From assembly GCF_025141935.1 (NCBI RefSeq), contig NZ_CP081124.1, forward strand, positions 14,482-78,481: DNA of 64,000 bases. Direction: 5' to 3'. The position numbers and the translations under genes were made by a program. Under the pieces are notes generated by a model. That model worked only from the letters and a program-made list of their open reading frames with translations. It was not told the origin of the DNA and did no database searches. The stretch is from Sulfitobacter sp. S190. GTDB lineage: Bacteria; Pseudomonadota; Alphaproteobacteria; Rhodobacterales; Rhodobacteraceae. Every line of letters begins with the position of its first letter. Positions within the stretch are counted from its first letter, which is position 1. This document shows, piece after piece, positions 1 to 64,000 of this stretch.

Positions 1-3000
1 GGTATAGGTGATCAGCTGGTTCAGGGTGGTGATTTCAGTGGTGTCCGACGTTTTGGCCAGGCGGAAATCGGGCTCGCGGTCGGGGCCGCGGACAAAGACG
101 TCACCGGACCGCGTGATGGGGTCCAGCGCCGTGTTGCGCGGTGTCGCCGTCACATTCGCCGTGTTGGTAAACCCGCCAAAGGTGGCACCCGCATCGGTGT
201 TGATGACGTCAATGTCATCTTGGGTGACGGTATAGACAAAGATGCAGCTGCTGTCGGTATCGCCGGGCGCAATCGGCCCCACGCTACAGCTTGTCGGGCT
301 GACCAGACGCGTATCGGTGATGACGGCGCTTTCCAGTGTCTGGTTGCCCGTGTTCTCCACATCCACGCGGAACTCGATCTGCTGACCCGCGATCGAGAAA
401 TCCGTATCCGGTCCGGGCGGGCGCAGCGCGCTCTTGGTGACGATCATCTCAACCGTCGGCGCCACGATCGTGGTGGTCCGCTGGGCGGTATCAGACACGG
501 TCACACCCTGCGGATCGCTGGCCGTGCCGGTGGCGGTATTGACCAGCGTCTGCGCGTCCACATCGGCCTGCGTCACCACATAGTCGCCGGTACATACCAG
601 CGCACCACCGGGGGCAAGGGTCACATTGGCCGTGGCCGCCGCATTGCCCGGCGTCGTCGTACAGCTCAGCGTCGGGATCAACGGATCGCTCAGCGTCACA
701 CCAAACAGCGTCTGGTTGCCGGTGTTGGTCGCTGTGATCTCATAGCTCAGCGTCTGGTTCAGCGCCGCACCGTTCGGCACCGCCGTCGTCAGCGTCTTGG
801 CCACATCCAGCGCGGCCCCTTCGGAAATGGTGACCGTGGCGTCGGCATTGGGCGACACCACCGACGTGGGCGAGCTTCCCGACGCGGCATAGGTCGTTTG
901 CGCGGTGGCGTTGTTTGTCACGAAACCCCGGTCAACGTCGTCCTGCGTCAGCGTATAGGGGAAATCACAAGTGATCGTCTGGCCGGTGGCAAGCGCGGGT
1001 GCCCCGTTCGCCACGGACGCCTTGCACACCAGCGGGCCCGCGATCGTGTCGTCGACAATCCGGATCTCCTCGATCAGACCCACGTTGCCGGTGTTCTGCA
1101 CCGTGTAGCGATAGGTCACCACATCCTGTGGGCTGTCGAATGCCGCGGTGCCATCGGCGGGGCTGCCGCTCGCGGGCAAGGCGACCTTGGTCAGGCTCAA
1201 CGCCGGGGCCGCATCGACCGGATACACCGCGTCATCGCTTGGCGATACGATCGAGCCGCCGTCAAAGCTGCCGACCGCCGACACCACATTGGTCGACGAT
1301 CCCAGATCCAGATCGTTCTGGCTGACACTATAGGTCGCGGTACAGGTATAGGTCTCGCCGGGGTTCAGCACATTTCCGGCCAGCGTCCCGCAGGTGAAAT
1401 CCGCCGGATTGGTCACGAGGTTGTCGTTCAGCGTGATTGGCCCGTCGATGGTCACGTTGCCATCGTTGCGCACCACGTAGGAATAGCTCAGCTGGTCATT
1501 GAGGTTGAACACACCGGGGTTGTTCGTGCCGGTGAACGTCTTGACGATTGCCAGTGACGGGTTCTGCACTGCATTGATCGTGACGCTGTCTGCCGGGGAT
1601 TGCACCGGGGCGCTGTCGAAAACGGTATCGGCAGTCGCGATGTTCGTGACCTGCCCGTCGTTGAGCGCGGTCTGGTCGGCGCGGTACACCTGCTCGCACG
1701 TCACACTGTCGCCCGGAGAAAGCGGCGCGGTGGTGCAGGTCAGGGTCCCCGCGATCTTGTCATCGTCGACTGTGATCGGCGCGGTGGTGGTCACGTTGCC
1801 CGAATTGGTCACGACATACTCGAACGTCACCAGATCGTTGACCGCACCATAGCTTGCCGCCGACCCGCTCTTGACCCGCTTGAGCAGGCTCAGCGCCGGA
1901 CGCTGGGTCGCCTCGATCGTGACATCATCGGGCAGCGACGTGGCGGTGACAGTCGTCGGATCACCGGGGTTCTGCGGGATCACCGGTTGCGTGACACTCG
2001 CCGTGGCAACATTCGTGATCTGCCCGTCGTCGAGCATCCGCTGCGTCACCGTCGTTGACGCGGTACAATCGATAAAGGCACCCGGCGCAATACCGGCCGC
2101 CGGCGTGATCGGGCAATTGACCTGCGCAATGCTGTCGTCGGCCACCGAAATGCGCCCCGTCAGCGTGATGTTGCCCGTGTTCGTCACCCGGTAGGCATAG
2201 TCGAGCTGCTGGCCCAACGTGTCGAACCTGCCGGTAAAACTGCTGGATTTCACGAGGCCGACCGCGGGCACTTGCGGCGGACCGGTCACGGTCACGCTAT
2301 CGGCATCGCTGACCGCGGTGCCCTGTTCGCGCGACTGTCCCGTCACCTCGACCCGGTTGGTATAGCTGCCGCGGTCCACATCCCCCTGCCCGAAGGATTT
2401 CGTCTCGGCCAGCGCCGGTGCCCCGCCCGCACAGGTGGTGGTGAACGCACCGGGAAGCAGATCGTCCAACGCACAGTTGAAATTCAGATCATCATCGCGC
2501 AGTTGCAGGTTCGACAGGGTCACATTGCCGGTGTTGGTGACCCGGAAAGTATAGTCTTCCGTGTCAGTGGCCGAGGCATAGCTGCCATCGGTGCTGAATT
2601 TCTCAACGCGCACGGATGCGGCTTCTGCAGGGCCGGTCACCACGGCCACATCGCTCTGCCCGCCGGGGTTGGTCACACCGCCGGGCACATCCACGGTCAC
2701 ATTTGCGGTGTTCGTCACCTCGCCCGCATCGATGTCTTCCTGATCAGTCAGATAGCTGGCGGTACAGCTGCGGTCCGTCGCACCGGGCAACAGGCTGGGG
2801 ATGATGCAACTCACCGGGTTGCCGAAAAACGGATCGGTGATGGTGACATTGGTCAGGGTGACATTGCCGGTGTTGCGCACGCTCAGCACATAGTCGATCG
2901 TCTGGTTCGCGGCGGTGAACCCCGAAGGGGCCGTTTTCTCGAACACGTAACTGGCGGTCCGCGCGGGGCCGTTCACAGATGCCGTGCTGTTGTCTGCCGT

Positions 3001-6000
3001 GATCTCGGGGCTGTCGACGGTGGCGGTGTTGGGCACCGATCCGCGGTCGATGTCATCCTGATCGACCGTGTACTGGAACCGGCAGGTCCGGTCGGTGACA
3101 CCGGGGGCAAGCCGCGCAATCGCACAGCTGTAGCCCGCATCAAGACTGTCGGTCACCGTCAGATTGCTCAGCGTCTGCGTGCCGTTGTTGGTCACCGCAA
3201 ACACATAAGTCAGCTGATCGCCCACATTGGCAAACGTCGTCTGGTCCGCCGTCTTCGCGATCACCGCCGATTTGGTTCCCGCCCCGGACTGCAGGTTGGC
3301 CGTGTGCGTGTCATTCGCCGTTTGCTGGGGCCCGCGGGCGGGCTCGGCCTGCACATCGGCGCGGTTGGTGAATGTCTCGTCGTCGATGTTGGCCTGGCTT
3401 ACGGCATACTGGCCGGTACAGGTATCGCTGGTGCCCGGCGCAATATCGCGCAACACACAGTCCAGATCCGGGATCAGCGGGTCCGTAACCGTCGCCCGCG
3501 TCAGGGTCACGTTGCCATCGTTGAACACTTCAAATCTGTAGTTCAGCGTTTGGTTCACGGCGTTATAGGTGGCCGGACCCGTCTTTTCCAAACGCACGAC
3601 AGGATTGGCCGTGGCCGGAACGGTCGCCGTGCTTGCATCGGAGGTGATCGTCGAGGTGGTGCCACCCGCTGGGGTGAACGGAAAACTGGCCGTGGCCGTG
3701 TTCAGAACGCTGCCCGCATCCAGTTCGGCCTGCGTGACGCCACTGCGCTGACCGGTACAGGTAAAGCTGCTGCCTGCCCCGCTCTGGGTCAGGGTGGCGG
3801 GCTGGCTGCACACCGCCGCCGCGCTCAGCGCGGGGTCATTGATGGTGATCGGATTGTCGGCCAGCGTCAGATCACGGTCGCCGGTATTGGTGACGGTAAA
3901 GACATAGTCGATCGTGTCGGTGGTGGTCGCGACGCTTGCTGTGGTCGAGGTTTTGACAACCGACACCGACGGCATGAAATCCGGCGCGATCTGGGCGCTG
4001 ACCTGATCGGAGCGCGTGCTGCCCGCGAATGCGGTCGCCGTGTTCACGACCAGTCCCGCCGAAATATCTGCCGGCGTCAGCTCGTATTCCCGGGTACAGG
4101 TCTGGGTCTGGTTGCGGTTCAGGGGCGTGGCGAAACACGTGAAATCACCGATCTTGTCGTCGGTGATGGTGATTTCGCTGACCCCGATGTTGGACGCGAT
4201 GCGCACGTTGCCGGTATTGCGGACCGCAAAGGTATAGGTCACGCGGTTGCCGGCAACGAATTGCGCCGCCGTCACCGTGGGTGCGGTCTTGGTCAGTTCG
4301 ATCGCGGGGTTCTGGTCCGCCGGGACGGTCACGCTGTCGCTGTTGGATGTGACGGTGCCGCCGTCGGGGCCCGCAATCGTCGCCGTGGCCGTCGCGGTAT
4401 TGGTCACGCCGCCGCTGTTCACGTTGCCCTGAACCGTGCTGTACACCGCCGACTGACAGGTGACCGACGCCCCCGGCGCGATGGTCGTGTCGCTACAGGT
4501 GACCGCCACGCGGTTGTCCGTCACCGTCGGGTTGAGCAGTGCGACATTGCCGGTGTTGGTCAGGACATAGTCATACTCCAGCCCGATACCCGGCGCGTCG
4601 AAACTGCTTGGCGATGCCGCGTCCAGCTGTTTGTCCAGCGTCAGACCGATCCGGCGATCCGCGTTGACGGTCGCGCTGTCGGTGTCGGTATCCGACGATC
4701 CGCCCACGGTGATGCTGGCCGTGGCGGTGTTTATGAACGAGCCGCGGTCGATGTCATCCTGATCCACGGTATAGCTCGCGGTACAGGTCACCGAATTGCC
4801 CGGCGCCACCGGCCCCGCAGGACATGTGACAGCACCCGCATCCGGATCCGTCACCGTGGGGGCCGCAGGGAAGGTCACGTTCGAATTGTTGCGCACCACC
4901 AGTTGGTAGCTCAGCACATCGCCCACGCTGTCATAGCTGTCGGTCAGTGCCGTCTTGGTCAGCTCCAGCGACACGTTGGACGCAGGGCCGGGCAAGTCAA
5001 CGGTATCCGTCTGCGTCAGACGGCCATCGCGCGGCGTGTCCGCCGACACGGTGACCGTATTGCTCAGCTCGTTGGCCGGATTGGCGGTAAAGCGGTCCAC
5101 ATCGGCCTGCCGCACGGTATAGCTGCCGGTGCAGGTAAAGCTGTCGTCGGGCGCCAGATCGGGCACATTACAGCTCAGCTGCGGGATCAGGCTGTCGCTG
5201 ACGGTGAAATTGCGCAGCGTCACATCACCGTCGTTGCGGATCAGAAAGCTGTAGGGCACCGATGTGCCCGCTTCACCAAAAGCGCTCAGGCTCGATGATT
5301 TCTCCACGAACAGATCGGGCGATGCCGCAGGCCCCGTCACCGTCACCGTATCGGTCAGCGTGTCGATCGAGCCAAAGTCCGGCACCCCCGTCACACTGGC
5401 GATGTTCGTCACGCTCTGGTTGTCGAAATCTTCCTGCGTGATCTGGTAGGTCGCCGTGCAGGTCGCGAAATCCGCGGTGCCTCCGCGCACGGTATCCTGC
5501 ACCACACGCTTGTCACAGGTGGCGGTGATGTTGCCGATCTTGTCGTCGATCAGCGTCAGTTGCCGGATCGGCACCGACCCGATGTTCGTGATCCGGTAAT
5601 CGTAAGTGATCGTCTGGCCAACCTGGGTAAAGGTGCTGGTGCGCGCGGTCTTTTCCATCTCCAGACCGGGCGCCACGGTGACGATGTCGTTGTTGTTGAG
5701 GCTCCGGCCCCGCGTGAAATCCCAATAGTTGTCATTCGGGCTGTCATCGAAAACCTGTGTGGTCGTCTGGCCGGTGGCAAGAATATTGGCCAGCAACGCA
5801 GGGTTGGTCGATGAAAACCAGCCGGTGTTGAAGGTGTTGTTGCCGAACCCCTGCACAAACCCGAACCCGCGGTTGCCGTTGGTATTGGTGATCTCGGTCC
5901 TGACGTCCGACCAGTTGCCGACGTTGAACCCGTTCAGGCGCAGCGTGATCTCGTCCTCATCGAACCCGCCGGTCTGCGTGTCCCCGTCGTAGGCCGAGAA

Positions 6001-6360
6001 GCGGATAAAGATATTCGACAGCGCCCCGCCAAAATAGGTGGCGCATTCCGAAAACCCGCAATCGAGCGTCAGCGGATCGTTGATGGTGAACGGATTGCCG
6101 CGGAACCGCGTGGGCTGGCCGCGGAACTGGAACCCGACAAACGCGCCCGCGGGGTTGGAGAACTGGTAATAGACATTGCCATTCACACCAACCAGAACAA
6201 AGGCGACCCCACCGGCTTCGGGATAATCATCGGGCAAAGTGAAATTGGTACCGGGCGGTGTCTGGGTAAACTGTGTCGCCTGCGCCAGCGATGCCGCGAA
6301 CAAGGCCCCCATAAACACGACGCACCGCACCAGCAGTCCGAAAACCGAAAACTTGTCCAT
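1..6360 (-). CDS. Giant secreted DUF11-repeat surface protein (3' end outside window)
   Basis: An uninterrupted minus-strand reading frame runs from an ATG at 6360 to the window edge, giving more than 2100 residues without a stop, so the C-terminus is missing. Residues 1-28 form a signal peptide (basic start, hydrophobic core, cleavage near SLAQA). Residues 29 to about 235 are a unique N-terminal region with G/N-rich, beta-strand-like sequence. From about residue 236 on there are about 16 tandem units of about 110-125 residues, each with a 'GQTITYxYxITN' entry strand, paired cysteines and a 'CTATYxVTQxDxD' segment followed by 'VTNxAxVTG'. This is typical of DUF11/DUF7507 repeat proteins, large secreted surface or adhesion-like proteins. 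Ligand and export route cannot be seen, because any C-terminal sorting domain lies outside. The antisense strand also has long open frames (up to 1008 codons), which are shadows of the repeat codon bias. Confidence 0.9.
150..5650 (-). repeat. Array of about 16 DUF11-like repeat units
   Basis: The conserved 'CTATYxVTQ' segment recurs on the minus strand near 5450, 5120, 4775, 4440, 4085, 3740, 3405, 3070, 2750, 2430, 2050, 1690, 1330, 955, 575 and 230. Spacing is 318-378 bp, always in frame. The three to four units nearest the left edge are longer (about 360-378 bp) than those near the N-terminus (about 320-350 bp), suggesting two amplified subfamilies. Units are diverged rather than identical, so the array is old rather than a recent expansion. 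Confidence 0.8.
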
Positions 6361-6572
6361 ATTGCACTCACCCGCCTGCCGATGCCGGCAACATCACGCC
6401 GGCACGGTCGTCCTTTTCGGACGTTCATTCATTGCATGCTATTTGGTGCAAAGACGGAATCTGCGACAAGGGGAAATAATCGCGATACGCACCCGCGGAT
6501 TCATGTTGCAATCAACCTGTTGCCCATTTTCCACCATTACGGGCATTTGCGCGCGAACTGGCCGTTTTTCGC
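6361..6572. other. Intergenic region upstream of the giant surface protein
   Basis: This 212-bp gap separates the stop of the initiator gene from the start of the giant protein; both are on the minus strand. It must hold the promoter of the surface protein unless that gene is read through from rep. A short inverted repeat, GTCC-N5-GGAC, lies at about 6410-6422 and a GCCGGC pair at about 6380-6405. No convincing -35/-10 pair or terminator could be assigned. Confidence 0.4.
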
Positions 6573-7772
6573 CTATAGACCGTCTGGTGACATCGCGTCC
6601 CAGAACGCCCAGATCGCATCGGCGTTCAGGGCCGACATCCAGCCGTGGCGCTCGAAATCATCACGCGCGGCCGGATCGGCGATACGGCTGGCAAAGGCGC
6701 GGCGGTCGGCATCGCGCTGGGTGGGCGTGCGTGCCGCAACCAGATCACGTATCCGCGCCAGCCGCGCGGCCCGCGCCGTCTGCCCCGCACTCAGGTCCGG
6801 CGCCGCGTCTACCGGCGCCTCGAAATCATCGCGCAGCGCCGCCGTCAGATAGCCGACCGGATTTTGCACATCCCCCTGCCCCGCTACATACGAAAGCTTG
6901 CGCGCGACATATGTCTCGCCGTGCTCGGCCAGCCATTGCCGCGCCAGCCTGTCCGTCACCCCCAACGCCCGCAACCGCGCATAGACAGGGCTGTTGCGCA
7001 CCCCTGCCCCGTCGTCGATGTTCAGGATCGCCAGTTGCGGATTTTCCTCGATCAGAAAACGGATGTCCGTCACCGACCGGCCGCGCTTGCGGATCTCGGG
7101 GCGGATCACGATGTTCGACGTCTTGTTCACCTCGGCCACCGCCGGTTTGATGATCTTGGCGTTGAGGTGCTTGTAGACCTCGTAATAGCTGCTGTCCGCC
7201 ACCCCCATGAGCCGCCGGAACAGATCGAGGCTCCACCAACCGGTGCTCCCCGTGCGCACGAACCGGTAACAGTTTTCGTAAAGCGCCAGCGCATGGCCAC
7301 TGGTAAACGCCCGCTGGATGTTGAGGTTGATCAGGGCAAACACCTTGGGGTCGCTCAGCTTGGCAGCCAGGGCAGGCGAATAGGCATATTCGCACACGCC
7401 CCCCTTCAGCTTGGCGTAGCTCAGCAAACTCGACACACCCCATTCCTGTTCGCCTTTCGCATCCAGCATGTCCCATTCGGCGACCGTCTCCGCCAGCCCG
7501 CGCAGCGATTGCTTGAGCGTGTCCATGTCATTGGAATTATACCCCACCATCAGGCACAGCGTGCGCGCGTCGATGGCGTGGGTCTGTTGGCTGGTCAGCG
7601 TGTCATAGGCATTCAGCAGCAGCACGTTCGACAGTTTGCGTTGCAGCAGGGTCAGCTTGCCCGAAACATGGATCGCCGCGACATGTTTCTTCACCGCATC
7701 GCGGCGCAACGATCCGGTCAGCGTGCTGCGGTCAATCTCCGGCCCCTTGGGCCTGCGGTCCACTTTGGTCAT
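6573..7772 (-). CDS. Plasmid replication initiator, Rep_3/RepB-type
   Basis: This 399-residue protein resembles the Rep_3 superfamily initiators (tandem winged helices) that bind iterons and open the origin of RepB-type Roseobacter plasmids. Recognisable elements are the N-terminal stretch with 'LTLLQRKLSNVLLLNAYD' (first winged helix), the central 'INLNIQRAFTSGHALALYENC' and 'GSTGWWSLDLFRRLMGV' segments, and the 'YYEVYKHLNAKIIKPAVAEVN' helix with 'DIRFLIEE' (second winged helix). The ATG at 7772 is preferred over one 43 codons upstream because AGGGG lies about 8 bp ahead of it. It sits directly beside iterons at 7991-8078 and is divergent from parAB, the usual layout of an iteron replicon. 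Family assignment is by motif and context; the exact compatibility class cannot be set without a tree. Confidence 0.85.
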   Translation of the reverse strand: MTKVDRRPKGPEIDRSTLTGSLRRDAVKKHVAAIHVSGKLTLLQRKLSNVLLLNAYDTLTSQQTHAIDARTLCLMVGYNSNDMDTLKQSLRGLAETVAEWDMLDAKGEQEWGVSSLLSYAKLKGGVCEYAYSPALAAKLSDPKVFALINLNIQRAFTSGHALALYENCYRFVRTGSTGWWSLDLFRRLMGVADSSYYEVYKHLNAKIIKPAVAEVNKTSNIVIRPEIRKRGRSVTDIRFLIEENPQLAILNIDDGAGVRNSPVYARLRALGVTDRLARQWLAEHGETYVARKLSYVAGQGDVQNPVGYLTAALRDDFEAPVDAAPDLSAGQTARAARLARIRDLVAARTPTQRDADRRAFASRIADPAARDDFERHGWMSALNADAIWAFWDAMSPDGL

Positions 7773-7859
7773 ATCTGCCCCTGCTCGGCGCGCCCCGGAT
7801 TCGGGGCTTTTATTTTTGCCATAGTATCGGCACAAAGGTTCCCGTAGGCAAGCACTCTT

Positions 7860-7925
7860 GAGGTACCTGAATACGGGACCGGGTGTCGCGTACTGCGGCA
7901 CCGGAAAGGAACCAATTTACGGGAT
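7860..7925 (-). repeat. Two inverted iteron-like copies near the rep promoter
   Basis: At 7860-7878 and 7903-7925 the plus strand reads TACGGGA (7872-7878 and 7918-7924, 46 bp apart) preceded by sequence resembling the reverse complement of the direct iterons (TCCCGTAAATTGGTTCC against TCCCGTGATTGGTGCC). In iteron plasmids, inverted copies ahead of rep are commonly where the initiator represses its own gene; that role is inferred here. Confidence 0.5.
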
Positions 7926-7990
7926 CGGCCCGCTGCCCCCCGACTCAGAAACCCCGAAAACAGGCTCTAACACGACATGAACCGCAGTAT

Positions 7991-8085
7991 GGGCCCCTTC
8001 CTCACGCGAATCGGGCCCCTTTATCCCGCAAACAGGTCCCTTTCGTCCCGTGATTGGTGCCCCTTCGTCCCGCGTACGGGCACCC
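7991..8085 (+). repeat. Four 22-bp direct iterons (putative oriV)
   Basis: Four head-to-tail units of exactly 22 bp begin at 7991, 8013, 8035 and 8057, followed by the start of a fifth at 8079. The shared core is GGSCCCYTTYRTCCCGYR. Period, uniform length and position between rep and parA fit initiator-binding iterons. The next 200 bp (8086-8290) are distinctly AT-rich for this replicon and could be the DNA-unwinding element. Confidence 0.75.
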
Positions 8086-8290
8086 CGAAACATCTAACCC
8101 TCTGATTATGAGTAGGATTTATAACCCAAAGCTTCTAAAGCTGATAAAGATCTTACAACTATATGTCGTCGTTTGATCAATATTAGACTATGATGGGCGT
8201 ATAGATTGCAGGTTCTCAATTCACATGCGCGAACCGATGTGCGAAAGATTACCGAACATCGCAATAAAAAACGAACATCACAGAGGTAAT
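8086..8290 (+). promoter_or_regulatory. AT-rich origin flank and parAB leader
   Basis: This stretch is much richer in A/T than its surroundings, for example around 8106-8220. It contains two direct CGAACATC copies (about 8254 and 8273) and carries the parA ribosome site AGAGGT at 8282-8287. It is the likely unwinding region of the origin and the parAB promoter. No consensus promoter could be fixed. Confidence 0.4.
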
Positions 8291-9682
8291 ATGGCAAGCA
8301 CAGGCAAGAGCGACACCCCGGCGTATTTCAACATTGACCCCGCCAAGGCCGCAGAAACACTTTCCGATCCTATAGACACCGCACGTTTTGCCAAGGCCGC
8401 AGCATTTGCTGCCCGAGGTCGGGACGATCTGGCCAAACGGGGCTATGCGCCGGACGGGCGCAAACGCCTGCGCAAATTCTCGACGTGGGAAGTCTGCCGC
8501 TACCTGCTGAACGTAGCCCCCGCCCATCTGCGCCGCGTGCTCAAGGGTCACCCCGATCTGCCGCAGGGAACGGGCGAAGGCAATTCGCGCTGGTTCACCC
8601 TCGATGACGTTTTGGTGCTGCGCGACCACTTCGCGACTGAAGGGGCCGCCAACCGCGAATACAAGTCGTGGCGCCCCGAAGGCTTGCCGGCCAAGGTCAT
8701 CTCGGTCGCGAACTTCAAGGGCGGCGTGGGGAAGACCTCGACCGCCGCGCATCTGGCCATGTCCGCGGCACTCGACGGCTACAAGGTGCTGGTCATTGAT
8801 CTCGACAGCCAAGGGTCCATGACATCCATCATGGGCGGCGACGTGCCCGATGAATGGTCCACCGCCTTCCCCCTTCTGGCCAAGGATTACGCGCGCCACG
8901 TGCAGGCCGAAAACGAGGTGCGGCGCGCCGCAGGGCACAACGAACTGCCGCTTGACGAAACATTAACCGAAAGCCTCGGGGTTTCGCCGCGAAACCTGAT
9001 CCAGCCGACACATTGGCCCAACATCGATCTGATCGGTGCGCAACTGAACCTCTACTGGGCCGAATTTCAGGTGCCCGTCTGGCGTATGCAGGCCCGCAAC
9101 TGGCCGCTCTGGGATGCGCTCACAAACGCGCTGGAGGACGAGAAGATCCTCGATGAATACGACATCATCCTGCTCGATACGCCCCCTGCCCTCGGCTACC
9201 TCACGATCAACGCACTGGCCGCGGCCGACATCCTCGTGGTGCCGCTGGGAGCCTCGTTTCTCGAGTTCGATTCAACGGGGCGTTTTTTCGATATGCTCTA
9301 TTCCACCTTCGCCAGCATCGAGGATGGCGAGAATTCCGTCAGGCGGCGCGATGGTCTGCCGGAAATGAAGTTCGAATGGGACGCCGTGCGCGCGCTCATC
9401 ACCCGCTTCGATGCCGGTCAGCAGACCGATTTGGCCAACGTGATTCAGGCCTATTTCGGGGATTTCATGGCCACCTACCGCCAAGAGATGACGGCGATGG
9501 TCGGGCAGGCTGGCGAACAGGTCAATGGTATCTATGAAGCCGACTACCGCGCTTTCAACCGTGATACCTACGTCCGTGGACGCGAGACGTTCGATCAGAC
9601 ATGGGCCGAAATCAAAACGGTTCTGCTGGGCACTTGGTGGCGCGATCAACAGATGGCGCAAGCCACGCAAGAGGAGGTTTAG
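8291..9682 (+). CDS. parA: Plasmid partition ATPase ParA
   Basis: This 463-residue ParA/MinD-family ATPase drives plasmid segregation with ParB and parS. The N-terminal part (residues 55-125, 'FSTWEVCRYLLNVAP...GEGNSRWFTLDDVLVLRDH') is a helix-turn-helix region typical of large plasmid ParA proteins that also autorepress. Walker A is at about 142-150 ('FKGGVGKTS'), with Walker A' 'VLVIDLDSQGS' and Walker B 'IILLDTPPALG' following. Start chosen at 8291 because AGAGGT lies 4-9 bp upstream; a longer frame from 8225 lacks a ribosome site. The stop is 3 bp from parB, whose ribosome site GAGGAGG lies in the last parA codons, so the two are co-translated. A 15-bp parS-like palindrome is embedded at 8981-8995. 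Confidence 0.95.
   Translation: MASTGKSDTPAYFNIDPAKAAETLSDPIDTARFAKAAAFAARGRDDLAKRGYAPDGRKRLRKFSTWEVCRYLLNVAPAHLRRVLKGHPDLPQGTGEGNSRWFTLDDVLVLRDHFATEGAANREYKSWRPEGLPAKVISVANFKGGVGKTSTAAHLAMSAALDGYKVLVIDLDSQGSMTSIMGGDVPDEWSTAFPLLAKDYARHVQAENEVRRAAGHNELPLDETLTESLGVSPRNLIQPTHWPNIDLIGAQLNLYWAEFQVPVWRMQARNWPLWDALTNALEDEKILDEYDIILLDTPPALGYLTINALAAADILVVPLGASFLEFDSTGRFFDMLYSTFASIEDGENSVRRRDGLPEMKFEWDAVRALITRFDAGQQTDLANVIQAYFGDFMATYRQEMTAMVGQAGEQVNGIYEADYRAFNRDTYVRGRETFDQTWAEIKTVLLGTWWRDQQMAQATQEEV
8981..8995. promoter_or_regulatory. parS-like palindrome inside parA
   Basis: The sequence is GTTTCGCCGCGAAAC, seven-base arms around a single centre base. The same 15-mer occurs at 9748-9762 and 10791-10805 and was not seen elsewhere in the window. 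It encodes part of 'VSPRN' of ParA. Form and location match centromere sites of alphaproteobacterial plasmids. Confidence 0.7.
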
Positions 9683-9685
9683 ATC

Positions 9686-10789
9686 ATGGCAAAACGCAGA
9701 AAGCTCGAAGCTCCGAACGCCGATGATCTGGCGCGTATCGAAGAGGAGTTTCGCCGCGAAACCCCGGTGCGCGGCATGGGTGCACCCATAAGTCAGGTGG
9801 CCGCCGAAACGGCACAAGCGCTGACCCGCGAAGATCCCGCCATCCGCGCGAAACGGGCCCGCGACAGTGCGGACGCACAAAGCCTCAGAGCTGCCGAGGC
9901 GGAAGGCCGGTTGCTCATGGATCTCGCGCTCGAGGACATCGATACCGATGCGATGGTACGTGACCGGACGGTGCTTGAACCCGGTGCGATGGCCGAACTT
10001 CAGGCATCGATCGCGGCCACGGGGCTGCGCCTGCCGATCGAGGTTTTCGAGCTTTCGGGGCAGGGGGGTGATGGCCCCAAATACGGTCTTCTGTCAGGCT
10101 ATCGCAGGCTGCGGGCGATGCAGGCGCTGCGGATCGAGCGGGGCGAAGGCTATGGGCGGATCAAGGCGATCTTGCGCAGCCCCGACGTGATGGGCGGTGC
10201 CTTTGCCGCGATGGTCGAAGAGAACGAGGTCCGCGCCAACCTGAGCCATTTCGAGCGGGGCCGCATCGCGGTCATCGCGGCGCAGCAAGGGGCTTTTGAC
10301 AGCGTGGAGGGCGCCGTGAACGGGCTGTTTCCGGTGGCGTCCAAGGCCAAGCGGAGCAAGATCAGATCCTTCGCCGTCATCTTTGAGGAACTGGGTGATT
10401 TGCTGAGCTTCCCCGAGGCCCTGAAAGAGCGGGAAGGCCTGCGCATTGCGGCGGCCCTGCGGCAGGGTGCAGAACGTGATCTGCGCGCCGCGCTGGAGAG
10501 CGGGGCAGGGGGAGATCCCGCGTCTGAGTGGGCGGCGATGGAGCCGGTATTGGCCCGGTGCGAGGCACTGCCAAAAGACGGGGCAGGGAAGGGCGGGAGG
10601 CCCCGGACAAAGGCCCCGCAGCCGGGTTGGAAAGACGCGGAAACGCTGGTTCTTTCGAGTGGTATCACCCTGCGCAAAGCGCACGATTCAACCGGCTATA
10701 CCATCCGTTTCGAAGGCAAGGGGCTGGACAGTGATCTGATGGATTCGGTCATGGCGGAGCTTCAATTCCTGCTCGAAAAGCCGGAGTGA
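9686..10789 (+). CDS. parB: Plasmid partition protein ParB
   Basis: This 367-residue ParB-family CTPase/DNA-binding protein would bind parS and stimulate ParA. The ParB N domain spans about 85-190 and includes 'VLEPGAMAELQASIAATGLRLPIEV' and the 'LLSGYRRLRAMQAL' box, corresponding to the GERRxxA CTP-binding motif. The central helix-turn-helix lies around 'MVEENEVRANLSHFERGRIAV' and 'SVEGAVNGLF'. It is translated from GAGGAGG (9671-9677) within parA. A parS-like site lies in codons 21-26 and another overlaps just past the stop. Confidence 0.95.
   Translation: MAKRRKLEAPNADDLARIEEEFRRETPVRGMGAPISQVAAETAQALTREDPAIRAKRARDSADAQSLRAAEAEGRLLMDLALEDIDTDAMVRDRTVLEPGAMAELQASIAATGLRLPIEVFELSGQGGDGPKYGLLSGYRRLRAMQALRIERGEGYGRIKAILRSPDVMGGAFAAMVEENEVRANLSHFERGRIAVIAAQQGAFDSVEGAVNGLFPVASKAKRSKIRSFAVIFEELGDLLSFPEALKEREGLRIAAALRQGAERDLRAALESGAGGDPASEWAAMEPVLARCEALPKDGAGKGGRPRTKAPQPGWKDAETLVLSSGITLRKAHDSTGYTIRFEGKGLDSDLMDSVMAELQFLLEKPE
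9748..9762. promoter_or_regulatory. parS-like palindrome inside parB
   Basis: Identical 15-bp copy of GTTTCGCCGCGAAAC near the 5' end of parB (encoding 'FRRET'). It lies 767 bp from the copy in parA. Confidence 0.7.
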
Positions 10790-10808
10790 GGTTTCGCCGC
10801 GAAACCTC
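10788..10808. promoter_or_regulatory. parS-like palindrome downstream of parB
   Basis: The best of the three copies: the 15-bp core at 10791-10805 is extended to a 21-bp perfect palindrome by flanking GAG/CTC and overlaps the parB stop codon. Only this copy is free of protein-coding constraint, so it is the best guide to the true binding site. Confidence 0.7.
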
Positions 10809-10810
10809 GA

Positions 10811-10836
10811 CTGATAAAAAAATCGTTTATTATCAG
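10811..10836 (+). terminator. AT-rich inverted repeat after parB
   Basis: CTGATAA at 10811-10817 and TTATCAG at 10830-10836 form 7-bp arms around an A/T-rich loop, immediately after the third parS-like site. It could end the parAB transcript, but there is no clear T-tract and the stem is weak. Confidence 0.3.
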
Positions 10837-10970
10837 TAACTTAAAATATGAGTAGTCTCGGCGTCGCAAAAAGATGCGCCGCTGGCCGCCACAGTATTGC
10901 CCTTTCGGTTCATTGCTCGTGCCATAGTTGGACTGTCTCAAGGTGGGGATGAAGCCGGTGGTGGACCCCT

Positions 10971-12260
10971 ATGAGCCGCGATGCATTTGAACAACGACTA
11001 AAGCGCCTGAAGGCGGCGGATGAGGCGCAGGAGACTGCGCAGGCAAAAGCGCCGACACCGCAGACAGGCCCGATCAGAAGCGCCAGAGCGCCGCGCAAGA
11101 AGCGGTCTTTGAGTGTGACGCATTTGAAGGTGCTGTTCGGCGCCATCGTGCTGGGGTTTACGGGATTGGTGATGGGGGGTGGCCTGTCGCCGGACGGGTT
11201 CAGCGTGGCGGAGCTGCGCCAAGAATTGATCGGTCCGGACACGGGCAAATCGCGCGAGAACCGCGAGGCCGTCGAGGCGGAACCGCGCTATCTCACGCTG
11301 CAGGGGTGGGCTTTCAACTCGCCGGGCGTGGCGAGCGCGGGGTTGCCGCCGCTGATGCTGGCCGACATCGCCACGGGGTTCGAAGATGCAACAGCGCAGA
11401 CCCATCCGGCCAAGCTGACGCCGTTTACGCCCAACAGGGCCTGCACCCTGCGCCGCCCCCAGCCGGAAGAAGTGGTGCACAACGTCCGTCTGGAAACCGG
11501 AAATCTGCATACCCCGGTCCATGCCTTTTCGAATGCGGAATTGTCCGAGGCGCTGATTGATCAGGTCGAGGGCCTGATGTCGCGGACGAAGCGGCACTAC
11601 AAGCTGGGCAGAATGGTCGACAGCCAGATGGCAATGGTCGACGTTTTCGTGACCGACACCAGCGCGCCCGTGTATCTGGTGTTGCAGGGTTTTCGGGCGC
11701 ATACGATCTGGAACGTGCATGCGGCTCCGGGCGTGCAGATCGCGCATGTGGCAATGATCGGTGCACAATCGGCGGTGGCGGGGCTGACCGCGCCTGCGAC
11801 GTTCGAAGCGATCCGGATTTCCGATTTCGTCACCGACTTTGAATATGGCGTCAACGAAGAGCCGCGCCCCTGTATGGTCGCACCGTATCTGCCGCCGCAA
11901 GCGGAGTGGACCACGATCGACGAGGCCCGCAGCGGCAACAAGCTGATGGAGAATTATCTGTATTCCCAGACCAACGGGGCGGAGGCCTACCGCCGCTGGT
12001 ATCTGTCTGCGGTCGGGATTGAGCCGTCGACAAATATGGTGGCGGTCAAACACGCGGCCCACGTTCTGGTGGGGCCGCGGCCGACGGCGCCGCTGGCCTA
12101 TGCCCCGCTGACCGGGCGGACCGCCTATATCACCAATGCCGACCGTTTTGCCGTGGGCGACACCCAGTTGCAGGCGATCCATCAATCGGTGCTGACCGCG
12201 GCGGCGGGCGGGGATTTGACCCGTCTGGTGCCCCCGCCGGTGCAAGGAGACCGGCCATGA
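10971..12260 (+). CDS. Membrane-anchored protein of unknown function
   Basis: 429 residues, family not recognised. A basic, Ala-rich cytoplasmic N-terminus (about 1-47) precedes one transmembrane segment (about 50-68, 'LKVLFGAIVLGFTGLVMGG'). The rest would be periplasmic, with single cysteines in 'NRACTLRRPQPEEVVHNVRL' and 'EPRPCMVAPYLPP'. It ends in an ATGA overlap with the next gene, so the two are translationally coupled and probably work together. A tandem of membrane-anchored proteins directly after parAB suggests a plasmid-maintenance, envelope or conjugation-related role, but nothing in the sequence proves that. Confidence 0.7.
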   Translation: MSRDAFEQRLKRLKAADEAQETAQAKAPTPQTGPIRSARAPRKKRSLSVTHLKVLFGAIVLGFTGLVMGGGLSPDGFSVAELRQELIGPDTGKSRENREAVEAEPRYLTLQGWAFNSPGVASAGLPPLMLADIATGFEDATAQTHPAKLTPFTPNRACTLRRPQPEEVVHNVRLETGNLHTPVHAFSNAELSEALIDQVEGLMSRTKRHYKLGRMVDSQMAMVDVFVTDTSAPVYLVLQGFRAHTIWNVHAAPGVQIAHVAMIGAQSAVAGLTAPATFEAIRISDFVTDFEYGVNEEPRPCMVAPYLPPQAEWTTIDEARSGNKLMENYLYSQTNGAEAYRRWYLSAVGIEPSTNMVAVKHAAHVLVGPRPTAPLAYAPLTGRTAYITNADRFAVGDTQLQAIHQSVLTAAAGGDLTRLVPPPVQGDRP

Positions 12261-13138
12261 AGTATCTCTATCCCCTGGTCGTTGCGGTGATCGTCGGATT
12301 GTCGGCCCTGTGGTACGTGCCCTCGATGATATGGGGGTATCAGGTGAGCATGGCCACGACCCGGGGATCAGACGTAAGCCCGGAGAGGTTTGCCGAACTG
12401 ATAAAGGGGCCTGCGCCGGTGCGTTGGATCAGGGGCCGCAAGGAAATGCGGGCCTACTATGACATGGCGCAATTCAGCAAACGCCGCACAGTGCGGGTGC
12501 AATTCGAGCGCCGTTTCGACAGCCTGCTGGCCGAGGGCGAGGCCGCGCCTGACCCTGCGCTGCATCTGTTGTATGCCAAGGCGCGGGCCCCGCAGCTGCT
12601 GACGACGTTTTGTGCCGAACTGCTGGTGGGATATGCGTCAAGCTGTCTGGTGGGGGAGGCGGATGCACGGCTGCGCGACGGCGGGCGTGTCGATCTGTCC
12701 GGCAGTTTGCAGATCGTGCCCCGTTTTCACCCCGGCGCGGTGGCGGATGTCGAGAATGGCGAATTCATCAAGGTGTATGCCGATCTTGCGCTGAATGCTG
12801 CGCGGGAATTCACCCCCGAGACACGCGCGTTGATGTCGCGCCGCGCGGTGGCCCTGTGTGCCGCATTGCGCGCGGAGTTCGGCAATTGCGTGGTGGGCAA
12901 CCTGCAACTGCGCACGCAGGGCAGGGGGCCGGATGCGGCGCGGACCTATACCATGCAAGCGTCGGCGCAATTGGTTGTATATGCCGATCGGATCCGTGTG
13001 GGGAAAGATGACGTGACCCAGGTTGTCGAGGACGGGCGGCGCATATTGGTCAGCTGGGCGCAGGCCCGTGGGCGGATGGCACATTTTGCAGATCTTGCAG
13101 CCCGCATTGCGCCATGGCGATCGACAGCTCACTTTTGA
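12257..13138 (+). CDS. Signal-anchored protein of unknown function
   Basis: 293 residues, not recognised. The N-terminus ('YLYPLVVAVIVGLSALWYVPSM') is an uncleaved signal anchor; the remainder looks periplasmic, with cysteines in 'FCAELLVGYASSCLVGEA' and 'VALCAALRAEFGNCVVG' that could form disulphides. Start at 12257 is supported by GGAG 8 bp upstream and by the ATGA overlap with the preceding gene. The last 89 bp overlap the 3' end of the convergent hydroxy-acid dehydrogenase gene. Confidence 0.7.
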   Translation: MKYLYPLVVAVIVGLSALWYVPSMIWGYQVSMATTRGSDVSPERFAELIKGPAPVRWIRGRKEMRAYYDMAQFSKRRTVRVQFERRFDSLLAEGEAAPDPALHLLYAKARAPQLLTTFCAELLVGYASSCLVGEADARLRDGGRVDLSGSLQIVPRFHPGAVADVENGEFIKVYADLALNAAREFTPETRALMSRRAVALCAALRAEFGNCVVGNLQLRTQGRGPDAARTYTMQASAQLVVYADRIRVGKDDVTQVVEDGRRILVSWAQARGRMAHFADLAARIAPWRSTAHF

Positions 13139-14174
13139 AGACCGACCAAAGCTGGTTCAGGCCCGCTTCGCCGCCCGCGGCCATGGCGAATTGCAACGAC
13201 CGTCCGAAGAAGGTGAAATCGGCCCCCCGTGTGAGCGCACGCAGCACGTCTTCGCCCGAGCGCAGGCCGCTGTCATAGAAGAGCGGGAAATCGGGGCCGA
13301 CGGCGGCGCGGATGTCGGGCAGCACGTCGATGGGGGCAGGGGCGCTTTCGAGCTGGCGTGCGCCGTGGCTGGAGACCTGAATGGCATCGACGCCGGCGCG
13401 CTGCAGCGCCTGTGCATCGCGCGCGTCCAGCACGCCCTTGACCACGAGATTGCCCGGCCACATATCGCGCAGCCGCGCCAGCGTGTCCCACGTGGCGCGT
13501 GCGCGGCTTTCGGTGCGGTCAAAGCTGTAGCCCGGCATGTCGAAGTTGGCCATTTGCGGTTTGCCCGCGGCCAGTGACGTCAGTGACCAGCGCGGGTGCA
13601 GGGCGAAGTCGATGAACTGGCGCGGTCCGATGCGGAAGGGCATCTTGAACCCGTGACGCAATTCGCGGGGCCGCCGGCCCACCTCAGGCACATCGACCGT
13701 GAGCACCAGCGTTTTGTACCCCGCGGAGCGGGCCCGTTCGACCAGCTTGAAGGTGCCGGTCCCGTCGCCCGAAAAATAGAGCTGGAACCACGCGTGGCCC
13801 TGCGCCACCTCGATGATCTTTTCCAGCGGGGTGGAGGCGACGGTGGAGACGCCGTGCGGGATGCTGTGACGGGCCGCAAGGCGCGCCAGCATGAGGTCCG
13901 CGCCGGGGGCCGAGAGATTGCACATGCCCATGGGCGCGATGCCGAACGGCATGTCGGCCGGTGCCCCGAAAAGGGTGGTGGCGAGGGACCGTTGGCTGAC
14001 ATCACGCAGGACGCGTGGCCGCAGCGTGATTGCGTCAAGCGCCGCCCGGGTGCGCGCGGCCCCGGTTTCCGCGCCCGCGGCCCCGTCGATGTAGTCGAAT
14101 ATCATCCACGGCAAGCGCCGTTTGGCCAGCCGCCGCGCGTCCATTGCGGAATGGATATGCGCAGCGGCGGCCAT
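13050..14174 (-). CDS. FMN-dependent alpha-hydroxy-acid dehydrogenase (sulfolactate dehydrogenase candidate)
   Basis: 374 residues, full length for the LldD/glycolate oxidase family, a TIM barrel with FMN that oxidises 2-hydroxy acids to 2-oxo acids. Seen: 'PFGIAPMGMCNLSAPGAD' near 76-93, 'WFQLYF' at 129-134, 'VVKGVL' with the FMN lysine K246, and the active-site 'SSHGARQLESAPAPIDVLP' with catalytic H270. It is the last gene of the sulfonate operon, 3 bp after comE. By context the likely substrate is sulfolactate, giving sulfopyruvate for ComDE, the role assigned to SlcD in Roseovarius. That substrate is inferred; an ordinary lactate oxidase would look the same. Its 3' end overlaps the convergent unknown gene by 89 bp. 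Confidence 0.85.
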   Translation of the reverse strand: MAAAAHIHSAMDARRLAKRRLPWMIFDYIDGAAGAETGAARTRAALDAITLRPRVLRDVSQRSLATTLFGAPADMPFGIAPMGMCNLSAPGADLMLARLAARHSIPHGVSTVASTPLEKIIEVAQGHAWFQLYFSGDGTGTFKLVERARSAGYKTLVLTVDVPEVGRRPRELRHGFKMPFRIGPRQFIDFALHPRWSLTSLAAGKPQMANFDMPGYSFDRTESRARATWDTLARLRDMWPGNLVVKGVLDARDAQALQRAGVDAIQVSSHGARQLESAPAPIDVLPDIRAAVGPDFPLFYDSGLRSGEDVLRALTRGADFTFFGRSLQFAMAAGGEAGLNQLWSVFKSELSIAMAQCGLQDLQNVPSAHGPAPS

Positions 14175-14177
14175 GGG

Positions 14178-14732
14178 TCAGGCCTGAACCGCTTTCATGA
14201 AGCGATCCTTGATGATGACCGGATCCATCGTGATCACCGGCATCTTGGCGTTGCCGCTGTCGCATTTGACGACCATCACGGTGGCCTTGCCGCCGTCGAT
14301 CGCCTCTTGCAGGGCTTTGCCGGTGTCGACGTCCTGCACCTCGACCACGTTGTCGCAGCCCGCGGCACGGGCCATGGCCGCCAGATCGGTCTTCTTGCCC
14401 GTATAGGTGGGCTGATCGCCGGTGGAGCCGTAGGAGCCGTTGTCGATGATCATCAGGATGTAGTTGCCGGGGGCGTTGTTGCCGATGGTCGGCAGGGTGC
14501 CGAGGTTGGTCAGCACAGAGCCGTCACCGTCGATGGAGATGACCGTCTTGGGCTGCGCCAGCGCGAGGCCCAGACCGATGGAGGACGACAGACCCATGGT
14601 GCCCAGCATGTAGAAATTGGTGGGCTGGTCATCGATGGCGTGCAGTTCCTGGCTGGGGATGCCGATGTTGCAGACGATCAGCTGATCGCGCAGGATCGGG
14701 GCGATTTCTTTGAGAATTTCGGAACGGATCAT
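14178..14732 (-). CDS. comE: Sulfopyruvate decarboxylase, beta subunit
   Basis: 184 residues, TPP-binding half of the two-subunit decarboxylase that turns 3-sulfopyruvate into sulfoacetaldehyde and CO2. The TPP/Mg motif is clear: 'ISIDGDGSVLTNLGTLPTIG' followed by 'LMIIDNGSYGSTGDQPT'. The N-terminal 'GIPSQELHAIDDQPTNFYMLGTMGLSSSIGLGLAL' matches ComE. The ATG at 14732 overlaps the comD stop (ATGA), so the subunits are coupled. A longer in-frame extension to 15074 lies over comD and is not used. Confidence 0.93.
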   Translation of the reverse strand: MIRSEILKEIAPILRDQLIVCNIGIPSQELHAIDDQPTNFYMLGTMGLSSSIGLGLALAQPKTVISIDGDGSVLTNLGTLPTIGNNAPGNYILMIIDNGSYGSTGDQPTYTGKKTDLAAMARAAGCDNVVEVQDVDTGKALQEAIDGGKATVMVVKCDSGNAKMPVITMDPVIIKDRFMKAVQA

Positions 14733-15235
14733 TGGTCGCCGTAGCCTCCCCAGAAGTTGGCGTCGGTCAGGATGGCGACCGGCTTGTTGCACATGAAGGT
14801 GTATTTGAGGATGTTGTCGAATTCCTCGACATCGCTTTGCCAGTGGAAGTGGTAGGTGGGGATGTTCAGCTGCGCCAGAAGCGCCTTGGTGTGAACGGCC
14901 ATTTCGACCTGGCAGGCGACGGGTTCGCGCAGTTCGCCGCGGTAGGAGATGATCATCGGCAGCGGCATGCGGTAGTACTGTGTCAGCGTCGCCAGCGTGT
15001 TGATGGTCACGCCGATGGCGGTGTTCTGCATGATGATCGCGGGACGTTTGCCGCCCATGAACGCGCCCGCGCACAGGCCCATGCCTTCGTCTTCCTTGTT
15101 GGACGGGATGTGGAAGATCTCTTCCCGTGCGTCGATTTCATCGATCACACCGGCCAGCTGTTTGCAGGGCACGGTGGTCACAAAGGAAACGTCGTTCGCA
15201 ACAAGATCATCCGTGATCTTCTTGTCGATATTCAT
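14729..15235 (-). CDS. comD: Sulfopyruvate decarboxylase, alpha subunit
   Basis: 168 residues, pyrimidine-binding half of the decarboxylase. 'TTVPCKQLAGVIDEI' and 'IPSNKEDEGMGLCAGAFMGGKRPAIIMQNTAIG' carry the conserved Glu that activates TPP (in 'NKEDEGMG'). The gene precedes and overlaps comE by 4 bp. Split comD/comE genes are typical of bacterial sulfolactate or DHPS pathways, whereas methanogens use them for coenzyme M synthesis. Here the operon is clearly catabolic. Confidence 0.93.
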   Translation of the reverse strand: MNIDKKITDDLVANDVSFVTTVPCKQLAGVIDEIDAREEIFHIPSNKEDEGMGLCAGAFMGGKRPAIIMQNTAIGVTINTLATLTQYYRMPLPMIISYRGELREPVACQVEMAVHTKALLAQLNIPTYHFHWQSDVEEFDNILKYTFMCNKPVAILTDANFWGGYGDQ

Positions 15236-15285
15236 GTCTTTTCTGCCTTTCGGGTTGGTGCGCGCGGACGCGCGGATGCGGGAAT

Positions 15286-15696
15286 TCAGCTGCTTCGGTA
15301 GACGTGCACCGCGCAGGGCGCGTGGCGCACGACGCGGGCGGCCGTGGAACCCAGCAGATAGTCGCTGAGCCCGGGTTTATGGGAACCGATCACGATACAG
15401 TCGATACCGTGGTCCGTCGCATGGTCGATGATGGTGCGGTAGGTGTGGCCCTTGACGATAAGCGCCGACAACTGCGGATGTGCGGCGGTTTTTTCGTGCA
15501 GGCGTTCCTTGGCGCGTTTGAAGCCTTCCTCGATCATTTCGTCGTCGAGATACGCACGCACGGAGCCTTGTGGGGCCTCGTAGACGTGCAGCGCCGTGAT
15601 CTGCCCGCCGTCACCGGCGAGTGCGGTTGCCACGGCAAGCGTGTGCTCCGACAGATCATGATCGAGTGCCATGGGTACGAGAATTCTGCTGTACAT
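15286..15696 (-). CDS. Universal stress protein, UspA family
   Basis: 136 residues, single Usp domain. The ATP-binding signature G-2x-G-9x-G-S/T is visible as 'GSHKPGLSDYLLGSTAARVVRHAPCAV' near the C-terminus, so this belongs to the ATP-binding class. Usp genes are often found inside TRAP-transporter operons, where they may tune transport to energy state. Its placement between comD and the dehydrogenases, with short gaps on both sides, shows co-transcription. Confidence 0.9.
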   Translation of the reverse strand: MYSRILVPMALDHDLSEHTLAVATALAGDGGQITALHVYEAPQGSVRAYLDDEMIEEGFKRAKERLHEKTAAHPQLSALIVKGHTYRTIIDHATDHGIDCIVIGSHKPGLSDYLLGSTAARVVRHAPCAVHVYRSS

Positions 15697-15708
15697 TGCG
15701 CTGTCCTT

Positions 15709-16689
15709 TCAGGCCCAGGGGTCCAGAATGATTTTCGGTGCCGCCACCCGTCCTGCCCGCAGGTCCTGAAAGGCGGCGAAGCCGTCGGACAGGGGGCGCG
15801 TTTCGGTCCAGTCCAGCGGACCCAGACGGCCATCGAAGATGGCGGCGGCGGTATCGCGGAAGTCCTGCGCGGTGTAGGTGTAGGTGCCGATGAAGGTGAT
15901 TTCTTGCAGGGTCATGCGCCGTATGTCCAGCCCGCCGGTATCCTCGCCCAATCCGACATGCGCGATGACGCCGCCGGGCAGGGCCTGTGCCGATGCGGTC
16001 GCGCGGGTTGCGCCGTATCCGACCGCGTCGATGATCAGCGGGTAGCTGTCGGCGACCTCGGCGGTGGTCCGCTGGCCGCAGCGGTCGGTGAGGAACGCGC
16101 GGCGGGCATCGTTGGGCTCCGCGATGGTGACGTCCTCGATGCCCATTGCGCGCAACGCCAGTGCGGCGGCAAGCCCGATGGCCCCGCCGCCGATGACCAG
16201 CGCGCGTTTTTCCATCGACGGGTGAAGGGCCTCGAGCGCCAGACGCGCGGCGTGCCAGCTGACCGCCAGCGGTTCGGCCAGCGATGCCTTTGCCGCGCTG
16301 ACACCATCGGGGACGGTGACCAGATTGCTGTCGGGCATGGTGATGAACTGCGCAAACGCCCCTTCGCGCGGCGGCATGGAGATGATTTGACGGGTCGGGC
16401 AGAGGTTTTCCCGCCCCGACCTGCAGGCCGCACAGGTGCCGCAGGTGACAAGCGGGTTGACGGTGACGCGGGTGCCGTCGCGCGGCCCGCCCTGGATCGT
16501 GCCTGCCGCTTCGTGGCCGAGGATCAGCGGGGCAGGGCGGCGTGCGTCGTGGCCCAGATAGGCGTGCATGTCCGACCCGCAGATGCCCACCGCATCGACC
16601 CGGATCAGGTGGTCGTCGGTGCCTGCCACGGCATCCGCCACATCGCGGAAGCCCAAAGTTTCGACGCCGTCGTAAACGAGGGCTTTCAT
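15709..16689 (-). CDS. Zinc-dependent MDR alcohol dehydrogenase (DHPS pathway)
   Basis: 326 residues, medium-chain dehydrogenase. The catalytic zinc site is marked by 'GICGSDMHAYLGHD' and 'ILGHEAAG'; the structural zinc site is 'CGTCAACRSGRENLC'; the NAD(P) Rossmann motif is 'VIGGGAIGLAAALALRAMG'. The ATG at 16689 overlaps the SDR stop. In DHPS degraders two extra dehydrogenases (HpsO and HpsP) accompany HpsN and are thought to interconvert DHPS enantiomers through sulfohydroxyacetone; this gene and the SDR are the obvious counterparts. Which is O and which is P cannot be fixed here. Confidence 0.88.
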   Translation of the reverse strand: MKALVYDGVETLGFRDVADAVAGTDDHLIRVDAVGICGSDMHAYLGHDARRPAPLILGHEAAGTIQGGPRDGTRVTVNPLVTCGTCAACRSGRENLCPTRQIISMPPREGAFAQFITMPDSNLVTVPDGVSAAKASLAEPLAVSWHAARLALEALHPSMEKRALVIGGGAIGLAAALALRAMGIEDVTIAEPNDARRAFLTDRCGQRTTAEVADSYPLIIDAVGYGATRATASAQALPGGVIAHVGLGEDTGGLDIRRMTLQEITFIGTYTYTAQDFRDTAAAIFDGRLGPLDWTETRPLSDGFAAFQDLRAGRVAAPKIILDPWA

Positions 16690-17450
16690 TTCGCGGTAAA
16701 CCCCCCGTCGACCATCAGGACCTGCCCCGTCACATAGGATGATGCGTCCGAGCACAGGAACAGGATCGGCCCGTCCATATCGCCAAGCGTGCCGTTGCGC
16801 CCCATGCAAGTTTGTGCCGCATTGCGTGCGGCGCGGTCGGCATCGTCGAAGACGGCCGCCGTCAGTTCGGTGGGAAAGAACCCCGGCCCGATGGCATTGG
16901 CGGTGATCCCGTGGGGCGACCATGCTTCGGCCATCGCGCGGGTCAGCTGGGCGATGCCTGCCTTTGTCGCGCCGTATGCGATGCCGCCGGGAAAGGCGCG
17001 CGTGGTTTGCAGCGACGCGAAGTTCACGATGCGGCCCCAGCCCTTGGCCTTCATGGCGGGCACGAGGGTCTGGCTGAGGAAAAAGGGGGCCGTGAGGTTG
17101 AGCGCCAGCGTCTGGTCCCAGCCCTCGGGCGTGACGTCATCGGCGGGTTCGCGGGTGTTGATGCCCGCGGCGTGGACCACGATGTCGGGCGCCCCGAAGG
17201 GCGCGGCAAGCGCCTGCGCCAGATCGGCGGTGGCGCTGCGGTCCGCCACGTCAGCGGTGACGGCGGCGGCGGTATCCGCGCCGATGTCGGAGACGAGCGC
17301 CTCCAGCGCGTCGGCGCGGCGCGCCACGCCCACCACGCGCGCCCCGGCGCCCGCAAGCGCCAGTGCCGCCTGGCGGCCCAGACCGGAACTGGCACCGGTG
17401 ACACAGGCCACCTTGCCACTCAGGTCAAACAGGGCAGCCGGATGTGCCAT
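16686..17450 (-). CDS. Short-chain dehydrogenase/reductase (DHPS pathway)
   Basis: 254 residues, classical SDR. Cofactor motif 'TGASSGLGRQAALAL' (TGxxxGxG), 'HAAGIN' (NAG-like), and catalytic residues in 'IVNFASLQTTRAFPGGIAYGATKAG' (S...Y-x3-K). C-terminal 'VTGQVLMVDGGFTAK' is typical. The start codon at 17450 shares one base with the hpsN stop (TGATG). It probably acts with the neighbouring zinc dehydrogenase on C2 of dihydroxypropanesulfonate; substrate inferred from context only. Confidence 0.88.
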   Translation of the reverse strand: MAHPAALFDLSGKVACVTGASSGLGRQAALALAGAGARVVGVARRADALEALVSDIGADTAAAVTADVADRSATADLAQALAAPFGAPDIVVHAAGINTREPADDVTPEGWDQTLALNLTAPFFLSQTLVPAMKAKGWGRIVNFASLQTTRAFPGGIAYGATKAGIAQLTRAMAEAWSPHGITANAIGPGFFPTELTAAVFDDADRAARNAAQTCMGRNGTLGDMDGPILFLCSDASSYVTGQVLMVDGGFTAK

Positions 17451-18757
17451 CAGCCTTCGGCCGACAGATCGAAGTTTTCGCCGGGGAAGTATTTCGCCAG
17501 CCGCACGTCGGCCGCGCGCGCGTGGCCTTCCATGCCTTCGAGCCGCGAAATGCGGGCCGTCGCCTCGGCCACGGCCTTGGAGCCGTCGCGGGTGGCGCGC
17601 TGCCACGTGACGATTTTCATGTATTTGTGCACCGACAGCCCGCCGGTATAGCTGGCCGCACCGGAGGTGGGCAGCACGTGGTTGGTGCCTGTTGCCTTGT
17701 CCCCGTAGGACACGGTGGTTTCTTCGCCCAGAAACAGCGAGCCGTAGCAGGTGAGCCGGTTGAGCCACCAGTCGAGGTCTTCGGCCTGTACGGTGAGGTG
17801 TTCGGGTGCGTATTCGTCCGAACAGGCGGCCATGTCTTCGCGGTCCTTGCACACGATCACTTCGGCGTAGTCACGCCATGCGGCGAAGGCGTTGTCGCGG
17901 TTGAGCTGGGGCAGATCCTCGATCATGCCGGGCACCAGTTCCATGACCTTTTCGGCGAGTGCCCGGTCGTCGGTGACCAGCCAGACCGGCGAATTGTAGC
18001 CGTGTTCGGCCTGGCTGACCAAATCGGTGGCCACGATATGCGCGTCGGCGTCCTTGTCGGCGAGCACGAGGCTGTCGGTGGGCCCCGCGATCATGTCGAT
18101 GCCCACGCGGCCGAAGAGGATGCGTTTGGCTTCGGCGACGAACTGGTTGCCCGGGCCCACGAGGATGTTGGCCTTGGGCAGACCGAAAAGTCCGAAGGTC
18201 ATCGCGGCCACGCCCTGCACGCCGCCCATCGCCATGATCTTGTCCGCGCCGCAGATGTGCGCGGCATAGACGATCGCGGGATTGACGCCTTCGTCGGGGC
18301 GGGGGGGCGAGCAGGCGGTGATGTGTTCGCAGCCCGCCACCTTGGCGGTTGTCACGGTCATGATTGCGCTGGCGATGTGGCTATAGCGTCCGCCGGGCAC
18401 ATAGCAGCCCGCGGCATCCACCGGAATCGCCTTTTGACCCGCCACGAACCCCGGCGCGATTTCCATCTCGACGTCTTCCACGGTGCTTTTTTGCAATTCG
18501 GCAAAGCGTTTGACGTTGTCGTGGGCGAAGCGGATATCGGCCTTGAGCTTTTCGGGCACGCGGGCGATTGCGGCGTCGATTTCATCCTGCGTGAGCAAGA
18601 CATTGCCCTCGTAGCGGTCGAATTTCTTGGCGTATTCCATCGCCTTGGCATCGCCGCCCGCTTCGATGTCCGACAGGATGTTCTTGACGGTCTCGTGGGT
18701 TTCGGAGGCATCCGACTTGGCGGTCAGGGTGGCTTTTTTCAGGTAGTCGCGGGTCAT
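17450..18757 (-). CDS. hpsN: Sulfopropanediol 3-dehydrogenase, HpsN
   Basis: 435 residues, histidinol-dehydrogenase fold. Zinc/catalytic segments are all present: 'ILVGPGNQFVAEAKR', 'GPTDSLVLAD', 'SQAEHGYNSP', 'EYAPEHLTV' and 'GTNHVLPTSGAASYTGGLSVHKYMK'. The replacement of the histidine-biosynthesis 'YSGVSLDDFVK'-type ending by 'YTGGLSVHKYMK', and the setting with TRAP genes and comDE, point to HpsN rather than HisD. HpsN oxidises (R)-2,3-dihydroxypropane-1-sulfonate to (R)-sulfolactate with two NAD+. It lies 11 bp after the DctM gene. Confidence 0.88.
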   Translation of the reverse strand: MTRDYLKKATLTAKSDASETHETVKNILSDIEAGGDAKAMEYAKKFDRYEGNVLLTQDEIDAAIARVPEKLKADIRFAHDNVKRFAELQKSTVEDVEMEIAPGFVAGQKAIPVDAAGCYVPGGRYSHIASAIMTVTTAKVAGCEHITACSPPRPDEGVNPAIVYAAHICGADKIMAMGGVQGVAAMTFGLFGLPKANILVGPGNQFVAEAKRILFGRVGIDMIAGPTDSLVLADKDADAHIVATDLVSQAEHGYNSPVWLVTDDRALAEKVMELVPGMIEDLPQLNRDNAFAAWRDYAEVIVCKDREDMAACSDEYAPEHLTVQAEDLDWWLNRLTCYGSLFLGEETTVSYGDKATGTNHVLPTSGAASYTGGLSVHKYMKIVTWQRATRDGSKAVAEATARISRLEGMEGHARAADVRLAKYFPGENFDLSAEG

Positions 18758-18768
18758 GGAGGATAATC

Positions 18769-20097
18769 CTACTTGTAGATGTCCGGCAGGAGAGTTGTTG
18801 AAATGGCGGGCACGTAAGCGATCAGAAGAACGACGATGAACATGCAGAGTACGAAGGGCACCGCACGCGCGGCAATCTTCAGAATGGACTCACCTGTAAT
18901 GCCAGATACGACAAAGAGGTTGAGACCGAGCGGTGGCGTGATGAAGCCGACCCCCAATGCGGTGATCATCATGATGCAGAACTGGATTTCGTTCATGCCG
19001 ATGTTGTCAGCCAGAGGTTTGAGGATGGGCGCGAGGATGACGATGTTGGGCGTGGTTTCCATCACACAGCCCGCCGCGATCAGGATGCCGATCATCAGCA
19101 GGATCAGCAGCCACGGCTCGTCCGTCATGGCGGTGACCGAGGTCACGAAGCCTTGCGGCACACCCATGATGGCCAAGGCTTCGGCCAGTGGCGCGGAAAA
19201 GGCGATGATGGGCAGGATGACCCCGTTGACCTTGGCCGAGCTGAGCAACATCGCGGGGAAGTCCGCAAAGCTGAGCGTGCGCAGGATAAAGCCCATGATG
19301 ATGGTGACGACAACGGCGGTGGCACCCGCTTCGGTGGGCGTGAGCCGGCCCGAGAAGATACCGTAGAAAATGATGCCGGGCACGATGAATGCGTACCAGC
19401 CCGATTTGAGCGCCTTGGCGAGGTTTGCTCCCCATTCGCCCAGTGTCATCTGGCCACCGCCTTCGTAGACGTAGATGCGGTTGACGATCAGGTTGGTGAT
19501 CAGGATGGCCAGCAGGATCGCCAGACCGGGGATCAGGGCGGCCAAAAACAGCGTCGAGGCGGATATGCCCAGCACGAGGCCGATGATGATATAGGCGATC
19601 GACGGCGGGATCAGGATGCCGGTACAGGCCCCCGCGGCCACCAGCGCACAGGCATAGGGTCGCGGGTAGCCCGATTCCACCAGCCGGGCGATGGTCATGC
19701 GCCCCACGGCGGCAGCGCCCGCCGCATCAGAGCCGGAAATCGCCGCGAACATGCCGCAGACCAGGACCGTGGCAGACCCGAAGCCGCCCTTGGTAAAGCA
19801 GGTCAGCGCCTCGGCCACGTCGAGGAATTTTCGACTGAGCCCGGTGCGCACCAGCACGTCGCCCGTCAGGATGAACAGCGGCACAGCGGTAAGGGCGAAG
19901 GCGTCGATGCCCGCAAACAGGCTTTCGCCCACGAGGCTCAGTGGCAGATCGCCCGACATGAACAACATCACGATTGCGGAGACACCGATGGCGGCCCAGA
20001 CCGGCACGGCCAGACCGATGAGTGCGACGAACATGATCACCGGCAGGTAAAAGTCCCAGCCCAGCTCGACCGTTTGACTGACTTGGTTCCAAAGCAT
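18769..20097 (-). CDS. TRAP transporter large permease (DctM type)
   Basis: 442 residues, about 12 hydrophobic segments, full length for DctM. The motifs 'GMFAAISGSDAAGAAAVGRMTIARLVESGYPRPYACALVAAGACTGILIPPSI' and 'FITPPLGLNLFVVSGI' are hallmarks of the family. It forms the inner-membrane, sodium-driven channel with the small subunit encoded 11 bp upstream. In this operon the substrate is most likely dihydroxypropanesulfonate or sulfolactate. Confidence 0.95.
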   Translation of the reverse strand: MLWNQVSQTVELGWDFYLPVIMFVALIGLAVPVWAAIGVSAIVMLFMSGDLPLSLVGESLFAGIDAFALTAVPLFILTGDVLVRTGLSRKFLDVAEALTCFTKGGFGSATVLVCGMFAAISGSDAAGAAAVGRMTIARLVESGYPRPYACALVAAGACTGILIPPSIAYIIIGLVLGISASTLFLAALIPGLAILLAILITNLIVNRIYVYEGGGQMTLGEWGANLAKALKSGWYAFIVPGIIFYGIFSGRLTPTEAGATAVVVTIIMGFILRTLSFADFPAMLLSSAKVNGVILPIIAFSAPLAEALAIMGVPQGFVTSVTAMTDEPWLLILLMIGILIAAGCVMETTPNIVILAPILKPLADNIGMNEIQFCIMMITALGVGFITPPLGLNLFVVSGITGESILKIAARAVPFVLCMFIVVLLIAYVPAISTTLLPDIYK

Positions 20098-20108
20098 CTG
20101 TCAGCCCC

Positions 20109-20633
20109 TCAATCGAACAATGTATCGCCTTCGTAGACGGGTTGTCCCGTCCGAAGGCTGTGAAAATCGCGGCGCAGCGATTGCAGCAGGCGCCAGATGA
20201 TAAGTGCGAAACCCGTCGGGACGGCCATCAGGAACCAGACCTTCGAGATGCGCAGCCCGTCGGTGACGGAGCCGAATTTTGCGGAGACATGAACCGCCTC
20301 GTAGGACCAGTAGAGGGCGATGACGGCGACGAACATCATCACCAGATCGCCGAAGATATAGAGCAGCGCCTTGGGGCGCGGTCCGAGGTAGTGCATGATC
20401 ACGTCGATGCGGATGTGGGCGCGTTCCTTGACCGCGGCGGCGGCCCCGATCCACGCGAGGTAGATGAAGGAGTAGCGCACGATCTCTTCGCCCCAGATCG
20501 ACGAGTAGGAAAAGATTTCACGCCTGAGCACTTCGACGGCCATCGTGATCACGAGCATCACGTAGAATGTCAAAAGCAGCCAGCGTTCGGCATCGCGGTC
20601 AAGGCGGCGCAGCATCTTCATCATGTTCCTCAT
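20109..20633 (-). CDS. TRAP transporter small permease (DctQ type)
   Basis: 174 residues from the first ATG, with four transmembrane segments. 'WGEEIVRYSFIYLAWIGAAAAVKERAHIRIDVI' is the conserved DctQ segment. Several ATGs lie within the first seven codons; GAGG just upstream of 20621-20624 suggests translation may begin at codon 4 or 5. It sits between the stem-loop that follows the dctP-like gene and the DctM gene. Confidence 0.93.
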   Translation of the reverse strand: MRNMMKMLRRLDRDAERWLLLTFYVMLVITMAVEVLRREIFSYSSIWGEEIVRYSFIYLAWIGAAAAVKERAHIRIDVIMHYLGPRPKALLYIFGDLVMMFVAVIALYWSYEAVHVSAKFGSVTDGLRISKVWFLMAVPTGFALIIWRLLQSLRRDFHSLRTGQPVYEGDTLFD

Positions 20634-20703
20634 CTGTTGGCCATAGCCGTACCGGCACGCCGGGGCGTGGAGGTATCAGGCGGGGCTGTCGGAAACGGGG
20701 GGT

Positions 20704-20731
20704 GACGGGCGCCCGTGCGGGGGCACCCGTC
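20704..20731 (-). promoter_or_regulatory. Stem-loop between dctP-like and dctQ-like genes
   Basis: On the minus strand an 11-bp stem (GACGGGTGCCC pairing with GGGCGCCCGTC through one G-T wobble) closes a 6-base loop, 7 bp after the stop of the binding-protein gene. Such hairpins usually stabilise the upstream mRNA or attenuate, so that the binding protein is made in excess over the permeases. No U-tract follows, so it is not a full terminator. Confidence 0.6.
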
Positions 20732-20738
20732 TGTTGGT

Positions 20739-21887
20739 TCAGGCGTCGTGCACGAAGTATTTGCCTTGCGTGCCGGCGGCTTCTTCCATCTTGGCGAAGG
20801 CGTCCATTGAGCCTGCCAGTTCGGTTTTGAAGCTGTCCCATTCGGAGCGCTGGTAGCCGCCTGCCTCTTTCCATTCGCCCAGCTGGTCATCGCTGAGGCT
20901 GTGGAATTCGACGCCTGCCTTGGCCAGTTCCGCCATCGCGTAGGCCCGCGCGGAGGGCACTTTGCTCAGGTTCTGGTGGGCGGTCATTTCAGAGCCCCAC
21001 ATGATGCCTTCCTGAATGTCGGCGGGCATCGAGTTGAACCATTCGAGGTTGCACGAATAGACTTGGCTGTCCGGCACCGCTTGCGTGAAGGTCACGTGGC
21101 TGAGGATGTCCTTGAAGCCGAAGACATAGAGCGCGCCCACGGAGGGGTCGAGCGCGTCGGCCACGCCCTGTTTGATCGCGGAGGGTGTTTCGCCCCAGGC
21201 CACCGGTGTCGGGTTTGCGCCGACCATGCGGTAGTACTGCTGCAGCATCTTGGAGCCCGGCACGCGGAACTTGACCCCGCCCAGATCGGAGGGCGAGAGC
21301 ACCGCACCGGCACCGCCTTTGCGCACGGCAACGACGCGGGGGTCGATGTTGACGTAGAACAGCGCCTTAAACCCGTTTTCCTCGACCTTGGGCTCTACGT
21401 TGCCTTTCCAGAAATCGGAATTCACGAGGTTGGTGAAGCGTTGGTTCGAACCGCACAGATACGGCATGTTGATCAGGTCAACCGTGGACGCGAAGGGTGC
21501 GAAGTTCGACAGGGAGTGTTGTGCCGCCTGAATGGTGCCGCCCTGAACCTTCTGCACGAGGTTGCCGCCGGATCCCAGCTGGCCACCGGGGGCCAGTTTC
21601 ACATAGACCTTGCCGTTGGTGGCGTTCTGGATGTTTTCCTTCAGGTCCAGCTGCATGATGGGATAGCTGCGCGAGGCACCCAGCACGTAGGCGGTGCCGA
21701 TGGTCATCACGTGCTCGGCCGCTTTTTCGCGGTCGCGCTCTTCGTTGGCGGTTTGTGCGGCCGCTTCGCTGGACCACAAGAGCCCGCTGGCCCCGGCGAC
21801 CATCGCGGCGGTAAACCCGCCCGTGCCCATCAGTTTGAGAAAATTCCGGCGCTCGGCCGACGCAATGTCCTTGCGATCTTGATCCAT
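20739..21887 (-). CDS. TRAP transporter substrate-binding protein (DctP type)
   Basis: 382 residues. It begins with a Tat-like signal ('ERRNFLKLMGTGGFTAAMVAGASGLLWSSEAAAQ'), then a DctP domain: 'GSGGNLVQKVQGGTIQAAQHSLSNFAPF', 'GGVKFRVPGSKMLQQYYRMVGANPTPVAWGETPSAIKQGVADALDPS' and 'MPADIQEGIMW'. The arginine of 'VKFRVPG' is the usual anion-binding residue of the family, fitting a sulfonate or carboxylate. Tat export would imply folding before export. It is the second gene of the operon, following the small membrane protein. Confidence 0.93.
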   Translation of the reverse strand: MDQDRKDIASAERRNFLKLMGTGGFTAAMVAGASGLLWSSEAAAQTANEERDREKAAEHVMTIGTAYVLGASRSYPIMQLDLKENIQNATNGKVYVKLAPGGQLGSGGNLVQKVQGGTIQAAQHSLSNFAPFASTVDLINMPYLCGSNQRFTNLVNSDFWKGNVEPKVEENGFKALFYVNIDPRVVAVRKGGAGAVLSPSDLGGVKFRVPGSKMLQQYYRMVGANPTPVAWGETPSAIKQGVADALDPSVGALYVFGFKDILSHVTFTQAVPDSQVYSCNLEWFNSMPADIQEGIMWGSEMTAHQNLSKVPSARAYAMAELAKAGVEFHSLSDDQLGEWKEAGGYQRSEWDSFKTELAGSMDAFAKMEEAAGTQGKYFVHDA

Positions 21888-21908
21888 CTTGGTTCCTCCC
21901 GTTGAGAC

Positions 21909-22094
21909 TTAGCTGCCGTTCTTGTTTTTTCGGTCAGCTTCTTTTTGCAATATCGCGACGACAAAAAGGATCGACGCGGCAAAGAGAACCAGCATTTCGC
22001 CGACATCACCCAGAAATGCGTTCCTGAAAAATGCACCCAACGCGACATTCGTAAAATACACGATGAAGACGATCAAAGAGGCATAAAGAAACAT
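21909..22094 (-). CDS. Small two-helix membrane protein, first gene of the DHPS operon
   Basis: 61 residues, with two hydrophobic segments (about 3-20 and 33-50) and a basic tail 'QKEADRKNKNGS'. ATG at 22094 has GAAAGG about 7 bp upstream. It lies 33 bp downstream of the paired LacI operator and 21 bp before the binding-protein gene, so it would be the first gene of the transcript. Function unknown; an accessory TRAP component or membrane-insertion factor is possible. A much longer frame running upstream (to 23027) is antisense to the LacI gene and is not believed. Confidence 0.7.
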   Translation of the reverse strand: MFLYASLIVFIVYFTNVALGAFFRNAFLGDVGEMLVLFAASILFVVAILQKEADRKNKNGS

Positions 22095-22127
22095 CGCGGG
22101 CCTTTCAGCAGCTGATTCTTCGATTAC

Positions 22128-22164
22128 TGTAAGCGCTTGCATTGCGTTCGTGCAAGCGCTTACA
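22128..22164. promoter_or_regulatory. Double LacI-family operator
   Basis: TGTAAGCGCTTGCA (22128-22141) and its exact reverse complement TGCAAGCGCTTACA (22151-22164) are separated by 9 bp. Each half fits the LacI/PurR-type consensus TGNAARCGNTTNCA with its central CG. It sits between the LacI gene (starting at 22215) and the divergent DHPS operon (starting at 22094), so one regulator can control both. Confidence 0.85.
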
Positions 22165-22214
22165 TTTTCCCACGCGCCTTTTTTATTTTGCTGAATTGAG
22201 ATATTGCAAAACCG

Positions 22215-23270
22215 ATGGATCAGACCCCGCAGAAAATACTGGCGACGCCTGCCGTGCCCACGCTCGATGATGTGGCGCGCAAGGCCGGTGTGTCGACGGC
22301 GACTGTGTCGCGGTGCCTGAACACCGCCGACAAGGTGTCCCAGAAGACGCGGTCGCGGGTCATGGCGGCGGTGGAGGCGTTGGGCTACACGCCCAATTTC
22401 GGGGCCCGCGCGATGGCCGCACGCCGCACCTTCACCATCGGTGCGATCATTCCGACGATGGAGAACGCGATTTTTGCGCGCGGTTTGCAGGCCTTTCAGG
22501 AAGAGCTGCACACAAAGGGGTATACGCTTCTGGTGTCGAGTACGTCCTACCGGCCCGATATCGAGGCGGAGCAGATCCGCTCGCTCGTGTCGCGCGGGGC
22601 GGACGGGTTGTTGTTGATCGGCTATGACAGGGATGCGGCGATTTTCGATTACCTGCAGCGCCGTGCCGTGCCGACGCTGGTGGCGTGGGCGTTCGATCCC
22701 GACAATCCGCAACCGTCCATCGGCTTTGATAACCGTGCCTCCATGCAGGAGCTGACGGCGACGGTTCTGGGCATGGGTCACCGCGATGTCGCCGTGATTT
22801 CGGGCATTGTCGAAGGCAACGACCGTGCGCGCCAGCGTTTGGCAGGCATACGGGCGGGCCTGCGGGCAGGGGGGATCGACCCCGATCAGGTGCCGGTCAT
22901 CGAGACCCCCTACGAGATCGAAAACGGCGCGAATGCCTTTGGCCAGTTGATGGCTGCGCCGCACCGCCCCACGGTGGTGATGTGCGGCAATGACGTGCTG
23001 GCCGTGGGCGCGATCCAGCGCGCGCATGAGATGGGACTACGGGTGCCGCAGGACGTGTCGATCACCGGTTTCGATGACATAGAGCTGGCGCGGATCGTGT
23101 CGCCGCAATTGACCACCGTGCACGTGCCGCACCGCACGATGGGCACGCGCGCCGCGCAGGAGCTGATCCGCATGGTCGAGAAGGAAAGCACCGGCACATC
23201 GGTGCAGCTGGACAGTGCGCTGCGGATGCGCGGGTCTTTGCGGGCGCTGGATGCGGGTGCGTCAGGCTAG
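22215..23270 (+). CDS. LacI-family regulator of the DHPS operon
   Basis: 351 residues. N-terminal helix-turn-helix 'TLDDVARKAGVSTATVSRCLNTADKVSQKTRSRVMAAVEALGY' (about 16-58), then a periplasmic-binding-protein-like effector domain ('IGAIIPTMENAIFARGLQAFQEEL', 'GADGLLLIGYDRD', 'ITGFDDIELARIVSPQLTTVHVP'). Divergent from the sulfonate operon, with the paired operator in between. Probably a repressor relieved by DHPS or a pathway intermediate. Stop overlaps the convergent hydrolase gene by 9 bp. Confidence 0.93.
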   Translation: MDQTPQKILATPAVPTLDDVARKAGVSTATVSRCLNTADKVSQKTRSRVMAAVEALGYTPNFGARAMAARRTFTIGAIIPTMENAIFARGLQAFQEELHTKGYTLLVSSTSYRPDIEAEQIRSLVSRGADGLLLIGYDRDAAIFDYLQRRAVPTLVAWAFDPDNPQPSIGFDNRASMQELTATVLGMGHRDVAVISGIVEGNDRARQRLAGIRAGLRAGGIDPDQVPVIETPYEIENGANAFGQLMAAPHRPTVVMCGNDVLAVGAIQRAHEMGLRVPQDVSITGFDDIELARIVSPQLTTVHVPHRTMGTRAAQELIRMVEKESTGTSVQLDSALRMRGSLRALDAGASG

Positions 23271-24131
23271 GATCGCGTCCCACGTGGATTGGCGGCTGGC
23301 GGAGAACACCTCGATATGGCCGATGGCGTCGAGCCCGAAGGCGGAAGGCTTCAGGGTCAGTTGTTGGCGCGGCGTGTCGCCGTAGTGCGTCATCAGGCGC
23401 CACACGGCCGCAGGCGGAACCAGCGCGTCATCGGCGATGGCCACGAATTTGACCCGGCAGCCCAGTGGTTCCGCGTTGGGTGGGGGCAGGGTTTTGCCGA
23501 TGTCGATTGCGTAGGATCCACGTGTGGTGCACCACCGCCGCCATTGCCTGTACACGCCGGCGGGCAAATCCGCACCCAGCCCCATCAACCGACCCGGCAC
23601 CATGCCTTTCGCCGCAACGATGCCGCGCACCGGCCATGACCAGAACGTGCGCGCCAGCGCCTGATAGGGCCACGGGTGGTCGGCCGCGTGGACCGCACCG
23701 CTGCCCACGGTGATGACCCGCGCGACGCGTGACAGACCGGTTTGCAGCGGCAGGCACATGCCGCCCAGCGAGTGACCGATGATCCATTGGGGCAATTCCC
23801 CGAACTGCGCCTGCGCGAAGGCCCGTGCCGATTGGCCATCCGTCACTGCCCAGTCACCGAGCGTCGCGTCGGACCGGTGCGTCGGGCCCGCCGAAGATGC
23901 GCCGAAGTCGCGGTAATCATAGGTCAGGCACGCGACGGTGTGCTTGCGCACCAACCAGTCTGCGAAGGCGGAGTAGTACCGCGCCCGCACACCGACGGCA
24001 GGGCTGAGCACGACAATCGCGCGGGGGGTGGTGCGTGGTTCGAATACTGTGCCGGTCAGGGTCCGGTCGACCGACGCAAAGGTGACGGGGCGCTGTTGGA
24101 CATCGGCATCGGCTGTGGTGGCGGAGGGCAT
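23262..24131 (-). CDS. Alpha/beta hydrolase
   Basis: 289 residues. The nucleophile elbow 'IIGHSLGGMCLPLQ' gives the Ser; 'VAIADDALVPPAAVW' supplies the Asp region and 'DAIGHIEVFS' the His. 'VLSPAVGVRARYYSAFADWLVRKHTVACLTYDYRDFGASS' resembles the COG4757/serine aminopeptidase-like hydrolases. Substrate unknown. It is divergent from a TetR gene and separated from it by a long inverted repeat, so it is the likely target of that repressor. Confidence 0.85.
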   Translation of the reverse strand: MPSATTADADVQQRPVTFASVDRTLTGTVFEPRTTPRAIVVLSPAVGVRARYYSAFADWLVRKHTVACLTYDYRDFGASSAGPTHRSDATLGDWAVTDGQSARAFAQAQFGELPQWIIGHSLGGMCLPLQTGLSRVARVITVGSGAVHAADHPWPYQALARTFWSWPVRGIVAAKGMVPGRLMGLGADLPAGVYRQWRRWCTTRGSYAIDIGKTLPPPNAEPLGCRVKFVAIADDALVPPAAVWRLMTHYGDTPRQQLTLKPSAFGLDAIGHIEVFSASRQSTWDAILA

Positions 24132-24145
24132 GGCGTTCCTGACTA

Positions 24146-24183
24146 GACTGATTGGTCTAGCCTTTTGACTAGACCAGTCAGTC
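24146..24183. promoter_or_regulatory. TetR-type inverted-repeat operator
   Basis: Arms of 15 bp, GACTGATTGGTCTAG at 24146-24160 and CTAGACCAGTCAGTC at 24169-24183, pair with one mismatch around an 8-bp spacer. They lie between the divergent hydrolase (start 24131) and TetR (start 24205) genes, covering both probable promoters. Confidence 0.75.
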
Positions 24184-24204
24184 CAATCCTGTCAAACCTT
24201 ATTT

Positions 24205-24762
24205 ATGGCTTCCTCGACCAAAGACCGGCTGACTGTGACTGCCGCCCGCTTGTTTCAGGAAAAGGGGTTCAACGGCGTGGGTTTGACCGAAATCCTCACG
24301 GCCACCGGGGTGCCGAAGGGATCGCTTTACCATCATTTTCCGGGCGGCAAACCCGATCTCGCACTTGAGGCGGCCGAGCTTGCCCACCGCGAAACCCTGC
24401 GCATCATCGATGACGCATTCGGGTCGGCGGCGGACTTCGAGGCGGGGGCGGCGACGCTGTTTTACAAGCTGGCAAAGCTGTTTGATCTGATGGGCAAGAC
24501 CGCCGGGTGTCCGATCTCGCAAATTCTGTTCGACGGGGCTGAGGATGCGACGTTTCGCACCGCGACAGCGCGGTATTTCGAGACGTGGATGGCGACGATC
24601 GCGGCGCATGCGGAGCGGTTGGGCGTGGACGGCGCGGTTGCCGATGCGCAGGCGAAGCGGCTGTTTCTGACGCTGCAGGGGGCGTGGACCCTCGCGCGGG
24701 CCACGGGCCGGTCGGATACGTTGCGCGAGGTGCCGGCGCTGTTGTTTGCGGCGCCGCGGTAG
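24205..24762 (+). CDS. TetR-family regulator
   Basis: 185 residues. N-terminal DNA-binding domain 'KDRLTVTAARLFQEKGFNGVGLTEILTATGVPKGSLYHHFPGGKPDL' (about 6-52), followed by an all-helical ligand domain with 'GCPISQILFD' and 'LTLQGAWTLARATGR', close to the LmrA/YxaF-like TetR_C group. Most likely represses itself and the divergent hydrolase through the inverted repeat at 24146-24183. Inducer unknown. Confidence 0.9.
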   Translation: MASSTKDRLTVTAARLFQEKGFNGVGLTEILTATGVPKGSLYHHFPGGKPDLALEAAELAHRETLRIIDDAFGSAADFEAGAATLFYKLAKLFDLMGKTAGCPISQILFDGAEDATFRTATARYFETWMATIAAHAERLGVDGAVADAQAKRLFLTLQGAWTLARATGRSDTLREVPALLFAAPR

Positions 24763-24982
24763 CCCCCTGCGCGCCATTGCGCCTATTGGCTTTGCCCGTG
24801 CGGCGGGGCGCGTGCGATTCCTTGAAATCAATCGGTTCGTGCAAATGCAATGATGGTCCCGGTGCCCAAATCACAGGCGCTTTTCGCTTAATGGGGCAGG
24901 TGAGTCATGTGCCGCATTGTAGAACGTCAGGGCCGGTGCCAAGGTGGTGCGGCCTTAACCCAGATTTCGAAGGATTATTGAC
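24763..24982. other. Leader region of the zinc-uptake operon
   Basis: 220 bp without a gene. Because the operon is zinc-related, a Zur box (GTTAT-N-ATAAC type) was looked for and not found. The short palindrome TGCAAATGCA at about 24839-24848 is the only symmetric element noticed. AAGGA precedes the ATG pair at 24983/24986. Confidence 0.35.
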
Positions 24983-25618
24983 ATGATGAGACTTTCGACC
25001 ACTGCATTATTTCTGATCACCGCGACGCACCTGGCCGCCGAGGACGCGCGCCAGCTGGACGCGCATGAACACGGGGTCGGGCAATTGAATATCGCCTTCG
25101 ACGACGGGCAAATCGCGATGGAGCTGCAGGCGCCGGGCGCCGATATCGTTGGGTTCGAATATGCCGCCCAATCCGCGGATGATCGTGCCAAGGTGGATGC
25201 GGCGGTTGCCGCGCTGGCCCGCCCTCTGGATCTGTTTGTCCTGCCTCGGGCCGCAGGATGCAGCGTGGTACAGGCGGCGGCGTCGCTCAACAGCGAGGAC
25301 CTGCATGATGAACATGACGAGGAAGATCACGCCGGGCACGATCACGCCCATGACCACGAAGAAGAGAAGCACGCAGAGCACGCCGAGGAGGAACATGACC
25401 ACGAGGCGCACGCCGAGGCCGCCGGTCATACGGAGTTTCATGCGGAATATCTGTTGGCCTGTGCCGATCCTGCGCAGGCGACCTTGATCGAATTTGCCTA
25501 TTTCGACCGGTTCGCCGGGGCGCAGGAGCTCGAGGTGCAGATCATTTCGGATCAGGGGGCCACGGCCTTCGAGGTGATGCGCACGGCGCCAACGCTCGAT
25601 CTGCGCGATATGTTCTGA
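24983..25618 (+). CDS. zrgA: ZrgA-like periplasmic zinc-binding protein (DUF2796)
   Basis: 211 residues. Signal peptide over about 1-19 ('LSTTALFLITATHLAAE'), then 'QLDAHEHGVGQLNIAFDDGQIAMELQAPGADIVGFEY', the DUF2796/ZrgA signature. Residues 108-153 are extraordinarily rich in His, Asp and Glu, a metal sponge of the kind seen in zinc-uptake proteins; 'HAEYLLACADP' follows. In Vibrio, ZrgA with the ABC genes behind it (zrgABCDE) imports zinc. Two bases separate its stop from the ATPase gene. Confidence 0.88.
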   Translation: MMRLSTTALFLITATHLAAEDARQLDAHEHGVGQLNIAFDDGQIAMELQAPGADIVGFEYAAQSADDRAKVDAAVAALARPLDLFVLPRAAGCSVVQAAASLNSEDLHDEHDEEDHAGHDHAHDHEEEKHAEHAEEEHDHEAHAEAAGHTEFHAEYLLACADPAQATLIEFAYFDRFAGAQELEVQIISDQGATAFEVMRTAPTLDLRDMF

Positions 25619-25620
25619 TT

Positions 25621-26319
25621 GTGCAGACGGACCCCGCGATCCTGAAGCTGAAGCACGTCCGCTACCGGTGGCCGGGGCGGTCGTCGTTCGCGCTGGAGGT
25701 GCCGGATTTCGGTGTGGCGCCGTCCGAGAGCGTACTGCTTCTGGGCGAAAGCGGGTCGGGCAAGTCGACGCTGCTGTCGCTCGTGTGCGGGACCATTGCG
25801 CCCGATGCGGGGTCGGTCGCGGTGGCGGGCACGGATATCGCGACGCTGTCGGCGGGCGCGCGCGACAGGTTTCGTGCGGAACGGATCGGGCTGATTTTCC
25901 AGCAGTTCAACCTGCTGCCCTATGCCAGTGTGCGCGACAATATCCTGCTGCCGCTGCGCTTTGCGCCAAAGCGGCGGGCGCGGGTTGCCGATCCTCAGGA
26001 TGCGGTGCGCGCGCTGTGCCGTGATCTGGGGCTGCCGGCCGATACGGTCACGGCCCCTGCGGGCACATTGAGTGTCGGGCAACAGCAGCGGGTCGCCGCG
26101 GCGCGCGCGTTGATCGGGGGGCCGCCGCTGATCATCGCGGACGAACCGACATCGGCGCTGGATGCCGCGACGCAGGCGACGTTTCTCAAACTGCTGTTCG
26201 ATCAGGCCGCAACCTGTGGCAGCACCCTGTTGATGGTGAGCCACGACGCCCGGCTGGCACCGCATTTTGACCGGGTGGTGCAGATGTCCGACATTGCGCG
26301 GGCAGGGCAGGTGGCATGA
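25621..26319 (+). CDS. ABC transporter ATP-binding protein (Zrg-like)
   Basis: 232 residues from a GTG start. Walker A 'LLGESGSGKSTLLSLVCG', Q-loop 'IFQQFNLLPYAS', signature 'LSVGQQQRVAAARALIGGPPLIIADEPTSALD' (variant of LSGGQ with Walker B), H-loop 'MVSHDARL'. It belongs to the LolD/MacB-type ATPases that pair with FtsX-like permeases. Its stop overlaps the next start (ATGA). Context suggests zinc transport, not lipoprotein sorting. Confidence 0.92.
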   Translation: MQTDPAILKLKHVRYRWPGRSSFALEVPDFGVAPSESVLLLGESGSGKSTLLSLVCGTIAPDAGSVAVAGTDIATLSAGARDRFRAERIGLIFQQFNLLPYASVRDNILLPLRFAPKRRARVADPQDAVRALCRDLGLPADTVTAPAGTLSVGQQQRVAAARALIGGPPLIIADEPTSALDAATQATFLKLLFDQAATCGSTLLMVSHDARLAPHFDRVVQMSDIARAGQVA

Positions 26320-27566
26320 TCTTTCGACTGGCCTGGGGATCGTTGATGGCGCGGGCGCTGACGGTGGCGATGACGACGCTGGCAATCGCGCTGTCCGTTG
26401 CGTTGTTTCTGGGGGTCGAAAAGGTCCGCACGGGCGCAAAGGCGAGCTTTGCCGACACGATTTCGGGGACCGATCTGATCGTGGGCGCGCGCTCCGGGTC
26501 TGTGCAACTGCTGCTCTATTCCGTGTTTCGCATCGGCAATGCCACCAACAATCTGACATGGGAAAGCTACGGCGATATTGCCGCGCGGCCCGAAGTCGAC
26601 TGGATCGTGCCGATTTCGCTGGGCGACAGCCACCGACAGTTTCGGGTCATGGGCACCACCGCGGCGTTTTTCGAACGCTACAAATACCGCGCCGGACAGT
26701 CGCTGGCAGTGGCGGAAGGCGCGGTGCTGGACGATCTGTTCGATGCGGTCATCGGGGCCGATGTGGCGGCGACGCTGGGCTATGAGGTCGATGATCCGAT
26801 TGTGGTGTCCCACGGGCTCGCGTCTTTTGTCGCCCATGAGAACCAGCCCTTTCGCGTGGCTGGCGTGCTGGAGAAAACCGGTACGCCCGTCGACCGTACG
26901 GTGATCGTGAGCCTTGAAGCGATCGAGGCGATCCACGTCGATTGGCAAAGTGGCGCGCAAATCCCCGGGCAGGTGACGTCGCCCGAGGACATCCGCAAAA
27001 TGGCGCTGGAGCCGCAGGCCGTCACGGCAGCACTGGTCGGGGTGAAAAGCCGCTTGCAGGTCTTTGCGTTGCAACGCGCCATCAACGAATATCCCGCAGA
27101 GCCCTTGCTGGCGATCCTGCCGGGCGTGGCGCTTCAGGAGCTTTGGCAGATCGTGGGCATTGCGGAAACCGCGCTGATCGCGGTGTCGGGGATGGTCGTG
27201 GTGACCGCATTGATCGGCATGATGGCGACGATATTTTCCAGCCTCAGTGAAAGACGCCGCGAAATGGCGATTTTCCGTGCCATGGGGGCCCGCCCGCGTG
27301 TGATCGTGAGCCTGCTGGTGCTGGAGGCCGTGATGATGGCGGCGATTGGTGCGGTGGTCGGACTGGTCCTGCTGTATCTTGGCCTGTGGGTGGCGCAGCC
27401 GATGATCGATGCGGCGTTCGGGCTATGGTTGCCGATCGAGCCGCCGACCCTGCGCGAGGTCTGGGTGCTGGCAGGCGTGGTGGCCGCTGGCGCGATTGTG
27501 AGTCTTGTGCCCGCACTCCGTGCCTACCGGATGTCGCTTGCAGATGGTATGATGGTGAGGATTTGA
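26316..27566 (+). CDS. ABC transporter permease, FtsX/MacB type (Zrg-like)
   Basis: 416 residues. One N-terminal membrane helix (about 13-35), a MacB-type periplasmic domain (about 40-270, containing 'GTDLIVGARSGSVQLLLYSVFRIGNATNNLT'), then three C-terminal helices with 'SSLSERRREMAIFRAMGARPRVIVSLLVLEA', the FtsX signature. Such permeases act mechanically on periplasmic partners rather than forming a simple channel, which makes a zinc role with ZrgA unusual. Confidence 0.9.
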   Translation: MIFRLAWGSLMARALTVAMTTLAIALSVALFLGVEKVRTGAKASFADTISGTDLIVGARSGSVQLLLYSVFRIGNATNNLTWESYGDIAARPEVDWIVPISLGDSHRQFRVMGTTAAFFERYKYRAGQSLAVAEGAVLDDLFDAVIGADVAATLGYEVDDPIVVSHGLASFVAHENQPFRVAGVLEKTGTPVDRTVIVSLEAIEAIHVDWQSGAQIPGQVTSPEDIRKMALEPQAVTAALVGVKSRLQVFALQRAINEYPAEPLLAILPGVALQELWQIVGIAETALIAVSGMVVVTALIGMMATIFSSLSERRREMAIFRAMGARPRVIVSLLVLEAVMMAAIGAVVGLVLLYLGLWVAQPMIDAAFGLWLPIEPPTLREVWVLAGVVAAGAIVSLVPALRAYRMSLADGMMVRI

Positions 27567-27585
27567 ACATGATGGGAGAAGCCGC

Positions 27586-28089
27586 ATGAACATGTCACGC
27601 AGAATGATGGTGTCGAGCGCCTTTGCCGGTGCGGTGATGCCCCGCACGGCGTTTGCCGCGGCACCGCGCCAGATCGGGTGGGAAGATCTGATCCCCAAGG
27701 GCGTGCCCTACGGTGAAATCATCGGACCCGGAGAGATCGACGAGGCCAACGACAGGTGGTTGCCCGAATTCGATGCAAACGCCAAGAAGCTCAACAAGGC
27801 GCTGCATGGCGCCTATATCAAGATGCCCGGCTATGTGCTGCCGCTCGATATGTCGAGCGGGGGTGTGACCAGCTTTATCATGGTGCCCTATGTGGGTGCC
27901 TGCATTCACACGCCACCGCCCCCGGCCAATCAACTGGTGTTCGTCGATACAAAGGCGCCGTGGCCGAGCGACCAGATGTGGGATCCGGTATGGGTCACCG
28001 GCATCATGCGCCACGAGATGCAATCGACCAGCATCGCCGAAATCGGATACGCGATGACGGCCGAGAAAATAGAGGTGTACGAGTGGTAA
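27586..28089 (+). CDS. DUF3299 protein, first copy
   Basis: 167 residues, with an export signal ('SRRMMVSSAFAGAVMPRTAFAAAP', twin arginines). Core: 'IGWEDLIPKG', 'GAYIKMPGYVLPLDMSSGGVTSFIMVPYVGACIHTPPPPANQLVFV', the DUF3299 signature with a conserved Cys-x-His (CIH). GGGAGAA precedes the ATG. Found next to ZrgA-type transporters in proteobacteria; the CIH/CVH pair would suit metal binding, but the function is not established. Confidence 0.85.
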   Translation: MNMSRRMMVSSAFAGAVMPRTAFAAAPRQIGWEDLIPKGVPYGEIIGPGEIDEANDRWLPEFDANAKKLNKALHGAYIKMPGYVLPLDMSSGGVTSFIMVPYVGACIHTPPPPANQLVFVDTKAPWPSDQMWDPVWVTGIMRHEMQSTSIAEIGYAMTAEKIEVYEW

Positions 28090-28586
28090 AGCGCGGACCC
28101 GGCAGGCGCGCGGTTCTGGCCGGTCTGGGCGCGCTTTCGCTTGCGCCCCGTGCGGCGGTGGCCAAGGAATACATTGATCTGAACTGGACGGATCTGCTGC
28201 CCGAAGGGCAGCCCGCGATGCCCCCTGCCTTGCAGGAACTGTTGCAGCATGACGGCCCCGGCCTGTCGAGCCAGCAGCCCCCGTCGCAGGGCGTGCGGGT
28301 CGATTGGAACGGCGAAATCGTGCGCCTTCCGGGATACATCGTGCCGATAGATTATTCCGGATCGGGCGTTACCGCGTTCATCCTTGTGCCGTTTGTGGGG
28401 GCCTGTGTGCATGTGCCCCCGCCCCCCGCCAACCAGCTGGTGTTTGTCACCACTTCGGAGCCATACGAGAGTTCGGGTCTGTTTGAGGCAATCAACGTGA
28501 TCGGCATGTTTGGCACGTCTTCCATGTCGACGCAGTTGGCCGATATCGCCTATGCCCTGTCGGCAGACCGGATTGAGCCGTTCTAG
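28083..28586 (+). CDS. DUF3299 protein, second copy
   Basis: 167 residues from a GTG at 28083, overlapping the first copy by 7 bp. Tat-like signal 'RRAVLAGLGALSLAPRAAVAKE', then 'IDLNWTDLLPEGQP' and 'IVRLPGYIVPIDYSGSGVTAFILVPFVGACVHVPPPPANQLVFV', closely parallel to the first copy. This is a tandem duplication, now diverged, perhaps forming a heterodimer. The GTG start is chosen because it places the twin-arginine motif at residues 8-9 and fits the overlap. Confidence 0.82.
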   Translation: MVKRGPGRRAVLAGLGALSLAPRAAVAKEYIDLNWTDLLPEGQPAMPPALQELLQHDGPGLSSQQPPSQGVRVDWNGEIVRLPGYIVPIDYSGSGVTAFILVPFVGACVHVPPPPANQLVFVTTSEPYESSGLFEAINVIGMFGTSSMSTQLADIAYALSADRIEPF

Positions 28587-28635
28587 GCCGATCCGTCAAA
28601 GTCCGCTGGCGCGATCCCTGGTGGTTTGCTAGCCC

Positions 28636-29007
28636 ATGACCATGATCCGGACCGCCGCCCAAGTCTGCCAGAAACTCATGATCGCTGTGGCGGTGATGGC
28701 TGTTGTGCTGCTTGGCTTTGCCCACCGTTCCGGTAAGCAGACCCTGTCGCCCGAGCTTGCCGATTATGTGGCGGCGGGTGGCGCGATTTCCGATATTTGC
28801 GGATTGACCGGTGGCGATGGCATGGCGGTTCCGGTGGACTGCGAAGCCTGCCGCATCGGTGACGCGGCGCATCTGGTCGGGGTCTGTTACGCATCACCGC
28901 CCCGGCTGGCAGCACAGACCTTTGTGTTGCGCAGCATCGGCAAACGTATCGCCCACAGCCGCGCGCTCGATCCTGCGCGGCTGGTGCGCGCACCGCCCCG
29001 AGCCTGA
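28636..29007 (+). CDS. Small anchored protein with CxxC motif
   Basis: 123 residues, family not firmly recognised (resembles DUF2946-like proteins). A hydrophobic anchor at about 14-29 precedes a periplasmic part with 'DICGLTGG', 'VDCEACRIGDAAHLVGVCY' (a CxxC plus two further cysteines). This arrangement suggests metal handling or redox chemistry. It follows the zinc operon on the same strand after 50 bp and precedes the PepSY remnant. Confidence 0.6.
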   Translation: MTMIRTAAQVCQKLMIAVAVMAVVLLGFAHRSGKQTLSPELADYVAAGGAISDICGLTGGDGMAVPVDCEACRIGDAAHLVGVCYASPPRLAAQTFVLRSIGKRIAHSRALDPARLVRAPPRA

Positions 29008-29048
29008 TTGCACAAAGAATCCCTTTTTGCATTCGTCCGCCCCGTGCT

Positions 29049-29765
29049 GTGGCGGACCTTCAGGCTTGGAGCCAGTTTCCGGCGGAGAAATGGGATGCGG
29101 TGCCGCTGTCGGACGATACGCACGCCAGCATGAACCACGACCGCCGCGAGGTGCCCTGGGCGCTGGAGCAGACCCCGATGCCCGCGTCCGGCAGTGACGC
29201 TGGCGTGGTCGGTGTGACCGGGCCGGTGACATTGGGTAGTGTCGATGCTCTGGCTAGAACCATCGGGTTCGACGCCCGGTACCAGCTGAACCTGCCGTTG
29301 GGGCCCACGGGTGTCTGGACGCTGAGCCGCGATTCGATGAGCACCGACAGCACGGCGCCGACCACCGACCGGACCGTCCATGTTGATCAGTACACCGGCA
29401 AGATACTCGCCGATGTGCGCCATACGGATTATTCGCTGGCGGGCAAGGCGATGGCAGTGGGGATCGCGCTGCATATGGGTACGCTGGGACTTTGGAGCGT
29501 GCTTGCCAACACGGTGATGTGCCTTGCTGTCCTGTTTCTTTGCGCCAGTTCGCTGGTTCTGTGGTGGAAGCGGCGACCGAGCAAGGCGGGCCGTTTGGTG
29601 GCGCCCCCCATGCCCCGCGAACTGCCGTTGTGGCAAGGCGCGGTGCTGGTCGGTCTGGGCGTGTCGATGGCCTTTCCCATGGCAGGGATCGCGTTGCTGG
29701 TCGTTCTCGCACTCGACACGCTTGTCCTGTCACGCCTGCCCAAAGTGCGGCAAAGCCTGACGTAA
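29049..29765 (+). pseudogene. 5'-truncated PepSY-associated membrane protein
   Basis: 238 residues from a GTG. The sequence matches only the C-terminal half of PepSY/PiuB-like membrane proteins, which are usually about 450 residues: middle segment 'VPWALEQTPMPASG', PepSY domain 'DRTVHVDQYTGKILADVRHTDYS', then helices 'GLWSVLANTVMCLAVLFLCASSLVLWWKRRP' and a last pair near the C-terminus. The N-terminal membrane helix and first PepSY domain are absent; the frame upstream is open to about 29001 but not PepSY-like. Probably a deletion remnant fused close to the preceding gene; expression from the GTG is possible. Confidence 0.65.
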
Positions 29766-29772
29766 AGCGCGC

Positions 29773-29803
29773 AGTGGCGTGGCGGCATGATCGCCACGCC
29801 ACT
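29773..29803 (+). terminator. Hairpin after the PepSY remnant
   Basis: Perfect 12-bp arms AGTGGCGTGGCG / CGCCACGCCACT around a 7-base loop, 8 bp after the stop. The following GTATTTG is only weakly T-rich. It is the likely end of the zinc/PepSY transcription unit. Confidence 0.65.
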
Positions 29804-30041
29804 GTATTTGACGAACGCGGTCCGGTGTGATGGCGGGTCCGGGTTTGTCCGACAAGACCGACAAGCCGGTGCGACTGGTAGTGGTCAGCCCGCTCTATCG
29901 CGCGCGTATCCGCCTTGATGCTGCTCTCTATCTGGCGGCTACAGAGCGCTCACATTGACACCTTCTGCCGGATGATTGATCCTTCATGTGGTACTAGCCC
30001 CTTTGTTGTGAGCTTCCTGTTTGGAATTGTTCAGTGAGGAT
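29804..30041. other. Intergenic region with possible promoter
   Basis: 238 bp. It holds a 42-codon frame (29830-29958) without convincing protein character, a TTGACA at about 29955-29960 with no good -10 at 17 bp, and GTGAGG ahead of the next start. Confidence 0.3.
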
Positions 30042-30260
30042 ATGGCCATCAATCTAACCGGTCCGATCATCTGCATCCTGATTGGGTTTGTGATATTTGC
30101 CGTTGCGTGGCTTTCGGGTCATGGACCGCCGGATCACAACATCGGGCGCGGTATTGCCAATAGCATCATGCGGCAGGGTTTTGCGATTGTCGGTGGCTTT
30201 ATCTCGATTTGCGGCGTCGCGTGGCTCTTGATCCGCTGGTTGGACCGATCATCAGAATAA
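30042..30260 (+). CDS. Small membrane protein, unknown
   Basis: 72 residues, two hydrophobic helices (about 5-23 and 46-65) joined by a Gly/His-rich loop. ATG at 30042 chosen because GTGAGG sits about 5 bp upstream; an upstream TTG in frame has no such site. No family recognised and no operon partner (the next gene is convergent). Confidence 0.55.
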   Translation: MAINLTGPIICILIGFVIFAVAWLSGHGPPDHNIGRGIANSIMRQGFAIVGGFISICGVAWLLIRWLDRSSE

Positions 30261-30360
30261 GCACCTGTCGATCTGGGCTTTTCCAAACTGGCTGACGCGC
30301 GCGCGCACCTAAGCTTATGTGTTCAACGTGCCACTTGGGTTGCGTGCTTTCCGCCGCTCA

Positions 30361-31002
30361 TCACACCGACCACGTAATGGTCCGACCGACCGATTGATCG
30401 GGTCGGAGCAAAACCAGTTTCAGAGCATACTCCCCTTGGCGGAGTGAAATCTGCCTGAAGGGTGCCAACAGATGTTCGGCTGCACCGGGATCAGGCAAGG
30501 AAACCTCGCAATGTGAAAGTGTTGCAAGTTCCGGTGCTTGGCGGCGTCCGACAAGCCCGTCCGTACGGTCAATCGGGGGTGTTCCACCCGGCGTGCGAAA
30601 GACAAATGGCAGCATAGGATCGAGGCTCGCTGCGGCGACGGGGATGCTCATGCCTTTCGGCAAGAATGGTGCGTTATAGGGTTCTGTGCCTTCCGCCGTG
30701 TCCTCGAACGGGGACATCCCCCGCCATGAAATCCCGATAGGACACCCTTCTCCTCTTATCCTCGCGCCGAGCGTGATCGCCTCGCTCTCCGCGCTGACTG
30801 TGGTTTTGTCATGCCACAACAGTTCGAGGAATACGTTGTCGAGACACGCGCAGATGTTGCGTGTTCCCTGACCGGGATGATCCCGCGTATAATTCACGCG
30901 AAGGTCGGCGTCCTTCATCGTGGACCGCGCGGTTCGCTCGTCTGCGACGACGAGAAAGATATGATCTAGTTCGGCAAAAGCCGCGCACGTGATGGTTTTC
31001 AT
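30361..31002 (-). CDS. Glyoxalase-like (VOC) domain protein
   Basis: 213 residues. 'AELDHIFLVVADERTARSTMKDADLRVNYTRDHPGQGTRNICACLDNVFLELLWH' is the start of a Glyoxalase_3-type VOC domain, with the first metal-type His in 'LDHIF' and a Glu in 'FLELLW'. The C-terminal half is less typical. Monocistronic and divergent from the MFS/HlyD pair; substrate unknown. Confidence 0.75.
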   Translation of the reverse strand: MKTITCAAFAELDHIFLVVADERTARSTMKDADLRVNYTRDHPGQGTRNICACLDNVFLELLWHDKTTVSAESEAITLGARIRGEGCPIGISWRGMSPFEDTAEGTEPYNAPFLPKGMSIPVAAASLDPMLPFVFRTPGGTPPIDRTDGLVGRRQAPELATLSHCEVSLPDPGAAEHLLAPFRQISLRQGEYALKLVLLRPDQSVGRTITWSV

Positions 31003-31315
31003 TTCGGATCAAAGCCTATGTGTGTCACAGCCTCTCCTGTCTGACATAGCAGACGCCTTTCGGCTGGCAACAGACGGCAACCCTGTGCGGGCCGAAGGTA
31101 TCGGGCGCCTTTTGGATTCTTGAGAGCAGAGTGACGTTTGCGCTTTGCGGAAAAACGCACGGCCTGCTTAGAATAATCATTATGTAAAAATTTGATGCAC
31201 AGACCGCATGGCAAGCTGTTGGCATCGGCAACTGCGTGGAATACGCGCAAACGGTCATGGTTAGGGTCGGTTAAGTATTGCGGCCTGTGCCGCGTTTTGA
31301 TGAGAGACCGGTCTC
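31003..31315. other. Divergent intergenic region, VOC gene / efflux pair
   Basis: 313 bp holding two divergent promoters, not clearly identifiable. AT-rich patch at about 31168-31195. The last 12 bp form the palindrome described separately. No protein remnant was convincing. Confidence 0.35.
31304..31315. promoter_or_regulatory. Palindrome covering the MFS ribosome-binding region
   Basis: GAGACCGGTCTC is a perfect 12-bp palindrome ending directly at the GTG start (31316); the GAGAG ribosome site at 31302-31306 overlaps its left arm. It could be an operator, or a small hairpin limiting translation of the exporter. Confidence 0.4.
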
Positions 31316-32893
31316 GTGACGGATGCAGCGCCATCACCTCCAGCCCTTCCACCGCTCGGATTGCGCGTGTCGATGGTGGCGATTGCGGCGTGCGGCTGTG
31401 TGGCCGCGATCGTGTCGGGCCAGCTGGGCGTGCTTGCCTTGCCGGATGTTGCGGGGGCGATTGGCCGGTCTGCGTTCGACGCATCGTGGCTGACGACCGT
31501 GTATCTGGCGGCGCAACCGCTGAGCGTTCCGCTCGCGCCCGTCTGTGTTGCGGCGTTTGGCCCGCGGCGGGTGCTTTTGTGGGCCGCGGCGGGGTTGGCG
31601 GTGTCTTCACTGGGCGAGTTGCTGACGAACAGCCTGTGGCCCCTGACGGTCTTGCGGGCGGTTCAGGGGGCCTCCTCGGGGATGTTCCCGATCATGACGA
31701 TGCTGCTGGTGATGCGGTCTTTCCCGCCCGCGAAAGGCCAGAAAGAGGGGCTGCTGCTGTTTGCGGCGGCCACGAGCGTCGGCATCGGTTTGGCGGCAAG
31801 CCTGTGTGGCTGGCTGCTGGAAGTGTTTGGCTGGCAGGGACCGGCCGTGTTCCAACTGGTCTGGGCCACCGGCATCGGCATTGCCGTCTGGATGCGGTTT
31901 GCCCCCTCGCCCTTCGCCCGCGGGCCTGTCGCTTCGGCAGACTGGCGCAGCTATGTCCTGTTGGCTTCGGGCTGTGCGTGCATGGTTGCGGGATTGTCGC
32001 AGGCCGAACGGCGGTTCTGGTTCGAAAGCGATCTTGTCGTGACGCTGCTGGCGATGGGGGCCGGTTTGCTGCTGCTGGCCTGCGTGTCGTTGTTGCGGGC
32101 GCCGGCGCCGTTCATACAGTTGCGGCTGTTGGCGATACCGACATTCGGCTGGGCCATCTTCATGGCGCTGACCCTGCGCTTTGCGCTGTTGGTCGTGGCG
32201 TTCGTGATCCCGCAATACCTTGTGCGGTTGCAAGGGTACCGGCCCGAGAACCTTGGCGATGTGACGATCTGGTTGCTGCCGGTGCATCTGGTGGCGTTCC
32301 CGCTGGCCTATGCCGTGAGCAGATGGGCGGACCCGCGTGTCGTGTTGATGATCGGGTTGGCGGCGTTTGCGGCCGCGGCGTTCGTAAACATCGATCTTGA
32401 TCCGCTTTGGGCCGCCGACCAGTTCAGGATGTCGCTTGTGCTTCTCGGGGTCGGGCAGGCGTTTTTCGTATTTGCGCTTTTGCTGTTTGCGACCCACGGG
32501 CTTGGCCCGCCGCAGGGGCCAACCGCTGGCACGCTGTTCAATCTGACGCGGATCGTCGGGCAGGCGGCGGGTGCCGGGTTCATCGCGACGCTGGTAACGG
32601 AACGTGAGAAACACCATTCGCACGTTCTTGTAGACCAGATCACCGCCTATTCGGATGTCGCAGCAGAGCGGACGTTGATGCTTGCCCGAACCTTTTCCGC
32701 CGTCGGGTCGGATCCGGAGCTTAGCCGCACGCAGGCCACAGCGACCCTTGGCAGACAGGTCAGCGATCAGGCGTTCGTGCTGGCCTACGGCGATGGATTC
32801 ACCGTTCTTGCCGCGCTGCTGGCAGGTGCGGCCCTGCTGGTGTGGGTCCTGCCCGGCATTCGCACTCCGCCCGAAAAAGGAGAAGACATATGA
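31316..32893 (+). CDS. MFS drug-type exporter (EmrB/DHA2-like)
   Basis: 525 residues with about 14 hydrophobic helices. 'AFDASWLTTVYLAAQPLSVPLAP', 'LRAVQGASSGMFPIMTMLLVMRSFP' and 'GTLFNLTRIVGQAAGAGFIATLVTEREKHHSHVLVDQIT' are characteristic of the EmrB/FarB group. Starts with GTG. It is coupled by ATGA to a HlyD-type adaptor, forming an EmrAB-like pump that would need a TolC-type outer channel. Substrate unknown; phenolic or hydrophobic acids are usual for this class. Confidence 0.9.
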   Translation: MTDAAPSPPALPPLGLRVSMVAIAACGCVAAIVSGQLGVLALPDVAGAIGRSAFDASWLTTVYLAAQPLSVPLAPVCVAAFGPRRVLLWAAAGLAVSSLGELLTNSLWPLTVLRAVQGASSGMFPIMTMLLVMRSFPPAKGQKEGLLLFAAATSVGIGLAASLCGWLLEVFGWQGPAVFQLVWATGIGIAVWMRFAPSPFARGPVASADWRSYVLLASGCACMVAGLSQAERRFWFESDLVVTLLAMGAGLLLLACVSLLRAPAPFIQLRLLAIPTFGWAIFMALTLRFALLVVAFVIPQYLVRLQGYRPENLGDVTIWLLPVHLVAFPLAYAVSRWADPRVVLMIGLAAFAAAAFVNIDLDPLWAADQFRMSLVLLGVGQAFFVFALLLFATHGLGPPQGPTAGTLFNLTRIVGQAAGAGFIATLVTEREKHHSHVLVDQITAYSDVAAERTLMLARTFSAVGSDPELSRTQATATLGRQVSDQAFVLAYGDGFTVLAALLAGAALLVWVLPGIRTPPEKGEDI

Positions 32894-34059
32894 GTGCTGC
32901 AACCCGGTTTCTGGCCGCGATCGGCGGGAGCGTGCTTTTGGCCGCCGCTGCATGGGGCGCGGTGTCCTTCTGGGACGGTCAGCGCCGGTTTGTCAGCACG
33001 AAGAACGCCTATGTGAAGGGTGAAATCACGACGATTGCGGCGCGGGTGCCGGGCTATGCGGTCGAGATTTTCGTCGATGACAATCAGCGGGTCGCGGCGA
33101 AGCAACCGCTGTTCCGTATCGATCCGCGCGATTATCGGGCGGCCCTGCAGGAGGCCGACGCGCAGATCGCGATCCAGCAGGCCGCGCTGTCCAACCTCGC
33201 GGCGCGCCGGGTGTTGCAGGACGCGCGTATCGCCGCCGCCCGGTCCACGCTGGAGGCGCGACAGGCCGAAGCGACCTTTGCGCAGAACGAATTTGACCGC
33301 GCCAGCCGGCTTGTCGACAGCGGCACAGGCACCCGCCAGCGGTTGGACGACACCGCCGCCGCCGACATCGTGGCGCGCGCGCGTGTCACCGAAGCGCAGG
33401 CCGATCTGGGTCTGGAGGCGGCCCAGACCGATGTGCTGGATGCAGAGCAGCTGTCCATCGAAGCGGCGCTGAGTGCGGCGCAAGCCACGCGCGACACCGC
33501 CCGGATCACGCTCGAGGATACGCAGGTCTGGGCTCCCGCGGCGGGGGTCATCTCGAACCGCCGCACGCGGGTGGGCGAATATCTGGCCGCAGGGGTGGCA
33601 ACCATGGCACTGGTGCCCGATGGCGCGATTTGGGTCGAAGCGAACATCCGTGAAACGGAACTGGCGCGGCTGGTGCCGGGAGACCGGGCAGAAGTGGCGA
33701 TCGACGTGCTGGGCGGGGCCGTTGCCTGTGCCACCGTCGAGAGCATCGCGCCCGCCGCAGGCAGCGAATTTGCCCTGATCCCTGCTGACAATGCCACTGG
33801 AAACTTCACCAAGATCGTGCGCCGGTTCGCGGTCCGATTGCGCTTTGATGCGACGGACGCGCTGCTGCCGCAGATCGCGCCGGGCATGTCCGTGGTGCCG
33901 CGCATCGCCATCGGATCCCATCGCACGGGGGCCGCGGATGCGGGGGGGCTTCCGTGGACTGCGGGAACCGGTTTTGCCTGTGGTGCCGATGGACCCGTAC
34001 GCGCACCGGCCCCTGCCGCGCGGCAGTTGCCCGATCATCCGGGCTTGCGGTCGGAGTGA
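32890..34059 (+). CDS. HlyD/EmrA-type membrane fusion protein
   Basis: 389 residues. One N-terminal anchor (about 6-25), biotinyl-lipoyl-like half 'KNAYVKGEITTIAARVPGYAVEIFVDDNQRVAAKQPLFRIDPRDY', a long coiled-coil hairpin (about 75-205), the second lipoyl half 'ITLEDTQVWAPAAGVISNRRTRVGEYLAAG', and the beta barrel. C-terminal 40 residues are Pro/Ala-rich and variable. Partner of the MFS gene, with which it overlaps. Confidence 0.92.
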   Translation: MSAATRFLAAIGGSVLLAAAAWGAVSFWDGQRRFVSTKNAYVKGEITTIAARVPGYAVEIFVDDNQRVAAKQPLFRIDPRDYRAALQEADAQIAIQQAALSNLAARRVLQDARIAAARSTLEARQAEATFAQNEFDRASRLVDSGTGTRQRLDDTAAADIVARARVTEAQADLGLEAAQTDVLDAEQLSIEAALSAAQATRDTARITLEDTQVWAPAAGVISNRRTRVGEYLAAGVATMALVPDGAIWVEANIRETELARLVPGDRAEVAIDVLGGAVACATVESIAPAAGSEFALIPADNATGNFTKIVRRFAVRLRFDATDALLPQIAPGMSVVPRIAIGSHRTGAADAGGLPWTAGTGFACGADGPVRAPAPAARQLPDHPGLRSE

Positions 34060-34237
34060 CCGGATCATGAAAAAGACGGTCTGCTGAAATACCGAAAAGC
34101 ACTTCACACGGTACGCTGGCTGTGTGGTGCGGATCAAAAGCGCACCAACCTACCCTGTCGGGGCGCTTGTGTTTTCCTCCCGTGCGCGCGTTCCGGCAGG
34201 TAATCCGCCCCCGACGCGGGCAAGAAGGAGAGCTGAT

Positions 34238-34990
34238 TTGGCAACGTCTCGCGTGCTTTTGGTCTGGACCACGGAAACCAATTCCACCCGCAAAATGGCC
34301 GATGCCGTCAGGAAGGGCGTGCAAAGCGTGCCGCATGTTTCGTGTACTGACGTGGTGCTGGAAACCGGAACCGAAATGACGTTCGAAGAGGTCGCCGCGC
34401 ATGACGCGCTGATCCTTGGCACGCCCGTGCGCCACCGCAACATGCACCACAGGATCAAGCGGTTCATCGAAGAAACGCTGGAAACCGCGTGGCTTGACGA
34501 CAGGATGGTGGGCATGGTGGGCGGTACGTTTTCCATCGGTGGAGGGCATGGTGATGCCGGTGCGGGCGCGGAGATGTGCCAGTTGGGGATGCTGGCGGCG
34601 ATGGCGGCCAACGGGATGATCCTGACGCCGTTGCCGAAATGCACGCCCGGTGCGGATCACGCGGGCCTGCATTGGGGTCCCGCAGGGCGCAGCGGTGGCG
34701 CGCGGATGGAGCCTTATTGGCCGTCCGAACCCATGGTGCAGGCGGCCTTCCATCACGGCGCAAACATCGCGCGTCTGACCCATGCGCTGCACGGACGGCG
34801 CAACGATATTTTCGTGCGGGGCAATGAGGCACCCGCCGCCGATCTGGTCGCCGCGTTTCGTGCAGGCGCTGCGCAGGATCGCCCTGCGGTGCCGGATGCG
34901 GATGCAAATCCGGCCTACCGTCGCACGGCACCCGACGGGTTTGTGTCTGGCGTCACGAAATCCGACGACGATCAGTTCGACACACCATAG
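34238..34990 (+). CDS. WrbA-like flavodoxin/quinone reductase
   Basis: 250 residues from a TTG at 34238, chosen because GAAGGAG lies 7 bp upstream; an in-frame GTG at 34124 would add 38 unlikely residues. FMN-phosphate region 'WTTETNSTRKMADAV', then 'DALILGTPVRHRNMHHRIKRFIEE' and 'MVGMVGGTFSIGGGHGDAGAGAEM...LAAMAANGMI', equivalent to the WrbA 'GTPTRFGNM' and 'TGTQHGGQE' segments. It probably reduces quinones by two electrons with NAD(P)H. The C-terminal 80 residues are longer than in WrbA. Confidence 0.78.
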   Translation: MATSRVLLVWTTETNSTRKMADAVRKGVQSVPHVSCTDVVLETGTEMTFEEVAAHDALILGTPVRHRNMHHRIKRFIEETLETAWLDDRMVGMVGGTFSIGGGHGDAGAGAEMCQLGMLAAMAANGMILTPLPKCTPGADHAGLHWGPAGRSGGARMEPYWPSEPMVQAAFHHGANIARLTHALHGRRNDIFVRGNEAPAADLVAAFRAGAAQDRPAVPDADANPAYRRTAPDGFVSGVTKSDDDQFDTP

Positions 34991-35299
34991 ATTTGCGCAA
35001 GGGATCGGACCGTTTTCTGATCGCTCCACGCAGGTTCAGGCGCCGGGGCTGCTGCCGCCGGACGCCAGTGGAGGGACGACCGCGGCGGGGTTCATGCAGG
35101 GTCCACCGAAAGCGATGTAAGCGGCAAAACCTTGAAATAACCGATGTCTCCGCTGGCGTAGTCTTGACCACAGACCCCGGATAATTCTGCTATCCCGCGG
35201 GGCTGTGGCAGTTGCCCCGCGCCGCACCCGATACCGCAAATCCGCCAAATTCCGCCAGATCCATGCGCAGAGCTTTCGCGCGTGAACAGGAGAGCGATC
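34991..35299 (+). promoter_or_regulatory. Leader and promoter region of the tyrosinase operon
   Basis: 309 bp with no gene. A candidate -35 TTGACC lies at 35164-35169, with TGCTAT (35188-35193) 18 bp later as a weak -10. A hairpin with perfect 7-bp arms GCGGGGC/GCCCCGC follows at 35197-35220, within the presumed 5' untranslated region. AGGAGA at 35287-35292 is the ribosome site for the ATG at 35300. Confidence 0.4.
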
Positions 35300-36652
35300 A
35301 TGCGCAAACACGCCAAGGCCCATCTGACACGTCGCGCGGCGCTTGCTGCCGGAGCCGCGGGCGCGGGACTGTTAATTGCGGGGGGCGGCCGGATGGGCCG
35401 TGCCGCCGCGCCGGACGGATCGATGCGCACCGGCATATTCGGCATGGGCGTGCGCAAGGAGGCCAACAGCCTGACCGCCGACAGCGACGATGTGCGCATG
35501 TACCGCGAGGCGGTCGCCTGGATGAAAGACCGCTCGAAGGTCAATCCGCTCGACCCGCTGGGCTGGCGGCAACATTGGGCGCATCATTCGCTGTTCTGCT
35601 CGTCCAACAGTTTCCAGTACCAGGTGCACTACGGGTGGTATTTTCTGCCGTGGCACCGCGCCTATCTGGCCAATATCGAACAACGGGTGCGCCGCATTCT
35701 CAATGAGCCGTCGTTCGGGCTGCCCTATTGGGACTGGACCCGCAATCCGCAATTGCCCGCGTGGTATTTCGGCGAGGACAATCCGCTCAACAACCCCAGC
35801 CGCTATCAGGAAGCAGGCGACCGCGTAGAGCCCGATTTTGTCGAACTGGGGCCAGTGTTGCGGGCCACGAAGTGGGAACATTTTGGCGGCCGTCGCCGCG
35901 ATCCGGGCGAGATACAGGTCGAAGGCACGCTGGAGCAATCGGTGCATAATTGCATCCACAACTGGATCGGGGGGCAGATGGCCTCCTTTGATGGTGCCGG
36001 TAACGATCCGATTTTCCAAAGCCACCACGGCCAGATCGACCGTCTGTGGGCCATCTGGCTGGCGCAGGGGGGTGGCCGGGCCAATCCAACTGACGCAGAT
36101 TGGCTGGATGAGCGGTTCTGGTTTGCGGGCCCGAGTGGTCTGCTCGAGGATGTGACGGTGCGCGACGTGCTGGAGACCGAACCGCTCGGCTACAGATTTG
36201 ACGATCTGGACTATGCCCTGACCCTGACGCCGGAAACGACCCCGGTCTACGATGGTTGGGGGCTCGATTTCGGCGCGATCGACCCAGACGGTACCGACCT
36301 TGCGGCGATTTCGGTTGTTGCGCGCGGGGACGGGCCGGGGCGCGTGTCGCTCAACTACGAACGGATGAGCCTGCCGATCCAGCCGTTCCAGCACCGGCTC
36401 TTCTTTGTCGACGACAGCCCCGGGGGTGCGGCCACCTACATCGGTACCTTCACGATCCTGCCGATCCCCGATCTCAACCGCGGGCTGGAGCATTCCGTCA
36501 CCAGTCAGGTCGAGGTTCCTCCGCGGGCTCTGGACCAATTGTTGCAGAACCGTCGCATTCGGGTTGTGGGTGTTCCTGTGCCGCTCAAGGGGCGCGACAT
36601 TCCTGAGGCTCCGGTGCCGTTTCAGGGCGTCTCGATCACCGTCGATGCGTAG
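35300..36652 (+). CDS. Tat-exported tyrosinase / polyphenol oxidase
   Basis: 450 residues. Tat signal 'TRRAALAAGAAGAGLLIAGGG' at 10-30. Type-3 copper site: CuA ligands H95/H96, H110 ('QVHYGWYFLPWHRAYL') and H119; CuB ligands H216 and H220 ('HNCIHNW') and H242/H243 ('DPIFQSHHGQIDRLW'). C100, four residues past H96, could form the Cys-His thioether. The residue after H216 is Asn, which in tyrosinases favours phenol deprotonation. 'DADWLDERFWF' at 266-275 is a PPO1_DWL-type motif, so the domain order resembles plant polyphenol oxidases. It would oxidise phenols or catechols to o-quinones in the periplasm. First gene of an operon with the porin and amidohydrolase. Confidence 0.9.
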   Translation: MRKHAKAHLTRRAALAAGAAGAGLLIAGGGRMGRAAAPDGSMRTGIFGMGVRKEANSLTADSDDVRMYREAVAWMKDRSKVNPLDPLGWRQHWAHHSLFCSSNSFQYQVHYGWYFLPWHRAYLANIEQRVRRILNEPSFGLPYWDWTRNPQLPAWYFGEDNPLNNPSRYQEAGDRVEPDFVELGPVLRATKWEHFGGRRRDPGEIQVEGTLEQSVHNCIHNWIGGQMASFDGAGNDPIFQSHHGQIDRLWAIWLAQGGGRANPTDADWLDERFWFAGPSGLLEDVTVRDVLETEPLGYRFDDLDYALTLTPETTPVYDGWGLDFGAIDPDGTDLAAISVVARGDGPGRVSLNYERMSLPIQPFQHRLFFVDDSPGGAATYIGTFTILPIPDLNRGLEHSVTSQVEVPPRALDQLLQNRRIRVVGVPVPLKGRDIPEAPVPFQGVSITVDA

Positions 36653-37895
36653 GTTCTGGTACATTGCGATGGTGGCGGGCTGGTGCTGGTCTGTCTGCGC
36701 TGCGGCCGCGCAGGAAGGTCCGCGCCTGAGCTTTTCGGGCGAGATACGCGAGCGCGCGACGTATCTGTCGGGGAATGGTTTTGATGACGCGAACCCCGAT
36801 CGGGGTTGGTCGCTGACCCAGCGGCTCCGGTTTCAGATTGACGCGGAAGTGGCCCCTGCCCTGCGCGGCAGGATCAATTTGCTCAGCGCGGTGCAGACCG
36901 GTTTCAGCGACAGTCCGGTGGACCGCAACGTGCTCGACCTGCACGAAGCATATGTGGAGGTCGGCAGCGAAGACCGCTTTGTGAGGCTGGGCCGTCAGGA
37001 AATGCGCCTGGGATCGCAGCGGTTGGTCGGATGGCGCGACGGGACAAATGTGCGCCGAGTCTGGGACGGCGTGCGCGGCGTCTTTGCGCTGGGTGACGCG
37101 ACGCTCGATGCTTTTGCGCTGCAGCTTGTCGACGTTGAAACCACCGGCGCGTTCAACGACACCTCCGACGATGACCGTGTGCTGGCGGGGCTTTACTGGT
37201 CGGGCGCTGCCCCGGTCGGTAACCTCCATCTTTACTATCTGTTTGCGGGGTTCGACGACCGCGAAAATATCGAAGGTACGGCCGATGAGCGGCGTCAAAC
37301 GCTGGGGCTGCGCAGTTTTGGCGAGAATGGCCCATGGGCTTGGAACGCCGAAGCGGCCTACCAGTTCGGGCGCGCGGGACGGGATGATATCCGCGCGTGG
37401 ACCATCGCCGCCGACATCAGCCACCAATGGCGGGACCGTCCGCTCAAGCCGCGTCTGGGACTGTCGGCAAATGTCGCGTCCGGCGACAGCGACCGGGGCG
37501 ACGGGCGGCTCGAAACCTTCAACGCGCTCTATCCCCGTGGCAGCTATTTCTCCGATATCGCGCTGCTGGGGCCGAGCAATTTCATCAACCTGCGTCCATC
37601 GTTGCAGATGTTCCCGCGGGACGATCTGCTGGTCTATGTCGATATGAATTTCTTTTGGCGGCTCGACCGTAACGACGGCATCTATTCCCCGTCGGGCAGT
37701 TTGCTGCGGGGGCCAGAAGGGTCCGATGCCCGCTATGTCAACACGTCCTTATCCGCGGGCGTCGAATGGCAGGCCCGTGACGATGTTCTGTTCAGCGCGA
37801 TCTACGCCCGATCCCACCCCGGCGATTTCATTCGCGAAACCGGACCGTCAGATCCCATCGACTTTATCGAACTCACGATCAAATTCACCTTTTGA
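36645..37895 (+). CDS. Outer-membrane porin, alginate-export (AlgE) family
   Basis: 416 residues. Signal peptide over about 1-22 ('YIAMVAGWCWSVCAAAAQ'), then a beta-barrel with alternating polar/aromatic strands ending in the C-terminal Phe ('IDFIELTIKFTF'). 'EAYVEVGSEDRFVRLGRQEMRLGSQRLVGWRDGTNVRRVWDGVRG' is the alginate_exp signature. The ATG at 36645 overlaps the tyrosinase stop by 8 bp. Family members in other bacteria serve uptake of aromatic or sugar compounds as well as alginate export; with a periplasmic tyrosinase the natural guess is entry or exit of a phenolic substrate. Confidence 0.88.
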   Translation: MRRFWYIAMVAGWCWSVCAAAAQEGPRLSFSGEIRERATYLSGNGFDDANPDRGWSLTQRLRFQIDAEVAPALRGRINLLSAVQTGFSDSPVDRNVLDLHEAYVEVGSEDRFVRLGRQEMRLGSQRLVGWRDGTNVRRVWDGVRGVFALGDATLDAFALQLVDVETTGAFNDTSDDDRVLAGLYWSGAAPVGNLHLYYLFAGFDDRENIEGTADERRQTLGLRSFGENGPWAWNAEAAYQFGRAGRDDIRAWTIAADISHQWRDRPLKPRLGLSANVASGDSDRGDGRLETFNALYPRGSYFSDIALLGPSNFINLRPSLQMFPRDDLLVYVDMNFFWRLDRNDGIYSPSGSLLRGPEGSDARYVNTSLSAGVEWQARDDVLFSAIYARSHPGDFIRETGPSDPIDFIELTIKFTF

Positions 37896-37907
37896 AAGGA
37901 AGACTTC

Positions 37908-39746
37908 ATGCTTGGAAAAAACATCAAAGGACTTTCGCGACGGCAGATGATGGCCCTTTCGGGGGGGACCGGTCTTGCCGCCAGTCTCGGCGTCGGCACC
38001 GGATGGGCGCAGTCGACCGCGCCTGCCGACATGATTGTGCGGGGCGCCAACATCATCACGCAGGATCCCACCATGCCGCGGGCGACCGCCCTCGCCGTGC
38101 GCGACGGGCTGGTGCTCGCGGTCGGATCTGAGGCGGATGTCGCAGCACATGCGGGCCCCGACACACAGGATATCGACGCGGGCGGCCGCACCATGATCCC
38201 GGGTCTGAACGACAGCCACCACCATGCGACACGCGCGGGCCGGTTCTATGCGGCGGAGTTGCGGTGGGACGGGGTCAAATCGCTGGCCCGCGGATTGCAG
38301 ATGATCCGCGAAGCGGCGGCAAAGACACCCGAAGGCGAATGGGTGCGGGTCGTGGGCAGCTGGTCGCCCTACCAGTTCGAAGAGCGCCGCCTGCCCACCC
38401 CTGCCGAGCTGACCGAAGCAGCACCGGACACGCCGGTCTATGTGTTGTTCCTGTACTCGCAGGGATTTCTCAATCGCAAGGCCGTCGAAGTGCGCGGCAT
38501 CACGGCCGATACACAGGCGCCTCCGGGAACGCGCTACGAAATCACCGAAGACGGCGGTTGCATCCTGCACGCCACGCCCAACCCCGATCTGCTGTACGCC
38601 AGCATCGGCGCGCTGCCGGCCCTGACCGAGGAACAGCAGGTGCTGTCCACCCGGCACTATTACCGCGAGCTGAACCGCTTTGGCCTGACGTCGGTCATTG
38701 ATGCGGGGGGCGGCGGTCACACTTTTCCCGAAGACTACAGCGGCTCGGCGGCGCTGGCCGCGGACGACGCGCTCACGGTGCGTATCTCCAACTACCTTTT
38801 CCCCCAGAACAAGGGCGCGGAGCTGGCCGAATTCGAACGCTGGACGCAGGACTGGCAGGTGGGGCTGAACCTCGCGGACAAGCTGATGCACGCCTATGTC
38901 ATTCGGGGCGGCGGAGAGTTTCTCGTCTGGTCGGCGGGCGACTATGAAAACTTCATGGCCGATCGCCCCGACATCACCACCCGCGACCAGTGGCGGCCAC
39001 AGCTGTTGAACGTGACGCGGCATTTGCTGAAAAATGGCTGGCCGCTGCGCATTCACGCCACCTATGACCAGTCGATCAACCGCATCCTGAACGTCTTTGA
39101 AGAGGCGCATGCCCTCGAAGTGGCCGAGGGCCGGCTGGGCTTTGCCGGGATCCGCTGGGCCATCGACCACGGCGAAACGGTGCAGATGCCAACGCTGCGA
39201 CGGATCAAGGCCCTTGGCGGCGGGATGGCGATGCAGGCGCGCATGGCCTACGCGGGCGAATTTTTCATGGATCGCTACGGCGAGGAAATGACCCGCAATG
39301 CGCCCCCTTTACGCGATGTCATTGACGCGGGCATCCCGCTCGGTCTGGGCACGGATGCCACGCGGGTTGCGGGGTTCAACCCCTGGCTCGCGCTTTATTG
39401 GGCGACGACCGGCAAATCGCTGGGCGGGACCCAGTTGCACGGGCCGCGCCACCAGTTGACCCGCGAAGAGGCGCTGTTTCACTACACCGTCGGGTCCGCG
39501 TGGTTCAGCCAGGAAGAGCTGCTCAAGGGCAGGCTGAAACCGGGGCAATTCGCGGACTTCGCCCTGTTGAACGCACCGTTCCTCGACGTATCGGACGAGG
39601 ACATCAAGGACATTCAGGCCGATATGACCGTGATGAACGGCTCGGTCGTGCATGGGGCGGCGGAGTATGCGGGGATGGTGCCCGACCTTGAGCCGATCCA
39701 ACCCGAGTGGAGCCCCGTACGCAGTTTTGGCGGGTATCAGGGCTAG
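37908..39746 (+). CDS. Tat-exported YtcJ-like metal-dependent amidohydrolase
   Basis: 612 residues. Tat signal 'SRRQMMALSGGTGLAASLGVGTGWAQ' at about 10-35, then an amidohydrolase_3 barrel: 'MIPGLNDSHHHATRAG' (metal HxH), 'GWPLRIHATYDQSINRIL' (metal His), 'WAIDHGETVQ' (metal His) and 'IPLGLGTDATRVAGFNPW' (catalytic Asp). Ribosome site AAGGAAG is 6 bp upstream. It ends the tyrosinase operon, just before a terminator. YtcJ-type enzymes hydrolyse amide or imide bonds; periplasmic location is unusual for them. Confidence 0.9.
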   Translation: MLGKNIKGLSRRQMMALSGGTGLAASLGVGTGWAQSTAPADMIVRGANIITQDPTMPRATALAVRDGLVLAVGSEADVAAHAGPDTQDIDAGGRTMIPGLNDSHHHATRAGRFYAAELRWDGVKSLARGLQMIREAAAKTPEGEWVRVVGSWSPYQFEERRLPTPAELTEAAPDTPVYVLFLYSQGFLNRKAVEVRGITADTQAPPGTRYEITEDGGCILHATPNPDLLYASIGALPALTEEQQVLSTRHYYRELNRFGLTSVIDAGGGGHTFPEDYSGSAALAADDALTVRISNYLFPQNKGAELAEFERWTQDWQVGLNLADKLMHAYVIRGGGEFLVWSAGDYENFMADRPDITTRDQWRPQLLNVTRHLLKNGWPLRIHATYDQSINRILNVFEEAHALEVAEGRLGFAGIRWAIDHGETVQMPTLRRIKALGGGMAMQARMAYAGEFFMDRYGEEMTRNAPPLRDVIDAGIPLGLGTDATRVAGFNPWLALYWATTGKSLGGTQLHGPRHQLTREEALFHYTVGSAWFSQEELLKGRLKPGQFADFALLNAPFLDVSDEDIKDIQADMTVMNGSVVHGAAEYAGMVPDLEPIQPEWSPVRSFGGYQG

Positions 39747-39768
39747 AATATCCGAAGCATGTGACAAG

Positions 39769-39798
39769 ACCCGGCGCCGACAGAGGTGCCGGGTTTTT
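39769..39798 (+). terminator. Intrinsic terminator of the tyrosinase operon
   Basis: Arms ACCCGGCGCC (39769-39778) and GGTGCCGGGT (39785-39794) pair with one G-T wobble around a 6-base loop, followed by TTTTT. It lies 22 bp after the amidohydrolase stop and just before the convergent DUF5519 gene. Confidence 0.9.
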
Positions 39799-39800
39799 GG

Positions 39801-40289
39801 CTACGGGACGCGGGCCGTGTCATAGGCCAGCCGCAGCAACGCCAGCACAACCGCCAGTTCAGCGCGGTTGCGCGGGCAATAAAGAAGCATTTCGCGGTCG
39901 CCGCTGGGGTTGAGACCCGTGTCCGGGTGCGGCTCGCCCCAACGCTTTTCCATCACGATCCTGCGCGCCTCCACCGGCAACGCCAGATGCAGGCTGCCAT
40001 CGGGTCGGGGATGCAGGTGCGAGAATTCATCATTCGCCAACACCATGTCCGGATTTGTCATGCCCACGCTGGACGCAAGGAAAAATCCGACCGTGCCATT
40101 GGGTGCCCTGCGCACAGGGCCGAGAAGGACGTGCCGGTATTTGCTCACCGTGTTGAGGATCAGATCGTTGAAGAACAGCATGGGGCGCTGGTTGATCTGG
40201 CGGTGGGTCGGCTCGGGTGCGGTACGCGGTCTCGGCCCGATGCGGGCGGGCAGCAAGCGCAGGGTTTTCAAGCGGTCGCGGTTGACCAT
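39801..40289 (-). CDS. Luciferase-domain (DUF5519-type) protein
   Basis: 162 residues from the ATG at 40289, which has AGGT 7 bp upstream; a GTG at 40352 would add 21 residues. The family core is 'FSHLHPRPDGSLHLALPVEARRIVMEKRWGEPHPDTG', with conserved His and Trp. Despite the family name, bioluminescence is not implied. N-terminal 'LPARIGPRPRTAPEPTHRQINQRP' also fits. Monocistronic, function unknown. Confidence 0.7.
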   Translation of the reverse strand: MVNRDRLKTLRLLPARIGPRPRTAPEPTHRQINQRPMLFFNDLILNTVSKYRHVLLGPVRRAPNGTVGFFLASSVGMTNPDMVLANDEFSHLHPRPDGSLHLALPVEARRIVMEKRWGEPHPDTGLNPSGDREMLLYCPRNRAELAVVLALLRLAYDTARVP

Positions 40290-40515
40290 GACGAGACCTA
40301 TACGTGTTACGATGTGGCCAGTGTGAAGCAGATCGGCTGCTTCGTATTCCACACGTTGAAGTGTATCATATAATTTTGCTCACATTCTAAAGATGTATTG
40401 CCTGCCCCCCTATCCATAAGGCACGAAAAGCGGAAACCGGCTGCCAGAACGTGAAATATTGCACGGTAAAAATCCCTTAGGTTCGGTGAAACAGCCACCT
40501 AACCGGGTCGAGGCC

Positions 40516-41403
40516 ATGTCACGAAACGAAGAGCATTCCGCAACACCTGCGGACGAATTGAAGGCCCTTGTCGGGCAGCGGCCCGCGATTATTGCATCGT
40601 CGGCCCATGCCAGTGTTGCCCGGTTCGAGGGGACGGGCAGCGTGTTGCTGCACCGGGCGGCCAATGATCTGCTGCTCATCCCCATCGATCCTTGTGTTTT
40701 GACCGTCAGCGTCGGCGCGGGGGCGCCGCAGCGGATGCAGGCATGCCCCTACACGGCCTTTATCCTGCGCGCGGGGAACCGGATTGGCATCGACTATGAC
40801 GACTGCCGCCGGATCATCGCCCTCGCCATTGATCCCGCGTGGTTCAACGACATCGCAGCGCGCTGTGAGCCCGGCACGGATAACGCCCAGCTCCGCACGC
40901 TGCTGCACCCCGACATGCCGCCCATCGTCAATGCGCTGCGCCGCCACCTGTCGTTTCCGCAAAGCGCGCATGACCGTTTCATCGCGCTGAATGCCGAACT
41001 GATCGTGTCCTACTGTTTCTGGTACGGCAGCCCCGCGCGGACCAGCCATCCTCCCAAGGCGGGTTTGCTGACGAAAAGCCTGCAGCGGGTGTTGCGACAG
41101 GTCGAAGACAACATAGACGCGCGCATTCCCATCACCGAGCTTGCCGGATCAGTGGGCATGTCGCCGTCGAAGTTCTCGCGGCATTTCAAGGCAGTGCTTG
41201 GCCTGTCGCCGCAGGCCTACATCATCGAGCGGAGGGTTCTGAAAGTGCAGGATCTGCTTGAGGATACGGGATCGACACTTGCCGAAGTCGCACTGGATGC
41301 GGGGTTTTCGAGCCAGGCCCATATGACATCGAGCTTTACCAGACATTTCGGCATCACGCCGGGTGAGTACCGCAAGCATTTCCTCAGTCAGATGAATGCC
41401 TGA
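40516..41403 (+). CDS. AraC-family regulator (first)
   Basis: 295 residues from the ATG at 40516 (GAGG just upstream); an upstream TTG is less likely. C-terminal double helix-turn-helix from about 190: 'ITELAGSVGMSPSKFSRHFKAVLGLSPQAYIIERRVLKVQDLLEDTGSTLAEVALDAGFSSQAHMTSSFTRHFGITPGEYRK'. The N-terminal half is a cupin-like sensor resembling the next gene. It converges with that gene, the two stops being 9 bp apart. Confidence 0.88.
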   Translation: MSRNEEHSATPADELKALVGQRPAIIASSAHASVARFEGTGSVLLHRAANDLLLIPIDPCVLTVSVGAGAPQRMQACPYTAFILRAGNRIGIDYDDCRRIIALAIDPAWFNDIAARCEPGTDNAQLRTLLHPDMPPIVNALRRHLSFPQSAHDRFIALNAELIVSYCFWYGSPARTSHPPKAGLLTKSLQRVLRQVEDNIDARIPITELAGSVGMSPSKFSRHFKAVLGLSPQAYIIERRVLKVQDLLEDTGSTLAEVALDAGFSSQAHMTSSFTRHFGITPGEYRKHFLSQMNA

Positions 41404-41412
41404 CCTGCGGGT

Positions 41413-42408
41413 CTAGTGCAGCGTGGTGTTGGCCCATGGCTGAACCATCCCTTTGGACTGCACCACCGACAGGGCAGCATCCGTGAGATCGGGCGCCGGA
41501 CGGGACGACACCGTCGAGCGGTACCCGAACAACTTGCGGAACTGGCCCGGTGCGAGGCCGAAGTGCTTTGTGAAACTGGACGTCATGTGCGCCTGGCTCG
41601 AGAACCCTGCATCCAGTGCCACTTCGACCAGCGGGCGTGTTTCGTCCTTCAGCAGATCCTGGGCGACCTGAAGCCGCCTGCGCAGCACGTATTTCTGCGG
41701 GGGAAGCCCCAACGCCGACTTGAACGCCCGCGAGAATTGCGAGGGGGACATCGTCGCCATTTCGGCCAATTCGTTGATGAGAATACGCTCGGATATGTCC
41801 GTATCGATCTGATCGGTGATCGCCTCGACAAGCGCGGGCGACAGGCCTTCGCAATTATGAAGCGCAGATTCGCCGTGCTCTGCCCCCATGAAGCAATAGC
41901 TCAGCAGCAGCTCCACCGTAAGCGCGGCAACCCGCGGTGACAGCAGCATGTTGCGCGACAGACTTTGCGCAAGCGTTCTGACCAGCGGCGGTGCATCGGG
42001 GTGGGACATGGCGATTGCCGAGCCTGCGCTGCGTGTCGGGTCGTCCATCACGCATTGCGCAATCAGGGCGTCGACCCGTTCGGCATCAACGGCGACAACC
42101 AGCATTTCCGCGCGGGTCAGGGTTTCGATATCGTGGTGGTGGCCTGCGCGCAGCAGCAACATCGTGAACGGCGCAAGCCGCAGCGTTTGTTCGGGAAACG
42201 CGCCGTGCTGGAGCTTGAGTTTGCAATTCTCCACCGGGATCAGAACCAGATCGCTATCGGTCGTCCGGTCGAACACGAATGAGCGGGTCACCCGTGCCAC
42301 GCAGGCATCGCCAAGTCGGTAGGCCGCCGCGCGCGGACCGATCCCGGCCGCTTGCATGTCCGCGCCCCAGACGGGGCCGTCAAAATCATTGGGAAAAACA
42401 GCATTCAT
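41413..42408 (-). CDS. AraC-family regulator (second)
   Basis: 331 residues from the ATG at 42408 (GAGG 6 bp upstream; an ATG four codons earlier lacks a site). C-terminal domain 'INELAEMATMSPSQFSRAFKSALGLPPQKYVLRRRLQVAQDLLKDETRPLVEVALDAGFSSQAHMTSSFTKHFGLAPGQFRK' is very close to the first regulator, and the N-terminal 'LRLAPFTMLLLRAGHHHDIE' matches its 'ACPYTAFILRAGNRIGID'. Divergent from the XapX/hydrolase/amidohydrolase/MFS unit and probably its regulator. Confidence 0.9.
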   Translation of the reverse strand: MNAVFPNDFDGPVWGADMQAAGIGPRAAAYRLGDACVARVTRSFVFDRTTDSDLVLIPVENCKLKLQHGAFPEQTLRLAPFTMLLLRAGHHHDIETLTRAEMLVVAVDAERVDALIAQCVMDDPTRSAGSAIAMSHPDAPPLVRTLAQSLSRNMLLSPRVAALTVELLLSYCFMGAEHGESALHNCEGLSPALVEAITDQIDTDISERILINELAEMATMSPSQFSRAFKSALGLPPQKYVLRRRLQVAQDLLKDETRPLVEVALDAGFSSQAHMTSSFTKHFGLAPGQFRKLFGYRSTVSSRPAPDLTDAALSVVQSKGMVQPWANTTLH

Positions 42409-42420
42409 GTCCGACCTCAT

Positions 42421-42665
42421 ATGGCTAGTTAAGTTTACACCTCGTTTCTAAAGGCCAAAGAAACGTGGGTATTTCATAAATACTCTCCGCATAGTTGACT
42501 GTCATCCTAAATTTACACCTGCGGTGGTTTACGGCCGGTCCCCCAAGCGGTGTGGAACACAATCCTTGATAAGCGCAGCACGTGAAATACCGCGATGCGG
42601 GCACCGTTCTAGGGTGGACGTAGCCAAGGCGCCCTGCCGCCTGATCCACCAGCGAAGGAAATCCC
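42421..42665. promoter_or_regulatory. Divergent control region with TTTACACCT direct repeats
   Basis: The 9-mer TTTACACCT occurs at 42434-42442 and 42512-42520, 78 bp apart in the same orientation, in an AT-rich setting. Direct repeats between a divergent AraC gene and its neighbour fit AraC half-sites. TTGACT at 42495-42500 could be a -35 element; no clear -10. Confidence 0.4.
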
Positions 42666-42908
42666 ATGTCCTGGACCCCTTTTATCATTTCGACCGCCAT
42701 TGGTGTGCTTGTCGGCCTATTTTACGGGCTCTTGACTGTGCGGTCGCCTGCGCCGCCGGCAATCGCCCTTCTGGGTCTGCTGGGGATGCTTGCCGGCGAA
42801 AGCGCGGTCACCTGGTTGCGTGGCCACACCGATCTTCTCGGCACCGTGCTGCATAGCAAGAGTTTCCACGTGGCCAAAACCCACGATCAAGACAAACCCA
42901 CCCTTTGA
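42666..42908 (+). CDS. XapX-domain small membrane protein
   Basis: 80 residues, two membrane helices. 'AIGVLVGLFYGLLTVRSPAPPAIALLGLLGMLAGE' is the XapX signature. GAAGGAAA is the ribosome site. XapX proteins are small membrane proteins of unknown function often beside isochorismatase-like hydrolases and AraC or LysR regulators; here the hydrolase starts 20 bp later. Confidence 0.85.
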   Translation: MSWTPFIISTAIGVLVGLFYGLLTVRSPAPPAIALLGLLGMLAGESAVTWLRGHTDLLGTVLHSKSFHVAKTHDQDKPTL

Positions 42909-42928
42909 ACAACCAAGGAGCAATCAAC

Positions 42929-43624
42929 ATGAGTGGCAAACTAGAGGTACTTACCCCGCAAAACAGTCAGGTGATTTTCATCGACCATCAGCCGCAGATG
43001 GCTTTCGGGGTGCAGTCGCTCGACCGGCAAGTGCTCAAGAACAACACTGTGGCTCTCGCCAAATCGGCGAAAGTCTTTGACGTTCCCGCAACGATCACCA
43101 CCGTGGAGACAACGTCATTTTCGGGCCATACCTACCCCGAACTGCTCGATGTATTCCCCGATCACGATATTCTCGAGCGGACCTCGATGAACTCGTGGGA
43201 TGACCAGAAAGTCCGCGACGCATTGGCCAAGCATGCCGCAGACGGTCGCAAGAAGGTTGTCGTGTCAGGCCTGTGGACAGAGGTGTGCAACACGACCTTT
43301 TCGCTGTCGTGCATGCATGACACCGATTACGAAATCTACATGGTCGCCGATGCATCCGGAGGCACGACCGCCGAAGCGCACGAACGCGCGATGGACCGGA
43401 TGGTTCAGGCCGGCGTCGTGCCGGTTACATGGCAACAGGTGATGCTTGAATGGCAACGCGATTGGGCCCGTCGCGAGACGTATGATCCTGTCATGGACAT
43501 CGCGCGCGAACATTCGGGCGCGTACGGCATGGGCGTCGATTACGCCTATACGATGGTGCACGGGGCCGAGGATCGCACGCATCACACCGGCAAGACGCTG
43601 GACCCGGTGCCCGCCGAAAGTTGA
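42929..43624 (+). CDS. YcaC-like isochorismatase-family hydrolase
   Basis: 231 residues. Catalytic Asp in 'VIFIDHQPQMAFG', Lys region in the middle, and the nucleophilic Cys in 'VVSGLWTEVCNTTFSLSCMHDTDYEIYMVADASGGTTAEAHE'. Start at 42929 has AAGGAG upstream. The YcaC group lacks an assigned physiological substrate; amides or hydroxamates are likely. Probably one transcript with the amidohydrolase and MFS gene that follow. Confidence 0.88.
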   Translation: MSGKLEVLTPQNSQVIFIDHQPQMAFGVQSLDRQVLKNNTVALAKSAKVFDVPATITTVETTSFSGHTYPELLDVFPDHDILERTSMNSWDDQKVRDALAKHAADGRKKVVVSGLWTEVCNTTFSLSCMHDTDYEIYMVADASGGTTAEAHERAMDRMVQAGVVPVTWQQVMLEWQRDWARRETYDPVMDIAREHSGAYGMGVDYAYTMVHGAEDRTHHTGKTLDPVPAES

Positions 43625-43689
43625 TCCATCCCGCCCGCACCGGACATCCATCCGGTGCGGACCTTCCAATCCGGCATCAAGGAACTGCA

Positions 43690-45549
43690 ATGGTCGATAC
43701 AATTCTGCACAACGGACGTTTCACGACACTTGATCCTGAAACCCCCGATGCAACCGCCGTCGCGATTGCGGCAGGCAGGATCACGCAGGTCGGTCACGAC
43801 CGCGATATTATGCCTTTGGCCCAGGACGATACCGATGTCATCGATCTGGGCGGGCGGCGTGTCATTCCGGGCCTCAACGACAGCCATACCCACCTTATCC
43901 GCGGCGGGCTCTACTATAATATGGAGTTGCGGTGGGAGAACGTACCATCGGTATCGGATGCCCTTGCCATGCTGAAACGGCAGGCGGCAAACACTCCTGC
44001 GCCACAGTGGGTGCGCGTGGTCGGCGGCTGGTCTGAATTCCAGTTCGCCGAACGCCGGATGCCGACACTCGAAGAGATCAACCACGCGGCACCCGACACA
44101 CCGGTGTTCATTCTGCACCTTTACGGCTCTGCGATGCTGAACCGTGCGGCGCTCAGGGTTCTGGGCATCACCAAGGAAACAAAAGATCCGCCCGGCGGCG
44201 TGATCGAACGGGACGCGCGCGGTCATCCCACGGGTATGTTGATCGCAAAGCCCTCTGCGCTGATCCTCTATAGCACCTTGGCAAAGGGGCCTTCCCTGTC
44301 ACCAGAGGATCAACGCAATTCGACCCTTCATTTCATGCGTGAGCTGAACCGCCTGGGCGTGACATCGGTGATCGATGCGGGCGGCGGCGGCCAGAACTAT
44401 CCCGATGACTATGACGTGGTGAGCGATCTCAACGCCGAGGGAAAACTGACGCTGCGCATCGCCTACAACCTGTTTGCCCAAACCCCCGGGGCCGAGCTGT
44501 CCGACTACGAACGCTGGACACAGATGACCGAACCGGGCGCCGGTGACGCGATGTTGCGGATGAACGGCGCGGGCGAGAACCTGACCTGGTCGGCGGCGGA
44601 TTTCGAGAACTTTCTGGAGCCGCGGCCCGATCTGGCCCCCACGATGGAGGCGGACCTCGAAAAAATCGTCAGCCTTCTGGCAGAGAACGAATGGCCGTTT
44701 CGTATCCACGCCACGTATGACGAGACCATCGATCGTTTCCTCAGCGTATTCGAGCGGGTCAACGGGCATACACCTTTCAAGACGCGCTTTATCATCGACC
44801 ACGCCGAAACGATCACACCGCGCAACATCGAACGGATCAAGGCGCTCGGCGGCGGGATCGCGTCGCAGCACCGAATGGCGTTTCAGGGGGAATACTTCAT
44901 CGATCGCTACGGTGCCGAGCAGACAAAACAGACCCCGCCGCTGCGCAGCATTCTGGATACCGGCACACCGCTTGGGGGCGGCACCGATGCCACCCGCGTG
45001 GCCAGCTATGATCCTTGGGTCGCGATCAAATGGCTGTGCACCGGGCAAACGGTCGGGGGCACGCCGCTCTATGACGACGGCAACCTGCTGAGCCGCGAAG
45101 AGGCGGTGGCCATCTGGACGACAGGATCTGCGTGGTTCTCGGGCGAGCAGGACCGCAAGGGGCGCATCGCGCCTGACATGTACGCCGATCTGGCGGTCCT
45201 GTCCGACGATCTGATGTCCGTGCAGGACGACGCCATCCGCCGCATCACATCGGTGCTGACGTTGGTGAACGGCGCGGTTGTCTGGGCGGATGCAGAATTT
45301 GCACCGCGCTGTCCGCCGATGCCACCTGTCAGCCCCGAATGGGGACCGCCTGCACACTTCGCCAGCCCCGCCGAACGACAGCCCGCCCTTTCGCCCGCGC
45401 TTGCAGGCATGCGGGCCTGCGCGGACGGCTGTGCATCGGGGTGCGGCCTGCATGGCCACAATCACCAGATCGCATGGGCCAATCCCCTGCCCGTCCATGA
45501 CCGCAAAAGCTTTTGGGGTGCCCTGGGGTGTTCGTGCTTCATGGCATGA
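43690..45549 (+). CDS. Cytoplasmic YtcJ-like amidohydrolase with Cys-rich tail
   Basis: 619 residues from the ATG at 43690 (AAGGAA 6 bp upstream). No signal peptide. Core as in the exported paralogue at 37908: 'VIPGLNDSHTHLIRGG', 'WPFRIHATYDETIDRFL', 'FIIDHAETITP', 'TPLGGGTDATRVASYDPW'. Long identical stretches, such as 'GVTSVIDAGGGG', show the two are paralogues. The C-terminal 65 residues are special to this copy: after 'PEWGPP' comes 'ACADGCASGCGLHGHNH' and, near the end, 'GALGCSCF', a likely extra metal site. Confidence 0.9.
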   Translation: MVDTILHNGRFTTLDPETPDATAVAIAAGRITQVGHDRDIMPLAQDDTDVIDLGGRRVIPGLNDSHTHLIRGGLYYNMELRWENVPSVSDALAMLKRQAANTPAPQWVRVVGGWSEFQFAERRMPTLEEINHAAPDTPVFILHLYGSAMLNRAALRVLGITKETKDPPGGVIERDARGHPTGMLIAKPSALILYSTLAKGPSLSPEDQRNSTLHFMRELNRLGVTSVIDAGGGGQNYPDDYDVVSDLNAEGKLTLRIAYNLFAQTPGAELSDYERWTQMTEPGAGDAMLRMNGAGENLTWSAADFENFLEPRPDLAPTMEADLEKIVSLLAENEWPFRIHATYDETIDRFLSVFERVNGHTPFKTRFIIDHAETITPRNIERIKALGGGIASQHRMAFQGEYFIDRYGAEQTKQTPPLRSILDTGTPLGGGTDATRVASYDPWVAIKWLCTGQTVGGTPLYDDGNLLSREEAVAIWTTGSAWFSGEQDRKGRIAPDMYADLAVLSDDLMSVQDDAIRRITSVLTLVNGAVVWADAEFAPRCPPMPPVSPEWGPPAHFASPAERQPALSPALAGMRACADGCASGCGLHGHNHQIAWANPLPVHDRKSFWGALGCSCFMA

Positions 45550-45579
45550 ACCGCCCTCTTTACCAGATCGGAGCCTATC

Positions 45580-47169
45580 ATGGCTGACACCCCTACCGCG
45601 ACCGTCTCTGCATGGACACCCTTCCGGTATCGCGCTTTCAGCCTGTTATGGGCCGCGACGCTCATCTCGAACGTCGGCACATGGATGCACGAGGTGGGCG
45701 CGGGCTGGTTGATGACAACGCTCAGCCCCTCGCCCGCGGTCGTATCGCTCGTTCAGGCGGCCACCACGCTGCCCGTCTTTCTGTTCGCCCTGCTTGCAGG
45801 AACGCTGGCCGACCGGCTGGACAAGCGCAAGATGCTGATCGTGATCAACCTGATGCTGATGGTCGTGGTCAGCACGCTGACGGTGATTGTGCATTTCGGC
45901 CTGATGACCCCGACCCTGCTCATTCTGTTTACGCTGGTGATCGGCACCGGATCGGCGTTCATGGCCCCGGCCTGGCAGTCGATCGTGCCGGGGCTCGTCC
46001 CGCGAGAGGCGCTGCAGCCGGCGATTGCGCTCAATTCGATGGGGGTCAACATCAGCCGTGCCATCGGTCCTGCGCTTGCCGGGCTTTTGATCGCGGTCGC
46101 GGGTCTGGCCTCTCCTTTCGCGATCAATGCGCTGAGCTTTGTGGCGATCCTGGTCAGCCTGTTCTTGTGGAAGAACGAAGAGACCCCGACCGTCACGCAC
46201 CAGCCCATCTGGGGCGCGATGCTGACAGGGGTGCGCCATGTCCGGCACAACGATGCGCTCAAGGCGACGTTGATCCGCGCGGTGGCGTTCTTCCTTTTTG
46301 CATCGGCCTATTGGGCGCTGCTGCCGATTGTTGCGCGCAATACGCGCGGTGGCGGAGCGGAGCTTTACGGGTTCCTGCTGACCCTGATCGGGGCGGGTGC
46401 GGTCACCGGCGCGCTGGTCCTGTCACGGATACGCGCGATGTTCGATAGTAACAGGATGGCACAGATCGGCACGGTTGGCACCGCGGGGGCGCTGGCGCTC
46501 ATGGCGCTGGCTGCCGATCCGGTCAGCGCAAGCGTCGCCGCGTTCATTGGCGGTTTCAGCTGGATTTCGGTGCTGACCACCTTCAACGTGTCGGCCCAGA
46601 CGGCACTGCCCAACTGGATCCGCGCCCGCGGATTGTCGGTTTATCTGATGGTGTTTTTCGGATCGATGGCATTGGGGTCGCTCATCTGGGGACAGGTGGC
46701 CACCTATACGTCGCCCGCGGTCGCGCTGATCACGGCCGCCGTGGGAAGCCTTGTGTGTATTCCGCTGACGCGCCGCTTTCACCTTGGCCAGGGCGAGGGC
46801 CGCGATCTCACCCCTTCGATGCACTGGCCTGCACCGCCTCTCGCGATTGACAGCGACGACATCAATGACCGCGGCCCGGTGCTCATCACCGTCACGTATC
46901 AGGTGACCGAAGAGAATGTCGCGGATTTTCGCGCCCTGATGCAGGAGTGGTCGAAAGAGCGGATGCGCGACGGTGCGTTCGAATGGAACCTCTACCAAAG
47001 CGCGGAGTCACCGGAGCTCTGGATCGAGGCGTTCCGCGTGCCGAGTTGGGAGGAACATCTGGCCCACCACGGTCGCGTGTCGCACGAGGATGCCGTGATG
47101 CAGGACAAGGTGCACGCCCTCGATACGACCGAAGGAGGCCCCGTTGTCCGCCACTACATCGCGCCCTAG
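45580..47169 (+). CDS. MFS exporter with C-terminal ABM-like domain
   Basis: 529 residues. MFS_3 (EntS-like) part with 12 helices to about residue 405, including 'GTLADRLDKRKMLIVINLMLMVV' and 'NISRAIGPALAGLLIAVAGLASPFAINALSF'. Residues about 425-529 ('VLITVTYQVTEENVADFRALMQEWSKERMRDGAFEWNLYQSAESPELWIEAF') fold like a dimeric alpha-beta barrel (ABM-type) in the cytoplasm. Stop codon overlaps the convergent DoxX stop in a shared CTAG. Confidence 0.9.
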   Translation: MADTPTATVSAWTPFRYRAFSLLWAATLISNVGTWMHEVGAGWLMTTLSPSPAVVSLVQAATTLPVFLFALLAGTLADRLDKRKMLIVINLMLMVVVSTLTVIVHFGLMTPTLLILFTLVIGTGSAFMAPAWQSIVPGLVPREALQPAIALNSMGVNISRAIGPALAGLLIAVAGLASPFAINALSFVAILVSLFLWKNEETPTVTHQPIWGAMLTGVRHVRHNDALKATLIRAVAFFLFASAYWALLPIVARNTRGGGAELYGFLLTLIGAGAVTGALVLSRIRAMFDSNRMAQIGTVGTAGALALMALAADPVSASVAAFIGGFSWISVLTTFNVSAQTALPNWIRARGLSVYLMVFFGSMALGSLIWGQVATYTSPAVALITAAVGSLVCIPLTRRFHLGQGEGRDLTPSMHWPAPPLAIDSDDINDRGPVLITVTYQVTEENVADFRALMQEWSKERMRDGAFEWNLYQSAESPELWIEAFRVPSWEEHLAHHGRVSHEDAVMQDKVHALDTTEGGPVVRHYIAP

Positions 47170-47576
47170 GGGCGACGGCTGAGGATCGCGGCGAGAATGA
47201 GGCCCCCGATCAAACCCATATGTTCCATGAAGACCGCAAACTGGCGCATCACCATGTCCGGCGGTGACGACCAGAACGCATGCGCGATCAAGGTCGCCAA
47301 AAAGGTAAAGACGCCCAGCATGCCCGCCCCCAGCCACACCGCCCGCCCCACAATGACCAGAAGCGATCCGCCCAGTTGCACAAGTATCGTCAAACCGGCA
47401 AGTACCGCAGGCGCGGGCAGACCAAATGCCTGTTGCTCGGCGACGGCGGCGCCGAAATCGAACGCCTTGAGCAGTCCGCTGCTCCAGAAGGGTGAGGTCA
47501 GGATGATACGGGCGAGAAGCGCAAAAGTGTGTGACTCGAGCAGGGCCGCGATCGGGCGGGGGACGGTGCTGTCCAT
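47166..47576 (-). CDS. DoxX-family membrane protein (MhqP-like)
   Basis: 136 residues, four membrane helices. 'LLARIILTSPFWSSGLLKAFDFGAAVAEQQAFGLPAPAVLAGLTILVQLGGSLLVIVG' is the DoxX pattern. In Bacillus the DoxX protein MhqP is induced with MhqO and MhqD by methylhydroquinone; homologues of both lie in the next 3 kb. Start at 47576 is the first good ATG; ribosome site weak. Confidence 0.82.
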   Translation of the reverse strand: MDSTVPRPIAALLESHTFALLARIILTSPFWSSGLLKAFDFGAAVAEQQAFGLPAPAVLAGLTILVQLGGSLLVIVGRAVWLGAGMLGVFTFLATLIAHAFWSSPPDMVMRQFAVFMEHMGLIGGLILAAILSRRP

Positions 47577-47756
47577 CACGGTGCGCCGCTGCAAATTGAC
47601 TGTGGGGTTTGAAGCACGGACATGGCACTCTCCTGCGAATGAAACATTTGTCCGTGCATCCTGCGTGCGCGGGCCGCGCCGGTATTCCACCGCTCTGACC
47701 CTTTCAGTATTCGGCGCACCCGCCGCGCTTTCCAGCAACCGCAATCCGAGTATGTC
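47577..47756. promoter_or_regulatory. Divergent promoter region with 9-bp inverted repeat
   Basis: GCACGGACA (47614-47622) and its exact complement TGTCCGTGC (47649-47657) lie 26 bp apart between the divergent DoxX and ABM genes, on one side of a candidate TTGACT (about 47597). The arms are too far apart for one dimer on one turn, but their centres are 35 bp apart, so looping or two dimers is possible. Confidence 0.5.
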
Positions 47757-48065
47757 ATGATCCTGCTGATCAACCCTTTCACCGTTTTCGACGGCCAGAC
47801 CGACCGGTTTCTCGCGCTTTGGGACCAGACAAACGCGATCTTCCGCGCGTCCGACGGGTTTATCTCGGCGCGCCTGTGCAGTGCGCTGAGCGAGCAGGCA
47901 CCGGGCCAACGCGCGCCCTACACCCACATCAACGTCGCAGAGTGGCAAAGCCGCGACAGCTATGCCACGGCCTTGCGTCATCCCGATCTGAAACGTCTGG
48001 GCGGCCAGTACATGAAGGTCTGTACCTTCAATCCCGCGCTCTATGACATTCTGCGCGACACCTGA
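47757..48065 (+). CDS. ABM-family monooxygenase-like protein
   Basis: 102 residues, a dimeric alpha-beta barrel of the antibiotic-biosynthesis-monooxygenase family. 'ILLINPFTVFDGQTDRFLALWDQTNAIFRASDGFISARLC' and 'YTHINVAEWQSRDSYATALRH' are typical. Members include quinol monooxygenases (YgiN). Convergent with the haemoglobin gene, whose stop is adjacent (48066). Confidence 0.82.
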   Translation: MILLINPFTVFDGQTDRFLALWDQTNAIFRASDGFISARLCSALSEQAPGQRAPYTHINVAEWQSRDSYATALRHPDLKRLGGQYMKVCTFNPALYDILRDT

Positions 48066-48500
48066 CTACCGGCGCAGCATCTGGGCGAGTTCGTCCGGCG
48101 GCATGTGGGAATGTTCCTGCACGCTGCGGCTGATTTGGTCGATAAAGCGGTCAAAGGGCCCCATAAATCGGGCGTCGATGTCGACCTCTGCCGCTGCATC
48201 CCGCATCAACGTCACCCACCGTGCCCGCTGGGCATCCGTGATTTTCATCGACACGTGTTTCCAGATGACAAAGGCCAGATCGCCGCGTTCGCTGAGATAA
48301 TCCTGCGGCCCGCCGAAGACGACCGAAAACCAGCCCGCGAGATACTTCGCGTGCTTGTCGTCCCCCGCCGTAAACAAGGGCTCGAGCAAAGGGTCGCGCA
48401 GCGCCTTGTCATAGAACGCTTCCGTCATCGCGCGGATACGGTCCTGACCACCCGCCACATCGAAGAGGGTCTGCGGCGCTTTTGTCCGGGTCTGTTCCAT
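48066..48500 (-). CDS. Truncated haemoglobin, group II-like
   Basis: 144 residues. 'FYDKALRDPLLEPLFTAGDD' begins the fold, 'YLAGWFSVVFGGPQDYLSERG' carries the conserved Gly pair, and the proximal His is in 'VIWKHVSMKITDAQRARWVTLM', matching the 'RMRHAPFRI' position of TrHbO proteins. These bind O2 or NO; with quinone chemistry around, O2 supply or peroxide/NO protection is possible. Read with the esterase gene, 15 bp upstream. Confidence 0.85.
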   Translation of the reverse strand: MEQTRTKAPQTLFDVAGGQDRIRAMTEAFYDKALRDPLLEPLFTAGDDKHAKYLAGWFSVVFGGPQDYLSERGDLAFVIWKHVSMKITDAQRARWVTLMRDAAAEVDIDARFMGPFDRFIDQISRSVQEHSHMPPDELAQMLRR

Positions 48501-48515
48501 TGTCCGTTCCTTTCG

Positions 48516-49124
48516 TTATTGCCCTTTCACCGTGCCTGCAAAGGCTGCGATGGCCTCGATTTCGGAGCGGGCGATTTCATGTCCGCCGGGATGCCACACC
48601 GTTTCGACCCGCGCGCCCTGCCCCTCGAAATAAGACACCAGCGCCGTTGTTTGCGGCGCGGGGCAGATCGGATCGTTGCGCCCCGCCGTGAGCAAGATAC
48701 GCTTGCCCGACAACGCCGGTTGCGGCGCAGGCTGCCAGGGGATCAGCGGATGCATAAGCACCATCTCATCGAACAGGTCTGGCCGTTCAAAAGAAAGCGC
48801 GGCCAGAATATTGGCCCCGTTCGAATATCCCAGCCCGATCACCCGTGCGGGCGCCACATCGGTGTGCTGGTCTTCGACAAAAGCTGCCAGCGCGTCACGC
48901 CGTGCCGCGAGGTCGTCCATGTCGTAAACCCCCTCGCCCGTGCGGCGAAAGAACCGGTTTGCGCCATGTTCGGACACGTCGCCCCGTGGAGAGATCACCG
49001 TGGCGTCGGGATAAAGTTGGCGGGCAAAGCCGTGAAACTGGGTCTCGTCCCCGCCCGTGCCGTGGAAGGTAAAGACAAGCGGCGCACCAACTGCGCCGCC
49101 GTCTTTTTCATAATGATAGGTCAT
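48516..49124 (-). CDS. Carboxylesterase, MhqD/PF02230 type
   Basis: 202 residues. 'FTFHGTGGDETQFHGFA' (oxyanion region), nucleophile 'GLGYSNGANILAAL', Asp in 'TAGRNDPICP', His in 'WHPGGHEIARSEI'. Start at 49124; the cytoplasmic form has no signal. Close in kind to Bacillus MhqD. It lies 16 bp after the dioxygenase gene, so the pair is an mhqO-mhqD-like operon extended by the haemoglobin. Confidence 0.85.
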   Translation of the reverse strand: MTYHYEKDGGAVGAPLVFTFHGTGGDETQFHGFARQLYPDATVISPRGDVSEHGANRFFRRTGEGVYDMDDLAARRDALAAFVEDQHTDVAPARVIGLGYSNGANILAALSFERPDLFDEMVLMHPLIPWQPAPQPALSGKRILLTAGRNDPICPAPQTTALVSYFEGQGARVETVWHPGGHEIARSEIEAIAAFAGTVKGQ

Positions 49125-49140
49125 TGCGATGTCCTTTCTT

Positions 49141-50070
49141 CTAGTCCAGCGGCGGCAGGATCGCCTCGATCTGGTCGCGCAGCCCTGCGTGCTGGTCTGG
49201 CAGCTTGAGCGCCTCACCGAGGTGCGCGGTGTCTTCGTCGCGGTCGAAACCGGGCTCGTTGGTGGCCACTTCGAACAACACGCCGCCCGGCGTGCGGAAG
49301 TAGATCGCCCAGAAATAATCGCGGTCAATCACCGGCGTCACCTGATAGCCGGTATCCACCAACGCGCGGCGCACCTCGAGCTGTTTTGCACGGTCCTCGA
49401 CGGCGAACGCGATGTGGTGGACCGATCCCGCGCCCTGCCCCGCAAACCCGGTGGTCGGCAGATGCTCCAGATCAATTACGTTGGCCTCATTGCCGCCGGG
49501 CACGGCGAACCGGATGATGTTGCCGTCCCGTTCGGTCTGCTCATACCCCATGTAGGTGAGCAGTTCCGCAGTCGCATCGGTGTTGCGCAGACGCATCGTG
49601 GCGGAGTGAAAACCGCGAATGGCGTGATCGGAGGACACACCGTTGCCGGTCCAGCCCGGACGGTCATCGCCCGCCGCTTCGATCAGGGAAAACCCTTCGT
49701 TGTCCGGCCCGTCAAAACCCAGCGTGGGCGCGCCAAAACGGTTGCCGCTCTGGATGTTGCGCACGCCATGCTCGGCCAGACGTTCCTGCCAGTAGCCTGT
49801 GCTTCCTTCGGGAATGGCAAAGGTTGTGGTGCCTACCTCGCCGGTGCCCGGACGGCCCTTGGGCATGTTGGGAAACGGGAAATAGGTCATCACCGAACCC
49901 GGCGTGCCGACCTCATCGCCATAGTAAAGGTGATAGACATCGGGAGCGTCGAAGTTCACCGTTTTCTTGACCCGGCGCAGGCCGAGCGTCTGTGTGAAGA
50001 ACGTGTTGTTACGCTTTGCATCGCCCGCCATCGAGGTGACGTGGTGCAGACCTTTGATGTCAGTGATCAT
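49141..50070 (-). CDS. Ring-cleaving dioxygenase, MhqO type (VOC fold)
   Basis: 309 residues, two VOC modules. 'IKGLHHVTSMAGDAKRNNTFFTQTLGLRRVKKTVNFDAPDVYHLYYGDEVGTPGSVMTYFPFP' is the MhqO/MhqA signature with the first metal His; 'GSVHHIAFAVEDR' gives the second His and 'GGVLFEVATNEPGF' the Glu. Start at 50070 has AAAGGA 7 bp upstream. MhqO-type enzymes act on hydroquinones or catechol-like compounds. First gene of a unit divergent from a LysR regulator. Confidence 0.9.
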   Translation of the reverse strand: MITDIKGLHHVTSMAGDAKRNNTFFTQTLGLRRVKKTVNFDAPDVYHLYYGDEVGTPGSVMTYFPFPNMPKGRPGTGEVGTTTFAIPEGSTGYWQERLAEHGVRNIQSGNRFGAPTLGFDGPDNEGFSLIEAAGDDRPGWTGNGVSSDHAIRGFHSATMRLRNTDATAELLTYMGYEQTERDGNIIRFAVPGGNEANVIDLEHLPTTGFAGQGAGSVHHIAFAVEDRAKQLEVRRALVDTGYQVTPVIDRDYFWAIYFRTPGGVLFEVATNEPGFDRDEDTAHLGEALKLPDQHAGLRDQIEAILPPLD

Positions 50071-50194
50071 GTCGTGTCCTTTCATTCGGTTCGGCCGGAT
50101 CGACCGCTTGGCACAAGAGATAACCGTTTGGCGAAATTCGATAAGCGCAATAAATCTCAATTGATTATTGCAGAATTTGCAGCAATGATCGGGC
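50071..50194. promoter_or_regulatory. LysR / dioxygenase divergent promoter region
   Basis: 124 bp, AT-rich near the LysR start. ATTGC at about 50164-50168 and GCAAT at 50181-50185 form an inverted pair in the LysR T-N11-A style, overlapping the region just ahead of the LysR ATG. Confidence 0.4.
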
Positions 50195-51091
50195 ATGGCA
50201 GGCCAGATCGAAAAGATACGCACCTTTATCGCCGTCGCGGATCACCGCGGGTTCGCGGCCGCCGCCCGCAGCCTGAACGTATCGCCCACCGCCGTAACGC
50301 GGCAGATCGCGGATTTGGAGGATTATCTGGGTGCCCAGTTGTTCCTGCGCACCACGCGGCAGGTCAATCTGACCGATGCAGGGCGCATTTATTACGACGC
50401 GGTTGTGCCGATATCCGAGCATCTGGCCGTGGCCGACGACAAGGTTCTCAAACGCCAGATCGGGCTTGTGGGGCCGCTGCGGGTATCGGCGCCCCTGTCG
50501 TTCGGCATCCGGTATCTGCCCGCCGTGATGTCGCAGTTTCGCACGTTGCATCCGGCCGTGTCCGTCGATCTGCAGCTGAGTGACCGGATGGTCGACATCG
50601 GCGCGGAGAGTTTCGACATGGCATTGCGCATATCGGGGCCGCCGGAGGGTCAATCGACGATCTGGCGCAAGATTTGCGAGGTGCCGCGCGGGCTGATGGC
50701 GCACCCTGACTATATCGCGCGGCGCGGCGCACCCGACACGCCCCGCGCGCTGGCGGATCACGACTGTCTGCACTACGGCAATCAGCGCAGCCGCATGACG
50801 TGGACCCTGCAAAACAGCGGCGGATCGGTTCAGGTGACCGTCGATCCCTGCCTTGCCAGCAACAGCGGTGATCTTCTGGCGCAGCTTGCAGGTCAGGGCG
50901 AAGGCATCGTGATGTTGCCCACGTTTCTGACCGATGAACTGGCCGCGCAGGGGGCGCTGGTGCCGGTCCTGCCGGATTGGGCGCCGCCGCCGATCTGGCT
51001 GACGGCCACGTTCCCTCCCTATGAACAGCTGCCCGCGCGTGTCGATGCGTTCACCCGGTTTGTAGAGGCCGAGATGACCCGCCCCGACTGA
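50195..51091 (+). CDS. LysR-family regulator
   Basis: 298 residues. N-terminal helix-turn-helix 'IEKIRTFIAVADHRGFAAAARSLNVSPTAVTRQIADLEDYLGAQLFLRTTRQVNLTDAG' (5-64), then a LysR substrate domain (about 90-295). Members of this CrgA/DhcR-like group often activate quinone or electrophile responses. Divergent from the MhqO-MhqD-haemoglobin unit, which it probably controls. Confidence 0.92.
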   Translation: MAGQIEKIRTFIAVADHRGFAAAARSLNVSPTAVTRQIADLEDYLGAQLFLRTTRQVNLTDAGRIYYDAVVPISEHLAVADDKVLKRQIGLVGPLRVSAPLSFGIRYLPAVMSQFRTLHPAVSVDLQLSDRMVDIGAESFDMALRISGPPEGQSTIWRKICEVPRGLMAHPDYIARRGAPDTPRALADHDCLHYGNQRSRMTWTLQNSGGSVQVTVDPCLASNSGDLLAQLAGQGEGIVMLPTFLTDELAAQGALVPVLPDWAPPPIWLTATFPPYEQLPARVDAFTRFVEAEMTRPD

Positions 51092-51196
51092 TCCTGCCTT
51101 GCGCATCGTATCCCCGTTCTTTGCTGCAATCGCGGATAATTCTCCACAATCGGCGCGCTGCGTATTCCAGTGGGGTGCCCGCTATCAACGATGCAT

Positions 51197-52048
51197 TCAC
51201 GATTTGGGCCTGTCCTTACCGTTCTTGCGGCTCAGGATGTCGGTGGGGGCATCGCGCGGACCACCCCAGCGCAGCACGCGCTTTTGATTTCGGGCAAACC
51301 AGAGTTCGGCCACCTCCTCGGTCGTCATCGCATCCATGTTGATCATCCGCTCCATCTCGGTGATGTCTTGCGCGGTCAGTTGCATCGCGGCCAGTTGGCG
51401 CAGGCTTTGGGGCTTGATGATCTGGCGCAGGTTGCGATGGGCCAGCAATACCGCGCGGTCGGGCGTTGCAAAAACCGATCTGCTATCTTGGAGAGCCCGT
51501 AACTCCAGCGCCGCCATCGTCCAATGCGGTTGCAAGAGGGCAAAGACAGACCGGCGTTTGTGGCGCAACGCGTCAAACACGGCCTCGATCCAGTCGTCTT
51601 GCGACACACCCGACAGCTCGAACCCCGCGGCCTCAAGCTCGTATCGTTGCAGCGCCGCGACCGATTGCGCGGCGAGCAGAGGCGCATCCGCGACGTACCG
51701 GATCGTGCGGGACGCGGTTCGATCCCCCGCCAGATCGTCAATGCGTGACAGCGTTTCCATCTTTGCGGGAACAACCCATGCCGTGCACACCCCGTCGTAG
51801 GGGGCGGAGATCTGTGTGGTGCCCGCCGCAACAGCGGAGAAGAGATGCGCATGGGCATGGGGCAGCAGAGCCGCGCACAGAATGTCGATCCGCCCTGCAC
51901 CAAGCGCGGCGAACATGCGCTCGGGCGTGTCACAGGTGATCTCGACGGAATGGCCATCGGCCCACAGCATGTCGGCCAGAATGCTCGACAAAACCAAGGG
52001 GACGCCGGTCGTCAGCTGGCCAATACGGATGGCGTGGGTGCGGGCCAT
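51197..52048 (-). CDS. OpuAC-like substrate-binding protein lacking a signal peptide
   Basis: 283 residues from the ATG at 52048 (GGAG 7 bp upstream). 'IRIGQLTTGVPLVLSSILADMLWADGHSVEITCDTPERMFAALGAGRIDILCAALLPHAHA' and 'GVCTAWVVPAKMETLSRIDDL' match the glycine-betaine-type OpuAC binding fold. No hydrophobic signal precedes it from any start, including 52114. No ABC permease or ATPase is near. It may be a cytoplasmic sensor using the binding fold, or a decayed transporter part. Confidence 0.65.
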   Translation of the reverse strand: MARTHAIRIGQLTTGVPLVLSSILADMLWADGHSVEITCDTPERMFAALGAGRIDILCAALLPHAHAHLFSAVAAGTTQISAPYDGVCTAWVVPAKMETLSRIDDLAGDRTASRTIRYVADAPLLAAQSVAALQRYELEAAGFELSGVSQDDWIEAVFDALRHKRRSVFALLQPHWTMAALELRALQDSRSVFATPDRAVLLAHRNLRQIIKPQSLRQLAAMQLTAQDITEMERMINMDAMTTEEVAELWFARNQKRVLRWGGPRDAPTDILSRKNGKDRPKS

Positions 52049-52190
52049 GTCCGGCTCCATATTGCACGCGGCGCAGGCCACGGGCGCTGGACCGCGACGT
52101 GCGGCCCTCTGCATCTCCCGCTTAACGCGGCGGCGCAGGCGCGTCTTTCACGGACACGCCCCATTGTAATTTTGACCAAGGCGTCGGGGA

Positions 52191-53123
52191 TCATGTGCCG
52201 GTTCTGCGCGACGCGTCACGCCGCGCGAGAAGCAGCTTTCGGAACTGGCCGGGGGGCATGCCGAACTCCCGTGCGAACATGGAGGTCAGATGCGCCTGAC
52301 TGGAAAACCCCGCGGCCAGCGCGATGTCGCATAACGCATCGTCGGTCTGCTCCAACATCTCACGGGCGTGGTGCAGGCGGCGTTCCAGGATATAGTCGCG
52401 CGGCGCACTGCCAACCAACGCCTTGAACGACCGCGAAAACTGGTTTGCGCTCAACCCCGCGTCTCGGGCGAGATCGGACACCCTGAGCGGTCCGTCAATT
52501 TCGGCATCAATGCGCAGCAGGGCCGCGTTGAGACTTCTTGTACTGAGTTTCGCCCCGGTGACGGCCGCCGCGGTCGCCTCGTCATTGTTCCAGACAAGGT
52601 GGCTGAGCAGGACACTGACATATGTGCGCAAGAACGGCGCTTCGGGGCAATCCTTGTACAACAGCTGACGGCGGATGGACTGAACCAGTGGCGGGACTTC
52701 GGGATGCAACAACACTTCTGCCACATCGGACAGGCCGCTGAATTGGGCGCTCGCACCTGCACAGATCTCGTTGCACCAGCCCCGCTCGACCGCGATCAGA
52801 ACAATCTCGACACCCGTTTCCGCGGCACAGGCCAAACGGTCACGCGGACGCAGGTTGCAAACGGTAAATGGCGCAAGCCGCAACAGACGCTCGGGATTGG
52901 AATCAAGCTGGAAAGACAGCTTGAGCGGCCGCAGAGGGATCAGCAAGATTTCGAACGGGCCCGCCTCGACGCATTTCAACTTGTCACCGGTGATCAGCGC
53001 CGCCGACAGGCACCCGATATGCGATTGCGGGCAATCCGCAAACGGTGCGCTCCGCAGAAAATCTGCGATGACGGCGGGGGATATGATGTCTGACTGTGCG
53101 TCCATGCCAAGACATCTAGGCAC
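52191..53123 (-). CDS. AraC-family regulator (third)
   Basis: 310 residues from the ATG at 53123 (GGGAG 8 bp upstream); an ATG six codons later is possible. C-terminal 'VSDLARDAGLSANQFSRSFKALVGSAPRDYILERRLHHAREMLEQTDDALCDIALAAGFSSQAHLTSMFAREFGMPPGQFRK'. N-terminal half resembles the second AraC ('LRLAPFTVCNLRPRDRL'). Divergent from the fourth AraC gene. Confidence 0.9.
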   Translation of the reverse strand: MPRCLGMDAQSDIISPAVIADFLRSAPFADCPQSHIGCLSAALITGDKLKCVEAGPFEILLIPLRPLKLSFQLDSNPERLLRLAPFTVCNLRPRDRLACAAETGVEIVLIAVERGWCNEICAGASAQFSGLSDVAEVLLHPEVPPLVQSIRRQLLYKDCPEAPFLRTYVSVLLSHLVWNNDEATAAAVTGAKLSTRSLNAALLRIDAEIDGPLRVSDLARDAGLSANQFSRSFKALVGSAPRDYILERRLHHAREMLEQTDDALCDIALAAGFSSQAHLTSMFAREFGMPPGQFRKLLLARRDASRRTGT

Positions 53124-53394
53124 TCCCGGCGCGGCTCTCTTTCAGATTGTGTGCAAAATTTTTCAGGATTCCGCTTTGCGCAAACGCACGAAATTCCGGC
53201 GCAAATGTATAAAGCCTGCGCATGAATCTGATAGAAATTCGATGCCTGAAATCGCATTGTAAATACGCGCACGCACGGCACGCCCCGTGCGCAAAGATGT
53301 GCCGAACCATGCCGGAATAACTGGAAATTTGGCATTTCGCGACTATTTGCCTAACTTGTACGCCATGTTTTAACCACCGAAGAGGACGGCACGG
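53124..53394. promoter_or_regulatory. Region between divergent AraC genes with GCGCAAA repeats
   Basis: 271 bp. GCGCAAA occurs at 53178-53184, 53199-53205 and 53289-53295, and the related GTGCAAA at about 53151; the first two lie 21 bp apart (two helical turns) in the same orientation. AT-rich stretch before 53395. Confidence 0.4.
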
Positions 53395-54417
53395 ATGGAC
53401 AGACCGATCACTTCTGCGACCGACCCGATGGGCCAGACGCGCGATCTGCGCCCCCTCGGCAGTGCATACTATACCGTCAACGCAGACATCCCCGGCAGCA
53501 CCGTAACCGACGTTGCCGTAGCGGGGGACGCGTCGGTGGAATTTTTCGAGGTCATCCAGACAAACGAGCTCGAAGACGTCGATACCACTGAAAGCGAAGC
53601 CGAATTTGTGCTGGGCGTCACCAGCGGCCAGACCTACGGCACGCTGCGCGTCGATGCGGGCGAAGGGCGGCATGAATTCGATATGTCTCCTCAAGGTGCC
53701 TATCTGAACCACCCGCGCTTGCACGACCAGTTTATCGCGGTGGACGGACGCGCCCAAATCGTGCTCGCCTCAATCCCCTACCGCGTTCTTGCCGACCGCC
53801 TTCATATCGACGAAGTCACGCTGGAAAACGCGATGCGCCCTTTGCATGAGCGTCTTTTGACCCGCGAACCCCTTGTCCGTCCGCTTGTGCTTTCGATGTG
53901 GCAGGCGGCCAGAACCCACCATGAAAGCTCCAACATCTATGTGGATCAGGCGCTTGATACCGTGGCGCTGCACTGCCTGTCGCTTGCCCGTGGGGGCAGT
54001 TGGGGCCGCAAGGCGTTTCTGGACGGGGACCGGTCAAGCGTTGAGGAAAAGCTCCACGGGGCCGGTGACACACCGAACAAGGCGCGGTTCAAACAGACAG
54101 TCGAGTACATCGAGGATCATCTGGGTCAGCCTTTGCGCTTGCTTGACCTGGCCAAACACGCAGGCATGAGCAGCTCCCATTTCTCGCGGGCCTTCAAGGC
54201 GGCAATGGGTGAACCCGCGTGGGCTTATGTCCGCCGCCGCCGGATCGAGGTCGCACGCCACCTGTTGGAAAGCTCCAGTTGCAGCATTGCCGAGATCGCA
54301 TTTCGCACCGGTTTTTCCAGTCAGGCCCACCTGACCAAGGCGTTTTCTGATCATTTCGGCATGCCGCCCGCCACTTTCCGCGCAGAAGTGTCCACACCGC
54401 TGGCCCGCCGGTCGTGA
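53395..54417 (+). CDS. AraC-family regulator (fourth, tandem pair)
   Basis: 340 residues. N-terminal sensor domain (about 25-180) then 'LLDLAKHAGMSSSHFSRAFKAAMGEPAWAYVRRRRIEVARHLLESSSCSIAEIAFRTGFSSQAHLTKAFSDHFGMPPATFR'. Shares 'VRPLVLSMWQAARTHHESSNIYVDQALDTVALHCLSLARG' with the next gene, so the two arose by duplication. Stop overlaps the next start. Confidence 0.9.
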   Translation: MDRPITSATDPMGQTRDLRPLGSAYYTVNADIPGSTVTDVAVAGDASVEFFEVIQTNELEDVDTTESEAEFVLGVTSGQTYGTLRVDAGEGRHEFDMSPQGAYLNHPRLHDQFIAVDGRAQIVLASIPYRVLADRLHIDEVTLENAMRPLHERLLTREPLVRPLVLSMWQAARTHHESSNIYVDQALDTVALHCLSLARGGSWGRKAFLDGDRSSVEEKLHGAGDTPNKARFKQTVEYIEDHLGQPLRLLDLAKHAGMSSSHFSRAFKAAMGEPAWAYVRRRRIEVARHLLESSSCSIAEIAFRTGFSSQAHLTKAFSDHFGMPPATFRAEVSTPLARRS

Positions 54418-55343
54418 GCATGCCCACCGGCACACCGCACCCCCGTGGCATCATCGAGCATTTTCTCGGAGGAAGCCGGAGTGGTCTGCACGTCGTGGAA
54501 AGCACGATTGCCGGCAGTCACGAGGTCGAATTTGCGCGGGTCATTCAGAAAAATGTGACCGATCAGTCCCATCTCGACGCCGAGCGCTTTGTTCTGGGCA
54601 CCACCATCACGCCGGCGATCGGCAAGGTGCATGTCGATTTCGGCGAAAAACGCCGCAAGCTGAATGCGACAGGCAATGGCTTTTACCTCAATCCGTCCGA
54701 GAACAGCTGGACCCACATGGACGGCGAAGTAGATATCAGCTTCATCGATTTGCCGATGCGAAGTCTGTCGGACCTGCTGCAAATTGACGAAGGCAGTCTC
54801 ATCCAGGGGTACCGTCCACTTCACGATGCCGTCGTAATGGATGACCCTCTCGCCCGGCCCCTCGCCCTGTCGATCTGGCAGCAGGCGCGCAGCGGGTGCC
54901 GGTCTGCCGATCTTTACGTTGATCAGGCACTTCATACGCTCGCGTTGCATCTGCTGAGCCTCGCGCGGGGCGATCAACGGCTGCGCGCACTTGATGAGGG
55001 CCTTGCGAAACCCCCCGCAGCGCTTAGCGATCCGAAACTCGACCGGGCGCGCGATTTTATCGAAGCAAATCTTGCGCTGCCGATCCGTGTCTCCGATCTG
55101 GCGCGCGAAAGCGGCATGAGCAATTCCAGTTTCGCGCGCGCGTTCAAGGCAACCACCGGCGAGGCGGCATGGGCCTATGTCCGCCGGCGGCGACTGGAGA
55201 CGGCGATGGCCGAACTTCTCAACTCCCAAACGCCCATTGCCGAGATTGCCTTTCAAACCGGTTTTTCCAGTCAGGCCCATCTTACCAGCGCCTTCCGCGA
55301 GTATTTTGGCAAGCCGCCCGGTCAGGTGCGCAGCAGCGGCTGA
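54414..55343 (+). CDS. AraC-family regulator (fifth, tandem pair)
   Basis: 309 residues from a GTG at 54414 that overlaps the preceding stop; an ATG at 54420 is equally possible. 'VSDLARESGMSNSSFARAFKATTGEAAWAYVRRRRLETAMAELLNSQTPIAEIAFQTGFSSQAHLTSAFREYFGKPPGQVR'. It lacks the first 25-30 residues of its paralogue. The overlap suggests the two are made together and may form heterodimers. The YoaK gene follows after 73 bp. Confidence 0.88.
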   Translation: MSMPTGTPHPRGIIEHFLGGSRSGLHVVESTIAGSHEVEFARVIQKNVTDQSHLDAERFVLGTTITPAIGKVHVDFGEKRRKLNATGNGFYLNPSENSWTHMDGEVDISFIDLPMRSLSDLLQIDEGSLIQGYRPLHDAVVMDDPLARPLALSIWQQARSGCRSADLYVDQALHTLALHLLSLARGDQRLRALDEGLAKPPAALSDPKLDRARDFIEANLALPIRVSDLARESGMSNSSFARAFKATTGEAAWAYVRRRRLETAMAELLNSQTPIAEIAFQTGFSSQAHLTSAFREYFGKPPGQVRSSG

Positions 55344-55416
55344 CCGCAAAAACCTGAAAGACGCAAAGTGCCGCGCCCCTAAGCTGCCTCCTCACAACTG
55401 TGGTGAAGGATCGGCG

Positions 55417-56073
55417 ATGAACCCCAAGAAAATGCGCTCCGGCATGCTGGCCTTCGTGTCCGGCTTCATTGACACGGCTGCATTTGTGCACATGGGCGGA
55501 TTGTTCGTGGCCCATGTGACCGGCAACTTCGTGCTCCTCGGGGCAGCTTTGGTCGGCCAGACAGAGGGCCATGACGGCGGAACCGCCCTGCAACTCGCCG
55601 CTTTTCCTGTCTTCTTCGTAGGCGCCATGCTGGCGGCTGTATTGCACGCACGGGTGCATCGCTGGGGTACGCCCTTGCTGCTCTGGCTTTCGACAGCTTT
55701 GATGGCAGCCTGCGCGGGTCTTGCCCTTGCCGGCGCGGGGTCCGACGCGATCATCTCGATGGTATTGGTCTTGGCCATGGGTATTTTGAACGCGGCCCAG
55801 CGGATCGATCCCGACATGGGGCCGCCGTTCACCGTGATGACCGGCAATGTCACTGGTCAGGCCATCGGCACCGCGCAAAGCCTCGGTCTCTCCCCGCTCA
55901 AACCGGATGAAAAAAGTGCTGCGGGCGGGCTTGGCCTTTGGCTGGTCATCGGCTTCGGCATCGGCAGTGTCGCGGGCGCGCTCGCGGTTTTGCAACTGGC
56001 CTATGCCGCGATCCTGATCCCGGCCACCTGTATGGCGCTGACGCTGCTCTTCATCTCAAGGTCCGAGGAATGA
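55417..56073 (+). CDS. YoaK-family (DUF1275) membrane protein
   Basis: 218 residues, six hydrophobic segments. 'LAFVSGFIDTAAFVHMGGLFVAHVTGNFVLLGAAL' and 'GPPFTVMTGNVTGQAIGTAQSLG' are the DUF1275 repeats. GAAGGA is 6 bp before the ATG at 55417. Transport substrate unknown. Possibly expressed with the tandem AraC pair. Confidence 0.88.
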   Translation: MNPKKMRSGMLAFVSGFIDTAAFVHMGGLFVAHVTGNFVLLGAALVGQTEGHDGGTALQLAAFPVFFVGAMLAAVLHARVHRWGTPLLLWLSTALMAACAGLALAGAGSDAIISMVLVLAMGILNAAQRIDPDMGPPFTVMTGNVTGQAIGTAQSLGLSPLKPDEKSAAGGLGLWLVIGFGIGSVAGALAVLQLAYAAILIPATCMALTLLFISRSEE

Positions 56074-56397
56074 CCCCTGTTGTTCCGGATCATATGACAT
56101 ACACGCTAAACGGGTGCGTGCGGCCTATCATTCCTATCACAACCTTGCGAGATTGCATGAAATTGCGAGATGGGGCACGACATACCCGTCAGACCAGATC
56201 GCAGAAAATCCCGTAACGCCTTACTTTAAAGTGATTATTTAGCGCGGAGCCAATGACACGTCTCTCTCGTGGGCACCTCCTCGCCGACACCGCTCAACCC
56301 TAGGCAGAGTACAGGCCGCGTGATATGTCAAATAATCGAATCCCGCTAGGATTGACTAAACCCGTCACGCTCTACCCTTGTGACGAAGGGGCACATT
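56074..56397. promoter_or_regulatory. Upstream region of the RND efflux operon
   Basis: 324 bp. TTGCGAGAT is repeated directly at 56145-56153 and 56163-56171 (period 18 bp). TTGACT near 56352 is a possible -35 with TACCCT as a poor -10, 15 bp later. AAGGGG precedes the ATG at 56398. No gene seen. Confidence 0.4.
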
Positions 56398-57525
56398 ATG
56401 AAACAGCTTTTCGCAACACTTTTTACCGTATCCTGCATGATCTGGGCCGTCGCCGCGCAGGCACAGAACGGCCCGCCCGAGGTGACTGTCGCCAAACCGT
56501 TGGTCAAGGAAATCATCGAGGATGATGAATTCGTCGGCCGGTTCGAAGCGCAGGGCGAAGTGCTGCTGCGTGCACGGGTGTCGGGTTACCTCGAAGAAAT
56601 GCACTTCACCGAAGGCGCGCTCGTAGAGGAAGGCGATCTGCTCTATACGATCGACCGCCGCCAGTTCCAGACCAACCTGCGGCAGGCCCAGGCCCAGATC
56701 GACGTGGCACAGGCGACCTTCGATTTTGCGCAAGAACAACTCGAGCGCGCGCAAGCCCTGATCGAGACCGGAAACATCCCCCAATCGCTTGTGGACGAGC
56801 GCCGCGAATTGTTCCTCTCCGCCCAAGGCACGCTTGAGCAGGCCCGCGCCACACTGGAGCTTGCGCAGCTTGATCTCGAATACTCGCGCATAACGGCCCC
56901 GATGGCCGGGCGCATCGGTGAATCCCTGATCGACGTGGGCAACCTTGTGCTGGCCAACCAATCGGAACTGACCACGATCGTGTCCTACGATCCGATCTAT
57001 TTCGTCTTTGACATCGACGAGCGGTATTTCCTCGCCTACGCCCGCGATGCCCGCGCGCGCGGTGCGTCCCTGCAAGAGGGCGCCGGCGCGCTGAAGGTCA
57101 AGGTCAGCCTGTCCGACGCCAATATCGAACCGGTGGACGGTGTTCTGGATTTCTCGGAAAACCGGATCGACCCGCAGACAGGCACAATGCGTGTCCGCGC
57201 CATTCTCGACAATCCCAACGAGGTGCTGACACCGGGTCTGTTCGGGCGTGTCAACGTGCCGGGGTCCCTGCCCTATCAGGGCGTGCTTGTCCCCGACAAG
57301 GCGGTCGTGGCCGACCAGAACCGGCGCATGGTCATGGCCGTGGATGGTGAGGGCAAGGTCAGCCCCATCGTCGTGCGCCCCGGCCCGCGCATCGACGGAT
57401 ACCGGGTGATCCGCGAGGGCCTGACCGGCGACGAAACCATCGTCATCGAAGGCCTGATCAGCGCGCGGCCCGGCGCCACCGTCAACCCGAATATGACGGA
57501 ACTGCCTCCGACTGCGGAAAACTAG
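56398..57525 (+). CDS. RND efflux membrane fusion protein (AcrA type)
   Basis: 375 residues. Signal peptide about 1-22 ('LFATLFTVSCMIWAVAAQAQ'; no lipobox Cys at the cleavage point), lipoyl 'EGDLLYTIDRRQFQTNLRQAQAQIDVAQ', coiled-coil hairpin (about 90-155), then 'ITAPMAGRIGESLIDVGNLVLANQSELTTIVSYDPIYFVFDIDE' and 'ENRIDPQTGTMRVRAILDNPNEVLTPGLFGRV'. Start at 56398 with AAGGGG 7 bp upstream. One base separates it from the pump gene. Confidence 0.95.
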   Translation: MKQLFATLFTVSCMIWAVAAQAQNGPPEVTVAKPLVKEIIEDDEFVGRFEAQGEVLLRARVSGYLEEMHFTEGALVEEGDLLYTIDRRQFQTNLRQAQAQIDVAQATFDFAQEQLERAQALIETGNIPQSLVDERRELFLSAQGTLEQARATLELAQLDLEYSRITAPMAGRIGESLIDVGNLVLANQSELTTIVSYDPIYFVFDIDERYFLAYARDARARGASLQEGAGALKVKVSLSDANIEPVDGVLDFSENRIDPQTGTMRVRAILDNPNEVLTPGLFGRVNVPGSLPYQGVLVPDKAVVADQNRRMVMAVDGEGKVSPIVVRPGPRIDGYRVIREGLTGDETIVIEGLISARPGATVNPNMTELPPTAEN

Positions 57526-57526
57526 G

Positions 57527-60500
57527 ATGGGTCGCTTTTTCGTACAACGCCCGGTCTTTGCCGTCGTCATTTCGCTGATCCTCACGATCACCGGATTGAT
57601 CTCGTATTTCCAGCTGCCCATCGAACAATATCCCGAAATCGCACCGCCCTCGATCGTCGTGCAGGCCAGCTATCCGGGGGCCGATGCCGAAACCGTCGCG
57701 GCCACGGTGGCCACCCCGCTGGAACAGGAAATCAACGGCGTAGAGAACATGCTCTACCTGTCGTCCTACTCCACCGCCGACGGCACAATGAGCCTGACAG
57801 TCACCTTCGAGCTGGGCACCGATCTGGATGCCGCGCAGGTGCTGGTGCAAAACCGTGTGTCCATCGCAGAGCCGCGATTGCCGCAGGAAGTGCGCGCGCT
57901 TGGCGTGACCACAACCAAATCCTCCCCCGATATCATGATGGTCGTCCACATGCTGTCGCCCGACGACACCTTCGACCAGCTTTACGTGTCGAATTACGCG
58001 CAGGCGCGTGTCCGCGACCGGCTGGTGCGGCTCGACGGGGTGGGCAACCTGATCATTTTCGGCGAACGCGAATTCTCCGCCCGCATCTGGCTTGATCCGG
58101 ACAAGCTGGCCTCGCTGGGTCTGGCCGCAAGCGATGTCGTCGGCGCACTTCGCGAACAGAACGTGCAGGTGTCGGGCGGATCGCTCGGGGCCCCGCCCAA
58201 CGCCAGCAACAGCGCCTTTCAGGTGACCGTCACCACGCAAGGGCGGCTCGAGACCACCAATGAATTTGGCCGCGTGATCGTCAAATCCACGGACGACGGG
58301 CGTGTGGTGCGCGTGCGCGACGTGGCGCGGGTCGAAATTGGCGCACGGTCCTATGTCACGAACAGTTATCTCAACAATAAACCGGCCGTCGCGCTGGGTA
58401 TTTTCCAGCGCCCCGGCTCCAACGCGCTCGCCTCGGCCGAAGAAATCATCGATGTCATGGATGAACTGGCAGAGGATTTCCCGCCCGGACTGGAATACCG
58501 CGTTGTTTATAACCCGACCGAATTCATCGCCGCGTCGGTCGATGCCGTCTACAAGACACTGTTCGAAGCGGTCCTGCTCGTTGTCATCGTGATCATTGTC
58601 TTCCTGCAGAGTTGGCGAACGGCGGTGATCCCCCTTCTTGCCATACCTGTGTCCTTGATCGGGACATTCGCGGTGATGTTGGCCCTGGGCTATTCGCTGA
58701 ACCTACTGACCCTGTTCGGTCTGATCCTCGCCATCGGTATTGTCGTCGATGACGCGATCGTTGTGGTCGAAAATGTCGAACGGAATATCGAAAACGGCAT
58801 GACCCCGCGGCAGGCGTCGGCGCGGACAATGGACGAAGTCCAGAACGCGATCATCGGAACCACCCTCGTGCTGATTGCGGTGTTTGTCCCCGCGACGGTT
58901 GTGCCGGGGATCACGGGACAGTTCTACAAACAGTTCGCGGTCACCATATCGGTCGCGACCGTCATCTCGACCATCAACTCGCTGACGCTGGCGCCCGCAA
59001 TGTCGGCCGTCCTGTTGCGCCCGCATGACGACGGCCCGTCGCGCAATCCTCTGTCGCGGCTGCTCAGCCCCCTTGCCCGCGGCTTCAACTACGGCTTCGA
59101 CAAACTTACTGGATGGTACACATCGGCGGTGCGTTTCCTCGTCGGATCCCTGACCATGATCGGCATAACACTTGCCGTATTTGTTGGGCTTCTCGGCATC
59201 ACCTACATGCTGAACGAACGCATTCCCACCGGCTTCATCCCGCAGGCCGATCAGGGATATGCGATCGTCGTGGTCCAGCTGCCTGACGGATCGTCGCTGG
59301 AACGGACCGATGCGATTATCCAGCAGGCCACCGATATCGCGCTCGACACGCCCGGCGTCACCAATGCGGTCGCCTTTGCCGGTTTTTCGGGCGCCACCTT
59401 TACGAACGCCAGCAACCAGGGTGTCATCTTCACCACATTCGCCCCCTTTGAGGAGCGTATCGAAAGCGGTCAGGGTGTGAACGCCATTGTCGGCTCGCTC
59501 TTTGGCCGGATGCAACAGCTGCGCGAAGCCTTCATCATCGCGATTGCCCCTCCCGCCGTGCGCGGTGTCGGCACCGGCGGCGGCTTCAAGATGCAATTGC
59601 GTGAACTGGAAAGTGCGGACATGTCCCGCGTGCTGGGCACGGCCTACGCGCTGATGGGGGCCTCTGCGGACAATGATCAGGTGCAGGGCCTGTTTACGAC
59701 CTTCTCGACCACGTCACCGCAGGTGTTTCTCGAAATCGACAGGGTGCGGGCGCAAATTCTGAACGTGCCCATCGGGTCGATCTTCGAAACACTCGCGATC
59801 AACCTCGGCTCTTCCTACGTGAACGACTACAACGCCTACGGCCGCCTGTTCCAGGTGCGCGCGCAGGCCGATCAGCAGTTCCGCGTATCGCAGGAAGACA
59901 TCTCCGCGCTCAAGGTCCGCTCGGCGACGGGCGCGCTGGTGCCTCTGGGCACGCTTGTCTCGATCGTCGAAACCGCCGGCCCGGCGCTTGTCCAGCGCTA
60001 TAACCAGCAGGTATCGGTGCCGGTGCAGGGCAATCCGACCGCCGGTGTGTCAACCGGAGAGGCGCTCCTCGCGATGGAGGATCTGGCGCGCAGCGTCATG
60101 CCGCCGGGGATCGACTTTGAATGGACCGAACTGGCCCTTCAGGAACGCAATCAGGGCAACACGGCGAGCATTATCTTCGCCTTCTCCATCCTGTTCGCTT
60201 TCCTGTTCCTTGCCGCCCTTTATGAAAGCTGGGCACTGCCACTCGCCATTGTGATGATCGTGCCGATGGCGGTGCTGGGGGCGTTGGCCGGGGTCATGTA
60301 CCGCGCGATGGACAACAATATCCTGACGCAGGTGGGGCTGATCGTGCTGGTCGGACTTGCCGCCAAGAACGCGATCCTCATCGTCGAGTTTGCCAAACAG
60401 GCGCAGGAGGAGCGCGGTTGCGGTCCCGTCGAGGCCGCGATTGACGCCAGTCGCTTGCGTCTGCGGCCCATCATGATGACGGCTTTTGCATTCATCCTCG

Positions 60501-60670
60501 GCGTTGTGCCGCTGATGATCGCGACGGGTCCGGGATCAGAAATGCGCCAGGCGCTTGGCACGGCGGTGTTCTTCGGCATGTCTACGGTGACGCTGCTGGG
60601 TCTGTTTCTCACGCCGGTGTTCTATGTCGCGCTGCGCAAGCTCTTTCCCTACAAGCCCCGCGAAAGCTGA
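57527..60670 (+). CDS. RND multidrug efflux pump (HAE1/AcrB type)
   Basis: 1047 residues, full length. 'FFVQRPVFAVVISLILTITGLISYFQLPIEQYPEIAPPSIVVQASYPGA' opens the protein; TM4 carries the proton-relay Asp pair in 'AIGIVVDDAIVVVENVERNIE'; TM10 has the Lys in 'VLVGLAAKNAILIVEFAKQA'. No TolC gene follows, so an outer-membrane channel from elsewhere must be used. No dedicated repressor is adjacent; the YoaK gene and AraC pair are the nearest upstream. Confidence 0.96.
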   Translation: MGRFFVQRPVFAVVISLILTITGLISYFQLPIEQYPEIAPPSIVVQASYPGADAETVAATVATPLEQEINGVENMLYLSSYSTADGTMSLTVTFELGTDLDAAQVLVQNRVSIAEPRLPQEVRALGVTTTKSSPDIMMVVHMLSPDDTFDQLYVSNYAQARVRDRLVRLDGVGNLIIFGEREFSARIWLDPDKLASLGLAASDVVGALREQNVQVSGGSLGAPPNASNSAFQVTVTTQGRLETTNEFGRVIVKSTDDGRVVRVRDVARVEIGARSYVTNSYLNNKPAVALGIFQRPGSNALASAEEIIDVMDELAEDFPPGLEYRVVYNPTEFIAASVDAVYKTLFEAVLLVVIVIIVFLQSWRTAVIPLLAIPVSLIGTFAVMLALGYSLNLLTLFGLILAIGIVVDDAIVVVENVERNIENGMTPRQASARTMDEVQNAIIGTTLVLIAVFVPATVVPGITGQFYKQFAVTISVATVISTINSLTLAPAMSAVLLRPHDDGPSRNPLSRLLSPLARGFNYGFDKLTGWYTSAVRFLVGSLTMIGITLAVFVGLLGITYMLNERIPTGFIPQADQGYAIVVVQLPDGSSLERTDAIIQQATDIALDTPGVTNAVAFAGFSGATFTNASNQGVIFTTFAPFEERIESGQGVNAIVGSLFGRMQQLREAFIIAIAPPAVRGVGTGGGFKMQLRELESADMSRVLGTAYALMGASADNDQVQGLFTTFSTTSPQVFLEIDRVRAQILNVPIGSIFETLAINLGSSYVNDYNAYGRLFQVRAQADQQFRVSQEDISALKVRSATGALVPLGTLVSIVETAGPALVQRYNQQVSVPVQGNPTAGVSTGEALLAMEDLARSVMPPGIDFEWTELALQERNQGNTASIIFAFSILFAFLFLAALYESWALPLAIVMIVPMAVLGALAGVMYRAMDNNILTQVGLIVLVGLAAKNAILIVEFAKQAQEERGCGPVEAAIDASRLRLRPIMMTAFAFILGVVPLMIATGPGSEMRQALGTAVFFGMSTVTLLGLFLTPVFYVALRKLFPYKPRES

Positions 60671-60675
60671 CCGTT

Positions 60676-61320
60676 TCAGCCCCGCGCATCGCGGGGCTGC
60701 GGCACCTCGAACGCAGCGCGGGCGCGGTCACATTCGGCCCCGACATCACATCCCGCGTAATGATCGTTGATCAGACCGCAGCCCTGAAACACCCCGTACA
60801 TCGACACCGGCCCGACGAACTTCAGTCCGCGCTTCTTCAGCGCCTTGGCCAGATCTTCGGACTGGCGGGTCTGCGTGATCGTGCGCACCGTGTCCGACGT
60901 GACCCTCTCGGGCCGCTCTGCGCGCGGGGGCTCGAACTGCCATACGAACGCGGCAAGCGATCCGACGTCCGCGATAATCTCGCGCATGCATCGGGCGTTA
61001 TGCACCGCGGCGTTCACCTTCGCGGCGTTGCGGATCAGCGCCGCATCCTCCAGCAGATCGGCAATCTTGGCCGCGTCAAACTCTGCCACCCGCGCGATCT
61101 CGAAATTCTCGAACGCGGCGTCCATTGCGGGCATCTTGCGCAGCGTGCCGTGAAACGACAGGCCCGCCGCAAAGGCCTCGATGCAGATTTTGCGAAAGAT
61201 GATCCGATCGTCCGCCGTGGGGCGGCCGAACTGGGTGTCGTGATAATGCTGATACACCGGATCATCGATCCGGTAGGCGCAGCGTGTTTTTCCATCGGCG
61301 CATGCCACCAGATCGGACAT
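60676..61320 (-). CDS. tag: 3-methyladenine DNA glycosylase I (divergent)
   Basis: 214 residues from the ATG at 61320 (AAGGAG upstream). Zinc ligands of Tag appear conserved: C14, H27 and the His/Cys of 'NDHYAGCDV'. The catalytic Glu is E48 in 'CIEAFAAGLSF'. The three Trp residues that mark E. coli Tag (positions 6, 21 and 46) are Tyr16, Phe31 and Phe56 here, so base stacking may differ. 'LKKRGLKFVGPVSMYGVFQGCGLIND' is family-typical. Convergent with the RND pump gene. Confidence 0.85.
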   Translation of the reverse strand: MSDLVACADGKTRCAYRIDDPVYQHYHDTQFGRPTADDRIIFRKICIEAFAAGLSFHGTLRKMPAMDAAFENFEIARVAEFDAAKIADLLEDAALIRNAAKVNAAVHNARCMREIIADVGSLAAFVWQFEPPRAERPERVTSDTVRTITQTRQSEDLAKALKKRGLKFVGPVSMYGVFQGCGLINDHYAGCDVGAECDRARAAFEVPQPRDARG

Positions 61321-61539
61321 CCTGTCTCCTTCCCCACGGGTGCGGACCCACCCGTTTGACATGACTTTGCAACGCGGCGACCCCCCGTGTCACCCGCGGG
61401 TCCGCAAGTTAACGAAACGTAAGCTATGCGTGAAATACCCCGGCCGCGTCATGCGGTACAAACAGGACAATACCCGCGCCACGACGGCGCACCCCACGTC
61501 CCAAAACCGAAAGGAGCTGCCACTCCAGTCACGCCCCCG
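61321..61539. other. Region upstream of tag
   Basis: 219 bp holding the tag promoter (minus direction). No repeat or recognisable gene. A 99-codon plus-strand frame beginning at 61426 does not look like protein. Confidence 0.3.
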
Positions 61540-61830
61540 CTGCGGCATTGCAATGTTTTTTGCGCGCCCTCTCCGCAAAATCGACATGTCCCATGTAATG
61601 CCTTCCGGTTGATGAGCCGGACCGGCGAACCACACCGTTCCGGTGCACCACATCTGGACCGGATTACCTCTGACTGGTGCGGGCTTCCCCGCCTGCGCCA
61701 GTCTACCGGGCTCTGCCCGGCCTGATACTCCCCCCTGCCGTTCCGCGCCAAAGCAGCTTTGGCGCCTCCCCCTCTGACCGGAATTGCAGGAACCTACAGG
61801 CGGATGGTCGTCCCACCATCCGCCTTTTTT
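61540..61830 (+). ncRNA. Candidate structured small RNA with CU-rich loops
   Basis: Consecutive plus-strand hairpins: TTTTGCG/CGCAAAA arms (61558-61580) around a CU-rich loop; ACTGGTGCGGGC/GCCTGCGCCAGT (61673-61702) with loop TTCCCC; CCGGGC/GCCCGG (61706-61720); GCGCCAAAG/CTTTGGCGC (61745-61765); then an intrinsic terminator at 61799-61830. Single-stranded ACTCCCCCC and CCTCCCCCTC segments between the stems resemble anti-Shine-Dalgarno motifs of alphaproteobacterial small RNAs. No plausible protein is encoded on this strand, yet a T-tract terminator exists only for plus-strand transcription. Start point unknown; the RNA may begin anywhere from about 61540 to 61660. Confidence 0.5.
61799..61830 (+). 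terminator. Perfect intrinsic terminator, plus strand
   Basis: Arms GGCGGATGGT (61799-61808) and ACCATCCGCC (61815-61824) around a 6-base loop, followed by TTTTTT (61825-61830). The RND gene on the minus strand ends at 61836, but on that strand no U-tract follows the hairpin, so it serves plus-strand transcription. Confidence 0.85.
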
Positions 61831-61835
61831 ACGGC

Positions 61836-64000
61836 CTATTCCGCCGCAACGAGTGCGAGCTTTTCCGAGCGTTTGGCCCCGGCATCCTCATCGTCGGATG
61901 AGGCCGGACGCGCGCGGCGATACACCAGCCGGAACGCCGCGGGCGTAAAGAAGAAGGAAACCACCGCCGACAACATCACGCCCCCCGCAATGGCGACCGC
62001 AAACGGCGGCCAAAACCCGCCCCCCGCAAGGATCAGCGGCAGGAAACCTCCGAATGTCGTGATCGTGGTGGAAATGATGTGGCGGCTTGACCCGGCGACG
62101 ACACGCGCGATGGCGTCCGCGTCTCCGGCGGCGGCGTCATCGTCGGCCTGCAACCCTGTCAGGATGATAATCGCCGCGTTGATCGACACACCAATCGACC
62201 CGATCACCCCGATGATCGCGTTGATCCCGAAGGGAAACTGCATCACCGCAAGTGACAGCATCGACAGCCCCGCAGACAGCACACAAACCACCAGCGCAAC
62301 AGCCGTCAGCCGGAAGGAATTGAACGTCAGCACAATCGTTGCGATGGTCAGCGTCACGATCAACCCGACAGACGCCAGCAGATTGCCCACCGTGTCCGAC
62401 CGCGCATCGCTGTCCCCGCCAAGCTCCATCCGGTAACCGGCAGGCAGGGCAAAACCACGCTCTTCCAGCGATGCGATCACGGACTGCAACCCCTCTTCGG
62501 GCAGAACCCCCGGCACGATGAACGCCTGCACCGTGTTGACCCGTTCGCCATTGCGGCGGGTGATGACGCTCTCCGCGGGCTCCAGAACCGGTGTGGCGAC
62601 TTCGGACAACGGCAGGGCGGGGAAAACGCCCTGGGCCGACAGCGCCGCGGCACCGGGCAACAGAACCGGCAGATCACTGACAGAGGCCAGATCCCCCCGC
62701 AGGCCCGCGCCGTAGCGCACCCGCACGGGTAACTGGTCCGTCCCCTCCACAAGGCTCCCGCCCGTGATGCCGACCAACCCTGCCTCAAGCTGGGCCGCCA
62801 CATCCGTCAGGTTCAGGCCCAGCAAGCGCACGGCGGGTTCGTCAATGTCGAACCGCACTTGCGGCGCTCCGCTGACCACGCCTGCCCGTACCTGCGTCAC
62901 CAAAGGCAGATCCGCCATGATGCCCCGCGCCTCATCGCCAAGCGCGCGCAGGGTTTCAAGATCAGGGCCCACCAGCCGGACTTCGATGGGGGCAGCGACG
63001 GGCGGCCCCTGAACCAAACCCCGTACAATGACACGAGCCTGCGGATACCGCTGGTCCAGTCGGGCCTGCAACCGGGGCACCAGAGCCGCCGCATCCGCGG
63101 CGCTGTGCGTCTTGATCATCGCCTGCGCATAGCCCGGCTCGGCCGACCGGCCACCGGTGATATTATAGTAAAACGCAGGCCCCGATTGCCCGATCGACCA
63201 GTAAACCCGGTCGACCCCGCTTTCCTCGGCCAATATATCGTCGATCCGGCCCGCTACCTCGGCGGTTTCGGTGATCGCGGTGCCCGGCGGCATGTCGATC
63301 TCGATGTAGAACTGGTCCCGCTCCACGCCGGGAAAGAATTGGGCCGTCAGGGTCGGAAATGCCGCAAAGCCAAGCAGCGGCAGCACCAGGGCAAGCGCCA
63401 TTGACCGCACCGGATTACGCGCCGACAGGGCAATCAGCGCGGTCCATGCCCGACCCAGCCGCGGCATGTTCAACCCTGCAGGTTTGCCCCCGCGCAGGAA
63501 CCATCCCGCCAGCGCAGGTGTGACCGTCAGCGCGATGAACAGCGACCAGACCAGCATCAGAACCACCGCGATCGCGATGGAGCCGACGAAATCGCCCGCA
63601 GGCCCCGGCAGCAGGATCATCGGCGTAAACGACAGCGCGGTCGTCACGGTGGAGGCCAGCAACGGCGCGGCCAGCCTGCCCGTCGCATCGCCCACGGCAT
63701 CGGCGCGTGACATCCCGCGGCCCAACCGCTGGCGCACCTCGTCGACCATCACGATGGCCGCATCCACAAGCAGACCCAGCGCCACAATCAAACCCGTCAC
63801 GGACATCTGGTGGATCGGCAGGCCGATGAAATTCATGCTCGCCAGCGTGGCGAGCGACACCACCGGCAGCACCAGCGCAACAATCGCGGCCGCCCGTGCC
63901 CCCAGCGTGACGAACAGCACCGCAACCACCAGCGACACGCCGATCGCCATATTGGTGCCGACCTCGCTCAGCCGCGCGGCGGTATAGGTGCTTTGATCGA
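61836..64000 (-). CDS. Second RND transporter, C-terminal part (5' end outside window)
   Basis: The frame is open to the right edge (about 720 residues seen, roughly 300 N-terminal residues missing), so the internal ATG at 63950 is not the true start. TM4 region 'SVTGLIVALGLLVDAAIVMVDEVRQRLGRGMSRADAVGDATGRLAAPLLASTVTTALSFTPMI' has one Asp of the relay ('VDAAIV', single D rather than DD), and the C-terminal half carries 'GVIGSIGVSINAAIIILTGLQADDDA' and 'ISTTITTFGGFLPLILAGG'. This places it in the divergent RND group related to metal/unknown-substrate transporters rather than AcrB. Confidence 0.9.
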   Translation of the reverse strand, partial: DQSTYTAARLSEVGTNMAIGVSLVVAVLFVTLGARAAAIVALVLPVVSLATLASMNFIGLPIHQMSVTGLIVALGLLVDAAIVMVDEVRQRLGRGMSRADAVGDATGRLAAPLLASTVTTALSFTPMILLPGPAGDFVGSIAIAVVLMLVWSLFIALTVTPALAGWFLRGGKPAGLNMPRLGRAWTALIALSARNPVRSMALALVLPLLGFAAFPTLTAQFFPGVERDQFYIEIDMPPGTAITETAEVAGRIDDILAEESGVDRVYWSIGQSGPAFYYNITGGRSAEPGYAQAMIKTHSAADAAALVPRLQARLDQRYPQARVIVRGLVQGPPVAAPIEVRLVGPDLETLRALGDEARGIMADLPLVTQVRAGVVSGAPQVRFDIDEPAVRLLGLNLTDVAAQLEAGLVGITGGSLVEGTDQLPVRVRYGAGLRGDLASVSDLPVLLPGAAALSAQGVFPALPLSEVATPVLEPAESVITRRNGERVNTVQAFIVPGVLPEEGLQSVIASLEERGFALPAGYRMELGGDSDARSDTVGNLLASVGLIVTLTIATIVLTFNSFRLTAVALVVCVLSAGLSMLSLAVMQFPFGINAIIGVIGSIGVSINAAIIILTGLQADDDAAAGDADAIARVVAGSSRHIISTTITTFGGFLPLILAGGGFWPPFAVAIAGGVMLSAVVSFFFTPAAFRLVYRRARPASSDDEDAGAKRSEKLALVAAE

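Follow-up and report, generated by a model that had tools for sequence, protein, structure and literature searches.

Tyrosinase-linked and MhqO-linked gene modules adjoin in a candidate phenolic-processing region of Sulfitobacter sp. S190

Genes and setting of the region

The window, i.e., the whole stretch of 64,000 nucleotides from Sulfitobacter sp. S190 analyzed here, comprises a forward-strand unit made of a Tat-signal tyrosinase/polyphenol oxidase with a C-terminal domain (35300 to 36652, the longest open reading frame [ORF] starting at 35282; PF00264, 5e-32; PF12142, 1e-7), an Alginate_exp (PF13372) outer-membrane porin (36645 to 37895), and a Tat-signal amidohydrolase of the Amidohydro_3 type (37908 to 39746). 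Downstream lie a Luciferase-domain protein (PF17648; 39801 to 40352, reverse strand) with no relative in the comparison loci and two AraC regulators, one on the forward strand (40459 to 41403) and one on the reverse strand (41413 to 42420), the latter separating the two modules described below. These are followed on the forward strand by a XapX/DUF1427 small membrane protein (42666 to 42908; PF07235, 1.4e-18), a YcaC-like isochorismatase-family hydrolase (42929 to 43624; 119 bits against a cut-off of 310), a second Amidohydro_3-type amidohydrolase in which no signal peptide was seen (43690 to 45549), and an MFS_3 transporter (PF05977; 45580 to 47169). The remaining genes encode a DoxX family membrane protein (47166 to 47576, reverse; PF07681, 4e-14), an ABM-domain protein (47757 to 48065, forward; PF03992, 4.5e-6), a truncated globin (48066 to 48500, reverse; PF01152), an MhqD-like α/β-hydrolase (48516 to 49127, reverse; 131.5 bits with an MhqD model whose cut-off is 325), an MhqO-like ring-cleaving dioxygenase (49141 to 50070, reverse), and, divergent from the latter, a LysR regulator (50195 to 51091, forward). 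Upstream of the tyrosinase, a WrbA-like flavodoxin (34238 to 34990) and an EmrAB-like pair (31316 to 34059) are carried on the forward strand.

A sequence-only reading of this DNA had combined the tyrosinase unit, the WrbA-like protein, the DoxX, MhqD-like, MhqO-like, ABM-domain, and globin genes, and the EmrAB-like pump into a single possible plasmid-borne system for phenol oxidation and quinone handling. Every gene that it named is present as an open frame, and the grouping is real, although its boundaries differ from those drawn. The genes in between that it left unnamed encode the XapX, isochorismatase, second amidohydrolase, MFS_3, Luciferase-domain, and two AraC proteins; by eye, the C-terminal extension of the MFS_3 transporter looks ABM-like. 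The gene called WrbA-like does exist, but the match is weak: the curated WrbA models give it 51.9 bits where 141 are required (NF002999) and 44.4 where 132.5 are required (TIGR01755), and a Pfam scan of the protein gave no family over cut-off.

The contig is 78,481 bp long and one of six in the assembly. A check for repABC returned a RepA-like gene scoring 211 bits (the cut-off being 348), a ParB_N match below cut-off, and a third ORF without a family. In addition, the ORFs at both contig ends sum in frame to a gene of RND size. These features support the proposed plasmid location but do not prove it.

The tyrosinase clade and its neighbors

Six histidines of the tyrosinase (H96, H110, H119, H216, H220, and H243) are invariant in an alignment of 30 rows; histidines of this type bind copper in the family. 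The structural model (pLDDT 85.8) has tomato PPO, Ralstonia TYR, and apple PPO as its best folds. The protein is a predicted type-3 copper enzyme, expected to oxidize phenols. Among the homologues listed, the closest (P0003 to P0020) share 63 to 71% identity with it. Its relatives are scarce among the genomes sampled (samples that overlap one another and exclude its own genome): at an E value of 1e-10, 7 of 393 genomes of the family had one (best, 36% identity over residues 9 to 298); the class sample gave 7 among 384 genomes at 1e-30, with a best value of 4.8e-48 for a match spanning positions 47 to 299, and the phylum sample none among 397 at 1e-60. A plasmid search returned 129 records, none reaching 80% query coverage, and genome contigs searched with the window tyrosinase alone gave no match, an alignment query being needed. 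A quick tree without bootstrap was built, for which 26 of the 58 controls and, of the 120 homologues listed, 13 were used. It places the protein in a clade of full-length tyrosinases with Tat signals, which is rare and forms one group of 35 rows apart from the 26 controls (SH-aLRT, 96).

Gene neighborhoods were then compared between 22 loci of this clade (19 from Bacteroidota, plus Acidobacteriota, Verrucomicrobiota, and Lysobacter) and 58 other tyrosinase loci used as controls. Near the tyrosinase, an amidohydrolase was found in 21/22 clade loci versus 0/58 controls, a YcaC-like isochorismatase in 19/22 versus 1/58, and a porin in 18/22 versus 1/58; with the window proteins as queries, which are independent of models built from the clade, the counts were 21/22, 19/22, and 18/22 versus 0/58 each. 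SCO1 (18/22 versus 1/58), YceI (18/22 versus 0/58), DoxX (17/22 versus 0/58, or 18 with Lysobacter by Pfam), and pirin (15/22 versus 0/58) were also frequent, but the models used to count them derive from the clade loci, a choice that favors the clade over the controls, and since 19 of the 22 loci are from Bacteroidota the clade counts are not independent of one another. These neighbor counts in relatives indicate that the gene grouping is more than chance, and in each of the five lineages seen, the window included, an amidohydrolase is near the tyrosinase. The earlier view of tyrosinase, porin, and exported amidohydrolase as one unit was borne out, its families recurring together across phyla, and so was the link to DoxX, now joined by YceI and pirin. 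In the Bacteroidota loci, isochorismatase, amidohydrolase, DoxX, and pirin form part of the tyrosinase locus, for the most part on a single strand, with GNAT in 8 loci. The N-termini inspected are Tat-, lipoprotein-, or Sec-type in appearance.

Other proposed members fared differently. Relatives of the WrbA-like protein were found in 0/22 clade loci and in none of 20 loci carrying all or parts of the MhqO-linked cassette described below, which leaves this adjacent gene probably outside the conserved system. The globin (0/22 clade, 1/58 control, and 0/20 cassette loci) and the EmrAB-like pump (0/22 and 0/20) are likewise not supported as conserved parts, and MhqO and MhqD have relatives in 0/22 clade loci, contrary to their expected co-occurrence with the tyrosinase; the queries for WrbA, MhqO, MhqD, and globin were single sequences (E 1e-5), a less sensitive approach than the clade-built models. 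The window itself combines a clade tyrosinase, exported amidohydrolase, and porin with an isochorismatase that is closest to cassette copies and is separated from the tyrosinase, which lies upstream, by about 6.3 kb. SCO1, YceI, YdcZ, pirin, and GNAT were absent from the window by clade models (E 1e-5), and its DoxX was missed by the clade DoxX model, being matched by Pfam only.

The recurring hydrolases raise the possibility that the region degrades one nitrogen-bearing phenol, such as an amide or aminophenol, with the amidohydrolases and isochorismatase hydrolyzing C-N bonds one after another and the ring being attacked by the tyrosinase or the MhqO-like enzyme. Two hydrolase kinds do accompany the tyrosinase in 19/22 loci, and the tyrosinase weakly matches an o-aminophenol oxidase model, with 46 bits where the cut-off is 630. 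However, no window hydrolase reaches a curated C-N hydrolase model, and no compound-specific gene was recognized among those scanned, so that we regard this explanation as unlikely. An offensive or structural role, in which quinones or melanin-like polymers formed by the tyrosinase would harm competitors or protect the surface while the core protects the producer, appears quite improbable. The tyrosinase is exported and has several pump genes nearby (EmrAB-like, MFS, and RND-type), and melanin is described as a common tyrosinase product in PMC11609597, but no pigment gene was recognized among ten Pfam-scanned proteins of Bacteroidota loci, and melanin formation would leave the recurring amidohydrolase and isochorismatase unexplained.

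The MhqO-linked cassette and its relation to the tyrosinase unit

The second module consists of LysR, MhqO with or without MhqD, XapX, isochorismatase, amidohydrolase, DoxX, and MFS genes. Among the 20 loci read with all or parts of it, a count that includes partial ones (L111, L120, and L121 are without isochorismatase), MhqO is present in 10 and tyrosinase in none; one of them, L108, was selected for having an MhqO match, which biases it towards MhqO. XapX and MFS_3 each have relatives in 12/20 cassette loci, XapX also in the Lysobacter locus, and LysR is divergent from MhqO in L013, L014, L106, and L108 as in the window. The MhqO-like dioxygenase matches Bacillus MhqO (3OAJ) with an E value of 5.5e-72 over residues 5 to 306 and 2,6-dichlorohydroquinone dioxygenase (4HUZ) with 1.6e-51, while the best solved relative of the MhqD-like hydrolase is Atu2452. 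When 20 of the 22 clade loci (all except L023 and L030) were submitted for a genome search, 19 could be searched; MhqO was found in 2/19, away from the tyrosinase locus, and 17/19 were without it. The expected co-occurrence thus held only in part: the unit recurs with DoxX, but MhqO belongs to a second module, and none of the 20 loci read for that module showed a tyrosinase.

The two window amidohydrolases mirror this division. In a tree of 42 rows passing length and score, the exported enzyme groups (support 100/99), on a long branch, with 13 tyrosinase-linked copies and L118, which has this exported type without a tyrosinase nearby, whereas the second groups (100/98) with the cassette copies from Ruegeria and Pseudosulfitobacter plasmids, to which it is 74% identical; the isochorismatase is 79% identical to copies from the same plasmids. 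Tyrosinase-linked amidohydrolases as a whole do not form a single clade, since the label changes 5 times on the tree and no fewer than 3 of these changes are forced. In a residue check of 40 rows, each of the HxH, H, H, and D positions was conserved in 95% or more.

Such separation would be expected if two independent accessory islands had ended up next to each other on a plasmid by chance, with module 2 as a general electrophile/quinone stress cassette to which module 1 is unrelated. The absence of tyrosinase from the 20 cassette loci, of MhqO and MhqD from the clade loci, and of MhqO from most clade genomes argues for this. On the other hand, isochorismatase, amidohydrolase, and DoxX are common to both modules, as are pirin and GNAT elsewhere, and the Bacteroidota tyrosinase loci hold these families themselves. 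In Lysobacter prati, moreover, the tyrosinase unit stands beside a form of the cassette with no MhqO in view, with MFS, DoxX, amidohydrolase, and XapX on one strand and isochorismatase, exported amidohydrolase, tyrosinase, and porin on the other. In addition, the WrbA-like, tyrosinase, AraC, and XapX genes are each preceded by the 7-mer TGAAATA; 1/500 shuffles were as good, with regions and length chosen after looking (50/500 for k = 6 and 88/500 for k = 8). A common operator for both modules was not retained, this 7-mer being only a weak lead. On balance, independence of the two modules seems somewhat unlikely.

Proposed function and comparison with known systems

We favor, with a probability of roughly 55%, the reading that the region joins two conserved modules sharing families, one for exported phenol oxidation and the other a cytoplasmic and membrane cassette that would handle the products. 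The tyrosinase, probably latent behind its C-terminal domain, would hydroxylate or oxidize a phenolic in the periplasm or outside, and the exported amidohydrolase, putatively metal dependent, may break a C-N or C-O bond in either the substrate or the product. What results would then cross the porin to be hydrolyzed, ring cleaved, or pumped out. DoxX and YceI are presumably linked to quinones; DoxX might handle reactive quinones at the membrane, with YceI and pirin joining in and SCO1 possibly supplying copper in relatives. The comparison shows the gene content, the signal-like N-termini, the association of module 1 with its partners in several phyla, a separate module 2, and one further genome, that of Lysobacter, in which module 1 adjoins a module 2 lacking MhqO; substrate, step order, latency, quinone handling, copper supply, and a catabolic or detoxifying purpose are inferred. 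A bolder proposal, to which we give somewhat less than even odds, is an undescribed, phylum-crossing pathway in which exported latent tyrosinase and exported amidohydrolase act in sequence on one natural compound class, with SCO1 copper where present, and the cytoplasmic isochorismatase-family hydrolase and quinone-handling membrane proteins complete the route; it would be coupled to the second cassette in the plasmid and, partly, in Lysobacter.

Judged by titles and abstract starts, no literature description of a tyrosinase-amidohydrolase cluster was found, and the phenolic-processing system is apparently undescribed; a search of PMC11609597 for terms of the cluster likewise gave no useful passage. 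Published data support the reading at the level of gene families. According to the available text of PMC5557065, expression of pirin-family, hydrolase, azoreductase, and dioxygenase genes increases when Pseudomonas fluorescens faces Rhizoctonia; its authors interpret this as detoxification of aromatics, and their table also lists a DoxX gene. That text mentions neither isochorismatase nor amidohydrolase and does not show the genes as a cluster. A clade of tyrosinases whose partners recur across several phyla offers a defined, testable pathway, gives context to YcaC-like hydrolases, Amidohydro_3, XapX, DoxX, and pirin, whose function is unclear, and may bear on phenolic carbon handling by marine bacteria.

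As far as the excerpted PMC12673573 describes them, the Bacillus mhq genes and Paenibacillus mhqPOD share with the window an MhqO-like dioxygenase and an MhqD-like hydrolase, and the Paenibacillus operon an MFS transporter too. They are under a MarR-type regulator, whereas the window has LysR, its scanned ORFs holding only LysR and AraC regulators and no MarR-type MhqR; the window adds isochorismatase, amidohydrolase, XapX, and DoxX, and no azoreductase was recognized among its scanned ORFs. The same excerpt reports 400- to 1,000-fold induction of the mhq operon by a lignin dimer, an inactive purified MhqO, and an "MhqP" that is an azoreductase, so that Mhq names do not fix function. The cassettes of pSD25, pDSM107133_d, pRspNXC14c, and Pararhizobium p3 have most module 2 genes in common with the window, and that of Burkholderia stagnalis plas2 partly; all five are without tyrosinase, and pSD25 and pDSM107133_d have pirin and GNAT, unlike the window. 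PMC9454253 speculates that proteobacterial tyrosinases are poorly conserved in sequence because they serve diverse physiological roles. Clade tyrosinases differ from the other bacterial ones in adjoining amidohydrolase, isochorismatase, porin, and SCO1, each found in 0 or 1 of the 58 other loci. With the tomato (6HQI), apple (6ELS), Ralstonia (7XIO), and Hahella (8B74) enzymes, the window tyrosinase shares a type-3 copper core, PPO1_DWL, and a C-terminal β-rich domain at about 22 to 24% identity and a TM-score of about 0.63 to 0.66.

Tyrosinase and its conserved neighbourhood

The tyrosinase (35300-36652, plus strand) carries a Tat-type N-terminus and a C-terminal domain, and its six histidines at the copper-site positions are invariant. 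The predicted model (mean pLDDT 85.8) most resembles the polyphenol oxidase of tomato, the tyrosinase of Ralstonia and the latent polyphenol oxidase of apple, and the Hahella tyrosinase is likewise close (TM-scores of about 0.63-0.66); from this resemblance we infer that the enzyme would be latent. Its nearest homologues (63-71% identity) were found exclusively as proteins from genomes or metagenomes, and the best match among 393 other genomes of the family reached 36% identity over residues 9-298. When the genome collection was scanned with a profile, 277 relatives emerged and the 80 best were taken forward: the first 22 align near full length and define the clade loci, and the remaining 58 served as controls. 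Most controls align chiefly in the central domain, with a wider match in L037, L038, L049 and a few others. On a quick tree of 62 rows that included 26 of the 58 controls, one group (SH-aLRT 96) took in the window protein, all 22 loci and 12 of the 13 metagenome homologues. An RR motif was recognized by eye in the clade tyrosinases.

Using models that derive from the clade loci themselves and are thus biased in their favour, an amidohydrolase was detected near the tyrosinase in 21/22 clade loci versus 0/58 controls. The same models gave isochorismatase in 19/22 versus 1/58, SCO1, porin and a sigma-54 regulator each in 18/22 versus 1/58, YceI in 18/22, DoxX in 17/22, pirin and YdcZ each in 15/22 and GNAT in 8/22 (the last five 0/58 in controls), with mean locus lengths of 19.2 kb for the 22 clade loci and 16.5 kb for the 58 controls. 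With window proteins as queries, the amidohydrolase was recovered in 21/22, the isochorismatase in 19/22 and the porin in 18/22, each in 0/58 controls. Fisher values were below 1e-12 for five families tested, a calculation that ignores relatedness in a set where Bacteroidota supply 19 of the 22 loci. Independent evidence comes from the amidohydrolase, which is found close to the tyrosinase not only in Bacteroidota but also in Acidobacteriota, Verrucomicrobiota, Lysobacter and the window. The sole clade locus lacking it, L030, consists of a contig of 3.3 kb. These amidohydrolases were judged by eye to begin with a Tat-, lipoprotein- or Sec-like start. In a typical Bacteroidota order (L022), a divergent sigma-54 regulator is followed by pirin, isochorismatase, amidohydrolase, YceI, tyrosinase, SCO1, DoxX, YdcZ, porin, an unassigned gene and GNAT. 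We consider the finding to be this conserved tyrosinase locus, with a putative phenolic substrate; no description of it was found in the literature searched.

A second module and its connection to the first

A cassette of LysR, MhqO-like, MhqD-like, XapX, isochorismatase, second amidohydrolase, MFS and DoxX genes occupies approximately 42666-51091. The Ruegeria plasmid pSD25 and the Pseudosulfitobacter plasmid pDSM107133_d each have LysR, a ring-cleaving dioxygenase, an α/β-hydrolase, AraC genes, XapX, isochorismatase, amidohydrolase, DoxX, GNAT, MFS and pirin. Portions of varying size occur on plasmids of Rhizobium, Pararhizobium, Burkholderia, Sphingobium and Methylomagnum, and also in 13 loci spread over 12 genomes that belong to the same family as the window. 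Among 20 cassette loci, the isochorismatase adjoins the amidohydrolase in 17, XapX and MFS are each present in 12, MhqO in 10 and MhqD in 5, and a tyrosinase in none. Burkholderia stagnalis combines a partial cassette with an Alginate_exp porin, and MhqO was not found in that locus. Near the window's cassette, at 52191-56073, three more AraC regulators are encoded along with a membrane protein of the DUF1275 family; relatives of this last protein occur in cassette loci L105, L112 and L118.

On an amidohydrolase tree of 42 rows, the window's exported copy (37908-39746, plus strand) grouped on a long branch with 13 tyrosinase-linked copies and that of L118 (100/99), and its second copy with those of Ruegeria and Pseudosulfitobacter (100/98); the window therefore carries both modules. 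Placing the tyrosinase-linked copies on this tree takes five label changes, of which three or more are forced, and the copy of this type in L118 has no tyrosinase near it; both points tell against a single clean lineage. Several cassette amidohydrolases have signal-like N-termini too, so export is not special to the first module.

In the Lysobacter prati locus (L034), one strand bears MFS, DoxX, amidohydrolase and XapX, and the opposite strand bears isochorismatase, exported amidohydrolase, tyrosinase and porin. MhqO was not found in the 21 kb that make up this locus; of 19 other clade genomes, two contained it, away from the tyrosinase locus, and its coupling to that locus was seen on the window's plasmid only. 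The sequence-only reading, which had proposed one plasmid-borne phenol-oxidation and quinone-handling system at 34238-51091, picked out a real and interesting grouping but had its membership partly wrong and missed the shared core.

Lysobacter prati also carries, about 7 kb from the tyrosinase, an HlyD and FUSC pair (L034:18095-21166) resembling aromatic-acid efflux pumps. In the Aquimarina genome that contains clade locus L024, contig C1 carries an MhqO relative (G782:C1:228215-229105), which would be some tens of kb away from the tyrosinase if C1 is that locus's contig.

Replicon and gene content

The 78,481-bp contig is one of six in a 3.97-Mb genome. Within 8225-10789 lie a gene resembling RepA (211 bits, cut-off 348) and a match to ParB under its cut-off. 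Together with two contig-end ORFs that arithmetically sum in frame to an RND-size gene, they make a circular plasmid likely, though not proven. Every gene named from sequence alone is present, the WrbA-like one with a weak family match (51.9 bits, cut-off 141). Interspersed are genes that the sequence-only reading left unmentioned, for XapX (DUF1427), a YcaC-like isochorismatase, a second amidohydrolase, an MFS transporter, a Luciferase-domain protein and two AraC regulators. TGAAATA occurs upstream of the WrbA-like, tyrosinase, AraC (40459) and XapX genes. For regions picked after looking, 1/500 shuffles did as well at k=7, 50/500 at k=6 and 88/500 at k=8, and the motif offers a weak lead to possible co-regulation.

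Elsewhere, a minus-strand ORF of 4657 codons (1-6360, continuing upstream; contig 6868-20841), adjoined by a 1145-aa ORF, perhaps encodes a giant surface or secreted protein. The stretch 13100-22070 shows about 79% identity to plasmids of Leisingera, where its annotation includes a TRAP transporter and histidinol dehydrogenase among other genes; a weaker match names sulfopyruvate decarboxylase, and the stretch may be an organosulfonate catabolic island. ARAGORN placed a possibly spurious tRNA-Val (gac) at 29199-29287, overlapping ORFs on this plasmid-like contig. RND efflux pair-like ORFs were noted by eye at 56380-60670, and a second RND-like gene may bridge the contig ends.

A candidate pathway and its known relatives

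The sequence shows signal-like N-termini, conserved catalytic-type residues and the partner genes. In the candidate pathway, the tyrosinase would oxidise a phenol outside the cytoplasm and the exported amidohydrolase would carry out a hydrolysis. Passage would be via the porin (36645-37895, plus strand), and inside the cell the products might be hydrolysed further, ring-cleaved or exported by efflux. Published support is at family level only (PMC5557065, PMC12673573); the latter describes MhqO as lacking activity in vitro and designates MhqP an azoreductase. The MhqO-like protein can be aligned to Bacillus MhqO and 2,6-dichlorohydroquinone dioxygenase, which points to hydroquinone-type rings as its putative substrates. 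The cassette also includes a DoxX gene, and Bacillus MhqP is itself a DoxX protein.
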